64,000 nt of DNA. Origin: Antedon bifida (taxonomy: Eukaryota > Echinodermata > Crinoidea > Comatulida > Antedonidae). The position numbers and the translations under genes are program-made. Every line of letters begins with the position of its first letter. Within the stretch, counting starts at the first letter, position 1. Under the pieces are notes generated by a model. That model saw only the letters and a program-made list of their open reading frames with translations, had not been told where the DNA came from and ran no database searches. The stretch is from contig OY727102.1 in NCBI GenBank assembly GCA_963402885.1, forward strand, positions 16,368,001 through 16,432,000, written 5' to 3'. Positions 1 to 64,000 of the stretch are shown piece after piece.

Positions 1-814
1 TATACTTTAATTCACTAAAAATTAATAACTCGTTATTAATCGTCCAAATATAGTCTGTTATTTTCCATGGACTCATTGTTTTACAAGTCAATTCTAGATC
101 TCCGGATTTAAAAGCCGTTGCATTAGAGAATATATGAACGTCCGGGGGAACTCTTAACTGTATCTGGCATGACTGATTCTCATCGGCAGCTGGACCTTCT
201 GCCTTGCACATAAACACTGCATATTCGTCATCGATAGTCAGTACACGTGTTAGCCCTTCAAAGTATGATAATGTTTCAGTATTTAAAAAATCGTTATTTT
301 CCATTAACTTGATTCCATTTCTATACCATTGTAAATCTGGTTTTGGATCCCCTCCTTTTGCACTACATCTTAGATGTGCTGTTTTCTCGGTGTTTATTGA
401 CGTCATGTCTGAATCACACTGAGGATACATTGAGTCTAACCTCATTCCCCCATTAATTATTAAAGTGGCTTCTGGTGAAGATAAACCAAATTGACAAGTA
501 TACACACTTTCATCCTCAAATGTAGTATTCAGTATTGTCAATGTACTGGTTGTTCTGCTGTTGCTGATCTTTACTTCATATCCTGATGTTACAAACAGAT
601 CTTCCATGGCTATTATATTACTACCACCCTTAAACCATTTCCACATGGATGTAGAACTTAGTGTATCAATATTGCACTCAAATACAGCATTTTCACCAAC
701 AAATACTTCAAGATGCAATGGTTGTATAGTGGTAACAGCTTCAGACAGTAACCAGTAGTTACACACAACAGGAAATATAAACCAAACAAATACCTTACGG
801 CTGGTGAGCATCAT
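1..814 (-). CDS. Three-Ig-domain receptor, 3' part cut by window edge
   Basis: The minus-strand frame is open from the ATG at 814 to the window edge. It encodes a hydrophobic signal peptide beginning MMLTSRKVF, then Ig domain 1 (VGENAVFEC to YTCQFG), domain 2 (LRCSAKGGDPKP, WYRNG, FMCKAEG, QSCQIQL) and the start of domain 3 (LTCKTMSPWKITDYIW). The membrane helix and tail would lie left of the window. It is most similar to the genes at 2689-3987 and 6350-7714, which share the SEAVTTIQPL-type mature N terminus. The start is the first of two adjacent Met codons, as in those relatives. I infer a type I surface receptor; the ligand is unknown. Confidence 0.85.
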   Translation of the reverse strand, partial: MMLTSRKVFVWFIFPVVCNYWLLSEAVTTIQPLHLEVFVGENAVFECNIDTLSSTSMWKWFKGGSNIIAMEDLFVTSGYEVKISNSRTTSTLTILNTTFEDESVYTCQFGLSSPEATLIINGGMRLDSMYPQCDSDMTSINTEKTAHLRCSAKGGDPKPDLQWYRNGIKLMENNDFLNTETLSYFEGLTRVLTIDDEYAVFMCKAEGPAADENQSCQIQLRVPPDVHIFSNATAFKSGDLELTCKTMSPWKITDYIWTINNELLIFSELKY

Positions 815-2688
815 GGCATCCTAGTACAGTATAATCATATCATAATTCCAGTACACATCCAATAATAAACATAAATCTATAAAATGTTTTTTTTTTTCAA
901 TATTTGAGTTGTTTCCTTCCAAAATATCATGCAATCAGTACGCCACAATGATCTACGTCTGTCTGTGTGTAGTACTTGAATAGCATTCTGTAGTACACTC
1001 GCTCCGCACTAAAATGTTTACTTTTTATTTCACACCGTTAAATCGTTATGCATCGGTGGTGTTTACATTTTTATTCAAATGCATGCAATTCTTTTGCCCT
1101 TTGTGTTTATTTTATTTTGTTCTAATGGCGTTTATTTATTTCCTGTATTCAACTTGTTTAACGATAATATGAATCTACTAGCTAGAGACACTTTCATGAA
1201 ACATGAAAAGAAAATTGGATCTTTTATGATGACCAAAGATTTATCGACTATAAAATCATTGTAAAACGGACACTGCAACAGAATGCTATTTTCTCATAAT
1301 TAATCATTTAGTCATCATATGTACAATTAATTTATAATGAATATACATTATATGTCGTATCTATGAATCTGAAACTAAACAAAAAATTATACTAGGCCTA
1401 TAGAAATTTATATTTTTAAAAGTCTTATGATTTAGATTTCAAATATTTTTTCAGTGTAAATGCAGGGTTTGTATCAATTAGTTGACACATGATCAAAACA
1501 TCAACGACATTTTGAGTTTTGAAACTATAAAATATCTTTACTTTTGTGCATACATTTCACATATCAACAAGTTGTGAATTATTAATGAATGAAATATGGG
1601 CGTATCAATTGAATCAATCTCTTTTGCACGTGCATGCAGAGTAAACATTTCTTTGTATCAAACCAATGGTAAAAATACGAAATGATATGGTAAATACCAT
1701 CTTGACAGTTTCGTATTAAGACCAACTCAGAAAGCATCGTACGACGAAATGTCGGTGCTGTATTAGTTGAATTGAGATGTTGTTTTAAAAAAGCGTCGGA
1801 CGTAGTTTTTTGGTTGTCGGGAGAACATTAAACATGTTTATATTCTCCCGACAAGAAGATTCTTCTATAAAATAAGCTTTTCGTATGAGATTACAAACCA
1901 GACGAACATTTAAAATCAATCTACAATAACCTTAAAAGCATGCTGTCATACATTATTTATGATATATTTACATAAAATACCAATGCAAAATATACAAATC
2001 ATATATAGCTTTTAATATGGATATTTTGAATCCATTATAAGATATAACATTGTTAAATTTTGAGAAAATGACAATGAAGTACTATTACTATCACTGAAAG
2101 GATTTAAGTGAAAATTATTGTACATGAAATAAATTTCAAGCATATATTTTCTGTATAATCAACAGCAATATATAATATTATATAAATATAAGTTTATGTA
2201 AATTTTAAACTGTTACATAATGTAATGCATTTAGATATGCAGACAACCTTAAGTAGACAAGCATCCATGAATTGAATGCCTACTATATTATCCAGACAAT
2301 ATAAAACATTACACATTCAAACACTTTATATACATACATAATACTTTCAGAATGCATCACACGTCAACTTATCTATAATAATATGCATAATATGATAATG
2401 TCATAACAATATTTTTTTTCATTCAAAAGTACAAAGACTATCGGCTTAAATCGTCATCACACGGCGATCGTGATTTAGTGGTCTCTTTCTAATTTTGTGT
2501 TCTGTTTGTTAATTTCAATGTTGTAGATTTGTTTATTATTTGTATTAGGTCTGAATATATTGTTCTTCAACATTATTTACATGCCATTTGTCCACTGATT
2601 ATCTTTATTGGTTTTGCGAATAGATTATCACAATGTGTTCCAATGATGTAACCCTTTATTAATCGATGGAATTACTTGCATACTTAAT
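815..2688. other. Intergenic, duplicated upstream region of receptor 1
   Basis: No credible gene is visible. Segments at about 947-1260 and 1650-1930 match 4918-5180 and 5672-5945 upstream of the next receptor, so receptor and upstream DNA were duplicated together. The small plus-strand frames here show no recognisable domain. Confidence 0.6.
1814..1854. repeat. Perfect 12-bp inverted repeat (hairpin), copy 1
   Basis: TTGTCGGGAGAA at 1814-1825 is followed after 17 bases by its exact reverse complement at 1843-1854. The same structure is at 5807-5846 in the duplicated upstream region of the next receptor. Function is unknown: it could be a structured RNA or regulatory palindrome, or the remnant of a foldback element. 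Confidence 0.55.
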
Positions 2689-3987
2689 TCAATTTGCAAC
2701 TTCATCATAACTATTCTCTCCATCATCTTCATCAAAACTATGATTACTGCAAAAGCTTCCAATACTGGCAACTGACTCCACATTTTCGTAAGTTTCAGAA
2801 TCCAGTACATCTTCGTATAACCTAGATTCATCACAATTAATATTGGGAATAGGTGGCAAAACAAGATCAGGCTTATTTTGATCATACACGGTATAAATAT
2901 TTGCCTTTCCATCGTTCGGATGAGGTAAATTTTGACCTGTTAGAGACGTCTTCCAACGTCTTAAGCATACTAATAGGACAATAATAGCAATAAAGAGTAC
3001 TCCTCCGACTATTAAAACAGCAATTAAAGGAAAATCTGACTCACTACTATCAGTTGTTAGTGAAATTGTGACCGAATCGTTACCTGTTAGACCAGATGCT
3101 GTCTTGGCTTCACATTTTACTTCTGCATCAGCGTCACTCGATTGTAAATTATTAATGACCAATGTTGTTGTGTTATCTCTTAGACTAAAGCTGTAGTCTG
3201 ACGTATTCAAAGCCCTTTTGTTTATTGTCCAAACGTAAGAAATTATCTTCCATGGACTCATTGTTGTACAATTAAATTTCAGAGAATCTCCAGCGGTAAA
3301 CAATGATGTTGCATAAGTTAGGTTGACGTATGGAGAAACTCTTAACTGTGCTTGGCATGACTGACTTCCTTTAACTGCCAATCCTTCGGCTTTACACACA
3401 AACACTGCTTCCTCATCATCGGTAGTCAATATATGTGTCAACACGTCGTAGTATGAGGAGTTACCTTCAAAAAAATCAATCTGTTCTCTTAGTTTGACTC
3501 CATTTTTGTACCATTGTAATTCTGGTCTTGGTTTGCCTCCATTTGCATTACATAATACCGAAAAATTGTGATCACTGTTCACTGACGTTATATTAGTTTC
3601 ACACTGTGGAAACATATTGTCCAATCTGCCGATAACCGTTAGGCTGGCGTGTAACGACGAAGAACCACGATGGCAATGGTACTGCGTTTGATTATCCGCA
3701 ATAGTAGTATTATATTTTGTTAACTTACTGGTTGTTCCACTGAATGTAATATCGTATTCATCTGAGACATATACATTTTCCTTCGCTATTAATTTATTAA
3801 GATTTTTAAACCATTGCCATATAGCTGTATCCACCTGATCAGTAATACACTCAAATACAGCATTTTGGCCAGAAAATATTTTAAGATTCAATGGCTGGAT
3901 AGTGGTAACCGCTTCAGATATTAAACAATTGTAAACCACCAAATACCAAACAGATATAAACTTAACAACCTGGCCCGTGAACATCAT
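2689..3987 (-). CDS. Three-Ig-domain transmembrane receptor with YxxV tail
   Basis: A single exon of about 432 codons. The start MMFTGQ is chosen to match the two neighbouring relatives; an in-frame Met at 4008 would add seven residues. Order: signal peptide, Ig1 (NAVFEC, WQWF, YHCHRG), Ig2 (LCNANGGKPRP, FVCKAEG, with an extra Cys pair PQCET/SQSC), Ig3 (FNCTTMSPWKIISYVW, KCEAKT), membrane helix (FPLIAVLIVGGVLFIAIIVL), basic stop-transfer RRWK, and an acidic cytoplasmic tail. The tail has YTVY, YEDV, YENV and YDEV. YEDV and YENV are five residues apart, shorter than a classic ITAM, and YEN also fits a GRB2-type SH2 site. Role inferred: signalling surface receptor, probably immune. Confidence 0.85.
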   Translation of the reverse strand: MMFTGQVVKFISVWYLVVYNCLISEAVTTIQPLNLKIFSGQNAVFECITDQVDTAIWQWFKNLNKLIAKENVYVSDEYDITFSGTTSKLTKYNTTIADNQTQYHCHRGSSSLHASLTVIGRLDNMFPQCETNITSVNSDHNFSVLCNANGGKPRPELQWYKNGVKLREQIDFFEGNSSYYDVLTHILTTDDEEAVFVCKAEGLAVKGSQSCQAQLRVSPYVNLTYATSLFTAGDSLKFNCTTMSPWKIISYVWTINKRALNTSDYSFSLRDNTTTLVINNLQSSDADAEVKCEAKTASGLTGNDSVTISLTTDSSESDFPLIAVLIVGGVLFIAIIVLLVCLRRWKTSLTGQNLPHPNDGKANIYTVYDQNKPDLVLPPIPNINCDESRLYEDVLDSETYENVESVASIGSFCSNHSFDEDDGENSYDEVAN

Positions 3988-4036
3988 GATGTCTGCATGA
4001 CCATACAAATTACATGCATAAATAATAAAGCGTCGG

Positions 4037-4045
4037 TATTATATA
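4037..4045 (-). promoter_or_regulatory. Candidate TATA box for receptor 2
   Basis: TATATAATA reads on the minus strand about 50 bp upstream of the preferred start at 3987. It lies so close that the alternative Met at 4008 would fall almost at the predicted transcription start, which also favours 3987. Confidence 0.35.
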
Positions 4046-4047
4046 CC

Positions 4048-6349
4048 CAATCCTACAGTATACATCAATCAATCAATATATTATAAGTTCCAGAAAATTG
4101 TAATGGAATTATGTAAATTGCATTGTTAATCGGTATGTGTATATCCTCGATATGAAAATCGATGATAGTCATCATAATAACAATACCAAAATAACAAAAG
4201 TGGAAAAGGAAATATTCATGCATAAACTAAAACATGAATGAATAAGATCAATTTATACGTTAAGTTAAACAGAATTTAGGCCTACTGTCTAATTTAGTTT
4301 TTATTTACTTTTGTTCATTGGTAGACAATTAAGACAATAATAATAATACACTTATAAAATGTCAAACTCAAATTTTTTAAATAAACAAAGGCCTTACTTT
4401 ATTCCATATTTATATCATTTCATAAGTTTGGTCAATTTTACGAAACAAAACATTAAGATTTAAGGAAACATTTAGTTTTATTACATTTCTAATTATAGAC
4501 TTTAATATATTATTCACAAAACACGTGCATGATAAGGATTGGTATAGTTTTATTGAGAAAGTTTGGAAGAAGATAAGTAAACTTGTCGAATTTTATCGCC
4601 GAACTATATTAAGGTTTTTTTTTATTGTTAGTGTTTTGTTTCAGAATCTATTTAGTATGCATTATATTAAACCTTCCACCACATTGTTTAGATACCTTTC
4701 AAACGTACACGCACCATCTTTTTAATATGATGCAAGATCATACATAAAGAAACAGACTACTAAATATAAATTAGTGGTTACAATGTAGACAAAATGCAAA
4801 TTTAATGCATAGTGATCCAGACATATAACAATTAACATGTTCAGCAAAAGGAGTCTAATGTATAACTATAATTCAATAACCTTTATTTAACTCTGTGTAT
4901 ATTGAGTGAGTTGTTGGATGATCTACGTCTGTCTTTGTGTACTGTAGTACTTGAATAGCATTCTGTAGTACACTTGCTCCACACACAAATCGGTGGTACT
5001 TAAATTTTTATTCCAATACATGCAATTCGTTTGCCCTTTGTGTTTATTTATTTTTCCTTATGGCATTTATTTGTGCAGAACAAGTTCCTGTATTCAACTT
5101 GTTTAACGATAATATGAATCTAGCTAGATACTTTCATGAAACAAGAAAACAAAATTGGATCTTTTATGATGACCAATAATATATATAAAATAATATAATT
5201 GTAAAACGTACACTGTTTAATATATTGTGACATGCAACATATTAGAAAATACGATAGCTGCAGGATGCTATTTCCTCATAATTAATCATTTAGTCATCAT
5301 GTATAGTTAAATTATAATTAATATACATTATGTATCGTATCTATGAATCTAAAAAGTTGTAAAATGCACTTTTTTTTCATGAATATGCACTGAGAGTTGA
5401 AAACAAACATGGCTACATTGTTGTTATTAAACTATCGAATGTTTGAAAAAGTCTAAGGATTTAGATTTCATGATACAGGGTTTGAATCAATAGTTGCAGG
5501 CAAGCATAACACACATGATCAAAACATTTTGAGTTTGAAACTTTAACATTTAACTCCTGTGCATAAGTTTCACACATCAAACAAACAAAATGAATACTGA
5601 ATGAAATATGAGGGCGTACCTGAATTTTAATATTACAAACCTACACATAATCTACAATGCAAATGATTGTATACATTTCTTTTTATCAAACCAATGGTAA
5701 AAATATGAAATTTTATGGTGAATACCTTCTTAATAGCATCGTTGGCCTTAAGGCCAAGTCAGACAGCGTCGAACGACGAGGCACGAAGAAATCGCCCGTT
5801 TTTAGGTTGTCGGGAGAACTTCAAACATGTTTTATATTCTCCCGACGAGAAGTTTCTTCTAAAGAAACTGTTCGTGTAAGCATTTGTGATTACAAACCAA
5901 ATGAACATTTACAATTAATCTACTTAATCTACAATAACCTTAAATACATATAATATCAGTGCAAAATATGCATCATATAGCATTTAATATGGATATATTG
6001 ATAAAATGTGTTAAACAAAATCCATTATGAGATATCAAATTGTTAAATGTTGAAAAATGACAATGAAGTACTATAACTATCACTGGAAGGAATCAAAATG
6101 AAAATTATTGTATATAAAATAAATTGTAAGTATATGTTATGGGTTTCTGTATATCAACAACAATACTTTTTTTTTCTTATACTTAAAAAATAGTAAGTAA
6201 ATTCAAACTGTTGCATATTGTAATACATTTAGATTTGCAGACTTATTTTTAATACAAAGCAACTACTTTGAAACTGTGTACATTAACGAAGCAATGGTTA
6301 AAAACATGCACGAATCGGATGCAACATATCCAGATTATATAGAAAATGT
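4048..6349. other. Intergenic, duplicated upstream region of receptor 2
   Basis: Parts at 4918-5180 and 5672-5945 are paralogous to 947-1260 and 1650-1930. A plus-strand frame of 98 codons at 5657-5953 crosses the duplicated hairpin. It is not conserved as a frame in the first copy, so I do not call it a gene. Confidence 0.55.
5807..5846. repeat. Inverted repeat (hairpin), copy 2
   Basis: TTGTCGGGAGAA pairs with TTCTCCCGAC over 10 bp, the outer two pairs having drifted relative to the copy at 1814-1854. The loop also has small differences. Confidence 0.5.
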
Positions 6350-7714
6350 TCAAGTTAATGATTCGTATGGTGATTCATTCACCTTTGTTTGGTTTAGTTC
6401 GGTGTATATTGAGGAAGTTGTTGGAACTAACCCTGAATACACCATTTCACCAGAAATTGTCTGATCAGATGAAGTAGTTAACCCTGGATACACTATTTCA
6501 CCAGAAATTGCCCGATCAGATGACGTAGTTAACCCTGAATACACTATTTCACCTAAAATCTGATCAGATGACGTAGTTGTTTTTGGGCAGGATGTGACTA
6601 TACTTTGTTTCTGATTACATTTATCATTAATGATACAAACACATTTATATGATTTAAACAATTTTCTGAATTTAACCAAACTACCAATCAATAATCCAAC
6701 AAAAAACATACCAATTGAAAGACACAAAATTAGGATTACATAATTGTGATCATTAGAGGTTTTATCTTCATACTTTAGCTCAATAGTATCGCTACCAACC
6801 AATCCAGAAGACGTCGTTACGTCACAACGAATTACGATATTATAATGATGATTGAGATCAAATATTGCAATGTTTCTCCCATCGTTATTTATGGAATACA
6901 TTAATTTACTCGAAATTAATAACTCATTATCAATTTTCCAAATATAGTCTGTTATTTTCCATGGACTTACTGTTATACAAGTCAAAAACAGAGATCCTCC
7001 AGAGGTAAAAGTTGTTCTGTTAGAGATTATATGAACGTCTGGGGAAACTCTTAACTGTACCTGGCATGACTGTTTCTCATCTGCAGCTTGTCCTTCTGCT
7101 TTACACATAAAAACAGCATCTTCGTCATCGATAGTCAGTACACGTGTTAACTCGTCAAAGTATGAAGACATACCATCGAAGAGATCTACCTGTTCTGTTA
7201 GCTTGATTCCGTTTCTGTACCATTGTAATTCAGGTCTTGGTTTGCCTCCTTCTGCAAAACATGTTATTTGGACTTTATTTTCTGTGTTTAGTAACGAGGT
7301 GTCCGATTCACACTGCGGATACAGTGAGTTTAATTTCACTCCCTCCAAAACTGTTAGAGTGGCTTGTGGCGATGATGAGCTAAGTTGACAATGATATATA
7401 CTTTCATCCTCAATGGTACAATTAAGTATTGTCAATACGCTAGTAGTTCTATTTTTGCTGATCATTACTTCATATCCATTGCCTACAAACACATCTTCCT
7501 TGGCTATTAAATCAGTAGCACCTTTAAGCCAAATCCATTTGGATATAGAACTTAGTGTATCAGTATTGCACTCAAATACAGCATTTTCTCCAGCAAATAC
7601 ATCTAGATTCAACGGTTGTATTGTTACAGCTTCAGGAATTAAACAGTAATTGAACAGAACATAAAATATGTTACAAATAAAAATAAACATGCAACGTCCA
7701 GTGAACATCATCAT
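6350..7714 (-). CDS. Three-Ig-domain receptor with repeated ITIM-like motifs
   Basis: A single exon of about 454 codons from the MMMFTGR start. A Met at 7738 would add eight residues. Ig1 has NAVFEC and YHCQLS. Ig2 has ITCFAEGGKPRP, FMCKAEG and the extra Cys pair. Ig3 has LTCITVSPWKITDYIW. A membrane helix of about 23 residues (VILILCLSIGMFFVGLLIG) follows. The tail carries IVYSGL, IVYPGL and MVYSGL at an exact 17-residue period, then SIYTEL and YESL. IVYxGL and SIYTEL fit the ITIM pattern [ILVS]xYxxL. The last repeat plus SIYTEL is E-x-x-YxxL-x7-YxxL, which also fits ITAM. The tail could therefore recruit either SH2 phosphatases or tandem-SH2 kinases. Signal direction cannot be told from sequence. 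Confidence 0.87.
   Translation of the reverse strand: MMMFTGRCMFIFICNIFYVLFNYCLIPEAVTIQPLNLDVFAGENAVFECNTDTLSSISKWIWLKGATDLIAKEDVFVGNGYEVMISKNRTTSVLTILNCTIEDESIYHCQLSSSSPQATLTVLEGVKLNSLYPQCESDTSLLNTENKVQITCFAEGGKPRPELQWYRNGIKLTEQVDLFDGMSSYFDELTRVLTIDDEDAVFMCKAEGQAADEKQSCQVQLRVSPDVHIISNRTTFTSGGSLFLTCITVSPWKITDYIWKIDNELLISSKLMYSINNDGRNIAIFDLNHHYNIVIRCDVTTSSGLVGSDTIELKYEDKTSNDHNYVILILCLSIGMFFVGLLIGSLVKFRKLFKSYKCVCIINDKCNQKQSIVTSCPKTTTSSDQILGEIVYSGLTTSSDRAISGEIVYPGLTTSSDQTISGEMVYSGLVPTTSSIYTELNQTKVNESPYESLT
6429..6575 (-). repeat. 51-bp tandem repeats encoding ITIM-like motifs
   Basis: Nearly three units of 51 bp, each encoding GE(I/M)VY(S/P)GL plus a Thr/Ser-rich spacer. The third unit is shorter by two codons. 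This is recent in-frame expansion of a phosphotyrosine motif. Confidence 0.75.
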
Positions 7715-7738
7715 ATGATACAGTAAAGTATAAAGCAT

Positions 7739-8377
7739 GTAATATGTTGTTTATTGAGCAACAGATTTTCTACTCTAAACGTAATACCCGTTTTACTTCC
7801 AATTTATAAATATAGATTGTCTTGTGACATATTACGCTATCAAAGTATGCTTTCCTATTCTGTGAATAGCTTCCGAAAGCAGTTGTTTAATTGTTAGGAA
7901 AAATAGACATTGTTTTCTTGGTATCTCAACAATTTCCGTACATATCTCTAAAAATGCTCAAGCATGATAGCAAGAGGTACAATATATCGCAATATACTAC
8001 TTCTATCTTTCATGTGTGCGGTACTTACAGTTAGTGAATAGTGCTTAAACATTCTAAAGAGGATTGTTATAATATTTTTAGAATCATGCATTTTCTTAAT
8101 TAATGATTTACTCAGTAGTTCAGTATAATTGAACATTACAAATTTCAACAATTATATTGAAACATTATCGTTTGTAGTGTAAATCGTCTTCCCAATATCA
8201 CTCGTGTCAAATAATATAGATTCTAGAGATATAGAATGTTATACTATTTATAGCACAATGACCTAAACCGTTCATCTCTGATCTTCATGATCAACGATAA
8301 TTGGGCGTTTGTATCATCAAACATCTGTATCATCAATGTCTAGGCATTAATTGAATACATAATGTTAGAGATATCAT
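7739..8377. other. Intergenic, upstream of receptor 3
   Basis: AT-rich. A TATA-like TATTTATAAA reads on the minus strand at about 7804-7813, some 95 bp before the receptor 3 start. The minus frame at 7948-8151 has no recognisable features. Nothing else is evident. Confidence 0.4.
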
Positions 8378-10270
8378 TCACATTCTGGAGAAAAGAAACA
8401 TTGCATCATGTGCATTTAAGCCTTTATCAGAACCTGTATACATTCCTGAATTATTTCCTAAGGAATTACTGTTAAGCTGGGCGTACAACTTATCAATTGA
8501 TCCCAACCGGTTTTTAAACGAGTAATTTTTATTTACTTTTGAAATATCTTCAAGAGATTGATGTATTGATTTGGGACGTATAGTAGGCGTTGCATAGATA
8601 GTTTTATAACCATGTGTTCTATGTAAGTGTGGTTCATCATGTCGTTTAGTTTCTTTATTTGGTTTTGCATAAAGATATCTAAAATCGGCCAGTGTCCCAG
8701 ACGATCGTGAACGCCGGTGTTGTGTCATATTCAGTGGTTTTGCATATATAGTTCTAGAATCGACTAACTTACTAACTGACGGTGTTCCGTGGGTTTCTTT
8801 TATTGGTTTTTTATTTAAATCAACGAAATAAGTTCTTCTGTGTGGTTTGTGAGGTCGGGCTAACATCGATACATACGTATCGTGAGAGCCAAGAACATCG
8901 TCACTTCCTCTAACGGTTTGCTTGTTACAAACATGTTCGCGTTCCTGTGAATCCAAATCTTGTAAATTACTAATACTTCCATAAGTGTCGAAAGAGTCCG
9001 CATTTGTATCGAATGAAACACTTTCTTGTTCATCATTATTGCTTCTAATAGGGAAACTATTTGACTCTTCTGATTGTGAGTTTCTATCGTTATGTATAGA
9101 GTTGCTGCTTGTTTTGGACGGTGATGATACATCATTTATAACAGTAGGTTTATCCCTTGTAGATGCATTACAATTACTAACTAAAGATTTAATTGGATTT
9201 CTCTTTATTATAATCAATATGATAATACATGCCCATAACAGAGTTACTATTCCTGCAACCGCTTTTAAAACAATTTTGCGACTTTTATGAGCAAGTGAAA
9301 TTTGCAAACAATCGCTAGCATTTAACCCAGAGGTCGTTATCGCAATGCATTCAATCTTTTTTCTATCATCTTCTTCTTCTAACTTCAATTTTATTAACAT
9401 AGTATTATTAATATCATGTCTAAATTCTGGATTCGACAACTGCACCACCTGATTATCAAACATCCACATGTAGCTTGTGACGGTCCACGGACTCATTGCC
9501 ATACATGTGAACCCCATTGAGTCACCAACAGTGAGGGATGTTTCAGTTGCAATAATGTTGACCGTCGGAAGAGTTTCTAAATAAATGGAACAACTATGGT
9601 TATTATCTGCTGCTACGCCTTCTGCTCTACATGTGAACACTGCCCATTCGTCATCAGGTGTCAATAAATATTCAATAGTATTCGTGTAAGTCCCATTGGA
9701 AAAAAGAAAGTTATCAAATTCTTTTAATTTGTCACCGTTTCTGTACCATTTTAATGTTGGTGTGGGATCGCCGCCATTTGCAGTGCAATTCATCTTTACT
9801 ATGTTCTTTGTGTTGACTTCTGAGAAATCTGCTTGACACTCTGGATACTTTGAGTCCAATCGTTTCCCAATGGTCACTGAAATGTTAGCAATTGCTGAAA
9901 AAGTTCCATAAGAACAGATGTATTTAGCCTGATCAGCAACTGTAACATTCATTATCGTCAGTCTACTGGAACTACTTTTCCTTTGCTCATAAACTTCAAA
10001 GTTAAACCTACTTTGTTTAATAACATTCGAACGTCCGTTCCATATTAAGTTCGCGTTGAGATTGTTTTCGGTCACGCGATACCATTTCCAAAAATACTGT
10101 TTCTCGTCGTGATGATTATTGCATTCAACTATCGCATTTTCTCCGACAAAAACATATTGTTCTGCTGGATGTATTATAATTTTACTGAATCCTAGAGAAA
10201 AGCAACAGGATTGTATGAGAATACAAAGCAACAAGTATCTAATTTTCCCACACCAGCAATAACTTTCCAT
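8378..10270 (-). CDS. Three-Ig-domain receptor with long YAxP-type tail
   Basis: A single exon. Starting at MESYCWCGK gives about 630 residues with a good signal peptide; the frame extends to a Met at 10378, but that leader is less signal-like. Ig1 runs from NAIVECN to YICSYG. Ig2 has MNCTANGGDPTP, FTCRAEG and an extra Cys pair (PECQAD/NHSC). Ig3 has FTCMAMSPWTVTSYMW. Then comes a membrane helix (VLKAVAGIVTLLWACIIILI) and a tail of about 250 residues, the longest in the array. The tail contains IYAKP, LYAKP, IYATP and LYAQL plus YGSI and YVSM, with Ser/Asn-rich linkers. YxxP is the known CRK/CRKL SH2-binding pattern, so an adaptor-scaffold role is plausible. It is the most diverged YAxP-class member here, and its repeats are no longer recognisable as DNA repeats. 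Confidence 0.85.
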   Translation of the reverse strand: MESYCWCGKIRYLLLCILIQSCCFSLGFSKIIIHPAEQYVFVGENAIVECNNHHDEKQYFWKWYRVTENNLNANLIWNGRSNVIKQSRFNFEVYEQRKSSSSRLTIMNVTVADQAKYICSYGTFSAIANISVTIGKRLDSKYPECQADFSEVNTKNIVKMNCTANGGDPTPTLKWYRNGDKLKEFDNFLFSNGTYTNTIEYLLTPDDEWAVFTCRAEGVAADNNHSCSIYLETLPTVNIIATETSLTVGDSMGFTCMAMSPWTVTSYMWMFDNQVVQLSNPEFRHDINNTMLIKLKLEEEDDRKKIECIAITTSGLNASDCLQISLAHKSRKIVLKAVAGIVTLLWACIIILIIIKRNPIKSLVSNCNASTRDKPTVINDVSSPSKTSSNSIHNDRNSQSEESNSFPIRSNNDEQESVSFDTNADSFDTYGSISNLQDLDSQEREHVCNKQTVRGSDDVLGSHDTYVSMLARPHKPHRRTYFVDLNKKPIKETHGTPSVSKLVDSRTIYAKPLNMTQHRRSRSSGTLADFRYLYAKPNKETKRHDEPHLHRTHGYKTIYATPTIRPKSIHQSLEDISKVNKNYSFKNRLGSIDKLYAQLNSNSLGNNSGMYTGSDKGLNAHDAMFLFSRM

Positions 10271-11130
10271 TTTCGTGGTACACGATAAAGAGTGTAGTAC
10301 GGTAGGAGCAAGTCGTAACAAGCTACAAGAATATTCCTCTAGCCGCAGTTTTCTTAGTAGTAAAATTATTTGTAACATTTTCCCACATTTTATTTATCAA
10401 GTGTTATTTATTGTGATTATACTGTATCCGTTTTGCTTGTAGAAACATCTAAACGTGCATTTTTCTAATTTGTGTAGCTTCCTTGTCTTACCGGTAATTA
10501 GTCACTTAGGTTTAAAGTACAGACGATTTTTAAAGGTCAATTTCCGAGTATTGTTAACCAATAAAAATCAACACAAATAATATTATCAACAGCATACTGT
10601 ATATCTTAATGTCGAGCAAATTCGATTCTTGATTGGGCCAACATTTTCATTATTTGATGTTCTCGTTTATATTATTCAACAACACAACGTTAAAAATTAA
10701 ATGTTGCGATTAAATTATTTTTCAGATTCTCGTGATGTATTTTTTCGAAGAAAAAAAATAACAAAAAGTAACAAAAAACAACACATAAAACAGTAAGTAA
10801 AGTAAATATTATAAGGATTTATTAACCTGACACCGTTTGCGTTTACATAATGAAAAGAATAATAGTTCATTTATAAGTCAAAGTGAACCCATGATTATTA
10901 ATAATAATGCTTAAATATATTTGAAATACCTTTTTATAATGTGATCCTGATTAGACACGTGCTCAGCTGAAACGCAGCCCTCACTTTAATTACATTGTTC
11001 GCTATCAAATATCAAAGTAACATTACCGTCGAGAACCTTTATGTAAAATCGGCTATGTTCTTTTCATTTGACCTTTTTTTCGAATAAATTTCTCAAATCA
11101 GATACTTTACTTGTATGATTAACTTTCTTC

Positions 11131-11937
11131 ATTTCTTTGAATTTGAATATAATTGTAATGGAGGTTGGTTGTAAGTCTGAATTCAATAATGCATTTTACT
11201 TTATATGTGCTATAATTTGATTTTCTTAGTATTAACTAATTAATTAATAGGTTATAGATTACAAGCTTAAAGTATAGTGATAATGAAGTGAATTGAACTG
11301 AAAAATGTACAGTGTAACTTCCTCGTTTCAGTTTCGTATATACAAAAGTTATGGACTATTTATAGCTTTCTTTCAGTAGTCTACCAGCCTTTTATAATTC
11401 ATTTCTTTGGATTTGAATATAATTACAATGGAGGTTGGCTGTAACTCTGAATTCAATAATGCATTATGTTATGTGTGTTATAATTTGATTTTCTTAGTAT
11501 TGACTAATTAATTAATTAAAGATGTATTGTCCCCCAAAAACATGAAAAATTAAGATTAATTAAATCAGACTTTTAATAGGTAATTTTGTAGTTTTAATCA
11601 AGTTAATCACTTCCGTAGAAAAAAAACCTAAACAAAAATAATGTTTTCACTTAGAAAAAGACAAAATAAATGGTTAAATTCAAACCCATTGACTGGCAGC
11701 CAATTTTACTATTTTTTGCTTTAAATTACAGTTTTTCAGGTAAAGAATTTAATTTCAGGGGGACAATACATCTTTAATAGGTTATAGATTACAAGCTTAA
11801 ATAAAGTATAGTGATAATCAAGTGAATCGAACTGAAAAATGTACACTGTAACTTCCTCGTTTCAGTTTCGTATATACAAAAGGTATGGAATATTTATAGC
11901 TTTCTTTTAGTAGGCTACCAGACTTTTATGATGATAT
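11131..11937. repeat. Direct tandem duplication, second copy interrupted
   Basis: Both units contain the same run of landmarks: ATTTGAATATAATT, GGAGGTTGG, CTGAATTCAATAATGCATT, GATTTTCTTAGTATT, GGTTATAGATTACAAGC and GTTTCAGTTTCGTATATAC. The first unit is the empty-site control for the element inserted in the second. Confidence 0.7.
11520..11773. mobile_element. MITE family B with TTAA target duplication
   Basis: The ends are inverted repeats, AGATGTATTGTCCC at the left and GGGGGACAATACATCT at the right, flanked on both sides by TTAA. The uninterrupted sister sequence near 11250 reads ACTAATTAATTAATAGG, which is the exact empty site. A second member lies at 47731-48079. TTAA duplication is typical of piggyBac-type elements. 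There is no transposase, so it is non-autonomous. Confidence 0.75.
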
Positions 11938-12467
11938 TGTGTGTAAACATACATGGATGATATTTAGAAATGGAAACATTCATAGAAATGTGATGTTTGT
12001 ATACTTATGCCCTTGCGTTCATAAATGCTTAATAAACTATATATAGCCTATATAGCCTAGCATATCTTTCATTATCTTGAGGTTATTTGACAAATTCAAA
12101 TATATTAAGCTGATTCTTCCCTTAATTGCATCGCTTAAATTAATAACTTTATGATGTGATTTCAAATTAAATTATATTTCGTCTGATATATACAAAGAAT
12201 TAGGCCTATAAACTCTAGGCCTACATTTATCGAAAAACACTTTTTTAATACTAGAATAATACGGTACATTTCAAAATACCTGTAACACCTATTTTTCATG
12301 ATAAGAGAAGAGGTTTATTTGAAAATTGGAACCATTGAATTATTATCAATGTGGTTAAACATGATTATATTCTATATGAAACTAAAAAAATAAATAAAAG
12401 AAGAGAAAAAAATCAACCAGCTAAAATATATTATCTGAAAAGGAAGCATAAATATATATTTCTATTT

Positions 12468-14192
12468 TTAAAGTTTTATTGGTTTTGCATATAGGTCTTC
12501 CATATCCTGTACTTCATCAGTATTGTGTTGTATGTGATCCTTTCCACCTTTATTTGGTTTTGCATAAAGGTCTCCAAAATCGGTTACTTCCTCGTCATTG
12601 TGTTTCGCGTGAACTGTTCTGCCTTTATTTGATTTTGCGTAAAGTTCCCCAAAATCCTGTATTTCATCATTATTGTTTTTCGCGTGAACTGATTTGCTTT
12701 TATTTGGTTTGGCGTAAAGTTCTCCAAAATCATCTACTTCGTCATTAGGGTTACTAACTTCACTTTTTACTCTTTTCATTGGTTTTGCATATAATTCTCC
12801 AAAATCTGTTGGTAGGCCTACAACGCTTGCTTTTGATTTTACCGGTTGTGCATACAAAGCATCAATATCATCTTCATCTGTCACATTTCCCTCCTGGTCA
12901 AAGCCAACAGACGTACCACTAGGCCTACTTCTAAAAGTGTCCAATGTATTTACGTACCTCACTGTTCCTTCATTCTCATCTCTAGCAGTTATATCTATAC
13001 GCCTATCATATGGAATGGAGTGAATGGAAGCTGCTTGTTCCGAATCACCAGTTTCATTTGTTTTTAGCACATTATCATAGTAGCTTGAAGTAACTTTTTG
13101 ACTTCGATTCTCTCTTTGCCCTTTCCGTTTTCGATTTTGACATAGAATGCACATCGCAAGACATACTAATAGTATCAAAACTACAGCTCCAGCTACTATC
13201 AGTATTATTAACAGTGTGCTATTTTTCTTCTCCTCCTTCGAATCATTCGAATCATTTATTGATATTTTCACAGAATCATTACCACTCAATCCAGACGACG
13301 TCATAGCTGTACATTCTACTACTTTCTCGTTATCTTCTGATTGTAAATTTGATATAGTTAATTCAGTATTTTCACTGTTTAGTTTGAACTTTGTATTTTG
13401 ATTAACTGGTTCATCACCATATTTCCAGGAATAGGAAGTTATATTCCACGGGCTCATTACCATACATGTAAATTCTAATGAGTTACCAACAGCAAAAGAT
13501 GTAGTATTTGCAATCATGGTGACCGTTGGTGGAATTGCTGTCTTTATAAAACAACTTTGGTTAGCAGTTGCTGCTACACCCTCTGCTTTGCATGTAAATA
13601 TTGACGTCTCATCTTCACTGGTCAACAAATGGTTCAGCACAGCAACATAAGATAAGTTATTTACAGAACTTTGATATTCTGTAACCTCTTTACCGTTTCT
13701 GTACCATTGTAATACTGGTCTTGGATCGCCACCATTTGCACTGCATGTCATTGTAAGTGTTTTCTCCGTATTGACAATACTGTTATCAGATTGACACGCT
13801 GGATATTTTGAATCTAACTTTGTTCCTATGATAACGATGAGTGTGACATTCATCGATACCGATCCATGTTGACAGTAATATTTAAATTGACCATCTTCCA
13901 CTGTGCTATTTAATATTGTCAGTGTACTCTTCTTTCTATCGTTGTAAATGTTGAATTCATATCTGGAATTGGTAGTCTCTCCCTCATGCGCTAAAACTAT
14001 AACGCTTCTGAATATTTTAAACCACTGCCATCTCCTCGTATCTGACGGCGAACTAATACTGCATTCAAAGGTAGCCTTATCTCCCACCAACACTTTGATT
14101 TCAGTAGGATGTATTGTAGGCATTTCAGTATTAACAAACAAACTGTAATAAATCAACATTAACCAACATCGAACAACGTAAGAGTATACCAT
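12468..14192 (-). CDS. Three-Ig-domain receptor with YAxP-repeat tail
   Basis: A single exon of 574 residues, the best complete example of its class. Signal peptide about 1-22. Ig1 about 24-121 with C43 and C107. Ig2 with C150 and C201 plus an outer pair C133/C214. Ig3 with C243 and C294 and the motif MSPWNITSYSW. Membrane helix about 327-351 (STLLIILIVAGAVVLILLV), then basic CQNRKRK. The tail has LYAQP, a run of 25-residue repeats with DFGELYAKP, and a final LYAKP; one repeat reads YAKS. Phosphorylated YxxP sites recruit CRK-type SH2 adaptors in other animals, so the repeats may form a multivalent docking tail. The upstream block at 14193-14600 matches the rest of the young family. Confidence 0.9.
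   Translation of the reverse strand: MVYSYVVRCWLMLIYYSLFVNTEMPTIHPTEIKVLVGDKATFECSISSPSDTRRWQWFKIFRSVIVLAHEGETTNSRYEFNIYNDRKKSTLTILNSTVEDGQFKYYCQHGSVSMNVTLIVIIGTKLDSKYPACQSDNSIVNTEKTLTMTCSANGGDPRPVLQWYRNGKEVTEYQSSVNNLSYVAVLNHLLTSEDETSIFTCKAEGVAATANQSCFIKTAIPPTVTMIANTTSFAVGNSLEFTCMVMSPWNITSYSWKYGDEPVNQNTKFKLNSENTELTISNLQSEDNEKVVECTAMTSSGLSGNDSVKISINDSNDSKEEKKNSTLLIILIVAGAVVLILLVCLAMCILCQNRKRKGQRENRSQKVTSSYYDNVLKTNETGDSEQAASIHSIPYDRRIDITARDENEGTVRYVNTLDTFRSRPSGTSVGFDQEGNVTDEDDIDALYAQPVKSKASVVGLPTDFGELYAKPMKRVKSEVSNPNDEVDDFGELYAKPNKSKSVHAKNNNDEIQDFGELYAKSNKGRTVHAKHNDEEVTDFGDLYAKPNKGGKDHIQHNTDEVQDMEDLYAKPIKL
12480..12780 (-). repeat. 75-bp coding repeats of YAKP unit
   Basis: Three clear 25-codon units plus flanking partial ones, in frame at the C terminus of the receptor. 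Each has a DFG(E/D)LYAK(P/S) core followed by an acidic/basic spacer. Confidence 0.75.
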
Positions 14193-14600
14193 CTTGCTTT
14201 ACTTTCCAAAATGATGTTTACTATCAGAAATACGAGAACTTATCTGATTTAAATGTATTCCTGATTCACAGAAACTGGAGCGATTGGTTAGTGTTATCGA
14301 TGGTTGTCTGTTGGTCTCGGTTAAGCGCGTCTGTTATATTTCAATTCGTTTTTGTTGTACATGACACGCAATGGCAATATTTACATAACGTTAACAATGG
14401 TACGCCTTATGAGTTTAATTTCTTTTCAAAAACATCTTGTTTCCTTTATGCTTCGTATAGTTGATCCAAAACCTTTAAATTAGCATGTTATGTCAACTAA
14501 GTTTCACCTATAAATTGCTGTCAAAAAATCCCATAGCACTAATACTTGTGTAGAACCAAATATAATAATAATTTAATAATATATAAATAAATAATATTAG
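14193..14600 (-). promoter_or_regulatory. Conserved receptor upstream block (degenerate IRF-like site)
   Basis: The block is shared with the other young receptors: ATGGTTGTCTGTTGGTCTCG, GACACGCAATGGCA, AAAACATCTTGTTTCC and ATCCCATAGCACTA occur in the same order. The IRF-like position reads GAAACTGGAGC at 14271-14281, so its second half is damaged. Confidence 0.5.
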
Positions 14601-15610
14601 CTCCAATAAAAATATATATAATGTTTCGTCATAAGTGAACAATGAAAAATTCTTTATGTGTAAGATACCTGAACTACTTTCAAATATAACTTAACCTAAC
14701 CCTCTGAATAATCTCTCTCACTATAAAGTAAAAAGAAGATTTGAACCCCATACATCGGCATGCAAAGTCCATAGTCTCAACGGAAATCGTTTGCATTAGC
14801 TCTTACGCCATACCTTATGAATGTGACTAATGAATATTTATGTTTATTTTGTGACTGTCAATGAGGGGTCTTCAACTCATGTACGATAAGAAATATCGCT
14901 ACCAGAAAAGTAGTATTTGAACATGTTTTTCATGAAGTTACTATTCTCATAGGAACACAAATTATAGCTTTATGAATACCTTGGTAGAGGGCGCATGAAG
15001 CCTAAGTTAACGATGCCAACAAGTATGGTAGTTATTATTAATGTTGGTCTTAAATTTAAACAAAAGAAATACATAATATTTCTCTTCTAATGTCTTTTAT
15101 TACGTATTATTATTTTGTTGAATATTAGTATTTAAAAAAAATAGATCTTTTATAAAACAAAACAGATCAATTTCAAGTATATGTGTAAGGATTCAATATA
15201 TTTATACACCAAGCACACTGGCCATCATATGTGTGTGATAAGCACTTAGAAATATTGTATTAAGCGCTATATAAGAATACCATTATTATTACTAACAAAA
15301 TAATATTCCTAAACAATAAAAAACACATCCATGTTAAGTTGAAGCTAACATTACTGTAACACATGTATTGATCAATCAATCATCTCTGTTGGAAATCAGA
15401 TGTAGTGCTATGGAGGAACTTATTTTTAAAAAAAGTCCACTATTTTTAACCGATACATTAATTAACCGATAGAATCATTTAATTAAACAATAATAATAAT
15501 ATAGTGACTGGTATACCGTTATTAAATAACTGTACTGTAATAGTTTTAAAATAATTGTCACGGATATCATAATAATGTTATCAATTTACATAAAATAAAT
15601 AAATTATAAC
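14601..15610. other. Intergenic, paralogous to 41500-42417
   Basis: No gene. It contains a degraded tRNA-like B-box region near 14735-14800 and a SINE-like tail at 15225-15300. The whole stretch aligns by eye with the region upstream of the 39872-41131 gene. Confidence 0.55.
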
Positions 15611-15667
15611 AGACATAATAACAGATGACAAAATTTCGTTTTTGTAAAAGCTAAAACGGAGTACTTA

Positions 15668-15693
15668 CTCTGACGTTTCGATTTTTATCAGAG
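15668..15693 (-). other. Possible decayed hammerhead-ribozyme core in PLE end
   Basis: On the minus strand CTCTGATAA is followed by TCGAAACGTCAGAG. This resembles the CUGANGA...GAAA...GUC hammerhead core closed by CUCU/AGAG. The CUGANGA box has A for the required second G, so activity is doubtful. Hammerheads are known in the terminal repeats of Penelope-like elements. Confidence 0.35.
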
Positions 15694-15819
15694 ATCATTC
15701 TCAACTGACTGCGGAGTGCTAATGCAGCTTGGTCATGTTTGACGTTATCTGTTGATGACGTCGTACGCCTCCGGTTGTAGGTTGGAGGTTGTGCGGGGCT
15801 CGGCCAGGTGATGTGTCTA

Positions 15820-17457
15820 TCAAATCATTGTACAAATGCGAGAGTTCGTTGGCTCCAGTGTCCTGGTCTTCTCTTTATTTCTCCTTATATGTAATGATTC
15901 TCTAATCTGTCTGTCTTTTCGTTTAGGCTCTTTGGTTAAGATGGTAGCCTCCCAGTTCGGTACATGATTGTGTTTTATGACATGTTCTGTAATGGCAGAT
16001 TTGTGTATGATCGATGATGTGGATGTTTTGGAAGCCCTAGTCATTACTCCCCCCGTGTTTGTTGTAACATCTTTTTTGTGATCATTAATTCTTGTTTGTA
16101 ATGCCCTCCCTGTTTCCCCAATGTAAACTTGTGGACAGTTGTGGCAGGTGACTTCGTAGATTACTCCACATGTATCCATCTTCTCGATTTTATCTTTTGG
16201 GTGGACGAGGCTATTCTTGATTTTATTTTGTGGTAGGAAATAGGTTCCGACATTGTGACAGGAGAGAGTGCGTCGTATTCTTTCTGCCATTCCTTTTACA
16301 TAGGGGATTCCTATGCTACCTCTCATCTTGATCTTTTCCTTCTGTGGTTCGTGTCCTTTGTTCTTTTTTCTTTTTCGGTTTTCCATAACTCTCTGGAAGG
16401 ACCACTCTGGATACTGGCAGTTATGTAACGCTTTCTTGATGTTATCCATCTCAACTTTCCTCAAATCCATATCTCCCACTACCTTCTCAGCTCTGTCCAC
16501 AAGCGTGTTTATAAGCCCCAGTTTGTGTTCGAGAGGATGATGTGAGTTGAAATGTAAATATTGGTCTGTGTGGGTGGGCTTCCGATAGACTGAGGTGGTA
16601 ACTGTTCCGTTGTCATTGAGTGTGATGAGCATGTCTAGGAAAGGTATTGTGTTGTTTGTCATGGATTCTGTGGTGAATTTGATGTTGTCCGTTATATCGA
16701 TGTTGTTAAGATGTGTGTTAAATGTATTTACTGTACCTGTGGGGATGATAGCTAATACATCGTCAACGTATCGTTTCCAATACACAGGCTTGATGTTGGT
16801 GGGTGCCGTGTTTATGGCTTGATGTTCGAGCCACTCTAGATACAAATTCGCCAATATAGGACTTATTGGGCTTCCCATAGCAATGCCTTGTATTTGCCTA
16901 TAAATGTTACCATTGAACGAGAAATAGGTTTTGTTCACAATTAAACCGAGGAGCTCCATTATGTCTGTCACGTGTAGTTTAGTTCTATCCGGAAGTGTCG
17001 GATCTGTTGTTAGGCGATTTTCGACAACTTTGAGGGCCTCTTCTACTGGTGTTTTTGTAAACAGAGATACTACGTCAAACGAGACAAATGTTTCACTTGG
17101 TTTGACTATTATTTCTTTTAGTTCACTCGCCAACTCTCCTGAGTAAGTTACATGATGTTCTGTGTTTCCGACAAGCGGACCCAGGATTTTGGCGAGGAAT
17201 TGTGCAACGGTGTAAAAAACGGTGTTGATGTTATCTACTATAGGTCTTAATGGCCAATTTGGTTTATGTATCTTCGGAAGACAATACAACCTAGGTACGA
17301 TTTCAGCCGTGGGAAATAGCCATTCTTTCTCTCTGTAGTTGATTTTCTTTTCTTTGAACAACCTGCCTATGATGTTAACCACTTTTCGTTTAAATTTTTG
17401 TGTTGGATTACGTTTTAGCAGTTCGTAAACATTAGTGTCGCTTACCATGGTTCCCAC
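15820..17457 (-). CDS. Penelope-like reverse transcriptase with GIY-YIG endonuclease
   Basis: An uninterrupted frame of 545 residues. Reverse transcriptase motifs: LPKIHKPNWPLRPIV, QGIAMGSPISPILANLYLEW, and the catalytic box YVDDVLAI about residues 228-235. The C-terminal part has CHNC followed by VYIGETGRALQTRINDHKKD, the GIY-YIG nuclease start with its conserved Arg. The RT/GIY-YIG order is diagnostic of Penelope-like elements. The usual N-terminal segment ahead of the RT fingers is missing, so the copy is 5'-truncated although this frame is intact. The Met start is simply the first in the surviving frame. It lies in DNA paralogous to 42.4 kb, which lacks it, so it inserted after that duplication. 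Confidence 0.9.
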   Translation of the reverse strand: MGTMVSDTNVYELLKRNPTQKFKRKVVNIIGRLFKEKKINYREKEWLFPTAEIVPRLYCLPKIHKPNWPLRPIVDNINTVFYTVAQFLAKILGPLVGNTEHHVTYSGELASELKEIIVKPSETFVSFDVVSLFTKTPVEEALKVVENRLTTDPTLPDRTKLHVTDIMELLGLIVNKTYFSFNGNIYRQIQGIAMGSPISPILANLYLEWLEHQAINTAPTNIKPVYWKRYVDDVLAIIPTGTVNTFNTHLNNIDITDNIKFTTESMTNNTIPFLDMLITLNDNGTVTTSVYRKPTHTDQYLHFNSHHPLEHKLGLINTLVDRAEKVVGDMDLRKVEMDNIKKALHNCQYPEWSFQRVMENRKRKKNKGHEPQKEKIKMRGSIGIPYVKGMAERIRRTLSCHNVGTYFLPQNKIKNSLVHPKDKIEKMDTCGVIYEVTCHNCPQVYIGETGRALQTRINDHKKDVTTNTGGVMTRASKTSTSSIIHKSAITEHVIKHNHVPNWEATILTKEPKRKDRQIRESLHIRRNKEKTRTLEPTNSRICTMI

Positions 17458-17551
17458 TTTATCCGGAGGCGTACGACGCTTTTACAAAAACGAAATTTTG
17501 TCATCTATTTAAAATCGAAGCTAAATGAAATTTTTCCAAGACATAATAACA

Positions 17552-17830
17552 TATCAGAAAAACGAGAACTTATCTGATCTATTTATGATTCACAGAAACT
17601 GAAACTTGGTTAGTGTATCTTCGATGGTTGTCTGTTGGTATCGGTTAAAAATGAATTCATGTTTTGTTTGTTTTAATATCTTATTCACTGTAGGTTATAT
17701 AACATTTACTTTACATTACTTACATAATATATACAACGGTATTGAGTTGAGTTTCTTTTCGGAACATTTTTTTTATGCTTTGTAATAATTGATCCAGTTT
17801 GGGATTGATTATTTGGATTTGCATATAATT
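17552..17830 (-). promoter_or_regulatory. Orphan receptor promoter block with ISRE-like site
   Basis: This matches the conserved upstream block (GAGAACTTATCTGATC, GATGGTTGTCTGTTGGT, GTATTGAGTTGAGTTTC), but no receptor follows it on the minus strand. It has GAAACTGAAACT at 17595-17606, a full match to the IRF-type pattern GAAANNGAAACT. It is paralogous to 42418-42600. Probably the remains of a lost gene. Confidence 0.5.
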
Positions 17831-18425
17831 ATAAAGAGGAGGTTTTTTGTAAGTCTGAAGTGGAGTAAATCCAATGATGTCGCACCACGTGATATGAGGC
17901 TAACTTAATTAATCCTACATGTGTGCTATAACTTTAAACTTTATGTCTAGTCTAAGCCTACTGATTATCTATATGCTGCCAGATGATCAAGTGATCTGAA
18001 AAATATACATTGCAACTGCTAATCATTATTTGGTGTATTACAAACAGTTTTATACAAATGCATTTTGCTTACACTTTATGAATACATTTAACCCTGCGTA
18101 TATTTAATAATGCAATTTAACTTGCTAAAAATATCAAAAATATCTTTACGTCAGTGAAGATTGACCAATTATGTAGCTACATGCTAAACATTATATACAA
18201 ATATCAGGATGATACTAAGTAAATATATTTTGTTTTCCTTATTCCATTAGATTTCACACTTCCAGGTTTAAATTCATTTATGCAAATGAGTATGAAACTT
18301 AACTAGTGAGATTTTTAATGTGGATACAAAATATTGTATTTTAGAAGAAACACGATTTATACTGAGTGGTCCCCTTTAATGTAAAAGTATGTTATCGGTA
18401 GAAGAAGCAATCTGCTTTCTATTTC
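17831..18425. other. Intergenic, 3' flank of the 18.4-kb pseudogene
   Basis: No gene. It matches 25828-26370 and 42690-43090, the regions just 3' of the other two repeat-tailed receptors, through landmarks such as GTCGCACCACGTGATATGAG and AAAGTATGTTATCGGTAGAA. Confidence 0.5.
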
Positions 18426-20243
18426 TCAAATTTGGGCATAAAGGTCTTCCAAATCCGGTACTTCCCCATTATTGTTTTTCACGTGACCTTTGTCCCCTTT
18501 ATTTGGTTTTGCATAAAGCTCTCCAACATCAGCTACTTCCTCGTTATTGACGTGTTTCGCGTGACCTTTGTCCCTTTTATTCGGTTTTGCATAAAGCTCT
18601 CCAACATCAGCTACTTCCTCGTTATTGACGTGTTTCGCGTGACCTTTGTCCTTTTTATTTGGTTTTGCATAAAGCTCTCCAACATCAGCTACTTCCTCGT
18701 TATTGACGTGTTTCATGTTACCTTTGTCCCCTTTATTTGGCTTTGCGTAAAGTTCTCCAAAGTCAGCTTTTTCCTCATTAGTGTTTTTAACTTTGCCTTT
18801 TGTTTCCTTCATTGGTTTTGCATATAATTCTCCAAAATCTGTTTGCTTTTGACTTTACCGGTTGTGCATACAAAGCATCAATATCATCTTCATTTGTCGC
18901 ATTTCCCTCCTGGTCTTTATCAAAGCCAATGGACGTACCACTAGGCCTGCTTCCCAAATTGTTCAATGTTGATGTATTTACGTAGCTCACTGTTCCTTTA
19001 TTTTCATCTCTAGCAGTTATATCTATACGTCTTTCATAGGAGTGAATTGAAGTTGCTAATTCTGAATCTTTAACACCAATTTGACCAGAAACATCTGAAA
19101 TGCTAATATGTTGATGGTTTAGTGGGACATCATGTACAGTTTCATTGTAGCTTGAAGTAACATCTTGTTTTCGATTTTCTTTTTGCCCTTTCCTTTTTCG
19201 ATTTTGACATAGTATGTAAATCGCAAACCATACTAACAGAATCAAAACTACAGATCCAGCTACTACCAGTATTATTAAAAGTGTGCTTTTTTCCTGATCC
19301 TCATTCGGATCATTCGAATCATATATCGGAATGATCACAGAATCACTACCACTCAATCCAGATGACGTCATCGCTATGCATTCTACTACTTTCTCAGCAT
19401 CTGAGATAGTTAATTCAGTACTGTCACTGTTTAGTTTGAACGTGTTACTTGTCAGATCCATCGGTTGATCGTCATACTTCCAGATATACGAAGTTATATT
19501 CCACGGGCTCATGGCCGTACATTTAAATTGTAAAGAGTCACCAAATGCAAAAAATGTAGTGTTTGCAATAATAGTGACCATTGGAGGAACTTCGAGTGTT
19601 ATGGAGCAACTGTGGTTAACAGTTGTTGCTATACCTTCTGCTTTGCCGTTTCATCTTCAGCAGTTAATAAATAACTCAACTCAACAAGATAAGATTCATT
19701 GAGAGATCTCTGAACGTATTCTTGTTCTGTAACTTTTCTGTCGTTTCTATACCACTGTAATACTGGTTTTGGATTTCCACCACTTCCACTGCATGTCAAT
19801 TTAAGTGTTTTATTAGTATTTACAATACTATTTTCAGATTGGCACTGAGGATAACCTGACGCTAAGTTTTTACCATTGGTAATTATGAGTATGGCTTTCA
19901 TTGATGTCGATTGATTTCCAAATCGACAGTAATATTCATATTGGCCATCCTCCACTGTCACAGTTAATATTGTAAGTGTACTCTTACTTCTGTCGTTATA
20001 GATAACTAATTGGTATCTGGAATTAGTAAACTGATCTTGCGCTATGTTTGTAATAGTTCCTTCTGTTCCACTAGCTTTATACCAAATCCATATTTCATTT
20101 AAAGGTAAAGGTGTTTGAGTAATAGTGCATTCAAAAGTAGCATTATGTCCTACCACCACTTGTATTTCATTAGGATGTATAGTGGTAAGAGCATCAACAA
20201 AAGACAACATTAACCAACATCGAATAACATACAAATATACCAT
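18426..20243 (-). pseudogene. Broken YAxP-repeat Ig receptor
   Basis: Three pieces of one receptor lie in order. 19629-20243 holds the signal peptide, Ig1 and most of Ig2. 18787-19581 holds Ig3, the membrane helix (STLLIILVVAGSVVLILLV) and the proximal tail. 18426-18812 holds the YAKP repeats. Against the 12468-14192 gene there is a 13-bp loss near 19645 (Ig2, at the FTC strand) and a 17-bp loss near 18840 (proximal tail). Each shifts the frame; together they total 30 bp, so the outer pieces share a frame. Either break alone would stop production of a normal receptor. The tail repeats remain open and very uniform, so decay is recent. A sequencing error at both sites is unlikely but possible. 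Confidence 0.8.
18440..18790 (-). repeat. 78-bp coding repeats of YAKP unit
   Basis: About four 26-codon units, each with GELYAKPNK, DKGH, KHVNNEEVADV. The central units are almost identical in DNA, which suggests recent homogenisation by unequal exchange. Confidence 0.75.
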
Positions 20244-20900
20244 CTTGCTTTAATTTCCTAAATCATAAAAACGGGAACTTATCCGCTGAATCTGAAGTAA
20301 ATGTAGTTGCGAGCATGATTCAGAATATCAATCTTGAGCGTCTGTTACATGTCAAGTTTTATATTCATGGCACGCAGTGGCCCAATTCACTGTAAGCCCT
20401 AAATAATATTTGTTTAGCCTTAACAACGGCATTGAGCTGAGTTTCTTTTCAAAACATCGTCTTTATGGTTCGAAGTAATTGATCCGAAATCTTAAATTTA
20501 GCATGACTATGTCAACTATTTTCATCTATAAAAAGCTTTAAAAATCACTTAAAAACCCCCATATTGCTTCTATCAGTAGAACGAGAAGTTATTAATTTGT
20601 ATTCCTTCACAGAAAAACTGAAACTAGTGTTTCTTCGATGGTTGGCTGTTGGTCTCGGTTAAACGAGTTTGTTTTTGTTGTGCATGACACGCAATGGCAC
20701 ATTTTATTCAATGTGGGTAATAAATAATATTTACATAACGTTAACAATGATATTGAGTTTAGTTTATTTTCAAAACATCTTATTTCCTTTATGCTTTGTA
20801 TATTGATCCAAAACCTTTAATTTAGCATGACTATGTCAGTTTCACCCTATAAATTGCTTTCAAAAAATCCCATAGCACTATTATTTGTGTAAAATCACAA
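20244..20900 (-). promoter_or_regulatory. Two tandem copies of the receptor upstream block
   Basis: The first copy (about 20244-20565) adjoins the pseudogene. A second copy (about 20570-20900) begins again with ATCAGTAGAACGAGAAGTTAT and repeats GATGGTTGGCTGTTGGTCTC and GACACGCAATGGCA. The IRF-like site GAAAAACTGAAAC at 20612-20624 is in the second copy; the first has lost it. The second copy has no gene directly 3' of it. Confidence 0.5.
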
Positions 20901-20949
20901 CTAGCTTTATAAATACCTCGGTAGGGCGCATCGTACGCATGAAGCCTAA

Positions 20950-21101
20950 CGATTGGTTCTCACTATAACGCAACGCAATCACGTAAGCGCAAGCGAGTTG
21001 ACAAATCACAAACGACAGTTTGGATAATCCATTGTGATTGGTTAAATTGCTTACGTTGCGCTTAAGTCGTTGCGTTACGTCCTAGTGGGAACCAAGCTTT
21101 A
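20950..21101. mobile_element. MITE family A
   Basis: Inverted ends: GATTGGTTCTCACTATAACG at the left and CGTCCTAGTGGGAACCAAGC at the right, with internal ACGC-rich complementary arms (CAACGCAA, TTGCGTTACG). No coding capacity. Other members lie at 31381, 34648, 38101 and 48905-49289, with a fragment at 23955. Confidence 0.7.
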
Positions 21102-22057
21102 ATAAAAAAATGCCGAAGGGTATTGTAGTGATAGTCATTTTGGTCTCAAATTGTAAATAACAGTAATACATAATTATTTAGTTTCTAATGTATTCTTTTA
21201 CGTATTATTATTTGTACATTTGGTGGAAACTTTACCGCTGAAAAGTAGTGTAGTGATAGTAATTTTGGTCTCAAATTGTAAACAAAAGTGCTGCAATACA
21301 TATTTATTTATATTCACTTTATTATAATCCACATAAAAATAAATTGTAAGTAATTTTACAAAAATATACAACATTTTCTAATGAATTTTATTACGTATTA
21401 TTATGTTGTAGATTAGTATTTAAAAAAGATATAACCATAAGAGGTATTACTGACGTACAAGTTACCGGTATTGTTATCTTGGCAATATACAACACGAGCG
21501 ATTTGAAACCAAACATATAAATCTCAAGTAAAAACATACACACTATTGTGTCAGGATTCAATGTATTTATACATCAAGAATAAGGCCATCATACTGTTTG
21601 ATAATGTTTGTGTGTAGCGCTTAGAAACATTGTATTAGGCGCTATTATTATTATTATTAAAATAATATTCCGACACAATAAGAAAAACATCCAGGCTAAG
21701 TTGAAGCTAAACTTTCTTTCTGTGATAACTGATACATTAATTAAACGATACATTAATTTAATACAAAATAAAATAGTGACTGGTATACCGTATGATGTTC
21801 TACGATGAGTTTTTGCACAATACGGGCAATGTTAAATATTTTAAAATTCAAAAAAATATACTGTACATGTAAATGTTCAAAGCATATAAGTATGTAAAAA
21901 ATAATATAACATTTCTCTACCTAAAGTTTTTTTAACATGATCAAAACTTGAACTGTGAATTTGGTATCATATGCACAAATAAATAAAATTAGTTCAAATG
22001 AGCCATCCTGTATAAAAAATACACAATCCATAGATGAATCTAATGACAATCGTATAC
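21102..22057. other. Intergenic, 3' flank of the 22.1-kb receptor
   Basis: No gene. It includes a SINE-like tail at about 21600-21665 (AGCGCTTAGAAACATTGTAT, then ATT repeats). The last 200 bp match the 3' flanks of the other ITAM receptors (GTATCATATGCACAAATAAA). Confidence 0.5.
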
Positions 22058-23323
22058 TCACTTCTTCTGCACCTTGGGTTCGTTTAATTCGCTGTATATT
22101 GAAGGAGTCGTTGGAGTTAATTCTGAATAACCAGTTTCTGAGGAAACAGTCTGCTCAGACGAAATGATTGTCTCCTGATAGTAAGGTTTATCAACAGAAG
22201 AACTTAAGCCTAGATTTGTATTTTCAGCAGGTTGTTTTGATTCTGGCCGAGGTTCATTTAAACAGAAAGATTTAAGGGTTTTCCGAAATGTAACCAGAAT
22301 ACCCATGATAAATCCAACAAAAAACGTCGCAAGTGAAAGACATAGAGTCAGTGTTAAATTGTTTGAATCATTATCCATTTCATCTAGGCCTACATAGTTA
22401 ATTTCAACATCGTCACTACCAACTAATCCAGATGCAGTGGTTACGTTACATCTGATGTTGTAATGAGTTTGATCTAAATAAAATATTGTCAGAACACTCC
22501 CGTCGTTGTTCATGCTATACCTAAATCTATTCAAAGTGACTAACTGGTTATCAATCGTCCAAATATAATTTGTGATGTTCCAAGGGGTCATTACCTTACA
22601 TGTGAATTCTAAAGATTCGCCAACAGCAAAATATGCTGTAATGATTATAACCGTTGGTGGAATTGCTGGTGTTATGGAACAGCTTTGGTTAACAATTGCT
22701 GCTACTCCTTCTGCTCTACATGTGTATTTTGCCGTCTCATCATCAACAGTCAACACACGGCTTAAAACAGCAAAATAAGATAATTCATTTTCAGAACTTT
22801 GATCCTGTTCTGTAACCTTTTTACCGTTTTTGTACCATTGCAATACTGGTCTTGGATCGCCACCACTTGCACTGCATGTTAGTGTAAGTGTTCTCTCGGT
22901 ATTGACGACACTGTTATCAGATTGACACGCTGGATATTTTGAATCTAACTTTGTTCCTGTGATAACGATGAGTGTGCCATTCATCGATACCGATCCCTGT
23001 TGACAGTAATATTTAAATTGACCATCTTCCACTGTGCTATTTAATAATGTTAGTGTACTCTTCTTTCTATCGTCGTCAATGTCGAATTCATATCTGGAAT
23101 TGGAAATCTCTCCCTCATGCGCTAAAACTATAACGCTTCGAAATATTTTAAACCACTGCCATCTCCTCGTATCTGACGGCGAACTAATACTGCATTCAAA
23201 AGTAGCCTTATCTCCAACCAACACGCGAATTTCAGTAGGATGTATTGTAGGCGTATTAGTATTAACGTACGAACTGTAGTAAATCAACATTAACCACCAT
23301 CGAACAACGTAAAAATATACCAT
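22058..23323 (-). CDS. Three-Ig-domain receptor with canonical ITAM tail
   Basis: A single exon of about 421 residues from the ATG conserved across the family; an upstream Met at 23341 adds six residues. Ig1 and Ig2 are nearly the same as in the 12468-14192 YAxP receptor (SISSPSDTRRWQWFKIFRSV, SKYPACQSDN). From Ig3 onward it follows the ITAM class: MTPWNITNYIW, NLTLTLCLSLATFFVGFIMG helix with no charged residue, FRKTLKS. The tail has YYQETI, then ETGYSELTPTTPSIYSEL (Y399 and Y410), which is E-x-x-YxxL-x7-YxxL, the full ITAM consensus. No charged residue lies in the membrane segment, so it probably signals by itself and does not need an adaptor. The gene looks like a recombinant between the two classes. 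Confidence 0.9.
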   Translation of the reverse strand: MVYFYVVRWWLMLIYYSSYVNTNTPTIHPTEIRVLVGDKATFECSISSPSDTRRWQWFKIFRSVIVLAHEGEISNSRYEFDIDDDRKKSTLTLLNSTVEDGQFKYYCQQGSVSMNGTLIVITGTKLDSKYPACQSDNSVVNTERTLTLTCSASGGDPRPVLQWYKNGKKVTEQDQSSENELSYFAVLSRVLTVDDETAKYTCRAEGVAAIVNQSCSITPAIPPTVIIITAYFAVGESLEFTCKVMTPWNITNYIWTIDNQLVTLNRFRYSMNNDGSVLTIFYLDQTHYNIRCNVTTASGLVGSDDVEINYVGLDEMDNDSNNLTLTLCLSLATFFVGFIMGILVTFRKTLKSFCLNEPRPESKQPAENTNLGLSSSVDKPYYQETIISSEQTVSSETGYSELTPTTPSIYSELNEPKVQKK

Positions 23324-23340
23324 ATTGCTTTCCTTTTTCA

Positions 23341-23700
23341 AATTGATGTTTAATAATTAAAAAACGGGAACTTATTTGATCTAAATGTATTCCTTATTCA
23401 CAGAAACGGAAACGATTGGTTAGTGTTTCTTCGATGATTAAACGCGTCTGTTATATTTCAATTCGTCTTTTGTTGTGCACCACACGCAGTGTCACATTTT
23501 ATTCGATGTGGGTCCTAAATAATGTTAACAACGGTATTGAGTTTAGTTTCTATTTAAAACATCTTATCTCCTTCATATAATTAATCCAAAACCTTTAATT
23601 TAACATGACTATGTCAGTTTCCCCTATAAATTGCTTTTTAAAATCCCATAGCACTATTATTTGTGTAGAACTATTATAAATTAATAATGTGGCTCTAATA
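23341..23700 (-). promoter_or_regulatory. Conserved receptor upstream block with IRF-like site
   Basis: It has GAAACGGAAACG at 23403-23414, about 85 bp before the start. This fits GAAANNGAAAC. The remainder matches the family block (GACACGCAATGGCA-like CACACGCAGTGTCA, AAAACATCTTATCTCC). Confidence 0.5.
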
Positions 23701-23954
23701 ACAATATTAGAGGGCGTGCATAGAGGGCGTGCATCCGCACATGAATATTCATGTGACGGAAAAACAGAAATATAGTTCCCACGCGGTAATCGAAAATGTT
23801 GATCTCTCGTCACGCTGGAAATGCTGCTGAATGCAAAAAAACACTCAAGATCGAAATTAAAGCAAATTTCTTATGTTGTTTGTGAATTTTTTTAAACATT
23901 TTTTAACATCTAACATTGTGCATATTAAAAATGAATTAAATTTATTAAAAACAT

Positions 23955-24009
23955 GTGATTTGTTAAATTTCTTACGTTGCGTTACGTCCTAGTGGGAACC
24001 AAGCTTTAA
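23955..24009. mobile_element. MITE family A, one-ended fragment
   Basis: Only the right end remains (CTTACGTTGCGTTACGTCCT followed by AGTGGGAACCAAGC). The left arm is missing. Confidence 0.55.
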
Positions 24010-24520
24010 TAAACAATGCCGAAAAGTATCGTAGTGACAGTAACTTTGGTGTCAAATTAAAAACAACAGTAATACATATTTAGTTTCTAATGTATTTTAT
24101 TACGTATTATTATGTTGTGGAATATAGTATTTAAAAGAATAGATCTATAAGAGGTTTGGTCAAACTGTATGACTCCGTTTTGACAGTTTCTAGTGTGCCT
24201 GTACAAGCTTACTGTATCTTTACAAGTAAAAACATACACACTATTGATTTAGGATTAAATATTTTAATGTATACATAGAGCATACGGTATAATAATCAAT
24301 TGTTTTGATAATTTGTGTGTGCAGGGCCGTACGCAGGATTTTATTTGGGTGGGTGCGGATTAATATATTTTGGACCTTTTTCATAATATTGAGTACTTAT
24401 TTATTTTAAGACCCTATAAAATGTGGACCTTTTGCAATTTGGTGGGGTGCGTACTTTGTATATAGTTATAAAGAGGAGGTTTGCTGTAAGTCTGAAGTAG
24501 GGTAAATTCAATAATGTCGC

Positions 24521-25822
24521 TGTCACACAGCCGCAACTACGGCTCTTTCGGACATGTAATTTCTGGTAACCACAAACAACGGTAAATAGCCACAACTGTA
24601 CACATATAAATGTAAAAAGTAAATTTAATAATAATCTTTGACAAACAATTCTTTCTTTTGTAATCCAAACCCCCCCCCCCCCCCCAAAAAAAAACCCAAC
24701 CAATTCTCAAACAATGATACAGTATCCCTATTCCCCACACACTTTATACAATTTCCCAAATTTCCCAATCCTTCCAGACAAAATATCAACAATCTTCTTA
24801 TTGTCAAATAAATCCCCGAAACCCCCTCTTTCAAATACAATAATATCACAAGATGAATAATTAAACAATAATAAATGTCCACAATATTGTTCCTTCTTGC
24901 CTTCTCTCCTACGCTGACCCGAAAACAAATTAGAAAGATAAAAGTTAAAACGATTCTGCAACAAACAACTCCCACGCCTCTGCTCCCGTTCTGCTGGTAC
25001 TCCCAATTATAATTCTTCTCAAACTGCAACTATTTTCTGACATATAAATAAATTAAATACAAAGTTAAAATGTTTCTTGATGTCGTTCTGTACTGCAATC
25101 CGCTTCCCGACCAATTATTTCTTTCTCCTTTTCTACGTAAAGTTACTCTTCAATATTTTCAAACAATTCTTTAAATGCAACTACTTCTGCTGTTTCCAAC
25201 AGTTATTTCTTCCGTCAATTTACATTCACAATTTCAATTAATCCTCAGTAATCTCAACAATTAACAGTTTTACATTTAAGTACAGCCTTATAGTATTACT
25301 TCCAACTCATAATTTATTAACTTCATGTATATCACTTTATTTCCTTTCTGCTTCAGCTCTATATCACCATAAATATTTCCAACTCACAATTTATTAACTT
25401 CATGTATATCACTTTATTTCCTTTCTGCTTCAGCTCTATATCACCATAATTCAATTACTTCTTTTCCTGTACGTCTTAGTTTCTCATATCCATATTCACC
25501 TATCCCTTTCTGGCTTAACATAACACAGCCCTCCTTCTCTGTCTCCTCTCAATTTTCATCTCCTTCAAAATTCCCTCAATTATACACATACCACCACCTT
25601 ATCCTTCTCCACCAATCAGCCACTCACACACTAACTTAACTCTTATACCTCTCCTCCAATCAGCAAACTCCACACAATCCTTCTCTGCAACATAAATACT
25701 CTGCTCCACTGGCTTCACACAATAGCTTCCTAAAACAAAAGAAAGGTTCAAATAGTGAAAACAAAGGGAAAGTAAGAAATGAACTAGCAAAATATATATA
25801 CAACTTTATGTCACTTGTGACA
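24521..25822. mobile_element. Putative solo LTR with 5-bp target duplication
   Basis: A 1.3-kb block begins TGTCAC and ends GTGACA, flanked on both sides by GTCGC. The paralogous DNA near 42758 and 17870 reads straight through as TGTCGCACCACGTGATATG, so this is a clean insertion. TG...CA ends with a 5-bp duplication fit an LTR. No internal region is present, so a solo LTR is the simplest reading. It includes a C-rich run at about 24669-24685 next to poly-A, and a 78-bp internal tandem duplication. A large TIR element is the alternative. Open frames inside are not recognisable. Confidence 0.6.
25299..25449. repeat. Tandem duplication of about 78 bp inside the putative LTR
   Basis: TTCCAACTCATAATTTATTA through TTCAGCTCTATATCACCATA occurs twice in succession with one base difference in the first segment. 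Confidence 0.75.
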
Positions 25823-25827
25823 GTCGC

Positions 25828-26370
25828 ACACCACGTGATATGAGATTAACTTAATTATTCCTGTGTGCTATAACTTTATGTCTTGTCTAGGCCTACTGGT
25901 AATCTATATGTGGCCAGATGATCAACTACTAATAATTTGGTGTATTACAACAGTTTTATACAAATGCATTTTGCTTACACTTCATAAATACATTTACCCC
26001 TGCGTATATTTAATAATGCTATTTAACGTGCTAAAAATATCAAGCACATCTTTTCAGTGAAGACCAATTATATAGCTACAGGCTAAACATTATATACAAA
26101 TTTAATATTAGGATGATACTAAGTAAATATAGGCTACTTTCTTTTCCTTATTCCATTAGATTTCACACTTCCCGGTTTAAATAATTATATTGTTTAATAC
26201 CAAATAGACATTAGCTCTCATTTATGCAAATGATTATGAAACTAGTGAGATTTTCAATGTAAATACAAAATATTGTATTTTACAAAAAACACGTTTTAAA
26301 CCATGTGGTTCCCTTCAATGTAAAAGTATGTTATCGGTAGAAGAAGCATGCTGCTTTCTATTTCTTAAAT
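25828..26370. other. Intergenic, 3' flank of the 26.6-kb receptor
   Basis: No gene. It is the continuation of the paralogous flank interrupted by the putative LTR and matches 17880-18425. Confidence 0.5.
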
Positions 26371-26562
26371 TTGGGCGTAAAGGTCTTCCAAATCCGGTAC
26401 TCCCCCATTATTGTTTTTCACGTGACCTTTGTCCCTTTTATTCGGTTTTGCATAAAGCTCTCCAACATCAGCTACTTTCTCGTTATAGTGACGTGTTTCG
26501 CGTGACCTTTGTCCCCTTTGTTTGGTTTTGCGTAAAGTTCTCCAAAATCAGCTACTTCCTCA
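26371..26562 (-). pseudogene. Out-of-frame remnant of YAKP tail repeats
   Basis: The DNA continues the YAKP-repeat coding sequence of the 26563-28023 gene, ending LEDLYAQI-like near 26371. Relative to the intact paralogue at 43091 there is one extra base near 26570 and two extra near 26494. The first shift brings in the stop at 26563, so these last units are not translated in the normal frame. Confidence 0.65.
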
Positions 26563-28023
26563 TTAGTGTTTCTGTTCTGTTCCTTTTGTTTCCTTCATTG
26601 GTTTTGCATATAATTCTCTAAAATCTGGTGGTAGGCCCACAACGTTTGCTTGTATATCCGATTTTCTAGGTTTTACCGGTTGTGCATACAAAGCATCAAT
26701 ATCATCTTCGTTTGTCGTATTTCCATTCTGGTCTGATGAACGTCCATAAGTTTCGAAACGATATGTTCCTTTAGTCTCATTTTTAGCAGTTATACACTTC
26801 TCATGTGAATAAGTTGCTAGTTCACAAGTTTTAGCTATATCTTCCGTAATATTTAGATTGTTTTGAGGTACACCACGCATGTTGTCATTTGTTTTAAAAA
26901 CGATATCGTAGTCGGTTGAATTTTCCTTTTTTATCCGGTTTTCTTTTTGCCGTTTTCGATTTTGACATAGTATGAAAATTGCAATACATACCAAAAGTAT
27001 AAACACCACAGCTCCAACTACTACAAATATTAATAAACATGTACGATTTTCCTGCTCATTTGGATTATATATTGTAATTCTTACAGAATCACTACCACTC
27101 AATCCAAATGACGTATTCGCTATGCATTCTACTACTTTCTCAGCATCTGCTGATTGTAAATTTGAAATAGTTAATTCAGTACTGTCACTGTTGAGTTTGA
27201 ACGTTTTACTTGTCAGATCAATCGGTTGATCATCATACTTCCAGGTATAAGTGGTAATATTCCACGGACTCATCACTTTACATGTACATTCTAATGAGTC
27301 GCCAACAGCAACAGTTGTTTTGTTTGTAATGATAGTGACCGTCGGTAGAATTGCTGGCCTTATGGAACAACTTTGATTGACAGTTGCTGCTATACCTTCT
27401 GCTCTACATGTAAATATTGCCGTTTCATCTTCAGCAGTCAACAAATGCTTCAACACAGCAATATAATACATTTTATTTTCATAACTTTGGTATTGAACCT
27501 GTTCTGTAAAATTTTCGCCATTTCTATACCACAGTAATAATGGCCTTGGATCACCACCACTTGCACTGCATGTTAATGCAAGTGTTTTCTCGGTATTGAC
27601 TACACTGTTATCAGATTGGCACTCTGGATATTTTGTGTCTAACTTAGTTCCATCAATGATTTTGAGTATAGCATCCATTGATGATAAAGAACCATAATGA
27701 CATACATATTTATATTTACCATTCTCCACGGTGATATTTAATATTGTCAATGTACTCTTCCTTCCATCGTCATCAATGTTTAATCTATATCTTACATTGA
27801 TAAATCCTTCCTCAATCGCTATTTGTGTAGCCACTTTATTGAATGTTTTAAACCACATCCATTTCGTCATACTTGAAGGAGTATCACTAGTGCTGCATTC
27901 AAATGTAGCATTATCTCCAACCAACACTTCGATTTCAGTGGGATGTATAGCGGTAAGAGCATCAACAAACGAGCTACAATAAGCCAACATTAACAACCAT
28001 TGAACAACGTAAAAAAATACCAT
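26563..28023 (-). CDS. Three-Ig-domain receptor, YAxP tail truncated by frameshift
   Basis: A single exon of about 486 residues from the conserved ATG. All three Ig domains, the membrane helix (FVVVGAVVFILLVCIAIFIL) and the proximal tail are almost identical to the 43091-44905 gene, but the signal peptide and first residues differ. The tail keeps LYAQP and LYAKP and then ends at KETKGTEQKH, losing the repeat array because of a 1-bp insertion. The product would have about two YAxP sites against seven in its sister. It may be a short-tailed functional receptor or an early pseudogene. It lies beside the putative LTR insertion at 24521-25822. Confidence 0.85.
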   Translation of the reverse strand: MVFFYVVQWLLMLAYCSSFVDALTAIHPTEIEVLVGDNATFECSTSDTPSSMTKWMWFKTFNKVATQIAIEEGFINVRYRLNIDDDGRKSTLTILNITVENGKYKYVCHYGSLSSMDAILKIIDGTKLDTKYPECQSDNSVVNTEKTLALTCSASGGDPRPLLLWYRNGENFTEQVQYQSYENKMYYIAVLKHLLTAEDETAIFTCRAEGIAATVNQSCSIRPAILPTVTIITNKTTVAVGDSLECTCKVMSPWNITTYTWKYDDQPIDLTSKTFKLNSDSTELTISNLQSADAEKVVECIANTSFGLSGSDSVRITIYNPNEQENRTCLLIFVVVGAVVFILLVCIAIFILCQNRKRQKENRIKKENSTDYDIVFKTNDNMRGVPQNNLNITEDIAKTCELATYSHEKCITAKNETKGTYRFETYGRSSDQNGNTTNEDDIDALYAQPVKPRKSDIQANVVGLPPDFRELYAKPMKETKGTEQKH

Positions 28024-28041
28024 ATTGCTTTCCTTCGTCAA

Positions 28042-28400
28042 AATGAGGTTTTATCAGTAAAACGAGTTACTTGTATTCCTGATTCAAGAAACTGAAACGT
28101 TTCTTCGATGGTTGTCTGTTGGTCTCGGTTAAACGAGCTTTGCTGTGCATGACACGCAATGGCACATTATTTTTATTCACTGTGGGTCATTAATAATATT
28201 TACTTACCGTAAACAACAATATTGTGATTAGTTTATTTTCACAACATCTTGTTTCCTTTATGCTTCGTATAATTGATCCAAAACCTTTAATTTAGCATGA
28301 CTATGTCAACTAAGTTTCACCTATAAATTGCTTTAAAAAAAAATCCCATAACACTATTATTTGTGTAGAACCATTCAAGATAAAAATATAAATAGTAATA
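28042..28400 (-). promoter_or_regulatory. Conserved receptor upstream block with IRF-like site
   Basis: GAAACTGAAACG at 28088-28099, some 65 bp upstream of the start. The downstream landmarks GATGGTTGTCTGTTGGTCTC and GACACGCAATGGCA are intact. Confidence 0.5.
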
Positions 28401-29729
28401 AATAAATAAAGGACAGTAGTATTTTTAGTAGTAAGTTACTATTCTCATAGGAACACATTTAATTCTTGCTTTATAAATACATTGGTAGAGGGCGCACCGT
28501 ATAAATTAACAATGCCGAAAAAGTATTGTAGTGATAGTAATTTTGGTCTCAAATTGTAAACAAAAATAATGCATATTTTTTTTCTATTAGATTTTATTAT
28601 ATATTATATTTTGTAGATTATTAATATTTTAAAAAATAGATCCATAAGAGGTTTTAATAGAGTTTCTGGCAAGAACGTACGAGTTTACTGCATCTTGCAA
28701 ATATAGGTCAACGCTTTCAAGCACTTTCAGTGGATATGTAGGCCTACGCTATATAAATTGTCATTACTAGTAGTTACCCGTGCTCCGCACGGTCTTTTTT
28801 TTGCCTAAATATGTGGTTATATACTAAATCGCATTGGAGGAGTAAGTATAATAAAAGCGCACTTTTCCCTGATAAAAGTACTGACAAATAAAAAAAAAAA
28901 CTAATTGTATCAAGAATAAAATTAGGAACTATTTGCGGCCATGTATTTTGCTATACACTGAGTATTTCTTCACTTTGAAATAGAAGCTAAAAAAATGAAA
29001 GCAATACTGGATATGGAACGTTATTGTGTTCGAACTTTATGAAAATAAAAGACGCTATGTGAATATTTGATGTGTGAATATTAATCGAGGTGTGTGCGCA
29101 TTATAAAGTGACAACCCGTATATGTACATGTCGAATAGGAGGTCATCCTAACACGCGCAATTTGAAACCAAACGGATAAATCACACGTAAAATGAATACA
29201 CGTTATTATGCCAGGATTCAATATATTGCATTTAAAACAATAATATAACATCCATCATCATCATAGAATAATATTATTCCGACTCAATTTATTAGAAAAA
29301 AACAAAACCAAAAGTCAACCACTTTTTACCGCTACATTAATTAATCGATACAATCATTTAATACAAAATTAAATAGTGACTGGTATACCGTATAGTACTT
29401 TTTTTAAATGTCACCAAATTTGCATACAAAGTAATGTTCACATTACGAAGTTATTAAAAAATCCTTTTATGAACGTGCATGCTTAATAAATAATCTGTAC
29501 ATCTGAACTGTAAAACGTTATGATGTTTTTGCACAATACAGACAATGTTCATATTAAATATTTTTAAAAAATGTAAAATTTCTCTACTTAAAGTGTTTTA
29601 AATATGATGAAAATTTAAACTTGAATTTGGTATATGTACAAATAATAAAATACAACTATTAGTTTAAATGAATGCCTTCCTGTATAAAAAATACACATTC
29701 TAGAGATGAATCCTATGACAATCGTATAT
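28401..29729. other. Intergenic, 3' flank of the 29.7-kb receptor
   Basis: No gene. About 28700-29150 is unlike the other intergenic copies and includes a short hairpin CCGTGCTCCGCACGG near 28789, which suggests an unidentified insertion. The final 200 bp match the ITAM-class 3' flank. Confidence 0.4.
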
Positions 29730-30977
29730 TCACTTCTTCTGTACCTTCGGTTCGTTTAATTCGCTGTATATTGAAGGAGTCGTTGGAGTTAGTTCTGAAT
29801 AATCAGTTTCTGAGCAAACAATCTGTTCAGACGAAATAATTGTCTCTTGGTAGTAAGGTTTATCAACAGAAGAACTTAAGGCTAGATTTCTATTTTCAGC
29901 AGGTTGTTTTGGTTCATTTACACAGGAAGATTTAAGGGTTTTCCGAAATGTAACCAGACTACCCATGATAAATCCAATAAAAAACAAACCAACTGAAAGA
30001 CATAGAGTCAGTGTTAAATTGGTTGTTGAGTCATCATTCATTTTATCTAGGCCTACATAGTTAATTTCAACATCGCCACTACCAATTAATCCAGATGCAG
30101 TGGTTACGGTACATCTAATAATGTTAGAAGTTATATCGAGATCAAATATTGTAAGAACACTCCCGTCGTTTTTAATGCAATACCTTGATGTGCTCAAAGT
30201 GAGTGACTGGTTATCAATCGTCCAAATATAATTTGTGATGTTCCAAGGGGTCATTACCTTACATGTGAATGTTAAAGAGTCGCCAGCTGCAAAAGTTGTT
30301 GTGTTTGTAATGATAGTTACCGTTGGTGGAATGGTGAGCGTTATGGAACAACGTTGATTGACAGTTGCTGCTATACCTTCTGCTCTACATGTGTATGTTG
30401 CCGTCTCATCTTCACTGGTCAACAAATGTTTCAGCACAGCAACGTAGGATAAGTCTTCTACAGAACTGTTATATTGATCTTGTTCTGTAACTTGTTTACC
30501 GTTTCTGTACCATTGTAATGGATCACCACCTCTTGCACTGCATGTCAGTGTAAGTGTTCTCTCCGTATTTACGACACTGTTATTAGATTTACACTCTGGA
30601 TATTCTGAGTCTAACTTTGTTACTGTGATAACGATGAGTGTGGCATACATCGATCTTGTTCCATATTGACACCGATATTGCGATTGATCATCCTCTGTTG
30701 TAATATTTAATATTGTCAATGTACTCTTCCTTCTATCATCGTTAATGTTTAATTCATATTTGGCATCGATAAATCCTTCCTCAATCGCTATTACTTCAAA
30801 TTTTTTAAACCACCACCAGAACGTCGTTTCTGACGGCGTATCACTAGTACTGCATTCAAAGGTAACATTATCTCCCACTAACACGTGTATTTCAGTAGGA
30901 TGTATAGTGGTACGAGCATCAACCAACGAGCTGCAATAAGCCAACATTAACAACCATACAACGTAAAAAAATACCAT
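29730..30977 (-). CDS. Three-Ig-domain receptor with canonical ITAM tail
   Basis: A single exon of about 415 residues from the conserved ATG; a Met at 30995 adds six. Ig1 (NVTFEC, WWWFKKF, YRCQYG), Ig2 (LTCSARGGDPLQWYRNG, which lacks the usual RPx residues before LQW), Ig3 (FTCKVMTPWNITNYIW, RCTVTT). Membrane helix LTLTLCLSVGLFFIGFIMG. Tail PYYQETI, then ETDYSELTPTTPSIYSEL with Y393 and Y404, a full ITAM. The tail is residue-for-residue the same as in the 36.4-kb gene from SETD onward, although the Ig domains differ. The three-residue deletion in Ig2 is seen only here. Confidence 0.9.
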   Translation of the reverse strand: MVFFYVVWLLMLAYCSSLVDARTTIHPTEIHVLVGDNVTFECSTSDTPSETTFWWWFKKFEVIAIEEGFIDAKYELNINDDRRKSTLTILNITTEDDQSQYRCQYGTRSMYATLIVITVTKLDSEYPECKSNNSVVNTERTLTLTCSARGGDPLQWYRNGKQVTEQDQYNSSVEDLSYVAVLKHLLTSEDETATYTCRAEGIAATVNQRCSITLTIPPTVTIITNTTTFAAGDSLTFTCKVMTPWNITNYIWTIDNQSLTLSTSRYCIKNDGSVLTIFDLDITSNIIRCTVTTASGLIGSGDVEINYVGLDKMNDDSTTNLTLTLCLSVGLFFIGFIMGSLVTFRKTLKSSCVNEPKQPAENRNLALSSSVDKPYYQETIISSEQIVCSETDYSELTPTTPSIYSELNEPKVQKK

Positions 30978-30995
30978 ATTGCTTTTCTTCTTCAA

Positions 30996-31330
30996 AATGA
31001 GGTTTTATCAGTAAAACGAGTTATTTGTATTCCTGATTCACAGAAACTGAAATACGTGTTTCTTCGATCGATGTCTGTTGGTCTCAGTTAAACGAGTGTG
31101 TTTTGTTGTGCATGACACGCAATGGCACATTATTTTTATTCACTGTAAATAAATAATATTTACTTACCATAAACAAGTATTGAGTTTATTTTCACAACAT
31201 CTTATCTCCTTTATGCTTCGTATAATTGATCCAAAACCTTAAATTTAGCATGACTATGTCAACAAAGTTTCACCCATAAATTGCTTTAAAAGAAATCCCA
31301 TAACACTACGGTATTATTTTTGTAAATAAC
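30996..31330 (-). promoter_or_regulatory. Conserved receptor upstream block
   Basis: The IRF-like site reads GAAACTGAAAT at 31043-31053. The rest of the block (GTCTGTTGGTCTCAGTTAAA, GACACGCAATGGCA) is preserved. Confidence 0.45.
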
Positions 31331-31380
31331 TGGCTTTATAAATACCTTGGTAGAGGGGGCATCGGACGCATGAAGAATGA

Positions 31381-31519
31381 CGCTTGGTTCTCACTATAAC
31401 GTAGTGAGCGCAACGCAAGCGAGTTGACTCATCACAACCGATCGTTTGAATAATCCATCGCTTGTGATTGGTTAATTTGCCGCTAGGTTGCGTTACGTCC
31501 TAGTGGGAACCAAGCTTTA
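31381..31519. mobile_element. MITE family A
   Basis: It starts CGCTTGGTTCTCACTATAAC and ends TAGTGGGAACCAAGCTTTAA. The internal arms CGCAACGCAAGCG and GGTTGCGTTACG are inverted. Confidence 0.7.
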
Positions 31520-32324
31520 ATAAACAATGCCGAAAAGTATTGTTGTGATAGCAATTTTGGTCTTAAATTGAAACAAAAGTACTAATACATATTTTGTTTC
31601 CAAATGTATTTTATTACGTATCATTTTGTTGTAGAATATTAGTATTTAAAAAAATAGATCCGTAATAGTTTTTACTCCGTTATGACAGAGTTTGTAGCAA
31701 GTGTGCCTCCTAAGAGTGTACAAGCTTACCGGTACTGTATCTTGCCAATATACAACACGAGCGACACCAAACAGATAAATCTCAAGTAAAAACATGCACA
31801 CTATTTTGTCAGGATTCAATATATTTTTATCAATCAATCATCGACATTTTTATTCCGAAATCAAAATAAAAACATGATACAAAGAAAATGAATGAATGAA
31901 TGATAATGGAATGTGATACAAAATATAACAAATATAAGTGCCTTATACATCAAGCATAAGAGCCATCAAAGTTGTGTGTGTAAAGCCCTTAGAAACATTG
32001 TATTAGGCGCTATATAAGACTATTTTTATTATCAAAATAGTGTTCCGACACAATAAAAAAAAACATCCATCAAAGTTGAAGCTTACATTTCTGTAACACA
32101 TTGACCATTTTTTAACCGATACATTCATTTAGATACATTATTTTGATACAAAATGAAATAGTGACTGGTATTCCGTTTATAAATAACTGTACTGTACTAC
32201 TTTAAAAAAAGGGATACCATAATAATTTTACCAATTCACATAACACAAAAACAAATGTTCATATTACGACGCTTATTCCAAAATGCTATATGAACATGCA
32301 TGCTTAATGAATAACAGAAGACAT
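31520..32324. other. Intergenic
   Basis: No gene. It carries a short GAATGAATGAATG microsatellite near 31887 and a SINE-like tail at 31972-32040. Confidence 0.45.
31972..32040. repeat. SINE-like 3' end (recurring)
   Basis: CTTAGAAACATTGTATTAGG followed by CGCTATATAAG and an ATT-rich run. Similar pieces are near 15225, 21605, 35768, 39225 and 42119, always at the same place relative to a receptor, so they were carried along in the array duplication. The pattern resembles the tail of tRNA-derived SINEs; the heads are not clear. Confidence 0.45.
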
Positions 32325-32888
32325 AAGAGGGTCGATATCCATCCCATATGTTGAAGGCCTTTCAGAGAAAATCAAGAGAACATTTAAAAAATATAACATA
32401 CGAACATACTTTAAACCATCTCACAAAATTAAAAACTTAATCGTCCGATCGAAAGATAAAGCATGCAAAGAGGATTCCTGTGGTGTTGTTACAAAGTGGG
32501 TTGCACCAACTGTGAGATGGTTTACATTGGGGAAACGGGTAGGGCACTTAAAAACAGAATAAAAGAACACAAGAAAGATGTTGAGGACAACACACAGAAC
32601 ATACAGACACGTGCATCGCGGAAAGTTTCGTCCTCCATTTTACATAAATCAGCGATCACGGACCATATGACCACACATAATCACATACCTAACTGGGATA
32701 ATATAGATGTACTACATAAAGAACAAGTTTGCCTTAAACGTAAAATTAAAGAAAGCATCAGCATAAGAAAGCAAAATAAAAAGATGAATAGAGACGAAGG
32801 CGCGCATCAGCTACTGACGACGACTGGTCCCCTAGGCTACACACCAAAAACATCCAGTGGCTGGAAAGGAGACCAATCGGCGTCATAA
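32325..32888 (+). mobile_element. Penelope-like element remnant (GIY-YIG end)
   Basis: On the plus strand, 32325-32486 reads as ISIPYVEGLSEKIKRTFKKY and continues the RT-to-nuclease linker. 32463-32888 then reads CTNCEMVYIGETGRALKNRI and the remaining GIY-YIG domain. A single missing base near 32487 (the GVVYKVGC position) shifts the frame. It is homologous to, but diverged from, the C terminus of the 15820-17457 protein and lies in the opposite orientation. It abuts the 3' end of the chimeric receptor and replaces the usual ITAM-class 3' flank. Confidence 0.8.
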
Positions 32889-32996
32889 CGTAGAGCAACT
32901 GAAGAAGTCAAGCTGACAGCTAGACGAAACTGTCTTGCAAACGTAAGTTTACATAATTGGTTTACTATCAAAGAACTACTTATAACAATCGTATAT

Positions 32997-34247
32997 TCAC
33001 TTCTTCTGCACCTTCGGTTCGTTTAATTCGCTGTATATTGAAGGAGTCGTTGGAGTTAGTTCTGAATAACCCGTTTCCGAGGAAACAATCTGTTCAGACG
33101 AAATTATTGTCTCCTGATAGTAAGGTTTATCAACGTTTTGATTTCGATTTTCTGTTTGCCCTTTCCGTTTTCGATTTTGACATAGTAAGATGGCAATCAC
33201 AAAGCATACTAACAGTATCAAAACTACAGCTCCAGCTACTACCAGTATTTTTAACAGTGTGCTATTTTCCTGCTCCTCATTCAGATTATTCGAATCATAT
33301 ATTAAAATTATTACAGAATCATTACCACTCAATCCAGATGACGTCATCGCTGTACATCCTACTATTTTCTCATCATCTTCTGATTGTAAATTTGATATAG
33401 TTAATTCAGTATTGCCACTGTTTAGTTTGAACTTTGTACTAGGAACAACTAGTTGATCACCATACTTCCATATGTAAGTGGTAATATTCCACGGAGTCAT
33501 TACTTTACATGTAAATTCTAATGAGCTCCCAGCAACAAAAGTTGTTGTGTGTGTAATAATAGTGACCATCGGTGGAATTTCTAACTTTATGGAACAACTT
33601 TGGTCAACAGTTGCTGCTACACCAACTGCTTTGCAGGTAAAAATTGCAGTCTCATCATCAGCAGTCAACAAACGCCTCAGCACAGCAATATATTTATCTT
33701 CAGAATTTTGATATTGCTCTTGTTCTGTAACTTGTTTACCGTTTCTATACCATTGTAACGATGGCCTTGGATCGCCACCACTTGCACTGCACGTTATTGT
33801 AAGTGTTTTCTCTGTATTGACTACACTGGTATTAGATTTACACGCTGGATATTTTGAGTCTAACTTAGTTCCATTAATGATTATGAGTATAGCCTTCACT
33901 GATGATACAGAACAATAATGACAGGAATATGGAGGTTGACCATCCTCCGCTGTAATATTTAATATTGTCAATGTACTCTTCCTTCCATCGTCGTCAATGT
34001 TTAATGTGTATCTGACATTGATAAATCCTTCCTCAACAGCTATTTGTGTAGCACGATTATTGACTGTTTTAAACCACACCCATTTCGTCATATTTGAAGA
34101 AATATCAGTAGTGCTGCATTCAAAAGTAGCATTATCTCCAACAAACACTTGTATTTCAGTAGGATGTATTGTGGTAACCTGAGCATAAACCAACGAGCTA
34201 CAATAAACCAACATTAACAACCATCGAAATACGTAAGAAAATACCAT
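32997..34247 (-). CDS. Chimeric Ig receptor: YAxP-class body, ITAM tail
   Basis: A single exon of 416 residues. Signal peptide, Ig1 (NATFEC, YSCHYC with an additional Cys), Ig2 (ITCSASGGDPRPSLQWYRNG), Ig3 (FTCKVMTPWNITTYIWKYGD, GCTAMTSSGLSGNDSV), membrane helix (LLKILVVAGAVVLILLVCF) and CQNRKRKGQTENRNQN all follow the YAxP class. Directly after NQN the sequence becomes VDKPYYQETI and ends with the ITAM ETGYSELTPTTPSIYSEL (Y394, Y405) and NEPKVQKK of the ITAM class. The junction lies near 33133-33140. The frame is intact across it, so it is probably functional. This shows that tails can be exchanged between signalling classes. Confidence 0.9.
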   Translation of the reverse strand: MVFSYVFRWLLMLVYCSSLVYAQVTTIHPTEIQVFVGDNATFECSTTDISSNMTKWVWFKTVNNRATQIAVEEGFINVRYTLNIDDDGRKSTLTILNITAEDGQPPYSCHYCSVSSVKAILIIINGTKLDSKYPACKSNTSVVNTEKTLTITCSASGGDPRPSLQWYRNGKQVTEQEQYQNSEDKYIAVLRRLLTADDETAIFTCKAVGVAATVDQSCSIKLEIPPMVTIITHTTTFVAGSSLEFTCKVMTPWNITTYIWKYGDQLVVPSTKFKLNSGNTELTISNLQSEDDEKIVGCTAMTSSGLSGNDSVIILIYDSNNLNEEQENSTLLKILVVAGAVVLILLVCFVIAILLCQNRKRKGQTENRNQNVDKPYYQETIISSEQIVSSETGYSELTPTTPSIYSELNEPKVQKK

Positions 34248-34620
34248 ATTGCTTTACTTCTTCAAAATGATGTTCTATCAGTAAAACGAGTTATTTGTAT
34301 TCCTGATTCACAGAAACTGAAACGAGTGTGTCTTCGATCGTTGTCTGTTGGTCTCGGTTAAACGAGTCTGTTTTGTTGTGCATGACACGCAATGGCACAT
34401 TTGATTCAATGTGGGTCATAAATAATATTTACTTAACAACGGTATTAAGTTTAGTTTCTTTTCAAAACATCTTGTCTCCTTTATGCTTCGTATAATAGAT
34501 CCAAAACCCTTACTTTAGCATAACTATGTAAACTAAGTTTCACCTCAAAAATCCCAAAGCACTATTATTTGTGTAGAACCATTATAAATAATATAATATA
34601 CCTTTATAAATACCTTTAGA
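34248..34620 (-). promoter_or_regulatory. Conserved receptor upstream block with IRF-like site
   Basis: GAAACTGAAACG at 34313-34324, about 66 bp before the start codon. Almost identical to the block at 37701-38080. Confidence 0.5.
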
Positions 34621-34647
34621 GGGCGCATCGTACGCATGGAGCCTAAC

Positions 34648-34775
34648 GATTGGTTCTCACTATAACGAAACGCAAGGACGTAAGCGCAGTTTGGATAATC
34701 CATCTACTGTGATTGGTTAAATTGCTTACGTTGCGCTTAAGTCGTTGCGTTACGTCCTAATGGGAACCAAGCTTT
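34648..34775. mobile_element. MITE family A (duplicated with its flank)
   Basis: ACGATTGGTTCTCACTATAACG-type left end and CCTAATGGGAACCAAGC right end. The same element in the same position is at 38101-38229, so it predates the 3.46-kb tandem duplication. Confidence 0.7.
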
Positions 34776-34849
34776 AAAACTTGAAACTTATTGTGTTTGG
34801 GTATAAATTATATAGGCTAATTTGACACTTGTGATCCACAGTCAGTTAT

Positions 34850-35480
34850 GTTTAGAAGCCCAGAATGGTACTAAGGTCCTTTTTTGACCAATATTTGTCC
34901 AATTTTCCTTCAAAAACGTTTACAGATGGTGCGTTTACTAAGTCATATGGCAATGCGTTCCAGTGATTTATTATTCTCAAGCTAAAAAAGTGTTTTCTCA
35001 GTTCCAAACCCTTCTTCATTATAGGCTTATATAATTTCAGATGTCCACGGGTAATGCTATCCGTATGTAAGGTAAAAAATATTGAAGACTTTTCCTGCCT
35101 GTAAGAATTTTAATTAGGTGTTCTCTTAACCTGCTGACTGCTAGTGGGTAGAAAATTAATTGTTGAAGCCTCAATTCATATGGTAGATCTTTGATACTAT
35201 GTACCATTTCCAACGTTTGGATATCCTTCTTATAGTAATGAGCACCATGCCTGCACACAATATTGCAAATGAGGTCTAATATAGGATCTAAATAAAATGT
35301 GAAATTTTTCGCAATCAATGAATTCAAAGGTTCTTCTAATAATGCGTTGGTGATTCATTGCTTTCATAGCTGCTTTTAAACATTGGGTGGAAACTTTACC
35401 GCCGAAAAGTATTGAGTATTGTAGTGATAGTAATTTTGGTCTTAAATTGTAAAGAAAAGTACTGCAATACATACTTATGT
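34850..35480 (-). mobile_element. LINE reverse-transcriptase C-terminal remnant, copy 1
   Basis: Minus-strand translation gives SYIRPHLQYCVQAW, then DLPYELRLQQLIFYPLAVSR and, further on, FFSLRIINHWNALP and FGS-like end residues. This series is typical of the end of CR1/Jockey-type LINE reverse transcriptases. Frames are broken (35230-35472 and 35037-35327 differ in phase), so it is a relic. Confidence 0.75.
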
Positions 35481-36413
35481 TATATTCACTTTATTATAAT
35501 CCACATAAAAACAAATTGTAAGTAATTTTACAAAAATATACAACATTTTCTAATGAATTTGATTACCTATTATTATGTTGTAGATTAGTATTTAAAAAAA
35601 TATAACCATAAGAGGTATTACTGACGTACAAGCTTACCGGTACTGTATCTTGGCAATATAAAACACGAGCGATTTGAAACCAAACAGATAAATCATGTAT
35701 AAACATACACACTATTGTGTCAGGATTCAACGTATTTATACATCAAGCATAACATTGTTTTGATAATTTGTGTGTAGCGCTTAACATTGTATTAGGCGCT
35801 ATTAGTATTATCATCAAAGGCTAAGTTGAAGCTAACATTTCTGTAACACATGTATTGATAAATCAATCATCTCTATTGGAAATCAGATGTAGTGCTATGG
35901 CGGAGCTTATTTAAAAAAAACAGAACCAAATGTCCACTACTTTTAACCGATACATTAATTAACCGATTAGATCATGTAATATAAAATAAAATAGTGACTT
36001 GTACACCGTTAATAAATAACCGTACTGTACTACTTTTTTAAAAACAAATAATTAGCCCGGATATCAAAATAATGTTACTAATTTACATAATACAAAAAAA
36101 AAATGTTTATATACATATTACGGCGCTTATTCCAAAATTCTTTGAGAACGTGCATACTTTATAAATAATCGGTGTGTTTTTGCACAATACAATGTTCATG
36201 TTAAATTTTTTTAAATTCAAAAAATGTACATGTAAAATGTTTAAAGCATATAATTATGTAAAAAAAGTTACTCTACTTTAAGTTTTTTAAACATAATCAA
36301 AACCTAAATTGTGAATTTGGTATCATATGCACAAATAAATAAAATTAGTTTAAACGAGCCTTCCTGTATGAAAAATACACATTCCAGAGATGAATCTAAT
36401 GACAATCGTATAT
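35481..36413. other. Intergenic, 3' flank of the 36.4-kb receptor
   Basis: No gene. Near-identical to 38940-39871. It contains the SINE-like tail near 35768 and the ITAM-class 3' flank at its end. Confidence 0.5.
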
Positions 36414-37700
36414 TCACTTCTTCTGTACCTTCGGTTCGTTTAATTCGCTGTATATTGAAGGAGTCGTTGGAGTTAGTTCTGAATAATCAGTTTCTGAGGA
36501 AACAATCTGTGTAGACGAAATGATTGTCTCCTGATAGTAAGATTTGTCAACAGAAGAACTTAAGGCTAGATTTCTATTTTCAGCAGGTTGTTTTGATTCA
36601 GGCCGAGGTTCATTTAAACATAAAGATTTAAGGGTTTTACGAAATGTAACCAGACTACCCATGATAAATCCAACAAAAAACATACCAACTGAAAGACATA
36701 GAGTCAGTGTTAAATTGGTTGTTGAGTCATCATCCATTTTATCTAGGCCTACATAGTTAATTTCAACATCGCCACTACCAATTAATCCAGATGCAGTGGT
36801 TACATTACATCTGATATTGTAATGAGTTTGATTTAGATCAAATATTGTCAGAACACTCCCGTCGTTTTTAATGCAATACCTGAATGTACTCGAAGTGAGT
36901 AACTGGTTATCAATCGTCCAAATATAATGTGTAATGTTCCAAGGGGTCATTACCTTACATGTAAATTCTATAAAGTCGCCAACAGCAAAAGTTGTTGTGT
37001 TTGCAATGATATTGACCGTCGGTGGAATTGCTGGTGTTATAAAACAACGTTGGTTAACAGTTGCTGCTACTCCTTCTGCTCTACATGTGTATTTTACCGT
37101 CTCATCATCAACTGTCAACACACGGCTCAAAACAGCAAAATAAGATAATTTATCTTCATAACTTTGATATTGATATTGTTCTGTAACTTTTTTACCATTT
37201 CTGTACCATTGTAATAATGGTCTTGGATCGCCACCACTTGCACTGCATATCAGTGTAAGTGTTTTCTCTGTATTGACGACACTGTTAATAGATTGACACT
37301 CTGGATATTTTGAGTCTAACTTAGTTCCATTAATAATTATGAGTATAGCATTCGCTGATCCTACATAACCATATTGACAGGAATATTCACATTGACCATC
37401 CTCCTCTGTAACATTTATTTTTGTCAGTGTACTCTTCCTTCTATCATCGTCAATGTTTAATGTGTATCTGACATTGATAAATCCTTCCTCAAACGCTATT
37501 TGTGTAGCCAGATTATTGAATGTTTTAAACCACCACCATTTCGTCATATTTGAAGGAATATCACTAGTGCTGCATTCAAATGTAGCATTATCTCCAACAA
37601 ACACTTGTATTTCAGTAGGATGTATAGTGGTACGAGCATCAACCAACGAGCTGCAATAAGCCAACATTAAAAACCATCGAAATACGTAAGAAAATACCAT
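36414..37700 (-). CDS. Three-Ig-domain receptor with canonical ITAM tail
   Basis: A single exon of 428 residues starting MVFSYVFRWF. Ig1 has NATFEC and YSCQYG. Ig2 has LICSASGGDPRPLLQWYRNG, YTCRAEG and the extra pair PECQS/NQRC. Ig3 has FTCKVMTPWNITHYIW and RCNVTT. Membrane helix LTLTLCLSVGMFFVGFIMG without charged residues. Tail SYYQETI, then ETDYSELTPTTPSIYSEL (Y406, Y417), a full ITAM, then NEPKVQKK. Ig1 is most like the chimeric gene at 32997-34247, while Ig3 and tail are like the 29.7-kb gene. The unit was recently duplicated with its flanks. Confidence 0.9.
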   Translation of the reverse strand: MVFSYVFRWFLMLAYCSSLVDARTTIHPTEIQVFVGDNATFECSTSDIPSNMTKWWWFKTFNNLATQIAFEEGFINVRYTLNIDDDRRKSTLTKINVTEEDGQCEYSCQYGYVGSANAILIIINGTKLDSKYPECQSINSVVNTEKTLTLICSASGGDPRPLLQWYRNGKKVTEQYQYQSYEDKLSYFAVLSRVLTVDDETVKYTCRAEGVAATVNQRCFITPAIPPTVNIIANTTTFAVGDFIEFTCKVMTPWNITHYIWTIDNQLLTSSTFRYCIKNDGSVLTIFDLNQTHYNIRCNVTTASGLIGSGDVEINYVGLDKMDDDSTTNLTLTLCLSVGMFFVGFIMGSLVTFRKTLKSLCLNEPRPESKQPAENRNLALSSSVDKSYYQETIISSTQIVSSETDYSELTPTTPSIYSELNEPKVQKK

Positions 37701-38080
37701 ATTGCTTTACTTCTTCAAAATGATGTTCTATCAGTAAAACGAGTTATTTGTATTCCTGATTAACAGAAACTGAAACGAGTGTGTCTTCGATGGTTGTCTG
37801 TTGGTCTCGGTTAAACGAGTCTGTTTTGTTGTGCATGACACGCAATGGCACATTTGATTCAATGTGGGTCATAAATAATATTTACTTAACAACGGTATTA
37901 AGTTTAGTTTCTTTTCAAAACATCTTGTCTCCTTTATGCTTCGTATAATAGATCCAAAACCCTTACTTTAGCATGACTATGTCAACTAAGTTTCACCTCA
38001 AAAATCCCAAAGCACTATTATTTGTGTAGAACCATTATAAATAATATAATATACCTTTATAAATACCTTTAGAGGGCGCA
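37701..38080 (-). promoter_or_regulatory. Conserved receptor upstream block with IRF-like site
   Basis: GAAACTGAAACG at 37766-37777, 66 bp before the start codon. The following 300 bp are the shared block. Confidence 0.5.
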
Positions 38081-38100
38081 TCGTACGCATGGAGCCTAAC

Positions 38101-38229
38101 GATTGGTTCTCACTATAACGAAACGCAAGGACGTAAGCGCAGTTTGGATAATCCATCTACTGTGATTGGTTAAATTGCTTACGTTGCGCTTAAGTCGTTG
38201 CGTTACGTCCTAATGGGAACCAAGCTTTA
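38101..38229. mobile_element. MITE family A (duplicate of 34648-34775)
   Basis: Same element and same flanks as the copy one tandem unit to the left. Confidence 0.7.
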
Positions 38230-38299
38230 AAACTTGAAACTTATTGTGTTTGGGTATAAATTATATAGGCTAATTTGCCACTTGTGATCCACAGTCAGT

Positions 38300-38930
38300 T
38301 ATGTTTAGAAGCCCAGAATGGTACTAAGGTCCTTTTTTTACCAATATTTGTCCAATTTTCCTTCAAAAACGTTTACAGATGGTGCGTTTACTAAGTCATA
38401 TGGCAATGCGTTCCAGTGATTTATTATTCTCAAGCTAAAAAAGTGTTTTCTCAGTTCCAAACCCTTCTTCATTATAGGCTTATATAATTTCAGATGTCCA
38501 CGGGTAATGCTATCCGTATGTAAGGTAAAAAATATTGAAGAACTTATATCGACTTTTCCTGCCTGTAAGAATTTTAATTAGGTGTCCTCTTAACCTGCTG
38601 ACTGCTAGTGGGTAGAAAATTAATTGTTGAAGCCTCAATTCATATGGTAGATCTTTGATACCATTTCCAACGTTTGGATATCTTTCTAATAGTAATCGGC
38701 ACCATGCCTGCACACAATATTCCAAATGAGGTCTAATATAGGATCTAAATAAAATGTGAAATTTTTCGCAATCAATGAATTCAAAGGTTCTTCTAATAAT
38801 GCGTTGGTGATTCATTGCTTTCATAGCTGCTTTTAAACATTGGGTGGAAACTTTACCGCCGAAAAGTATTGAGTATTGTAGTGATAGTAATTTTGGTTTT
38901 AAATTGTAAAGAAAAGTACTGCAATACATA
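38300..38930 (-). mobile_element. LINE reverse-transcriptase C-terminal remnant, copy 2
   Basis: The minus frame 38510-38929 reads SYIRPHLEYCVQAWCRLLLE then GIKDLPYELRLQQLIFYPL in one phase. It is therefore less broken than copy 1, but it still lacks every RT catalytic motif. It came with the segmental duplication. Confidence 0.75.
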
Positions 38931-38939
38931 CTTATTTTA

Positions 38940-39871
38940 TATTCACTTTATTATAATCCACATAAAAACAAATTGTAAGTAATTTTACAAAAATATACAA
39001 CATTTTCTAATGAATTTGATTACCTATTATTTTGTTGTAGATTAGTATTTAAAAAAATATAACCATAAGAGGTATTACTGACGTACAAGCTTACCGGTAC
39101 TTTATCTTGGCAATATAAAACACGAGCGATTTGAAACCAAACAGATAAATCATGTATAAACATACACACTATTGTGTCAGGATTCAATGTATTTATACAT
39201 CAAGCATAACATTGTTTTGATAATTTGTGTGTAGCGCTTAACATTGTATTATGCGCTATTAGTATTATCATCAAAGGCTAAGTTGAAGCTAACATTTCTG
39301 TAACACATGTATTGATAAATCAATCATCTCTATTGGAAATCAGATGTAGTGCTATGGCGGAGCTTATTTAAAAAAAAACAGAACCAAATGTCCACTACTT
39401 TTAACCGATACATTAATTAACCGATTAGATCATGTAATATAAAATAAAATAGTGACTTGTACACCGTTAATAAATAACCGTACTGTACTACTTTTTTAAA
39501 AACAAATAATTAGCCCGGATATCAAAATAATGTTACTAATTTACATAATACAAAAAAAAAATGTTTATATACATATTACGGCGCTTATTCCAAAATTCTT
39601 TGAGAACGTGCATATTTTATAAATAATCGGTGTGTTTTTGCACAATACAATGTTCATGTTAAATATTTTAAAATTCAAAAAATGTACATGTAAAATGTTT
39701 GAAGCATATAATTATGTAAAAAAAGTTACTCTAATTTAAGTTTTTTAAACATAATCAAAACCTAAATTGTGAATTTGGTATCATATGCACAAATAAATAA
39801 AATTAGTTCAAACGAGCCTTCCTGTATGAAAAATACACATTCCAGAGATAAATCTTATGACAATCATATAT
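38940..39871. other. Intergenic, 3' flank of the 39.9-kb receptor
   Basis: No gene. Near-identical to 35481-36413. Confidence 0.5.
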
Positions 39872-41131
39872 TCACTTCTTCTGTGCCTTCGGTTCGTTTA
39901 ATTCGCTGTATATTGAAGGAGTCGTTGGAGTTAGTTCTGAATAATCAGTTTCTGAGGAAACAATCTGTGTAGACGAAATGATTGTCTCCTGATAGTAAGA
40001 TTTATCAACAGAAGAATTTAAGGCTAGATTTCTATTTTTAGCAGGTTGTTTTGATTCAGGCCGAGGTTCATTTAAACAGAAAGATTTAAGGGTTTTTCGA
40101 AATGTAACCAGACTACCCATGATAAATCCAACAAAAAACGTAGCAAGTGAAATACATAGAGTCAGTGTTAAATTGGTTGTTGTTGAGTCATTATCCATTT
40201 CATCTAGGCCATAGTTAATTTCAACATCGTCACTACCAACTAATCCAGATGCAGTGGTTACGTTACATCTAACAATGTAATGAGCTTGATCTAGATCAAA
40301 TATTGTAAGAACACTCCCGTCATTTGTTATACTATACCTGAATCTACTCAAAGCGACTAACTGGTTATCAATCGTCCAAATATAATGTGTAATGTTCCAA
40401 GGGGTCATTACCGTACATGTGAATTCTAAAGAGTCGCCATCTACAAATGTTATTGTGTTTGTAATGATAGTGACTGCTGGTGGAATTGCTGGTGTTATGG
40501 AACAACTTTGGTTGAGAATTGCTACTATACCTTCTGCTTTACAGGTAAATATTGCCTTCTCATCTTTAGCAGTCAACACATGCCTCAACATAGAAATATA
40601 AGATATACCATCACAGTCGCAATAACTGTGTTCTGTAATCCTTTCGCCATCTGTATACCACTGTAATAATGGTCTTGGATCGCCACCAATTGCACTGCAT
40701 GTTAGTGTAAGTGTTTTCTCCGTATTGACGACACTGTTATCAGATTGACACTCTGGATATTTTGTGTCTAACTTTGTTCCTGTAAAAACGATGAGTGTGG
40801 CAATCATTGAAGTAGATCCATATTGACAGTAATATTGCGATTGATCATCTTCTGCTGTAATATTTAATATTGTCAATGTACTCTTTCTTCTATCTTCATC
40901 GATTGTTAATTTATATCTGGCATAGAAAACACCACCTTCATTTGCTATGGGTGCAATGGCGCATCTATACATTTGAAACCACAACCATTCCGTATCAGAA
41001 GGTGTCTCACGAGTACTGCATTCAAAAGTACCATTATTTCCAACAAACACTTGTATTTCAGTAGGATGTATAGTGGTATGAGCATCAACCAACGAGCTGC
41101 AATAAGCCAAAACAACATAAACAAATACCAT
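39872..41131 (-). CDS. Three-Ig-domain receptor with canonical ITAM tail
   Basis: A single exon of 419 residues starting MVFVYVVLAY, with a signal peptide shorter than its siblings'. Ig1 is distinctive (NNGTFECSTRETPSDTEWLW, YYCQYG). Ig2 has LTCSAIGGDPRPLLQWYTDG, with TDG in place of RNG and a CDCD insertion-like pair of extra Cys. Ig3 has FTCTVMTPWNITHYIW. Membrane helix LTLTLCISLATFFVGFIMG. ITAM ETDYSELTPTTPSIYSEL at Y397 and Y408; the C terminus reads NEPKAQKK. The 3' flank is nearly identical to that of the 36.4-kb gene, although Ig1 is quite different. Confidence 0.9.
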   Translation of the reverse strand: MVFVYVVLAYCSSLVDAHTTIHPTEIQVFVGNNGTFECSTRETPSDTEWLWFQMYRCAIAPIANEGGVFYARYKLTIDEDRRKSTLTILNITAEDDQSQYYCQYGSTSMIATLIVFTGTKLDTKYPECQSDNSVVNTEKTLTLTCSAIGGDPRPLLQWYTDGERITEHSYCDCDGISYISMLRHVLTAKDEKAIFTCKAEGIVAILNQSCSITPAIPPAVTIITNTITFVDGDSLEFTCTVMTPWNITHYIWTIDNQLVALSRFRYSITNDGSVLTIFDLDQAHYIVRCNVTTASGLVGSDDVEINYGLDEMDNDSTTTNLTLTLCISLATFFVGFIMGSLVTFRKTLKSFCLNEPRPESKQPAKNRNLALNSSVDKSYYQETIISSTQIVSSETDYSELTPTTPSIYSELNEPKAQKK

Positions 41132-41500
41132 ATTGTTTACTTCTTCAAAATGAGGTTTTATCAGTAATACGAGAAGTTATTTGTATTTCTGATTCACAGA
41201 AACTAAAACGTTTCTTCGATGGTTGTCTGTTGGTCTCGGTTAAACGAGTTTGTTTTGTTGTGCATGACACGCAATGGCACATTTTATTCAATGTGGGTCG
41301 AAAAATAATATTTACATAACGTTAACAATGGTATTGAGTTGAATTTCTTTTCAAAAACATGTTGTTTTATTCATGCTTCGTAATATAATTGATCCAAAAC
41401 CTTTAAATTAGCATGACAATGTCAACTAAGTTTTACCTATAAATTGCTTAAAAAATCCCATAGCACTAATACTTGTGTAGAACCAATAATAATAATTTAA
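41132..41500 (-). promoter_or_regulatory. Conserved receptor upstream block
   Basis: The IRF-like position reads GAAACTAAAACG at 41199-41210, one base off the GAAANNGAAAC pattern. Other block landmarks are preserved. Confidence 0.45.
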
Positions 41501-41672
41501 TAAAATATAAATAAATAATATTGACTCCAATAAAAATATATAGCTAACGATAGCTATACTAGGACGGTTTTTTTTTTCGTCATAAGTGAAACATTCCTTA
41601 TGTGTAAGAAATATAACTTAACCTAACCCTCTGAATAATCTTCCTTTCACTATAAAGTAAAAGAAGTTTTTA

Positions 41673-41745
41673 ATGGGATTCGAACCCCATACATCTGCAT
41701 GAAAAGTCCATATTCTCGACGGAAATCGTTTGCATTAGCTAATTG
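41673..41745 (-). repeat. tRNA-like / SINE-head fragment
   Basis: On the minus strand GGGGTTCGAATCCCAT contains a perfect Pol III B-box (GGTTCGAATCC), with TAGCTAATGC about 50 bp before it as a weak A-box. The arms do not fold as a standard tRNA. A degraded paralogue is at 14735-14800. Confidence 0.35.
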
Positions 41746-42417
41746 TAGTTAGGTCAATTCTTATAGATGTGAATAATAAATATTCATGTTTATTTTGTGA
41801 CTTTTCATGAGGGATCTCCAACTCATGTACGATAAGAAATATCGATACCAGTACAGTAGTATTTAAACATGTTTTTCATGAAGTTACTATTCTCATAGGA
41901 ACACAAATTCTAGCTTTATGAATACCTTGGGAGAGGGCGTCTCAAATAGTAAACAAAAGTAATACATATTTCTCATCTAATGTATTTTATTATGTATTAT
42001 TATGTTGTAGTTATTAGTATTTAAAAAAAATAGACCTTTTATAAAACCAAACAGATAAATCTCAAGTATATGTGTCAGGATTCAATATATTTATACATCA
42101 AGCACAATGGTCATCATATTTGTGTGATAAGCACTTAGAAACATTATATTAGGCGCTAGACTACAATTATTATTATTACCATCAAAATAATTTCAATCGT
42201 CTCTGTTGGAAATCAGTTGTAGTTCTATGGCATGGCATTAAAACAATCAATTTTAACCGATTATATTAATTAACCAATAAAATAATTTAATACAAAATAA
42301 AATAATGACTGCTATACCGTTATTAAATAACTGTACTGTACTAGTTTTCAAAAACAATTAATTATCAAGGATATCATGATAATGTTATCAATTTACATAA
42401 TACAAATAAATAATAAC
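41746..42417. other. Intergenic, paralogous to 14800-15610
   Basis: No gene. It carries a SINE-like tail near 42119-42175 and matches the DNA between the 12.5-kb gene and the Penelope insertion. Confidence 0.5.
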
Positions 42418-42660
42418 AGACATAATAACATATCAGAAAAACGAGAACTTATCTGATCTATTTATGATTCACAGAAACTGAAACTATTGGTTAGTGTTTC
42501 TTCGATGGTTGTTTGTTGGTCTCGGTTACAAATGAATTCATGTTTTGTTTATTTTGATATCTTATTCATTGTGGGTTATATAATGTTTACTTTACATTAC
42601 TTACATAATATTATCAACGGTATTGAGTTGAGTTTCTTTTCGGAACATTTTTGTTATGCT
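42418..42660 (-). promoter_or_regulatory. Orphan receptor promoter block with ISRE-like site
   Basis: GAAACTGAAACT at 42473-42484 fits GAAANNGAAACT fully. The block is followed on the minus strand only by non-coding DNA. It also provides the empty site for the Penelope insertion (AGACATAATAACA, one copy at 42418-42430). Confidence 0.5.
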
Positions 42661-43090
42661 TTGTAATAATTAATCCAATTTAGCATGGAATAATTGGATT
42701 TGTATATAGTTATAAAGAGGAGGTTTATTGTATGTCTGAAGTAGAGTAAATTCAATAATGTCGCACCACGTGATATGAGGCTAACTTCTAAATTATATCT
42801 GTGTGCTATAACTTTATGTATGAACTAATTGACAGGTGATAGATTAAACGATTAGGTCTAGGCCTACTGATTATTTTATGCGGCCAGATGATCAAGTGAT
42901 CTGAAAAATATACATTGCAACTACTAATTAGAGCATTAGCTCTCATTTATGCAAATGAGTATGAAACTAGTGAGATTTTCAATGTGGGTACAACATATTG
43001 TATTTATAAGAAACACGTTTTATACCGAGAGTGGTCCCCTTTAATGTAAAAGTATGTTATCGGTAGAAGAAGCCTGCTGCTTTCTATTTC
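42661..43090. other. Intergenic, 3' flank of the 43.1-kb receptor
   Basis: No gene. It contains the empty site for the putative LTR (TGTCGCACCACGTGATATG near 42758) and matches 17880-18425. Confidence 0.5.
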
Positions 43091-44905
43091 TCAAATTTGG
43101 GCATAAAAGTCTTCCAAATTCGGTACTTCCCCATTATTGTTTTTCACGTGACCTTTGTCCCTTTTATTTGGTTTTGCATAAAGCTCTCCAACATCAGCTA
43201 CTTCCTCGTTATAGACGTGTTTCCCGTGACCTTTGTTCCTTATGTTTGGTTTTGTGTAAAGCTCTTCAACATCAGCTACTTCCTCGTTAGTGACGTGTTT
43301 CACGTGACCTTTGTCCCCTTTATTTGGTTTTGCGTAAAGCTCTTCAACATCAGCTACTTCCTCGTTATTGACGTGTTCCACGTGACCTTTGTCCCGTTTA
43401 TTTGGTTTTGCGTAAAGTTCTCCAAAATCAGCTACTTCCTCATTAGTGTTTCTAACTGTTCCGTTTGTTTCCTTCATTGGTTTTGCATATAATTCTCTCA
43501 AATCTGGTGGCAGGCCCACAGCGTTTGCTTGAATATCCGATTTTCTAGGTTTTACCGGTTGTGCATACAAAGCATCAATATCATCTTCGTTTGTCGTATT
43601 TCCATTCTGGTCTGATGAACGTCCATAAGTTTCGAAACGATATGTTCCTTTAGTCTCATTTTTAGCAGTTATACACTTCTCATGTGAATAAGTTGCTAGT
43701 TCACAAGTTTTAGCTATATCTTCCGTAATATTTAGATTGTTTTGAGGTACACCACGCATGTTGTCATTTGTTTTAAAAACGATATCGTAGTCGGTTAAAT
43801 TTTCCTTTTTTATCCGGTTTTCTTTTTGCCGTTTTCGATTTTGACATAGTATGAAAATTGCAATACATACCAAAAGTATAAACACCACAGCTCCAACTAC
43901 TACAAATATTAATAAAAATGTACGATTTTCCTGCTCATTTGGATTATATATTGTAATTCTTACAGAATCACTACCACTCAATCCAAATGACGTATTCGCT
44001 ATGCATTCTACTACTTTCTCAGCATCTGCTGATTGTAAATTTGAAATAGTTAATTCAGTACTGTCACTGTTGAGTTTGAACGTTTTACTTGTCAGATCAA
44101 TCGGTTTATTATCGTACTTCCAGGTATAAGTAGTAATATTCCACGGACTCATCACTTTACATGTACATTCTAATGAGTCGCCAACAGCAACAGTTGTTTT
44201 GTTTGTAATGATAGTGACCGTCGGTAGAATTGCTGGCCTTATGGAACAACTTTGATTGACAGTTGCTGCGATACCTTCTGCTCTACATGTAAATATTGCC
44301 GTCTCATCTTCAGCAGTCAACAAATGCTTCAACACAGCAATATAATACATTTTATTTTCATAACTTTGGTATTGAACCTGTTCTGTAAACTTATCGCCAT
44401 TTCTATACCATAGTAATAATGGCCTTGGATCACCACCACTTGCACTGCATGTTAATGCAAGTGTTTTCTCGGTATTGACTACACTGTTATCAGATTGGCA
44501 CTCTGGATATTTTGTGTCTAACTTAGTTCCATCAATGATTTTGAGTATAGCATCCATTGATGATAAAGAACCATAATGACATACATATTTATATTTACCA
44601 TCCTCCACGGTGATATTTAATATTGTCAATATACTCTTCCTTCCATCGTCATCAATGTTTAATCTATATCTTACATCGATAAATCCTTCCTCAATCGCTA
44701 TTTGTGTAGCCACTTTATTGAATGTTTTAAACCACATCCATTTCGTCATGCTTGAAGGAGTATCACTAGTGCTGCATTCAAAAGTAGCATTATCTCCAAC
44801 AAACACTTGTATTTCAGTAGGATGTATTGTGGTAATCTGAGCATAAACCAACGATCTGCAATAAGTCAACATTAACCAACATCGAATAAAATACAAATAT
44901 ACCAT
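43091..44905 (-). CDS. Three-Ig-domain receptor with intact YAxP-repeat tail
   Basis: A single exon of 604 residues. The signal peptide MVYLYFIRCWLMLTYC is of the 18.4-kb pseudogene type, but from about residue 45 onward it is nearly identical to the 26.6-kb gene. Ig1 has NATFEC and YVCHYG. Ig2 has LTCSASGGDPRPLLLWYRNG. Ig3 has CTCKVMSPWNITTYTW. Membrane helix FVVVGAVVFILLVCIAIFIL. The tail carries LYAQP, LYAKP, then four 26-residue repeats with LYAKP, LYAKP, LYTKP and LYAKP, then FYAQI. It therefore has about seven YxxP sites, the pattern bound by CRK-family SH2 adaptors, and ends LEDFYAQI. It is the full-length counterpart of the truncated gene. Confidence 0.9.
   Translation of the reverse strand: MVYLYFIRCWLMLTYCRSLVYAQITTIHPTEIQVFVGDNATFECSTSDTPSSMTKWMWFKTFNKVATQIAIEEGFIDVRYRLNIDDDGRKSILTILNITVEDGKYKYVCHYGSLSSMDAILKIIDGTKLDTKYPECQSDNSVVNTEKTLALTCSASGGDPRPLLLWYRNGDKFTEQVQYQSYENKMYYIAVLKHLLTAEDETAIFTCRAEGIAATVNQSCSIRPAILPTVTIITNKTTVAVGDSLECTCKVMSPWNITTYTWKYDNKPIDLTSKTFKLNSDSTELTISNLQSADAEKVVECIANTSFGLSGSDSVRITIYNPNEQENRTFLLIFVVVGAVVFILLVCIAIFILCQNRKRQKENRIKKENLTDYDIVFKTNDNMRGVPQNNLNITEDIAKTCELATYSHEKCITAKNETKGTYRFETYGRSSDQNGNTTNEDDIDALYAQPVKPRKSDIQANAVGLPPDLRELYAKPMKETNGTVRNTNEEVADFGELYAKPNKRDKGHVEHVNNEEVADVEELYAKPNKGDKGHVKHVTNEEVADVEELYTKPNIRNKGHGKHVYNEEVADVGELYAKPNKRDKGHVKNNNGEVPNLEDFYAQI
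43110..43470 (-). repeat. 78-bp coding repeats of YAKP unit
   Basis: Four to five units of 26 codons, each with an LY(A/T)KPN core and DKGH...EEVADV spacer. Units differ more than in the 18.4-kb pseudogene. Confidence 0.75.
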
Positions 44906-45260
44906 CTTGCTTTAATTTCCAAAATGATGTTTAATATAAAAAAAAACGAGAACTTATCTGATCCAAATGTATTTAATAAGATTTACAGAAACTGAAACGA
45001 TTGATTAGTGTTATCGATGGTTGTCTGTTGGTCTCGGTTAAACGCATCTATTATACTGTATTTCAATCCATGTTTTGTTGTGTATCACACGCAATGGCAC
45101 ATTGTATTCAATGTGTGTAAATAATATTTACTTACCGTTAACAACGGTACCGGTATTGAATTTCTTTTTCAAAACATGTCATTTAAGTGTCACCTAAAAA
45201 TAGCTTTCCTACCACCATTATTGTAGACATATTATAAATATTAATGTAGATTCTAACAAT
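44906..45260 (-). promoter_or_regulatory. Conserved receptor upstream block with IRF-like site
   Basis: GAAACTGAAACG at 44988-44999, about 85 bp upstream of the start. GATGGTTGTCTGTTGGTCTC follows within 30 bp. Confidence 0.5.
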
Positions 45261-45481
45261 TTAACAAACAATAAGTTTTTTTTTAATTCGGATTTTCTAT
45301 CTATATTATAACTAAAGCATTGCTTTAAAATCCCAAGAAATGTCGAGGAATAAAATTAGAACGATTGGAAAATTTTCAATTTAATTGCTTAAATTTAAAA
45401 TTTCGAAATACTAATTTTATGCTACATATAATTTATGCTACATACCGTATAACTTCAAACGATACCTGGTGTGTAAATAAT

Positions 45482-47294
45482 TTATATATTGTTTAATACC
45501 AAATATAGAATATTCATTAATTCGTGTCCGATTTTAGTCTTGTTAACTTTACCATTGCTTTCATTGTCTTCCAATGACGATGTTTCGGAGCTATTTCTTC
45601 CTTCAGTCTCATTTCTATCAGTTATACCGGTATGCCTTTCACAAGAATATCTTGAAGTGGTTAGTTCAGGGGATGAAAACACTAGTTTCGTGAGAAATAT
45701 TCTCTGACAATGACATACTGTTTAGAGGGCATCGTGCTAATTCCCATTTGTATTAGACTGGTTTTTATTGTCAGAATTTCTTCTTGTTTTTGGTTATCTT
45801 TTTGTCGTCTCTATCTTTGATCTTGGAAGAATATGAACAGAGAAAAACATACCAACAGTGTCAAAACTACAGATCCAACCACTACCATTAACATTATTAA
45901 AAGTGTGCTATTTTCCTGTTTCTCATTCGAATCATACATTGACATAATTACCGAATCACTACCACTTAATCCAGATGACGTCACAGCTGTACATTCTACT
46001 ACATTGTCTTCATCTTGGCATTGTAAATTTGATATAGTTAACTCAGTGTTGTCACTGTTGAGTTTGAATTGTGTACTTGTCATATCAATCGGTTTATTAT
46101 CGTACTTCCAGATATAAGGGGTAACATTCCACGGACTCATCACTTTACATGTAAATTCTAACGAGTCCATAACAGCAAAGGATGTCAGGGTTGTAATGAG
46201 AGTGACCTTTGGTGGAATGGTGGGCTTTACAGAACAACTTTGGTTAACAGTTGATGACATGCCTTCTGCTCTACATATTGACATCTCATCTTCAGCAGTC
46301 AGCAATTATTTTAAACCAGCTAGATAAGATTTGTTGTCATCGGATCTACCACTATCTTGTTCTATAACCGTTTTACTGTTTCTGTACCATTGCAATAATG
46401 GCTCGAGATTGCCACTACTTGCACTGCATGTTAGCGTAAGTGTTTTCTATGTATTTACTGTACTGATATCAGATTGAAACTCTGGATATTTTATGTCTAA
46501 CTTACTTCCCATAAGAACTAGGAGTATTGCATTCATTGATCTATTTCCATATTGACAGTAATATTGAGCTTCACCATCCTCCTCTGTAATATTTAATATT
46601 GTCAGTGTACTCTTCCTTCTATCGTCGTCAATGTTTAATTCATATCTGGCATCGATAACTCTTTCCTCCTCAATCACTATGAATGTAGTAGCGCCCATAT
46701 ACGTTTTAAATCATTTTCATCTCAGAAGGTGTCACCCTCATGGTACATTCTAAAGTTGCATTACTGTAAATCTTCTAATTGTTACCCTGGGTTATTATTC
46801 TTTTATTGTTTTTTTAGGGTGGGTTACTATTAGAAGCGGGATTACTATTAGAGTAGTGGGTTACTATTACTAATCTTAAATTAGGCACCTGAAAATAGTA
46901 ACCCATCCCAAACTTTTCCGGTCAGCAACTCATAGCAAAATAATAAAACAGTACAAATAAACAAATTTGGTTGAACTCTTAACTTTATTTTATAAACTCA
47001 AAAACACTAAATCCTCCCCTACGCCCGAGATCAACATGCATTATCTCCTTATTTTCAAAATACGGCTGCATCATAAGTTTTTGTGGGTTAATATCATAGA
47101 TTGGCTTATAAGGTGGGTTACTATTGGAAGGGGGTGGGGGGTACTATTAGAGTGTGGGTTACTATTAGAAGATTTACGGTATCTCCCACCCACACTTGAA
47201 TTTCAGTAGGATGTATTGTAGGCATTGAGTATTAACAACCGAACTGTAATACATCAACATTAACCAACATTCGAACAACTTAAACATTTACCAT
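45482..47294 (-). pseudogene. Ig receptor pseudogene interrupted by a MITE
   Basis: Pieces of a YAxP-class receptor in order: a start region at 47294 where ATG GTA is followed within five codons by TAA; the beginning of Ig1 up to 47182; a 416-bp insertion at 46764-47179; the remainder of Ig1 (46447-46698, YYCQYG); a disrupted Ig2; Ig3 and membrane helix (45811-46305, FTCKVMSPWNVTPYIW, LMVVVGSVVLTLLVCFSLFI); and a short distal tail at 45482-45682 (CERHTGITDRNETEG). Several frame breaks, the early stop and the insertion make it non-functional. No YAKP repeats remain. Confidence 0.85.
46764..47179. mobile_element. MITE family C inside the pseudogene, TA target duplication
   Basis: The ends CTGTAAATCTTCTAAT and ATTAGAAGATTTACGG are inverted, each bordered by TA. 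Intact siblings read GCATTATCTCC straight through at this codon, which fixes the insertion point. Internal sequence is made of short GGGTTACTATTAGA repeats in both orientations. There is no coding capacity. TA duplication suggests mobilisation by a mariner/IS630-like transposase. Confidence 0.8.
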
Positions 47295-48249
47295 ATTGGT
47301 TTACTTCATCAAAGTGATGTTTAATGTAGTAATACGAGAAAGTATAGAAACTAATATAATAACCGTGGGTTGCTTATTCCTCGATGGTTTTCTTTTGATC
47401 GCGTGAGTTATTCGTTCTAAATAATGTTTACTTAACGTCAATCGGTATTCAGTTTAAGTTCTACTCAAAACATCTTGTCTTATGCTTTGAAATAATTGAT
47501 TCAAAACATTAAATTTAGCATGCCATGTCGACCTATAAATAGCTTTTAACAAATTCCGCAGCACCATTATTTGTAGACCTATTATAAATGTTAATTGAGT
47601 CAAATAACAGGTACTTCAACATATTTTTCAGGAAATATTTATTTAACAGATTATTAATAGTTACTATAGTCAATAGAAACTTGTAAAATGCAATATGAAT
47701 ATTCTAGAGTAATTTTTAATGAATAGTTAAAGATGTATTGTCCCTCAAAAACATGAAAAATGAAGATTAATTAAATCACACTTTGAATATGTTGTTTTGT
47801 AGTTTTAATAAAGTTAATCACTTCCATAGAAAAAAAAACGAAAATAAAATAATGTTTATACTTGTAAAATGACAAAATATATGGTTAAATTCAACCAAAA
47901 ATCCATTGGCTGGCAGCCAATTTGACCATTTTTTTGGTTTAAATTACATTTTTTCCAGGTAAATACATTTTTTTTCGATCCAATTTTTGGTCAAAGTGGA
48001 TAACTATTATGTTACATTAAAAATGGAATATTCAACAAAAATGTTTTTAAGAATTATTTTTTCAGGGGACAATACCTCTTTAATGTTTTAATAGTACAAT
48101 TAACAATATTAAAAAAAAGATGAAGATAGTAGTCTCATCAAAGATTAACTGTAAATTTAATCATAGAAAACTTTATTGAACAATTATTATGTTTTAACTA
48201 ATCTGATGGTTAGGTAGCATCTTTCATATACTGCCTGGTGGTAAAGTGA
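47295..48249. other. Intergenic between receptor pseudogene and A2M gene
   Basis: No gene. It has decayed pieces of the receptor upstream block to about 47600 (AAAACATCTTGTC) and MITE B at 47731-48079. Confidence 0.5.
47731..48079. mobile_element. MITE family B, second member
   Basis: Ends AGATGTATTGTCCC and GGGGACAATACCTCT, flanked by TTAA on both sides. The first and last hundred bases resemble the 11520-11773 member; the middle holds about 95 extra bases. Confidence 0.7.
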
Positions 48250-48412
48250 CTACCGACAAAACTTGTAGGATTTAACAGACTTCAATTCTGTAAAAAGACA
48301 AAGTAAACAAAATACCATTAAATTTAAAGACAAAATCATCACGATCTTCTTCTTTTTTTCCTCATTCTTCTCAACATCAAATTCAGCATCTTTCTTATTT
48401 TTATATTTCCGC
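48250..48412 (-). other. Tentative A2M terminal exon with hydrophobic end
   Basis: After an acceptor at about 48413 the frame reads [20 protein letters not shown], then [20 protein letters not shown] and a short tail to a TAG at 48250. The phase fits only if the preceding exon uses the weak donor at 48703 in place of the stronger one at 48716. If real, the protein is membrane-tethered, as CD109 is by a GPI anchor. Confidence 0.4.
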
Positions 48413-51400
48413 CTACTATGGTATGTAAGCAGGATAAGTTGCTAGATTTTAAAGTGCAAAATCCGCACAACTCACACACATCAAAACAGAATATGAAACA
48501 TATAAATAAATTAAATCATATGGAAGGAGACTATTTACGTTTTTCAAATATGTTTTCAAAATTGATTCCTTAAAACAGAGAAAACAGTTGGCGAGAATAA
48601 AAAATAAAAAAATAGAGAGAATAACAAGAATGTATGACATGGATCAACAATATACATTTTTGTTGAATGTATATACATATTTTTTTTAGTACAATATTGT
48701 TACAATGGTGTCCTACCTGCTTCATAATAGTCATACACGGTTACTATTCCAGGCTTAGAATTCTTTACTTTTAATTCTTGTACCACATCAAATTCGAAGC
48801 TGAATGGTTCAGAGGTGAACTGAAATTGAAACGAATATGAATTTTATTTTTTCTACATAACTGAGTAGGCCTACAAATCAAAAATTATTTCATATATCGG
48901 CAATTTGTATGCCTAAAAAGCGTGAATCCCACTAGAACGCAACGCAAAGTGATATATTGCGTAATCACAAGTGGTAACCGACGACGCAATAGGGCTGCAA
49001 ATATCGCAGGTTTGATTTCACGCAGGCGGGGCAAATAATTAAGCTTGGTTCCCACTAGAACGTAACGCAAGGACTTAAACGCAACGCAAGCGTGTTAACC
49101 AATGACAAGCGAAGTTATAGACAGTTAGCAATCACAAGCGAATAAGCCATCGCTTGTGATTGGTCAATTCACTTGCGTTGCGTTACGTCCTTGCGTTGCG
49201 TCTCTAGTGGGAACCACGCTTTAGAAGGGCATTTGCTTACGTTGCGTAGATTGCGTTACGTTTCGTCGCTAGTGGGAACCAAGCTTTAGGAGGAATAATA
49301 ATAACTAGTAGTCTATAATACAGAAGATGTATAAAAGTGTATGTGCGTTATTAAGTAATTTATGGCATAGAAATCACACAGCATTTAAAACAATATACAG
49401 TATATTAATTAGATTTGAATACGACTTACCTCATCAAAATAAAACTCGAGCATGTTACCATTAGCTTCATATCTCTTGAATCCAAGTGTTTTAATAAGCA
49501 CTGCTTCCTGACTTATCGATAGTGTGTCCTGACTTTTGAGTGAATCTTTATCCGCATAATATCCAGAAACAAGCTTAACCTCTACAATAGACATACTGGA
49601 TACTTGGTCTTCACCATTGTACCTGCACGTCGAATTATTTATATATCAACAATAAAAAACAAGATTATCTTATAGAGAATCATTGTTTTATTGTGTGTCC
49701 AATCTACTTATGCTACAGTAGTATTTGCTGTTTGTGGCGTATCCAGGTGTACCAACCCTATAATCATTGCTTTATCTGCATCCTGAGGCGCAGCGAATAT
49801 TTTTTTTTAATTTAGTGTATGTGATCTGGCGTTACTGTTGTGTCTTTTTTGTGTAAATTTATAAAATCATAAACTTACGATACAGTAATTCGCACAGTCT
49901 GTTTCTGGCACCCAAGCTTTTCATCTGGGATTGATTCTACACTGATACTGAATGGTTCTACTTCCACTTCTGGTTTTTCATAGATGTTGTAGAGTGATTG
50001 AACCTAGGATATAAATAAACAGTATACACTATAATTCTAGAAACTTTTTAGATGACTTATTTTCACTTTTCATTTTAATTTTAGAGTGTTCAGAGTTTCT
50101 CTATTTTCGTTTTTTCTTTTATAATATACATTTAATATTATACATTTAATATTATACCTGTATAAGAGCACACCCAGTCCCGGAAGCCTCAATATCAACA
50201 GTTGTTGGCGCTTTTTCTATGTCCATTCTCTGAAGTAACAGGCGATTAGAGGAGTCTAATTCAAATGTTTCGGTTTCACCTCCAGCCGACGAGGTCGCTG
50301 TGATACTCATCTGGGTCGTTTCCCCTGTGTAAAGTGCCTCGGAAAAATATGACAGTGCTTTTAACGCAATCACTGTGTCCTGTTAGATTAAATACATTGT
50401 AAAAGAAAGTTATTGAGTTAATTTGTAGCAATGGTACGAAACAATTAAGTAACAATAACGTGATGGCTGTACAAACCTGGGTAGACGAATATCCACCATT
50501 GGCATTTTGTTGTTTAATAAGCCATTTAGAGATCTTTAATGCTTCTATTTGGTCGGCGCCAACTTCTAAATCAAGCGCCAGAAGAGCGTAAGCAGTCATT
50601 TCTACCTCCGCTGAAGATGCTCGGCAGTAATAACATGTGTTCTTAGGTCTTAGGCCTTCAGGACGTTCCCAGTGTTTCAATCCATCTGTAAAAATAATGT
50701 AAATGTTTAACTATTATATTTATTTTGAAATTGACAAAGCAATAATTGTAGATTATAATTATATTGAATCTTACTTTCTTCAATTGCAAGTTCATTTAAT
50801 TGGCTAAGCACTTCTTTATAACGGATGTTTTTGGAGAGTTTGAATGCGTACGCCAGCAATGCAACCGAATAAGGGTCATTCCGAATACCCGAATCAACGT
50901 CATCCCATCGATTAACAAGACATTTACTGGCCAGATCAACACCTCTGTTCTGAGAAATAAGAATGAAAGAATATATAAAAAATTACCTATATTGATTATT
51001 ACCTATTTTGATGCTTTGGATTATATTATTTTGTCATTTGTTTAAACAATACATTTATTTTCAAAATAATTTCTTAAAATACTTACCAAATTCTGACCAA
51101 CAGCTTCAGTCATTGTTATCAATGTATATGCTGTCAACGTTATTTCATCTGAAACACCACCCTATCGACAAACGACAGGAACATTTGCACAAATGAGAAA
51201 AAGTGAGAATTATACTGAATATCATTCGCCCTAAGTAGGCATAGATATTAAAGCCCATGTCATTACATTGAGCACGAGTTACATGTGCTATGCTTAAAGT
51301 TGTTCAAAATGCTACCAAATATTCTGAGCAACTAGCTGATGCATGATGTTAATATTATTCGCTTAGTCAAATAGGCATACCTTCATAGCCTTGTTAAATA

Positions 51401-54400
51401 GAGTTCCTCTTGACATGATACAACCTGTTTTCTTGTTTTGTTGGTTTATCAACCACGAAAGACTCTCTCTCATTAGTTTGCTGTCTATTTCAATGAATTC
51501 ATCAGATTCTGCAAACGTTCTTAATACGAACGCTGTTAACCTATAGATATAATGATTATTGTTGTTTTTAAAGAAAAATCCAATGAAGAAACATGTATAT
51601 TGAGAATTCAACATTTTTATCTATTTACTCTAACTAATTTTTTAAATATTTGATTACAAATATATGCAATGATTGTAGTAATAGAAGAACACATTTATTT
51701 AATTATTTAATTTTTTTGTTTTCATCTTTATGTAACTTAAAGTTGTCAATCAGCTCTCCAACAACTTACCAGGTACTACCGTCGTAGTCGGATTGGCCAA
51801 AAGCACTATATGATCCATCTCGTCTGCGATAATTCAGCTCTCGTTGATAGCCTAAAATTAAATTATTTTTAAATTGTTTTCTGTCTACCTCTCTCATTTC
51901 AATTCAATAAGATACACCTTTAAATTAGAGAAGCATATCTTATTAATAGACCACATTGCTCAACACAGTTATGCAGATTTCCCACACGTTATACTGGTTC
52001 TCGGAGGCTTGGAAATCGCGATTTTGTGCAGGCATTTAGGTTGTGGCTTAGGATAATGTTTCAATTGGGCTGCAGAATAATTGTATTCAAGTAGCTGTAA
52101 ATCTCATTTAGGAAACAAACACACAGTAGGTTGTGAAATTAATTAACTCACCTGCTCTTATGTTGTTAACTATAGTTTGTTTTAGCCGAGCCTCGATTTG
52201 ACCTGTGTTTATAAGGTATTTTAAGACGTAAACGTTTGGCGCCATCTTTACAATATTCTGTTCTCCACAACCAGTTGGTAACCGGATTAGGTGATTGATG
52301 TTGTTGAGAGCTGGCCCCATTATATCTCCTACAAACAATATATGTATCACGGAAACGTATTAGCATTTTCAAATCGAATACATTATAATGAATTTATGTA
52401 TATAGCCTACACCAACGTTTTACATTATATTGAGATAATGATCGCAATCGTTCTCATACAATTTCGTTTTGTTTCAAACACACACGAACATAGGCCTACC
52501 AATTAATTGTAATGTCACTCTGTCCGATCCAGGTACAATGTTTTCAGGGAAGTTTACTTTATAGCTTGCCTTTTCGTTCGTTTCATTGCTGCTTAAACAT
52601 ATAATTGATGACTGCGTTTCGTCCTTTTCTATCCCTTCAGGCTAACAAACAAAAAACAAAACAAAAAATACAAACTGTCTTAATTTCTAGATAAGTTTGA
52701 ATTGGATGTGTTTCAATGCTAGATATATTAGTACAGTGTGTAACAAACTGAAATACAATAGCATATAGTAATGAATGAAGGTTAGAAAGAAACATTGAGA
52801 TAGGAAAATGCATTATGTTATGCGCAGTTAGTGAAATGCGCAGTTGGTGTATGCGCAGTTAGTGGTAAGCACAATTTATGGTATGGGCATTTGGGTATGT
52901 GCAGTTATACGCCGATTCTAGCATGCACCGATTGTCGTGTGCAGGTTGTCATAGTATACGCAATTGTTTGTATGTTTAGTTTTCGCTTACCTCAACAAGC
53001 AAATCACGCTGTACTCCATCGGTCAAGCCAATGTATTGTTTGTTTGGGCGATCAGGTTCACCGTCACACATTCTACGACCAATTGCTTTACTGAAACCCT
53101 TGGTCACGGCAGAAACTAAATTTAAATGAACCATAGCAGAAAATATTAAATATTAAATTGTTTAAATAAATTTATATAATACTCTAAATTAATTACAATT
53201 AGTTCAATATTTCACTACAATAATTTAAACCATTTCATAGTATAATATTGATTTCATGTTTTGCGCAATTTTTTTGGTGTAGTATACAAAAGAAAATTAC
53301 CTGTAATGGGAACATTTCCAAGTGTATGTGGTACTATTCTGTACTGGACAGTCTTTGACCCACCTCCACAAACGCACACTTTACGTGTAAAGTCATTACC
53401 CAATGTTGTAAAGTTACTACTTTCCTTAAGCTCAAGTTTGACCTAAGAAAACCAAAATTCCTTTAAAAATATCAGTCAAAAACAAGGCGGAAAATCAATT
53501 TTTAAAAAAGAACATTGCATGCAAATCATTTTTGTTATTAAGCTAAAATTATGCTTAACTTTTCATTACAGATATTTGCCCGACAAGTTCCAAGAGCATA
53601 CTAAAGTACTCCATCACTTGGTAAGTTAGTATTTTGTTGTAATTACCACGTATTTATAATTGTCTTTTACACTGATATACACAGGAATTGATTTAAAAGG
53701 TAAGACAGATATATTATGGATCATCTTACCATAAGACATTGGTCAGCAAGGTAGTTAAACACCGTTACTTTCAATGGAACACTTTCGTTGCGAATTACCG
53801 AGTAAGGAAGCGTTAACGAAACGAAAAACGGTTTAAATGCACGTAATGTTGTAGTTTCTCCAATACCAATGTCGCTGTCTGGTGATATACAGAATCCATT
53901 TGCTTTCCAATCGGTGATCGTATCAGGAACTTTCAGATCAAACTTAGCCGTGCCATCTTCGTCACTATAGATCAAAATAAGATAGTCAGCAAATTGTATC
54001 CACCAGTTGCGCTTACATATTACTATAGCTTTCAAAAATTAAATTGTATTCAATCAATTAATCAAAGCAACATTTAGTTCATAATAATAAATTAACAATG
54101 ATAAGAGAGAACAATTCCAACAAAGCAACGCTTGTGTGAGACTGCCCATAAACTAAAAATGAAAACAGGACAACACGGAAACTGGAAACAGACAACAACT
54201 GTAATGAAGACTTTTAGTTTAGGATTGCCGAAAATGCTAAATATAAAAACTACTATAAGTGAAAGGATGATTACACGTAACTTGGTAAGGGCGTCGACCT
54301 GTTTTGCATGTTTAATGTGGGAAGGGTTGGAGCTATTGTAGCAGACGTCTATATCGAAATATTATTAGTTTTAGCCTAAATGTAAGTGGGGGAATAACCC

Positions 54401-57400
54401 GCGACTTGCAGCCTATGCCTACATGCCTGAATTGCGCACAGGTGTGGACGACACATATCACAACTTCCTTCTCCCCTATGGGTCCCTTCGTGTCGAGTGC
54501 TGCCTCCAAACGGCACCCGCCGTTCGTCTATCCATAACTCATTACTATTCATTATGTTAGTACGCGTTTGTATCTACCGTGTTCTTTTAATTTGCCACAA
54601 GAGTGTTTCTGGAAAATATGTTCTTATTTTAACAGGAGGTTCTTCCTTTGTTTCGACAACGAATTGGTATGATATATCTTCTTCGTTTTCTGCTATTTCG
54701 TCATCGTAAATCATTTCACCAACTGTTTTGTAAGTATACGATAGCATATCGCCGCTCCCGACTTGGTATTCTGTAGAATGCCAATCGAACATGACATAAA
54801 TAATTGTATTTTAACAGTATAATTACAGCATTATTATTACAATAAATAGTGATTAGCCTATACGAAATGGTCCAATTTAGAAATCCTGGTAGACCTTCAA
54901 CATCACCACATATTATTACCATCCTACCCATTCTCACTATTAATATTTCTAAATAGACCACTTCTGGTTCCAGTCTTTGAAATAATAAACAAGTGTTAAA
55001 AACTCCCAGACTATATTACACCCATCTCATCATACCTGTGATTTCATAACAAGGTCTTGTTTCTACATCTAAACTTGTCGTAAACGCAACGCCAGCATTC
55101 TGAAAAAATGCATAAAACATCAATCAAAGTAATCATAAATAAAATATGTATTGTTGTATTTTCTACTGTAAGTTTTTTTATCTCTTTATTACCACATTTT
55201 GCTTTCTCTAGTTAAAACTCTAGTTTATTTGATATACGTAGTATACATACCATAAAAACAGTTGCACTATCCATGTGTTTCGTTTTGACGTACGTATTTG
55301 AATAACGTCGCTCTTTTTTTGGAGGAGGAGTGTCATGTTGTTGTTCATTTTTAAACAAGCTACGTCTACATTTATTCAAAGGGTAGTTGAAAACACCAAA
55401 TGAATATGTTGTTAATGAGGTAAACACCTGTGTGGAATAAAAAAAATAAGGCTGGCAACAGTTTAAACATGATAGTTCCAAACTCGAATTTGCATTTGGC
55501 AATTTCTGTTGATTTAAAACATTTAGTAAAGTGTGTGCCTTTAGTTAACCAGATACAATTGTTTTATATAATACCATGGAAGAATGAAACAATCTTCCTT
55601 AATAATAAAAAAAAATATAACCTGCGTGTAATTGAACTTGATGCAAGGCATTAACAAAAATGTTCGTTACAAAAGTTGGGCAAAATAGATAATTACTCAA
55701 ACATTCAACATTTTATTTGCACACTGGGCCTACAGTCTGCTTTATGAAAGTGATACAAGTCATCAGGTGCTAGGCTCTGATAATACAATATATAGCAGGC
55801 TCAGCACACATATGCTTTAATAAAGGCATGGAATTATGGTTTCTGGTTATGGTACAAAATAAATAAAAAATAGAATATCACCTACCTTATCGTCGGTAAG
55901 TTGGTTAGTTGTTCCAAGGAGTTGGACACTTTTATCTACAATTCCAACAGCACACAGTGAATTGGCTGCTGCCTGAACCAGAAGTGTTGTTTTGTCTCCA
56001 GGCCTTGTCATATCTTCTTCAAATTCCAAAATGACCTATTAGAGTAATTGATTTTTAAAATTGTTGATACGAATTCAAAATGTATTTAGATAGGCCTAGT
56101 GACTTTCAGTAATTATGTAGCACTATGAATAATAGCCACATCGTATTTTTGTAATAATCTTACTTAGTATATATTGCATTAATATCTTTACTTTAAGATT
56201 CCATAACTAAAATTGGTGAAAACAATTACAAATAATATTTCTCCCACTCTCATAGGTCAATTATTGTTAAACCGAATCCCCGTGTAATTCAAATATCGGG
56301 TTGCCAAAATGAAGACTCAAAAACGCCAGATAGAAATGTATAGCCTAATTCTTTCTTTACTATTTTAAGCCCGAGTCCCTTTAGGTTAAAAATTCTGGTC
56401 AAGTAAATGTCAGCCCAACTAACACAAGTGATGATAGTTTACCTCATTAGGTAAGCCTCTGACAATTTTAAGTTCAATTGAATCCGCAACAATTTCTCCA
56501 TCTTCACGAGCGTAGTGAATTAGAAGTTTGGCATCCGGTGACATTTTGGAGGTAATATCAATAGATAACTTAAACGAGAATTGACATGTTGGTGGCAATG
56601 GTTCCAATCCTACAACTTGAAAAAAAGAACATTACCATAATACGTTTGAGCGTCGTGTTCGAAATGAGCAAAAAAACATTTACACTTACCAATAGTTTTA
56701 CAAGTTAAATAAATCTACAATATATACACAAGAAAATTGACATATTCGTCAAACTTTTCAAAATAATGTCTGAAATAGAAAAGGAATCGGTAGGATATAG
56801 CATCTAGAAAGTGTGCAGATTGAAGCGAAACACAATAAACAATCAAACTGAGGCCTGAATTATCATTTTAGAAAGTACCTTTTAAACAATATAATAATAA
56901 TATGTTGAAAATACTCAGAATAATGAAATGAGTAACACAATCTAGGCTTACCTGATTCATCTTCTGATCCCGTAATATAATAGTCTGAATACTCTGACCA
57001 TGGCGTTTCTCGTTTCTCTTCACGAGAACAAGAAGGCGTCTCCACCGCCAGACTGCCAAACTTTGCTACAGCAGATCTAGCTATGACCTAATATATTTAA
57101 TAAAAATAGATTATGTCCAGTTTCATAGTTTCATAGAAAGAGATATGATCTCTCCATGTGACTAGATGTTAACTTCAAACAACCTATATACTAATATTAA
57201 CACTTACCATGTAGTGTAAATTTATTGTTTTACTATCCCCGGTCGGAATGGTGTAATCAACATCAAAAGTATAAACACCTCCGAAGTTGACTTCATTTGG
57301 TACAGGCTTGATGTTCAAAAAACTTCCACTAGGCGAATAGAAGGCAGAAATTGTCTTTGTATTAGATGGATTGTTTCTAATTCTGTAATAACCATAGAAA

Positions 57401-60400
57401 TCGTCATACGTTTCTGTTTGATATCCTTCCGCTGTTACCTACAAATATAACATTAGTACTTCTTTAAAAAGGGGTTATGTGTAGTAAATAAATTATGTAT
57501 ATTTAATCAAGTGGTCATACCAAGATGACACATCTTCTGTCTAACAAGCCTATACGACAAACTGCTATTTCCCAAGCATCGTAACAGGCATTATTCAAAG
57601 AAAATATATATAATCTTATATTGAATAACAAGCTGATAATATCACAGCGAATAATGGTAAATTTACCGTAATAAGTAGAGAAGCAATAGCCGTATTAATA
57701 GGCGCGTCAAATCTAAATGTTACAACTCCTTTATTCGAGAAGCTGTTGAATACATGGATTACGTCAGATTCGCGTTCTTCCTGTATATGTATCGTTGTAT
57801 TAATACCATTGGCTGGACTCCCATCCACATTCTTTATAAAGACCTGTGAAATCAAACAAAATATTTTCAAGATCAAACTTGAAAAAAAAAATATGAAAGC
57901 CTACTGGTAACGATCATAATCAACTGGATTTCACTTAACTTTGATTTGAAAACGGTTTTAATATTTTTTAAAGTAGAAACCATTTTAAATAGATAGGGCC
58001 TATGTGAAACATCAAATACACTTTTTAAATGGCGTATTTTAAATGTTCAAAATTCATCCAATTCAGGTGTTGAAGTTCCCACTCTAAAATACGCATGTGC
58101 AACGCAAGTAACGTAGTCATAATTTGACGCCTTTGATGCTTCACCACCTGTGAATGATGATGATGACATGTGTGTATGTATACAGCGATAATGTTCTTAC
58201 TTTGATTGGAATCCTTGAACTGTATTTCCACTATTTTTTATTTTAGGTCAAAATAGGTACAACGAATATTAAACATTATTTAACCTTCTAAGTAACAATA
58301 GCTTGGATTTTTCAAATTTAACCAAGTTTCCTGAACTGTCTATGCAACTTTAATAATAATGGAGTGTGAACAATTCTTCTCAATTGTCTTTTACCTTTCC
58401 ATTGTATTCAATGCCGGGCTTGTAATAGCTTAGACCTGTTATCTCTATTTGTACTGCCGTCGTTTTAATAGTTGTTGACAGCGATGAGCTGGTCAAAGTG
58501 ATGTCTGAAAATGTTAATGTATCAATAATTTAACATGTTTTTTTTACAACAGAAACGTTCCAATATTGCAGAGTAATATTATACAAATAATGAATGTTTA
58601 TGAGTGTAATGGTACAAATAATGGCATGAGAGTGTTATTACGTACCGGTTCCAATCTCAGTAAAATTCGCATTGATAGATAATTGTTGACTCTCATAATA
58701 ATAGTCTGTTTTGTCCCATTTAAGTTCTTCTGAAGTCAAATCAAATTCACTACATCCAGCTGAACCAGTATCCTAAAAATAAATCATAAATTACGTACTG
58801 AAACTGAGATGAAACTGTTCACAGAGAGCGACAGAGGGAGCGCTAATTATTCTTTTAGTTTATATTGACGATACAAATAACTCGAGCTTCATGCATAGTC
58901 TTTTAACACACAATATTTCACTTACTTTAGCATATCTTACTACAGTAGTTTCTGGGTTACACTCGTCATATGAATGTCTAAAACAAATGGTAACATTTAC
59001 AGATCCTCTGACTGGTTGTCCGTATGTATACCTACAATAAGTATTAATATTTTAATTAATAATAATACCACATTCTTGAAAAATAGTAATATGTAATATG
59101 GCATTCTTGTTTTTGTATTGTTTTGTTTTTATATATTTAGGCAAATTGTCACGAATAACCATACGCGAATTCATTCCCTATCCTTCTTAAAGGTGGCAAT
59201 CCGTTCACAAAGATACACTTATACACAAGATGCTCTACATAAACAAAGTCTTATTAGGCTACAAGTCTTTGGGACTGGAGTTCTGACATATGACAAATAA
59301 ATGTGTTTATACTTACATTCCGCAAACGTTGACTTTAAAAGTTTCATCACGGACGTAAATAGATGAGGGTGTATCAATTAGAATTTCAAACTTTGGTAAA
59401 ACTGAAAAAAAAAACTCTTTTATAAATCATATGGAACAACAAAGACACAATTTTCGTCTCACCCAAGTTATGGTTTATGACGACGCCCCTCTAATATGTA
59501 GAGTGTGGAAACCCTTTTTGCTTGGCTTGGATGGATGGAAGATGGATGGAAGCGGCAGATTAATTTATTAATGTCTACTTTAGACTTATGTTTCCAACTA
59601 ATGGACGTACCGTATTCCTCTACAACGAATGTTTGTGTGACTGTCTTGTCGTCAATCATTGCTTTTATTGTCCACGTTCCTAGTATTGGTTCATCAGACA
59701 ATATCATCTGTAGATCAACAAGACCCTCGTCTGCTTTCACATCTACCCACTGCCTAACTCGAATGTCATTCGGAGCTTCAATCCAGATGCTTGGTATCTT
59801 CAATGCAAAAAAATGCAATCAAACATCCAACTGAATTGTTAGTGATAAAAAGTAACTAACTATGGCCCGACGCTTTGTAGATTTACGATGTTGTAGAGGA
59901 TGTGGGCGTTTTTTTTTATAAACATGCCGGTTCGTAACACTTTTCGCAAAAATGTTTTTAATTGTCAAATGTTTTCTGAAGAAAAGTCAAAATAGAACCT
60001 CTCCTTTTGGACACATCTTTTGGACAAAGTGGACATTTTATTGAGATTCGAATGTATACCCTTAAAAGTTCTACTCCACTTATTTAATTTAAACCTTGGC
60101 CTTGTCTTGAAAATAATAGGTATACTGCTTCACAATTAAATTACATAGCCAACTTATTATTACATCAACCACTCACACAATGATATCACATTTATCGTAT
60201 ACTTACATTGTTCTTCACAACCTTTAATGACGGTGATTTGATGGACAACATTCGAAATTTAACTGAAGATGAAGAAAAAAATAACCATGAGATTACCGTG
60301 TCTTTAATGTGTGTTGAATAATGTGTACGTTTGTTTTCGGAATGGATTGCTAGTAGGCCCCTATGTAGAGTAACATTTGAAATTATCAATCCTGTTACAT

Positions 60401-61761
60401 AATTACCTTCTTGTCCACCACTGTATTTTGGTTTGTCAGTCTGTATGTATGTTTCCACTTGTTCATTTCGAATGCGGATTTTCATCTGCCGTTCAATCTC
60501 TGTGTCAGCAGTCGTTATACGTGCACTCAATGTCACCGACAAACTGTGCTCTGCTGATATTTCAGGAACCTACATTATGTTAGTTAATAAATAGCATTAT
60601 CATAGTATTCAATGATCAACTAATCTAAATAACAACATCTATCTAAAATAACAGGCTATTAGCTTAATTAGTAGCCTCGAGAGCATGCATGTATACGATT
60701 GCTGCTTGGAGGTGGGCATTGTGTACTCTGTGCGTTGATTACTTCCTTTATAACATCACCCCACCGCTAAATCACCATGTCGTAGCCTTTGTTAGTGTTG
60801 GTAATGAAGCCTACACAATTTCCATATCCGTTTAAAACATAAAGAAAGTATAAAGAATAAGAATATGTTTCCTTTTACCTTAACTTCGAAACAATCGCTC
60901 CCGCCTTCATGGAATGTTTGTGAATGATACATGGAAAATCTAGGATTCCAACTGTACGTGTTCGCTACTCTGATTTCAACCTTTGTTGGTTTTTTAAGAT
61001 ATCCAACACATATGATTTCTATACTGTCTGATATCCATAGTTGCGATGTAGTTATAAGATATTCTCTAAAAATCATAGAAAACACCAATATCTATATTGA
61101 ATGTATAGGCCTAGCAATTTAATGATCATGCAATATATAAAAGTATATGAAAGCGTTTGTACGCTTGTCTGTAATAAAACAGCATTCGAAATGAAATTAC
61201 TCAATTATCATTTCTAGTTTATATATTGGTTATCTTTAATTAGGCACGTTCATATGTAATAGGCCTACTGTATACGTTCGATGACCGACTGTACTTTGGT
61301 ATTAAAATATAAAACTAAACAATGATTACTTACTCGGCATGTTCGTCATTAAAAGCCGTTTTTTTAACTTCGCTTGATGTATCACTTGAGTATGGATAAT
61401 CAGATGAATCGCTAATGCTAATTGGTATACTGTAGTCGATGTCTGTGATGCTAGAGTAGTCACTTGAACTGACATCACTTGTCTTTCCATCCTCATCAGT
61501 ACCTGTTGATTCAGTGTCTGTAGGTGTTGCTTCAGTGGGCCTAGATGTTGCTACAGTGTTTATAGTGGTTCCGTCATTGTCTATAGGGGTTCCGTGAGTG
61601 TCTATAGGGGTTCTGTCAGTTTCTATAGGCGGTGCATCAGTGTATGCAGGTCTTGCTTCGGTGTCTCTAGATGGTATTACTTCAGTATCATTATTTGAAT
61701 GTACCTCAAAGAAGCCGTGTAAAATGCATATTAAAAGGATAAGTTTGCGATAACTAGTCAT
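48250..61761 (-). CDS. Alpha-2-macroglobulin-like thioester protein, about 32 exons
   Basis: Spliced gene of about 1,696 residues. Approximate exons from 5': 61761-61334, 61065-60879, 60569-60407, 60262-60207, 59797-59611, 59401-59317, 59031-58926, 58772-58646, 58504-58395, 57843-57667, 57438-57208, 57087-56952, 56615-56443, 56035-55886, 55427-55251, 55099-55036, 54770-54578, 53964-53730, 53442-53301, 53115-52991, 52641-52500, 52328-52152, 51851-51770, 51540-51381, 51161-51087, 50949-50775, 50685-50477, 50379-50158, 50003-49879, 49622-49430, 48819-48704 (or 48717), 48412-48250. Phases agree throughout except for doubt at the last junction. Markers: TDKPKY (MG2), YTYGQPV (MG3), YKPG (MG4), [11 protein letters not shown] (MG6), [19 protein letters not shown] thioester, [17 protein letters not shown], and [10 protein letters not shown] (receptor-binding domain). 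There is no C-terminal NTR domain, and Asn stands where complement C3 has its catalytic His (FNKAMKGG), so A2M type, not C3. Role: secreted or tethered protease trap and opsonin. Confidence 0.85.
48905..49289. mobile_element. Nested MITE family A elements in A2M intron
   Basis: An inner complete element at about 49041-49223 (AAGCTTGGTTCCCACTAG to CTAGTGGGAACCACGCTT) lies between a left half (about 48905-49040, starting AAAGCGTGAATCCCACTAG) and a right half (49224-49289, ending TAGTGGGAACCAAGCTTTAG) of another. It is the clearest set of ends for this family. Confidence 0.7.
52152..52328 (-). other. A2M thioester exon
   Basis: [20 protein letters not shown] leads into CGEQN, the Cys-Gln thioester, then [14 protein letters not shown]. 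All residues needed for thioester formation are present. Confidence 0.85.
52812..52870. repeat. Short tandem repeat in A2M intron
   Basis: About three and a half copies of a 15-16-bp unit ATGCGCAGTTAGTG. Intronic, no evident function. Confidence 0.6.
54578..54770 (-). other. A2M bait-region exon
   Basis: It encodes [18 protein letters not shown] and more acidic residues, then the conserved [13 protein letters not shown] that follows the bait in this family. The stretch before VKIRTYF is the expected protease-cleaved bait. It has only a few basic sites and many acidic ones. Confidence 0.65.
61334..61761 (-). other. A2M exon 1: signal peptide and Thr/Asp-rich extension
   Basis: [20 protein letters not shown] is a signal peptide. 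It is followed by about 120 residues of imperfect TPIDT/GTPID/PTDTEST repeats and a Ser/Asp/Tyr-rich segment ([12 protein letters not shown]), likely O-glycosylated. The family normally begins with MG1 directly after the signal peptide. The donor GTAAGT follows at 61333. An in-frame Met at 61836 lies upstream of the TATA box, so 61761 is preferred. Confidence 0.75.
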
Positions 61762-61814
61762 CTTTGACCGGGATCCTGTATACCAATCAACAGGTGATGG
61801 CTTTTCTGAGGTGG

Positions 61815-61824
61815 CTTTATATAG
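61815..61824 (-). promoter_or_regulatory. TATA box of the A2M-like gene
   Basis: TATATAAAG on the minus strand, about 55 bp before the chosen ATG at 61761. Expected transcription start is near 61790. It decides the start between two in-frame Met codons. Confidence 0.55.
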
Positions 61825-61836
61825 GCTTACCGACAA

Positions 61837-63305
61837 ATTAAAAGGTCACAGTGGTATTAATCGGTAGTTGAAGATTTACGTCAGCGTAAGGCTTAAGGTA
61901 CCTCCAAAAATTCTAGGTCTGCATATCGGAAGTTATTAAACGTGTATATAGTCGAAACTGTTTTATATACTTATAAATTCATGCTACAATTAATATACCA
62001 CCTGTAGTAGGACTTCAGTTTCTTTCCAAAATAAACAATCAATTCATTTTTTATTATTTTCTATCTTTTAAAAAGTTTCGTTCCAGTCAATTTTTAGACG
62101 GATTCGGTTTTTTGAAATAGGGAAAAGATTATAGAAGAAGTATTTCTGAAATGTATGATTTTGGGAGAGGGAAATTTTCCATCCAATATTCAATTCCATC
62201 TAATTTTTTAAACATTTAGTTTTATACGGTTTTAAATATCTTAAAATATTGTTACAATTGTTTTATAATATGTTGTTTGTAATGCTGTTATATTCATGAA
62301 CCGTTTATTTACTTGTATGTGATTTTGATCAAATGAATGAATAAATGAATGAAAAGTGTTACAATACAATGAAAATATAAATGTAAGATACAATTCTTTC
62401 GCTAGGGCTATTATTAGTTCGATCACTTCCATTGTTATTAGATGTCTGTGATGTGATTGCTGACGCAATATATGACGTAATAGACATCAGGGAGGGCTTC
62501 CGTACCAGTTGAAAGAAAGTTATTAATTGTTATAAAAACGTCATTCATTGTTTTACTGAATCTTTTAATCGATCAATCAAATGGGGTTATGTAGTACACT
62601 AACTAAAACTGTCACGTATTTGGTGAAGGCACCGTTTGGAATCGTAAGCACACGAATAAACGATTCAATTATTCTAAGTATTGGAACTGAAACATTTATA
62701 TATTTTGTAACAAATTGTTTTATTATTTAAAAAAGATCTTACAATAAAGTAAAATAAAATAATTTATTTAGCTAAACTTACTCATCCTTGGGGCTACTAA
62801 ACTAAATTATAATATTTATTTTATGTCATAAAATGTTTTAATAATGCCTTGTAACATTATAACATATATACAAGGGGAAACATCTGCAATGACCTATACT
62901 GCGCAAGACATTGCCCTTCAACTAACTCACAGCAGTTATCAGAACAGATATTTGGCTTTACATACACTTATAAATTGAAATTATAATTCCCACCATACAA
63001 TATTATATTTACAACGATACCTTGTTTTTTTACTCTTACTATTAGGCCTAGTTTATATTAATTATACAATTTTTGGTTTACTTTAGAGAATAACCTATGC
63101 ATATTCATTAATGGCCATTATGACACCTATATACTAGAGTAGAGTGTCTCTTTACATAGGCATATCCATTTAATTTAAATTTTTTTCGCCTACTCTAATG
63201 CCGTTTTATCAGATGAATACATCGTTATTATTACAAATGAAAACTGGTTGAAATGTAATTATCTTGATGTCATAAGAATCTCTGTCATCCTGAACACTGG
63301 TAAAG
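61837..63305. other. Intergenic between A2M promoter and next receptor
   Basis: AT-rich with no gene or repeat I can identify beyond a short GAATGAATAAATGAATG run near 62335. Confidence 0.5.
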
Positions 63306-64000
63306 CTAAGCATGTGTTTCAGGTGACATATATTCCGAATGTTCTAGGTTGATTGGATTAGGATTGATTTCCTTGTATTTTGGGGCATCAGTCTTTTTCA
63401 ATACAGAGTATCCACTAGATATTATAGTTTTATTTTGAATTGTAGGTTTTTCACCAGTAAAGACAGTTTCATATTCATGCGAACAATTCGAATAGTTATC
63501 ATCATTTAGTTTCGTTATCTTGCCTACAGCAAGTGAATTATCAGTATAAAGTGGTTTCCTTGATTTTATCACTTTACCAAGACACAGACCAACAACAAAT
63601 GCTACCACGATGCCAACGCTAAAACAGATGATAACTAATACATCAAATCTACTATTGACATCAATATGTAGTCTATCACCAGCTACCATTCCAGATGATG
63701 TGGTGACGTTGCACCTGATATCGATTCCTTCATGATTTGTATCCAAATCCGATAACAATAAAACACTTTTTTTATTTTCTAAGCTATAATGTAATTGAGT
63801 TGACGATAAGTTTTCTCCATTGACGTACCACTCATAGCCAACCACTCGCCAGGGTGTTTCTGCTGTGCAGATTACTTCCATGGAGTCCCCGTCGTAGAAT
63901 GTTGTACTTTTAGTTGAGACAAAGACAGTTGGTGGAATATTAAGGTTTGCAGAACAACTTTGGATGTTGTTGACACCCGGTCCTTCTAGTTTACAATTTA
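63306..64000 (-). CDS. Ig receptor, 5' part cut by window edge, ITAM-spaced tail
   Basis: The frame is open to the right edge, continuing above the Met at 63881. It begins inside Ig2 (CKLEGPGVNNIQSC), then PPTVFVSTKST, Ig3 (VICTAETPWRVVGYEWYVNG, RCNVTTSSGM), a membrane helix (VLVIICFSVGIVVAFVVGLC) and a tail. The tail has YETV, YSVL, YKEI and YMSP. YSVL and YKEI are seven residues apart, the ITAM spacing, although the acidic residue at -3 is missing. It is clearly a diverged relative of the array on the far side of the A2M gene. The start and Ig1 lie outside the window. Confidence 0.85.
   Translation of the reverse strand, partial: NCKLEGPGVNNIQSCSANLNIPPTVFVSTKSTTFYDGDSMEVICTAETPWRVVGYEWYVNGENLSSTQLHYSLENKKSVLLLSDLDTNHEGIDIRCNVTTSSGMVAGDRLHIDVNSRFDVLVIICFSVGIVVAFVVGLCLGKVIKSRKPLYTDNSLAVGKITKLNDDNYSNCSHEYETVFTGEKPTIQNKTIISSGYSVLKKTDAPKYKEINPNPINLEHSEYMSPETHA

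Follow-up and report, generated by a model that had tools for sequence, protein, structure and literature searches.

Evidence for recognition heads exchanged between ITAM and YxxP tails in a tandem cluster of three-Ig receptors from the crinoid Antedon bifida

Echinoderm immune recognition is usually described in terms of TLR, NLR and SRCR expansions. The LILR, KIR and FCRL receptors are encoded by multi-exon genes with one exon per Ig domain. In pairs of the CEACAM1/CEACAM3 type the binding domains are kept alike by gene conversion or recombination across members that signal differently, and activating paired receptors couple to ITAM adaptors through a charged transmembrane (TM) residue (available part of PMC2832619). 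Among invertebrates, Botryllus FcoR has a V-sushi-C2-C2 ectodomain and carries ITIM and hemITAM motifs that are swapped by splicing, and ITAM/ITIM-type motifs have been reported for Hydractinia allorecognition candidates (PMC12065747, in the part available). The Hydractinia Alr family comprises 41 genes, and oyster CgIgIT2 combines five Ig domains with an ITAM (PMC11999971, likewise in part). YxxP arrays of the p130Cas type bind the Crk SH2 domain; Cas itself is a cytosolic scaffold with 15 sites, and a YAQP motif is located at Crk Y221 (excerpt of PMC2689226). Among the matches listed from the open-licence literature, no echinoderm cluster of Ig receptors bearing ITAM or YxxP tails was found.

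The stretch analyzed here, called the window, comprises 64,000 nt of Antedon bifida (assembly GCA_963402885.1, contig OY727102.1, positions 16,368,001-16,432,000). A first-pass annotation had described it as a one-strand tandem array of fifteen intronless receptors, each with a signal peptide, three Ig domains, a TM helix and a tyrosine-based tail, in a genome that appeared to be that of an invertebrate. The architecture, the single (minus) strand and the origin are borne out, the nearest match being the crinoid genus Antedon. Fifteen is correct as the number of copies touching the window but not as the number of intact genes: eleven uninterrupted frames of 416-666 aa lie wholly inside, two copies cut by the edges (G01, 419 aa, and G16, 437 aa) are uninterrupted once flanking sequence is included, and two are broken, G06 by frameshifts and G14 by lack of a start and in-frame stops. 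One of the eleven, G08, is shortened by a frameshift inside its tail repeats. Together with the flanks, the array extends over about 86 kb and holds about 20 copies on one strand, with G06, G14, Gc, Gd and Ge broken. The features of the window are as follows.

1..820, minus strand: 5' part of G01 (gene C15:16367555-16368814, remainder left of the window); ITAM class, YSGLVPTTPSIYTEL outside the window
2689..3987, minus strand: G02; three Ig and TM; tail with YEDV/YENV/YDEV, related to the YxxP-class tail but truncated
6350..7738, minus strand: G03; ITAM class, ITAM at about 6395-6439
6428-6578: 51-bp tandem repeat of G03, with two further ITIM-pattern YxxL sites upstream of the ITAM; SPYESL close to the end
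8378..10378, minus strand: G04; YxxP class (YAKP, YAKP, YATP), start codon uncertain
12468..14192, minus strand: G05; YxxP class, five YxxP in a 75-bp coding minisatellite (12475-12747)
15823..17481, minus strand: reverse-transcriptase/GIY-YIG open frame between copies, no part of the receptors
18429..20249, minus strand: G06; broken YxxP-class copy (frameshifts), 78-bp minisatellite (18436-18780)
22058..23323, minus strand: G07; ITAM class, ITAM at about 22085-22129
26563..28023, minus strand: G08; YxxP class, frameshift-shortened, repeat remains running on to 26371
29730..30977, minus strand: G09; ITAM class, ITAM at about 29757-29801
32997..34247, minus strand: G10; chimera of YxxP-class Ig3/TM and ITAM-class tail, ITAM at about 33024-33068
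36414..37700, minus strand: G11; ITAM class, reference copy, ITAM at about 36441-36485
39872..41131, minus strand: G12; ITAM class, ITAM at about 39899-39943
43091..44905, minus strand: G13; YxxP class, six YxxP, 78-bp coding minisatellite (43142-43445)
45769..46710, minus strand: G14; broken copy
47181..47278, minus strand: small remnant of the 5' end of a copy, matching receptor copies
63306..64000, minus strand: 3' part of G16 (gene C15:16431306-16432619); divergent ITAM copy, YSVLKKTDAPKYKEI at about 63366-63410

Eleven long homologous frames are beyond what chance would be expected to produce. Each of them runs from its own signal-peptide region through the TM to its own stop as one open frame, and all nine distant relatives that were fetched (9/9) are likewise one open frame, so that single-exon coding is common to both. 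The term intronless applies to the coding region alone, and the 5' UTR may contain an intron. A conserved 5' UTR intron is unsupported; a GGTAAGT-like site was seen by eye in three of eight aligned upstream regions. Single-exon receptors with one V domain adjoin the cluster.

Pfam Ig_3 was assigned to two or three separate stretches per protein in all nine cluster proteins scanned, and no sushi domain was found in the same nine. The AlphaFold model of G11 starts with a signal helix, followed by three Ig domains (block pLDDT mostly 80-95) and the TM helix, and its tail is disordered. Eight cysteines are invariant in an alignment of 14 rows (five cluster members and nine distant loci, each one open frame with three Ig domains), two of them forming an additional pair on either side of Ig2 (C135 and C219 of G11). 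Charged residues are absent from 15 of 16 predicted TM windows, the exception being one K at the edge in G04. Variability in Ig1 is concentrated on the GFCC' side, a face that was delimited only after the variable sites had been listed. Positive selection is not supported, as mean dN/dS stays below 1 in every region (0.33-0.62), with single pairs reaching about 1 (G10/G11 in Ig1, dN 0.101, dS 0.099).

Full-length homologues were, among the matches listed, predicted Antedon mediterranea proteins only, whose automatic names are syg-2-like and contactin-2-like. One of these, P0001, has the same predicted full length, matches end to end and contains the same 15 residues of the ITAM. Between the two Antedon genomes tails are 86-94% conserved and heads 67-69%. 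Elsewhere in the genome there are nine weaker single-frame relatives with three Ig domains, none of which has an ITAM (0/9). A profile search for wider taxonomic reach recovered, among the matches listed, the three Antedon proteins plus two weak hits of generic Ig type; a second profile search gave no matches among those listed, and since both searches require shared short words this absence is weak. The best profile matches listed are generic Ig proteins (Robo, DSCAM, SYG-2, contactins), and those listed from fold and profile comparison include nectin-like proteins, DIP, SYG-2 and Robo. No family was singled out by the fold search; LILR, KIR and FCRL were not among the matches listed, which proves nothing.

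The tails fall into two main classes, one with an intrinsic ITAM (YxxL-x7-YxxL/I, for example YSEL-x7-YSEL) and one with a YxxP array. Scanning 16 frames with the pattern YxxL/I-x6-8-YxxL/I identified an ITAM in eight, and six others contain at least two YxxP (2-6 sites each) and no ITAM. Three to six YxxP are present in five of the 16 frames, two in G08 and one in G16. Shuffling each ITAM-bearing tail produces the ITAM pattern (spacing 6-8) in 0.2-1.6% of cases, these tails being related and not independent. At four loci the YxxP tails are encoded by minisatellites of 75-80 bp. All of the motif kinds that had been named at first (ITAM, ITIM-like in G03, YAxP repeats, YxxV in G02) do occur on related ectodomains, but their division into activating and inhibitory classes is not supported. 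An ITIM pattern outside the ITAM is limited to two of 16 tails, namely G03 (three sites), which is an ITIM-like/ITAM mix, and G05 (one site, SYYDNV). YxxV as a tail class of its own was ruled out: the tail of G02 lines up with the start of the Ga and Gb tails, which are of the YxxP class. A tblastn for YxxP remnants past the G02 stop gave only weak matches (best E 0.31). By its motifs, the cluster contains no clear inhibitory class, and the second tail class looks like a Crk-type scaffold.

Trees were built for each module, with G02 counted as YxxP class and Gc as ITAM class although their motifs are truncated or absent, and with the broken copies G06, G14, Gd and Ge excluded. In the Ig1 and Ig2 trees tail class changes six times, the same as in shuffles, whereas in the Ig3 and TM trees it changes twice, a value matched in 0-1 of 500 shuffles. 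Many inner branches are weak (12 of 16 open for Ig1, 9 of 16 for Ig2), and the firm ones force only three changes and one change, respectively. Silent divergence between the classes is 0.28-0.48 for heads and 0.73-0.83 for the signalling module, as means over 12 of 19 rows that leave out G10, G02, G04, G16 and three A. mediterranea proteins. Across subgroups the reversed pattern is confined to the ITAM class; in the YxxP class heads differ by 0.65-0.70 and signalling modules by 0.71. Breakpoints near residues 247-260 were obtained in three of eight pairs tested. G05 and G07, which belong to different tail classes, are nearly identical in Ig1. In the chimera G10 the tail switches about 1100 nt past the ATG, and its body is closest to A. 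mediterranea P0002, which bears the other tail. As the Ig1/Ig2 trees ignore tail class, the Ig3/TM trees follow it, and both silent sites and G10 agree, we conclude that recognition heads recombine between two outputs, which is a hallmark of paired receptors.

The probable explanation, which we favor, is that these crinoid type I receptors, each encoded by a single coding exon, operate as a cluster in the manner of paired receptors, with heads exchanged between ITAM and YxxP modules. A faster-evolving recognition module would comprise Ig1 and Ig2 together with the opening strands of Ig3 and would probably bind ligand via the GFCC' face of Ig1, a V-like domain; recombination would shuttle this module between two old signalling modules, each made up of the remaining Ig3, the TM and the tail. 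In one module, the phosphorylated intrinsic ITAM might recruit a Syk/Shark-type tandem-SH2 kinase and lead to cell activation; in the other, two to six phosphorylated YxxP sites might recruit Crk-type adaptors and lead to engulfment, adhesion or movement that depends on Rac. Either output could thereby be linked to the same ligand, and a longer or shorter minisatellite would bring more or fewer docking sites. Expression in coelomocytes and use in defence would be expected. With regard to candidate partners, the genome encodes SHP-2 SH2 exons and, on C10, a tandem-SH2 gene with kinase exons downstream; this kinase piece matches EGFR and ACK best and not Syk.

Alternatively, these receptors could be a lineage-specific family that acts in cell adhesion or neural recognition, akin to SYG/Kirre, DIP or nectin proteins; their tyrosine tails would then dock to the cytoskeleton and have no immune role. 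YxxP docking fits adhesion scaffolds, as far as the available part of PMC2689226 covers them. The names of the A. mediterranea homologues and the fold and profile matches point in this direction, and homology of this kind would allow an adhesion role; the likeness is, however, that of generic Ig domains. In addition, ITAMs have been kept in eight copies, heads have been exchanged between tails and many copies are broken, features commoner in immune or allorecognition families than among neural adhesion genes, and we regard the adhesion reading as unlikely. Rather improbable, too, are receptors for allorecognition or gamete recognition in the manner of FcoR and Alr: crinoids are not colonial, so that fusion control is less expected, although the adjoining one-V receptors could act as partners and such systems do include Ig receptor clusters whose tails carry ITAM/ITIM-type and mixed motifs (PMC12065747, PMC11999971, both in part).

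It is highly improbable that one larger gene, or a few, include these frames as exons, an objection anticipated in the first-pass annotation, or that the array is a decaying tandem of non-functional copies. Such readings would account for the five broken copies and for the absence of AATAAA/ATTAAA within 300 nt of the stop in six of 11 copies checked. Against them, the upstream regions are mutually related in all eight copies aligned, dN/dS averages less than 1 and the two genomes have conserved tails; the exon variant is ruled out on sequence grounds by the signal peptide, TM and stop of each inner frame and by the end-to-end match of P0001.

If the paired-type explanation is true, an ITAM-bearing Ig cluster in a crinoid would mean that such receptor logic either arose repeatedly or predates chordates. 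The locus would also offer a simple experimental system, in which a single exon encodes head and tail and either can be swapped and tested. It would be unusual for a receptor to tune its signal through a YxxP array of variable length in its own tail. More tentatively, and with some doubt, we suggest an echinoderm two-output system in which shared, fast-evolving heads are joined by recombination within single exons to either an ITAM or a minisatellite-encoded Crk-docking array in the receptor, output varying by copy and by species and array length setting signal strength.

Like LILR, KIR and FCRL, to which the locus had been compared at first, the cluster consists of tandem Ig receptors with related ectodomains and differing tyrosine tails. 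This likeness of layout stands, but the cluster differs in its single coding exon and in TM segments that carry no charged residue in 15 of 16 copies, and a sequence link was not seen among the matches listed, which are generic Ig. The cluster has related ectodomains, kept alike by recombination and joined to different signalling tails, as is characteristic of paired receptors. With CEACAM pairs the cluster shares an intrinsic ITAM-type motif of the same x7 spacing and clustered genes, a likeness of layout and motifs with no orthology claimed; CEACAM pairs are multi-exon and oppose ITAM to ITIM/ITSM, whereas here one coding exon carries an ITAM or a YxxP array (available part of PMC2832619). 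Like Botryllus FcoR (PMC12065747, in part), it is an invertebrate Ig-superfamily receptor cluster with several kinds of tyrosine motif, but its ectodomains consist of three Ig domains in which the Pfam scans found no sushi domain, its ITAM is a full one, and its swaps come about by recombination. Invertebrate Ig receptors are likewise represented by Hydractinia Alr and oyster CgIgIT2, with ITAM/ITIM-type motifs reported for Hydractinia allorecognition candidates and an ITAM for CgIgIT2, and the account of them in the accessible part of PMC11999971 is without head/tail exchange or YxxP tails, both features of the crinoid cluster. Finally, the YAQP of Crk Y221 is also present in crinoid tails, and while the Cas array is cytosolic, the crinoid array, with its putative Crk binding, lies within the receptor's own tail.

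Our analysis confirmed that the array observed by the first-pass annotation is real. The window (C15:16368001-16432000, in a genome of 315.6 Mb and 27 contigs) covers part of an array that extends from 16346927 to 16432619 on C15 (~86 kb), with every copy on the minus strand, in agreement with the one-strand tandem layout described. Fifteen receptor copies do touch the window, as had been counted, but two of them are broken, two are cut by its edges and eleven are uninterrupted inside it.

Receptor copies of the array
G02-G05 and G07-G13, inside window, minus strand: uninterrupted frames (n = 11)
G01 and G16, window edges, minus strand: edge-cut copies, uninterrupted once the flanks are added
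G06 and G14, window, minus strand: broken copies
Ga and Gb, left flank, minus strand: 622 aa and 693 aa
Gc, left flank, minus strand: 399 aa, tail stopping ahead of any ITAM
Gd and Ge, left flank, minus strand: partial copies

Mobile-element frames in or beside the array (L numbers are other fetched stretches of the genome)
Window 15823-17481, minus strand: RT with GIY-YIG by Pfam scan, inside the array, presumably Penelope-like
L012:1973-4558, plus strand: integrase-bearing frame
L013:6095-9382, minus strand: endonuclease-RT frame

Pfam Ig_3 matched two to three stretches per protein in all nine cluster proteins scanned, and in an AlphaFold model all three Ig domains were predicted well and were followed by a TM helix and a tail without order. 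Foldseek matches (among those listed) included CD22 domains 1-3, nectin-like proteins, nectin-1 and DIP, with TM-scores by query length of 0.19-0.30; TCR and antibody chains matched residues 21-226, and profile matches were to Robo, DSCAM, SYG-2 and contactins. All of these are generic Ig matches, which do not show membership in any vertebrate receptor family.

A large protein search with G11, the ITAM-class reference copy, found three proteins (P0001-P0003), all predictions from Antedon mediterranea, the best being 75% identical with the whole query covered, which makes a comatulid crinoid the most likely source of the genome. In the genome, the G11 search (threshold E 1e-10; 98 of 243 candidates scored) gave at least 35 matches. 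Besides the C15 array, these comprised five fragments around 19.23 Mb of C12, mostly containing stops, and at least nine weaker matches without interruption, 24-30% identical across the three Ig domains. Of these nine, six are on C15 (5.0-6.7 Mb), and C13, C11 and C7 have one each. All nine were fetched and each is a single frame of 388-661 aa; several have other tyrosine motifs, and an ITAM was found in none of the nine. As far as sampled, single-exon coding is therefore a trait of an older family and the ITAM a trait of this cluster, so that the absence of coding introns is not particular to the array. Eight cysteines, forming three Ig pairs and an extra pair flanking Ig2, are conserved throughout the joint alignment (14 rows).

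In a genome-wide Pfam Ig_3 search (150 of 1362 candidates scored), Ig-domain matches were also densely clustered, mostly in exon-sized frames, at C13:20.05-20.73 Mb, C1:12.06-12.33 Mb, C8:11.10-11.12 Mb and C13:22.9-23.9 Mb. The same search matched at least eight open frames, 1306-1380 aa long, on C9, C10, C11 and C14; one of them (L023, C14:3570500-3574900) and the shorter L024 (C8:11949400-11951700) appear to encode long proteins that are related to each other and contain a pair of Ig domains.

The tails were scanned in all 16 uninterrupted frames. An ITAM (YxxL-x7-YxxL/I) is present in eight (G01, G03, G07, G09, G10, G11, G12, G16), always with spacing 7; at spacing 6-8 it arose in 0.2-1.6% of shuffles per ITAM tail, although the tails are related and the tests not independent. 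G16 retains it as YSVLKKTDAPKYKEI, although the protein has diverged to 36% identity with G11 (residues 6-365). The G03 tail has IVYSGL and IVYPGL upstream of its ITAM in a 51-bp repeat, and SPYESL close to its end; apart from G03, the only ITIM pattern outside an ITAM among the 16 frames is SYYDNV in G05. YxxP sites mark the other class, and neither motif was found in the G02 and Gc tails.

YxxP sites per tail
G13, minus strand: 6 (count reached in 0/2000 shuffles)
G05, minus strand: 5 (0/2000)
Ga and G04, minus strand: 3 each (about 1%)
Gb, minus strand: 3 (6%)
G08, minus strand: 2, frameshifted (2%)

For the single YxxP of G16 the count was reached in 34% of shuffles. The tail repeats of G05, G06, G08 and G13 are coding minisatellites of 75-80 bp. 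Some P-class (YxxP) tails also have YxN sites, which are of Grb2 type. YxxP is the Crk SH2 motif, of which p130Cas carries 15, and a review describes three or more within one intracellular protein as rare (PMC2689226).

Here, heads are Ig1, Ig2 and the front of Ig3, and signalling modules the rest of Ig3, TM and tail. One tree each for Ig1, Ig2, Ig3 and TM was built from 19 proteins, 16 from this genome and three from A. mediterranea. In the Ig1 and Ig2 trees tail class costs 6 changes, no fewer than shuffled labels do, with 214-231 of 500 label shuffles as low (bootstrap range 5-7); in the Ig3 and TM trees it costs 2, with 0-1 of 500 as low (range 2-3), the extra change being G10. Many inner branches are poorly supported (12/16 open for Ig1, 9/16 for Ig2, 7/16 for Ig3 and 7/15 for TM); with the firm ones only, 3, 1, 2 and 1 changes are required. 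Silent-site differences across classes averaged 0.33 (Ig1), 0.28 (Ig2), 0.37 (front of Ig3) and 0.73 (rest of Ig3 and TM) in one subgroup; the corresponding averages for the other were 0.42, 0.48, 0.30 and 0.83. Between subgroups, this order is reversed for ITAM-class copies (heads 0.61-0.76, signalling 0.52) and flat for YxxP-class copies (0.65-0.70 and 0.71), the latter being neutral for exchange. In each subgroup, therefore, the heads of the two classes have been kept similar and their signalling modules distinct, the mark of an exchange of heads and tails.

Breakpoint tests on eight pairs (p floor 0.002) placed a breakpoint near G11 residues 247-260, inside Ig3, in three cross-class pairs (G05/G07, G10/G11, G01/Ga; p = 0.002, the floor) and near 119-122 in G07/G11 and G01/Gc; signals were weaker in G08/G13 and G09/G11, and none was found in G08/G10 (p 0.13). 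Such signals can be strengthened where domains evolve at different rates; the silent-site contrast speaks against rate as their sole source.

G10 itself is a chimera: its identity to G11 is 98-100% in the 500 bp upstream and 88% at the tail start but 47-49% in Ig3/TM, where it is 87-89% identical to G05. In Ig1 (74%), Ig2 (76%) and Ig3/TM (87%) the copy closest to P0002 is G10; by total BLAST score G05 is best and G10 second. Since the P0002 tail is of YxxP type (81% to G05, 43% to G10), one receptor body has different tails in the two genomes. The last residues of P0002 and P0003, both database predictions, look frameshifted relative to G05.

Among eight group-II copies, dN/dS (mean dN over mean dS) was 0.54 for Ig1, 0.42 for Ig2, 0.33 for Ig3, 0.59 for TM and 0.62 for the tail (both classes mixed), values that indicate constraint and do not prove positive selection. 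In the comparison of the two genomes, the tail of P0001 shares 86-94% identity with G07, G09, G11 and G12 (78% with G10), against 67-69% for its Ig1; entropy in six ITAM-class rows is 0.24 for the tail vs 0.65 for Ig1-2. Ig1 shows greater variability (1.15 vs 0.67 bits, permutation p 0.0007, for a stretch picked after the variable sites were seen) at residues 53-71 and 104-123. These cover strands C, C', F and G, on the side with which V-type domains usually bind ligand; variability extends to the BC loop and to residues 71-78.

Candidate signalling partners came from an SH2 search of the genome (55 matches from 67 candidates). C7 has a tandem SH2 pair whose exons match SHP-2 best (E 1.5e-41, 8.6e-39). 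C10 carries two SH2s, separated by about 15 kb, ahead of same-strand tyrosine-kinase exons; the first SH2 matches SHP-2, Syk and ZAP-70 with similar scores. For one kinase piece of 78 aa the best matches are EGFR and ACK rather than Syk. The layout is Syk/Shark-like, which is not proof of Syk, and these exons presumably belong to one gene.

Adjoining the array, C15:16433881-16444897 (minus strand) holds single-frame Ig receptors with one V-like domain each, possibly partners or ligands of the array receptors.

One-V Ig receptor frames
L013:1881-2855, minus strand: open frame
L013:4054-4944, minus strand: open frame
L014:1878-2897, minus strand: open frame

Translation of the first and third showed a TM helix in each, and a short tail that ends near VELPExYxR. 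At window 61333-61845 (minus strand) lies a single frame without a Pfam match; it begins like a signal peptide, and its body, rich in Thr and Ser, includes a tandem repeat of 21 bp (61504-61670). The flanks contain TIR-like frames (L005:2877-3776, similar ones at C15:16304576-16305148 and 16318345-16318827; the one scanned matched TIR_2 under the curated cut-off) and RING/B-box frames (L019:3751-4956 and C15:16503274-16504386, one scanned), and are perhaps an immune neighbourhood.

The array would work like paired receptors and may have an immune function. The first-pass reading was right in kind, with two corrections: the second output is apparently YxxP docking and not demonstrated inhibition, and the absence of coding introns is shared by a wider family. 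Among the open-licence papers listed by our searches, none showed an echinoderm Ig receptor cluster with ITAM or YxxP tails; of the invertebrates, Botryllus, Hydractinia and oyster are known to have Ig receptors whose tails are of ITAM or ITIM type (PMC12065747 and PMC11999971). The CEACAMs also have the x7 ITAM spacing, and gene conversion preserves the likeness of the domains with which their ITAM and ITIM members bind ligand (PMC2832619); the C15 array resembles them in both respects, in its spacing and in heads kept alike across signalling classes.
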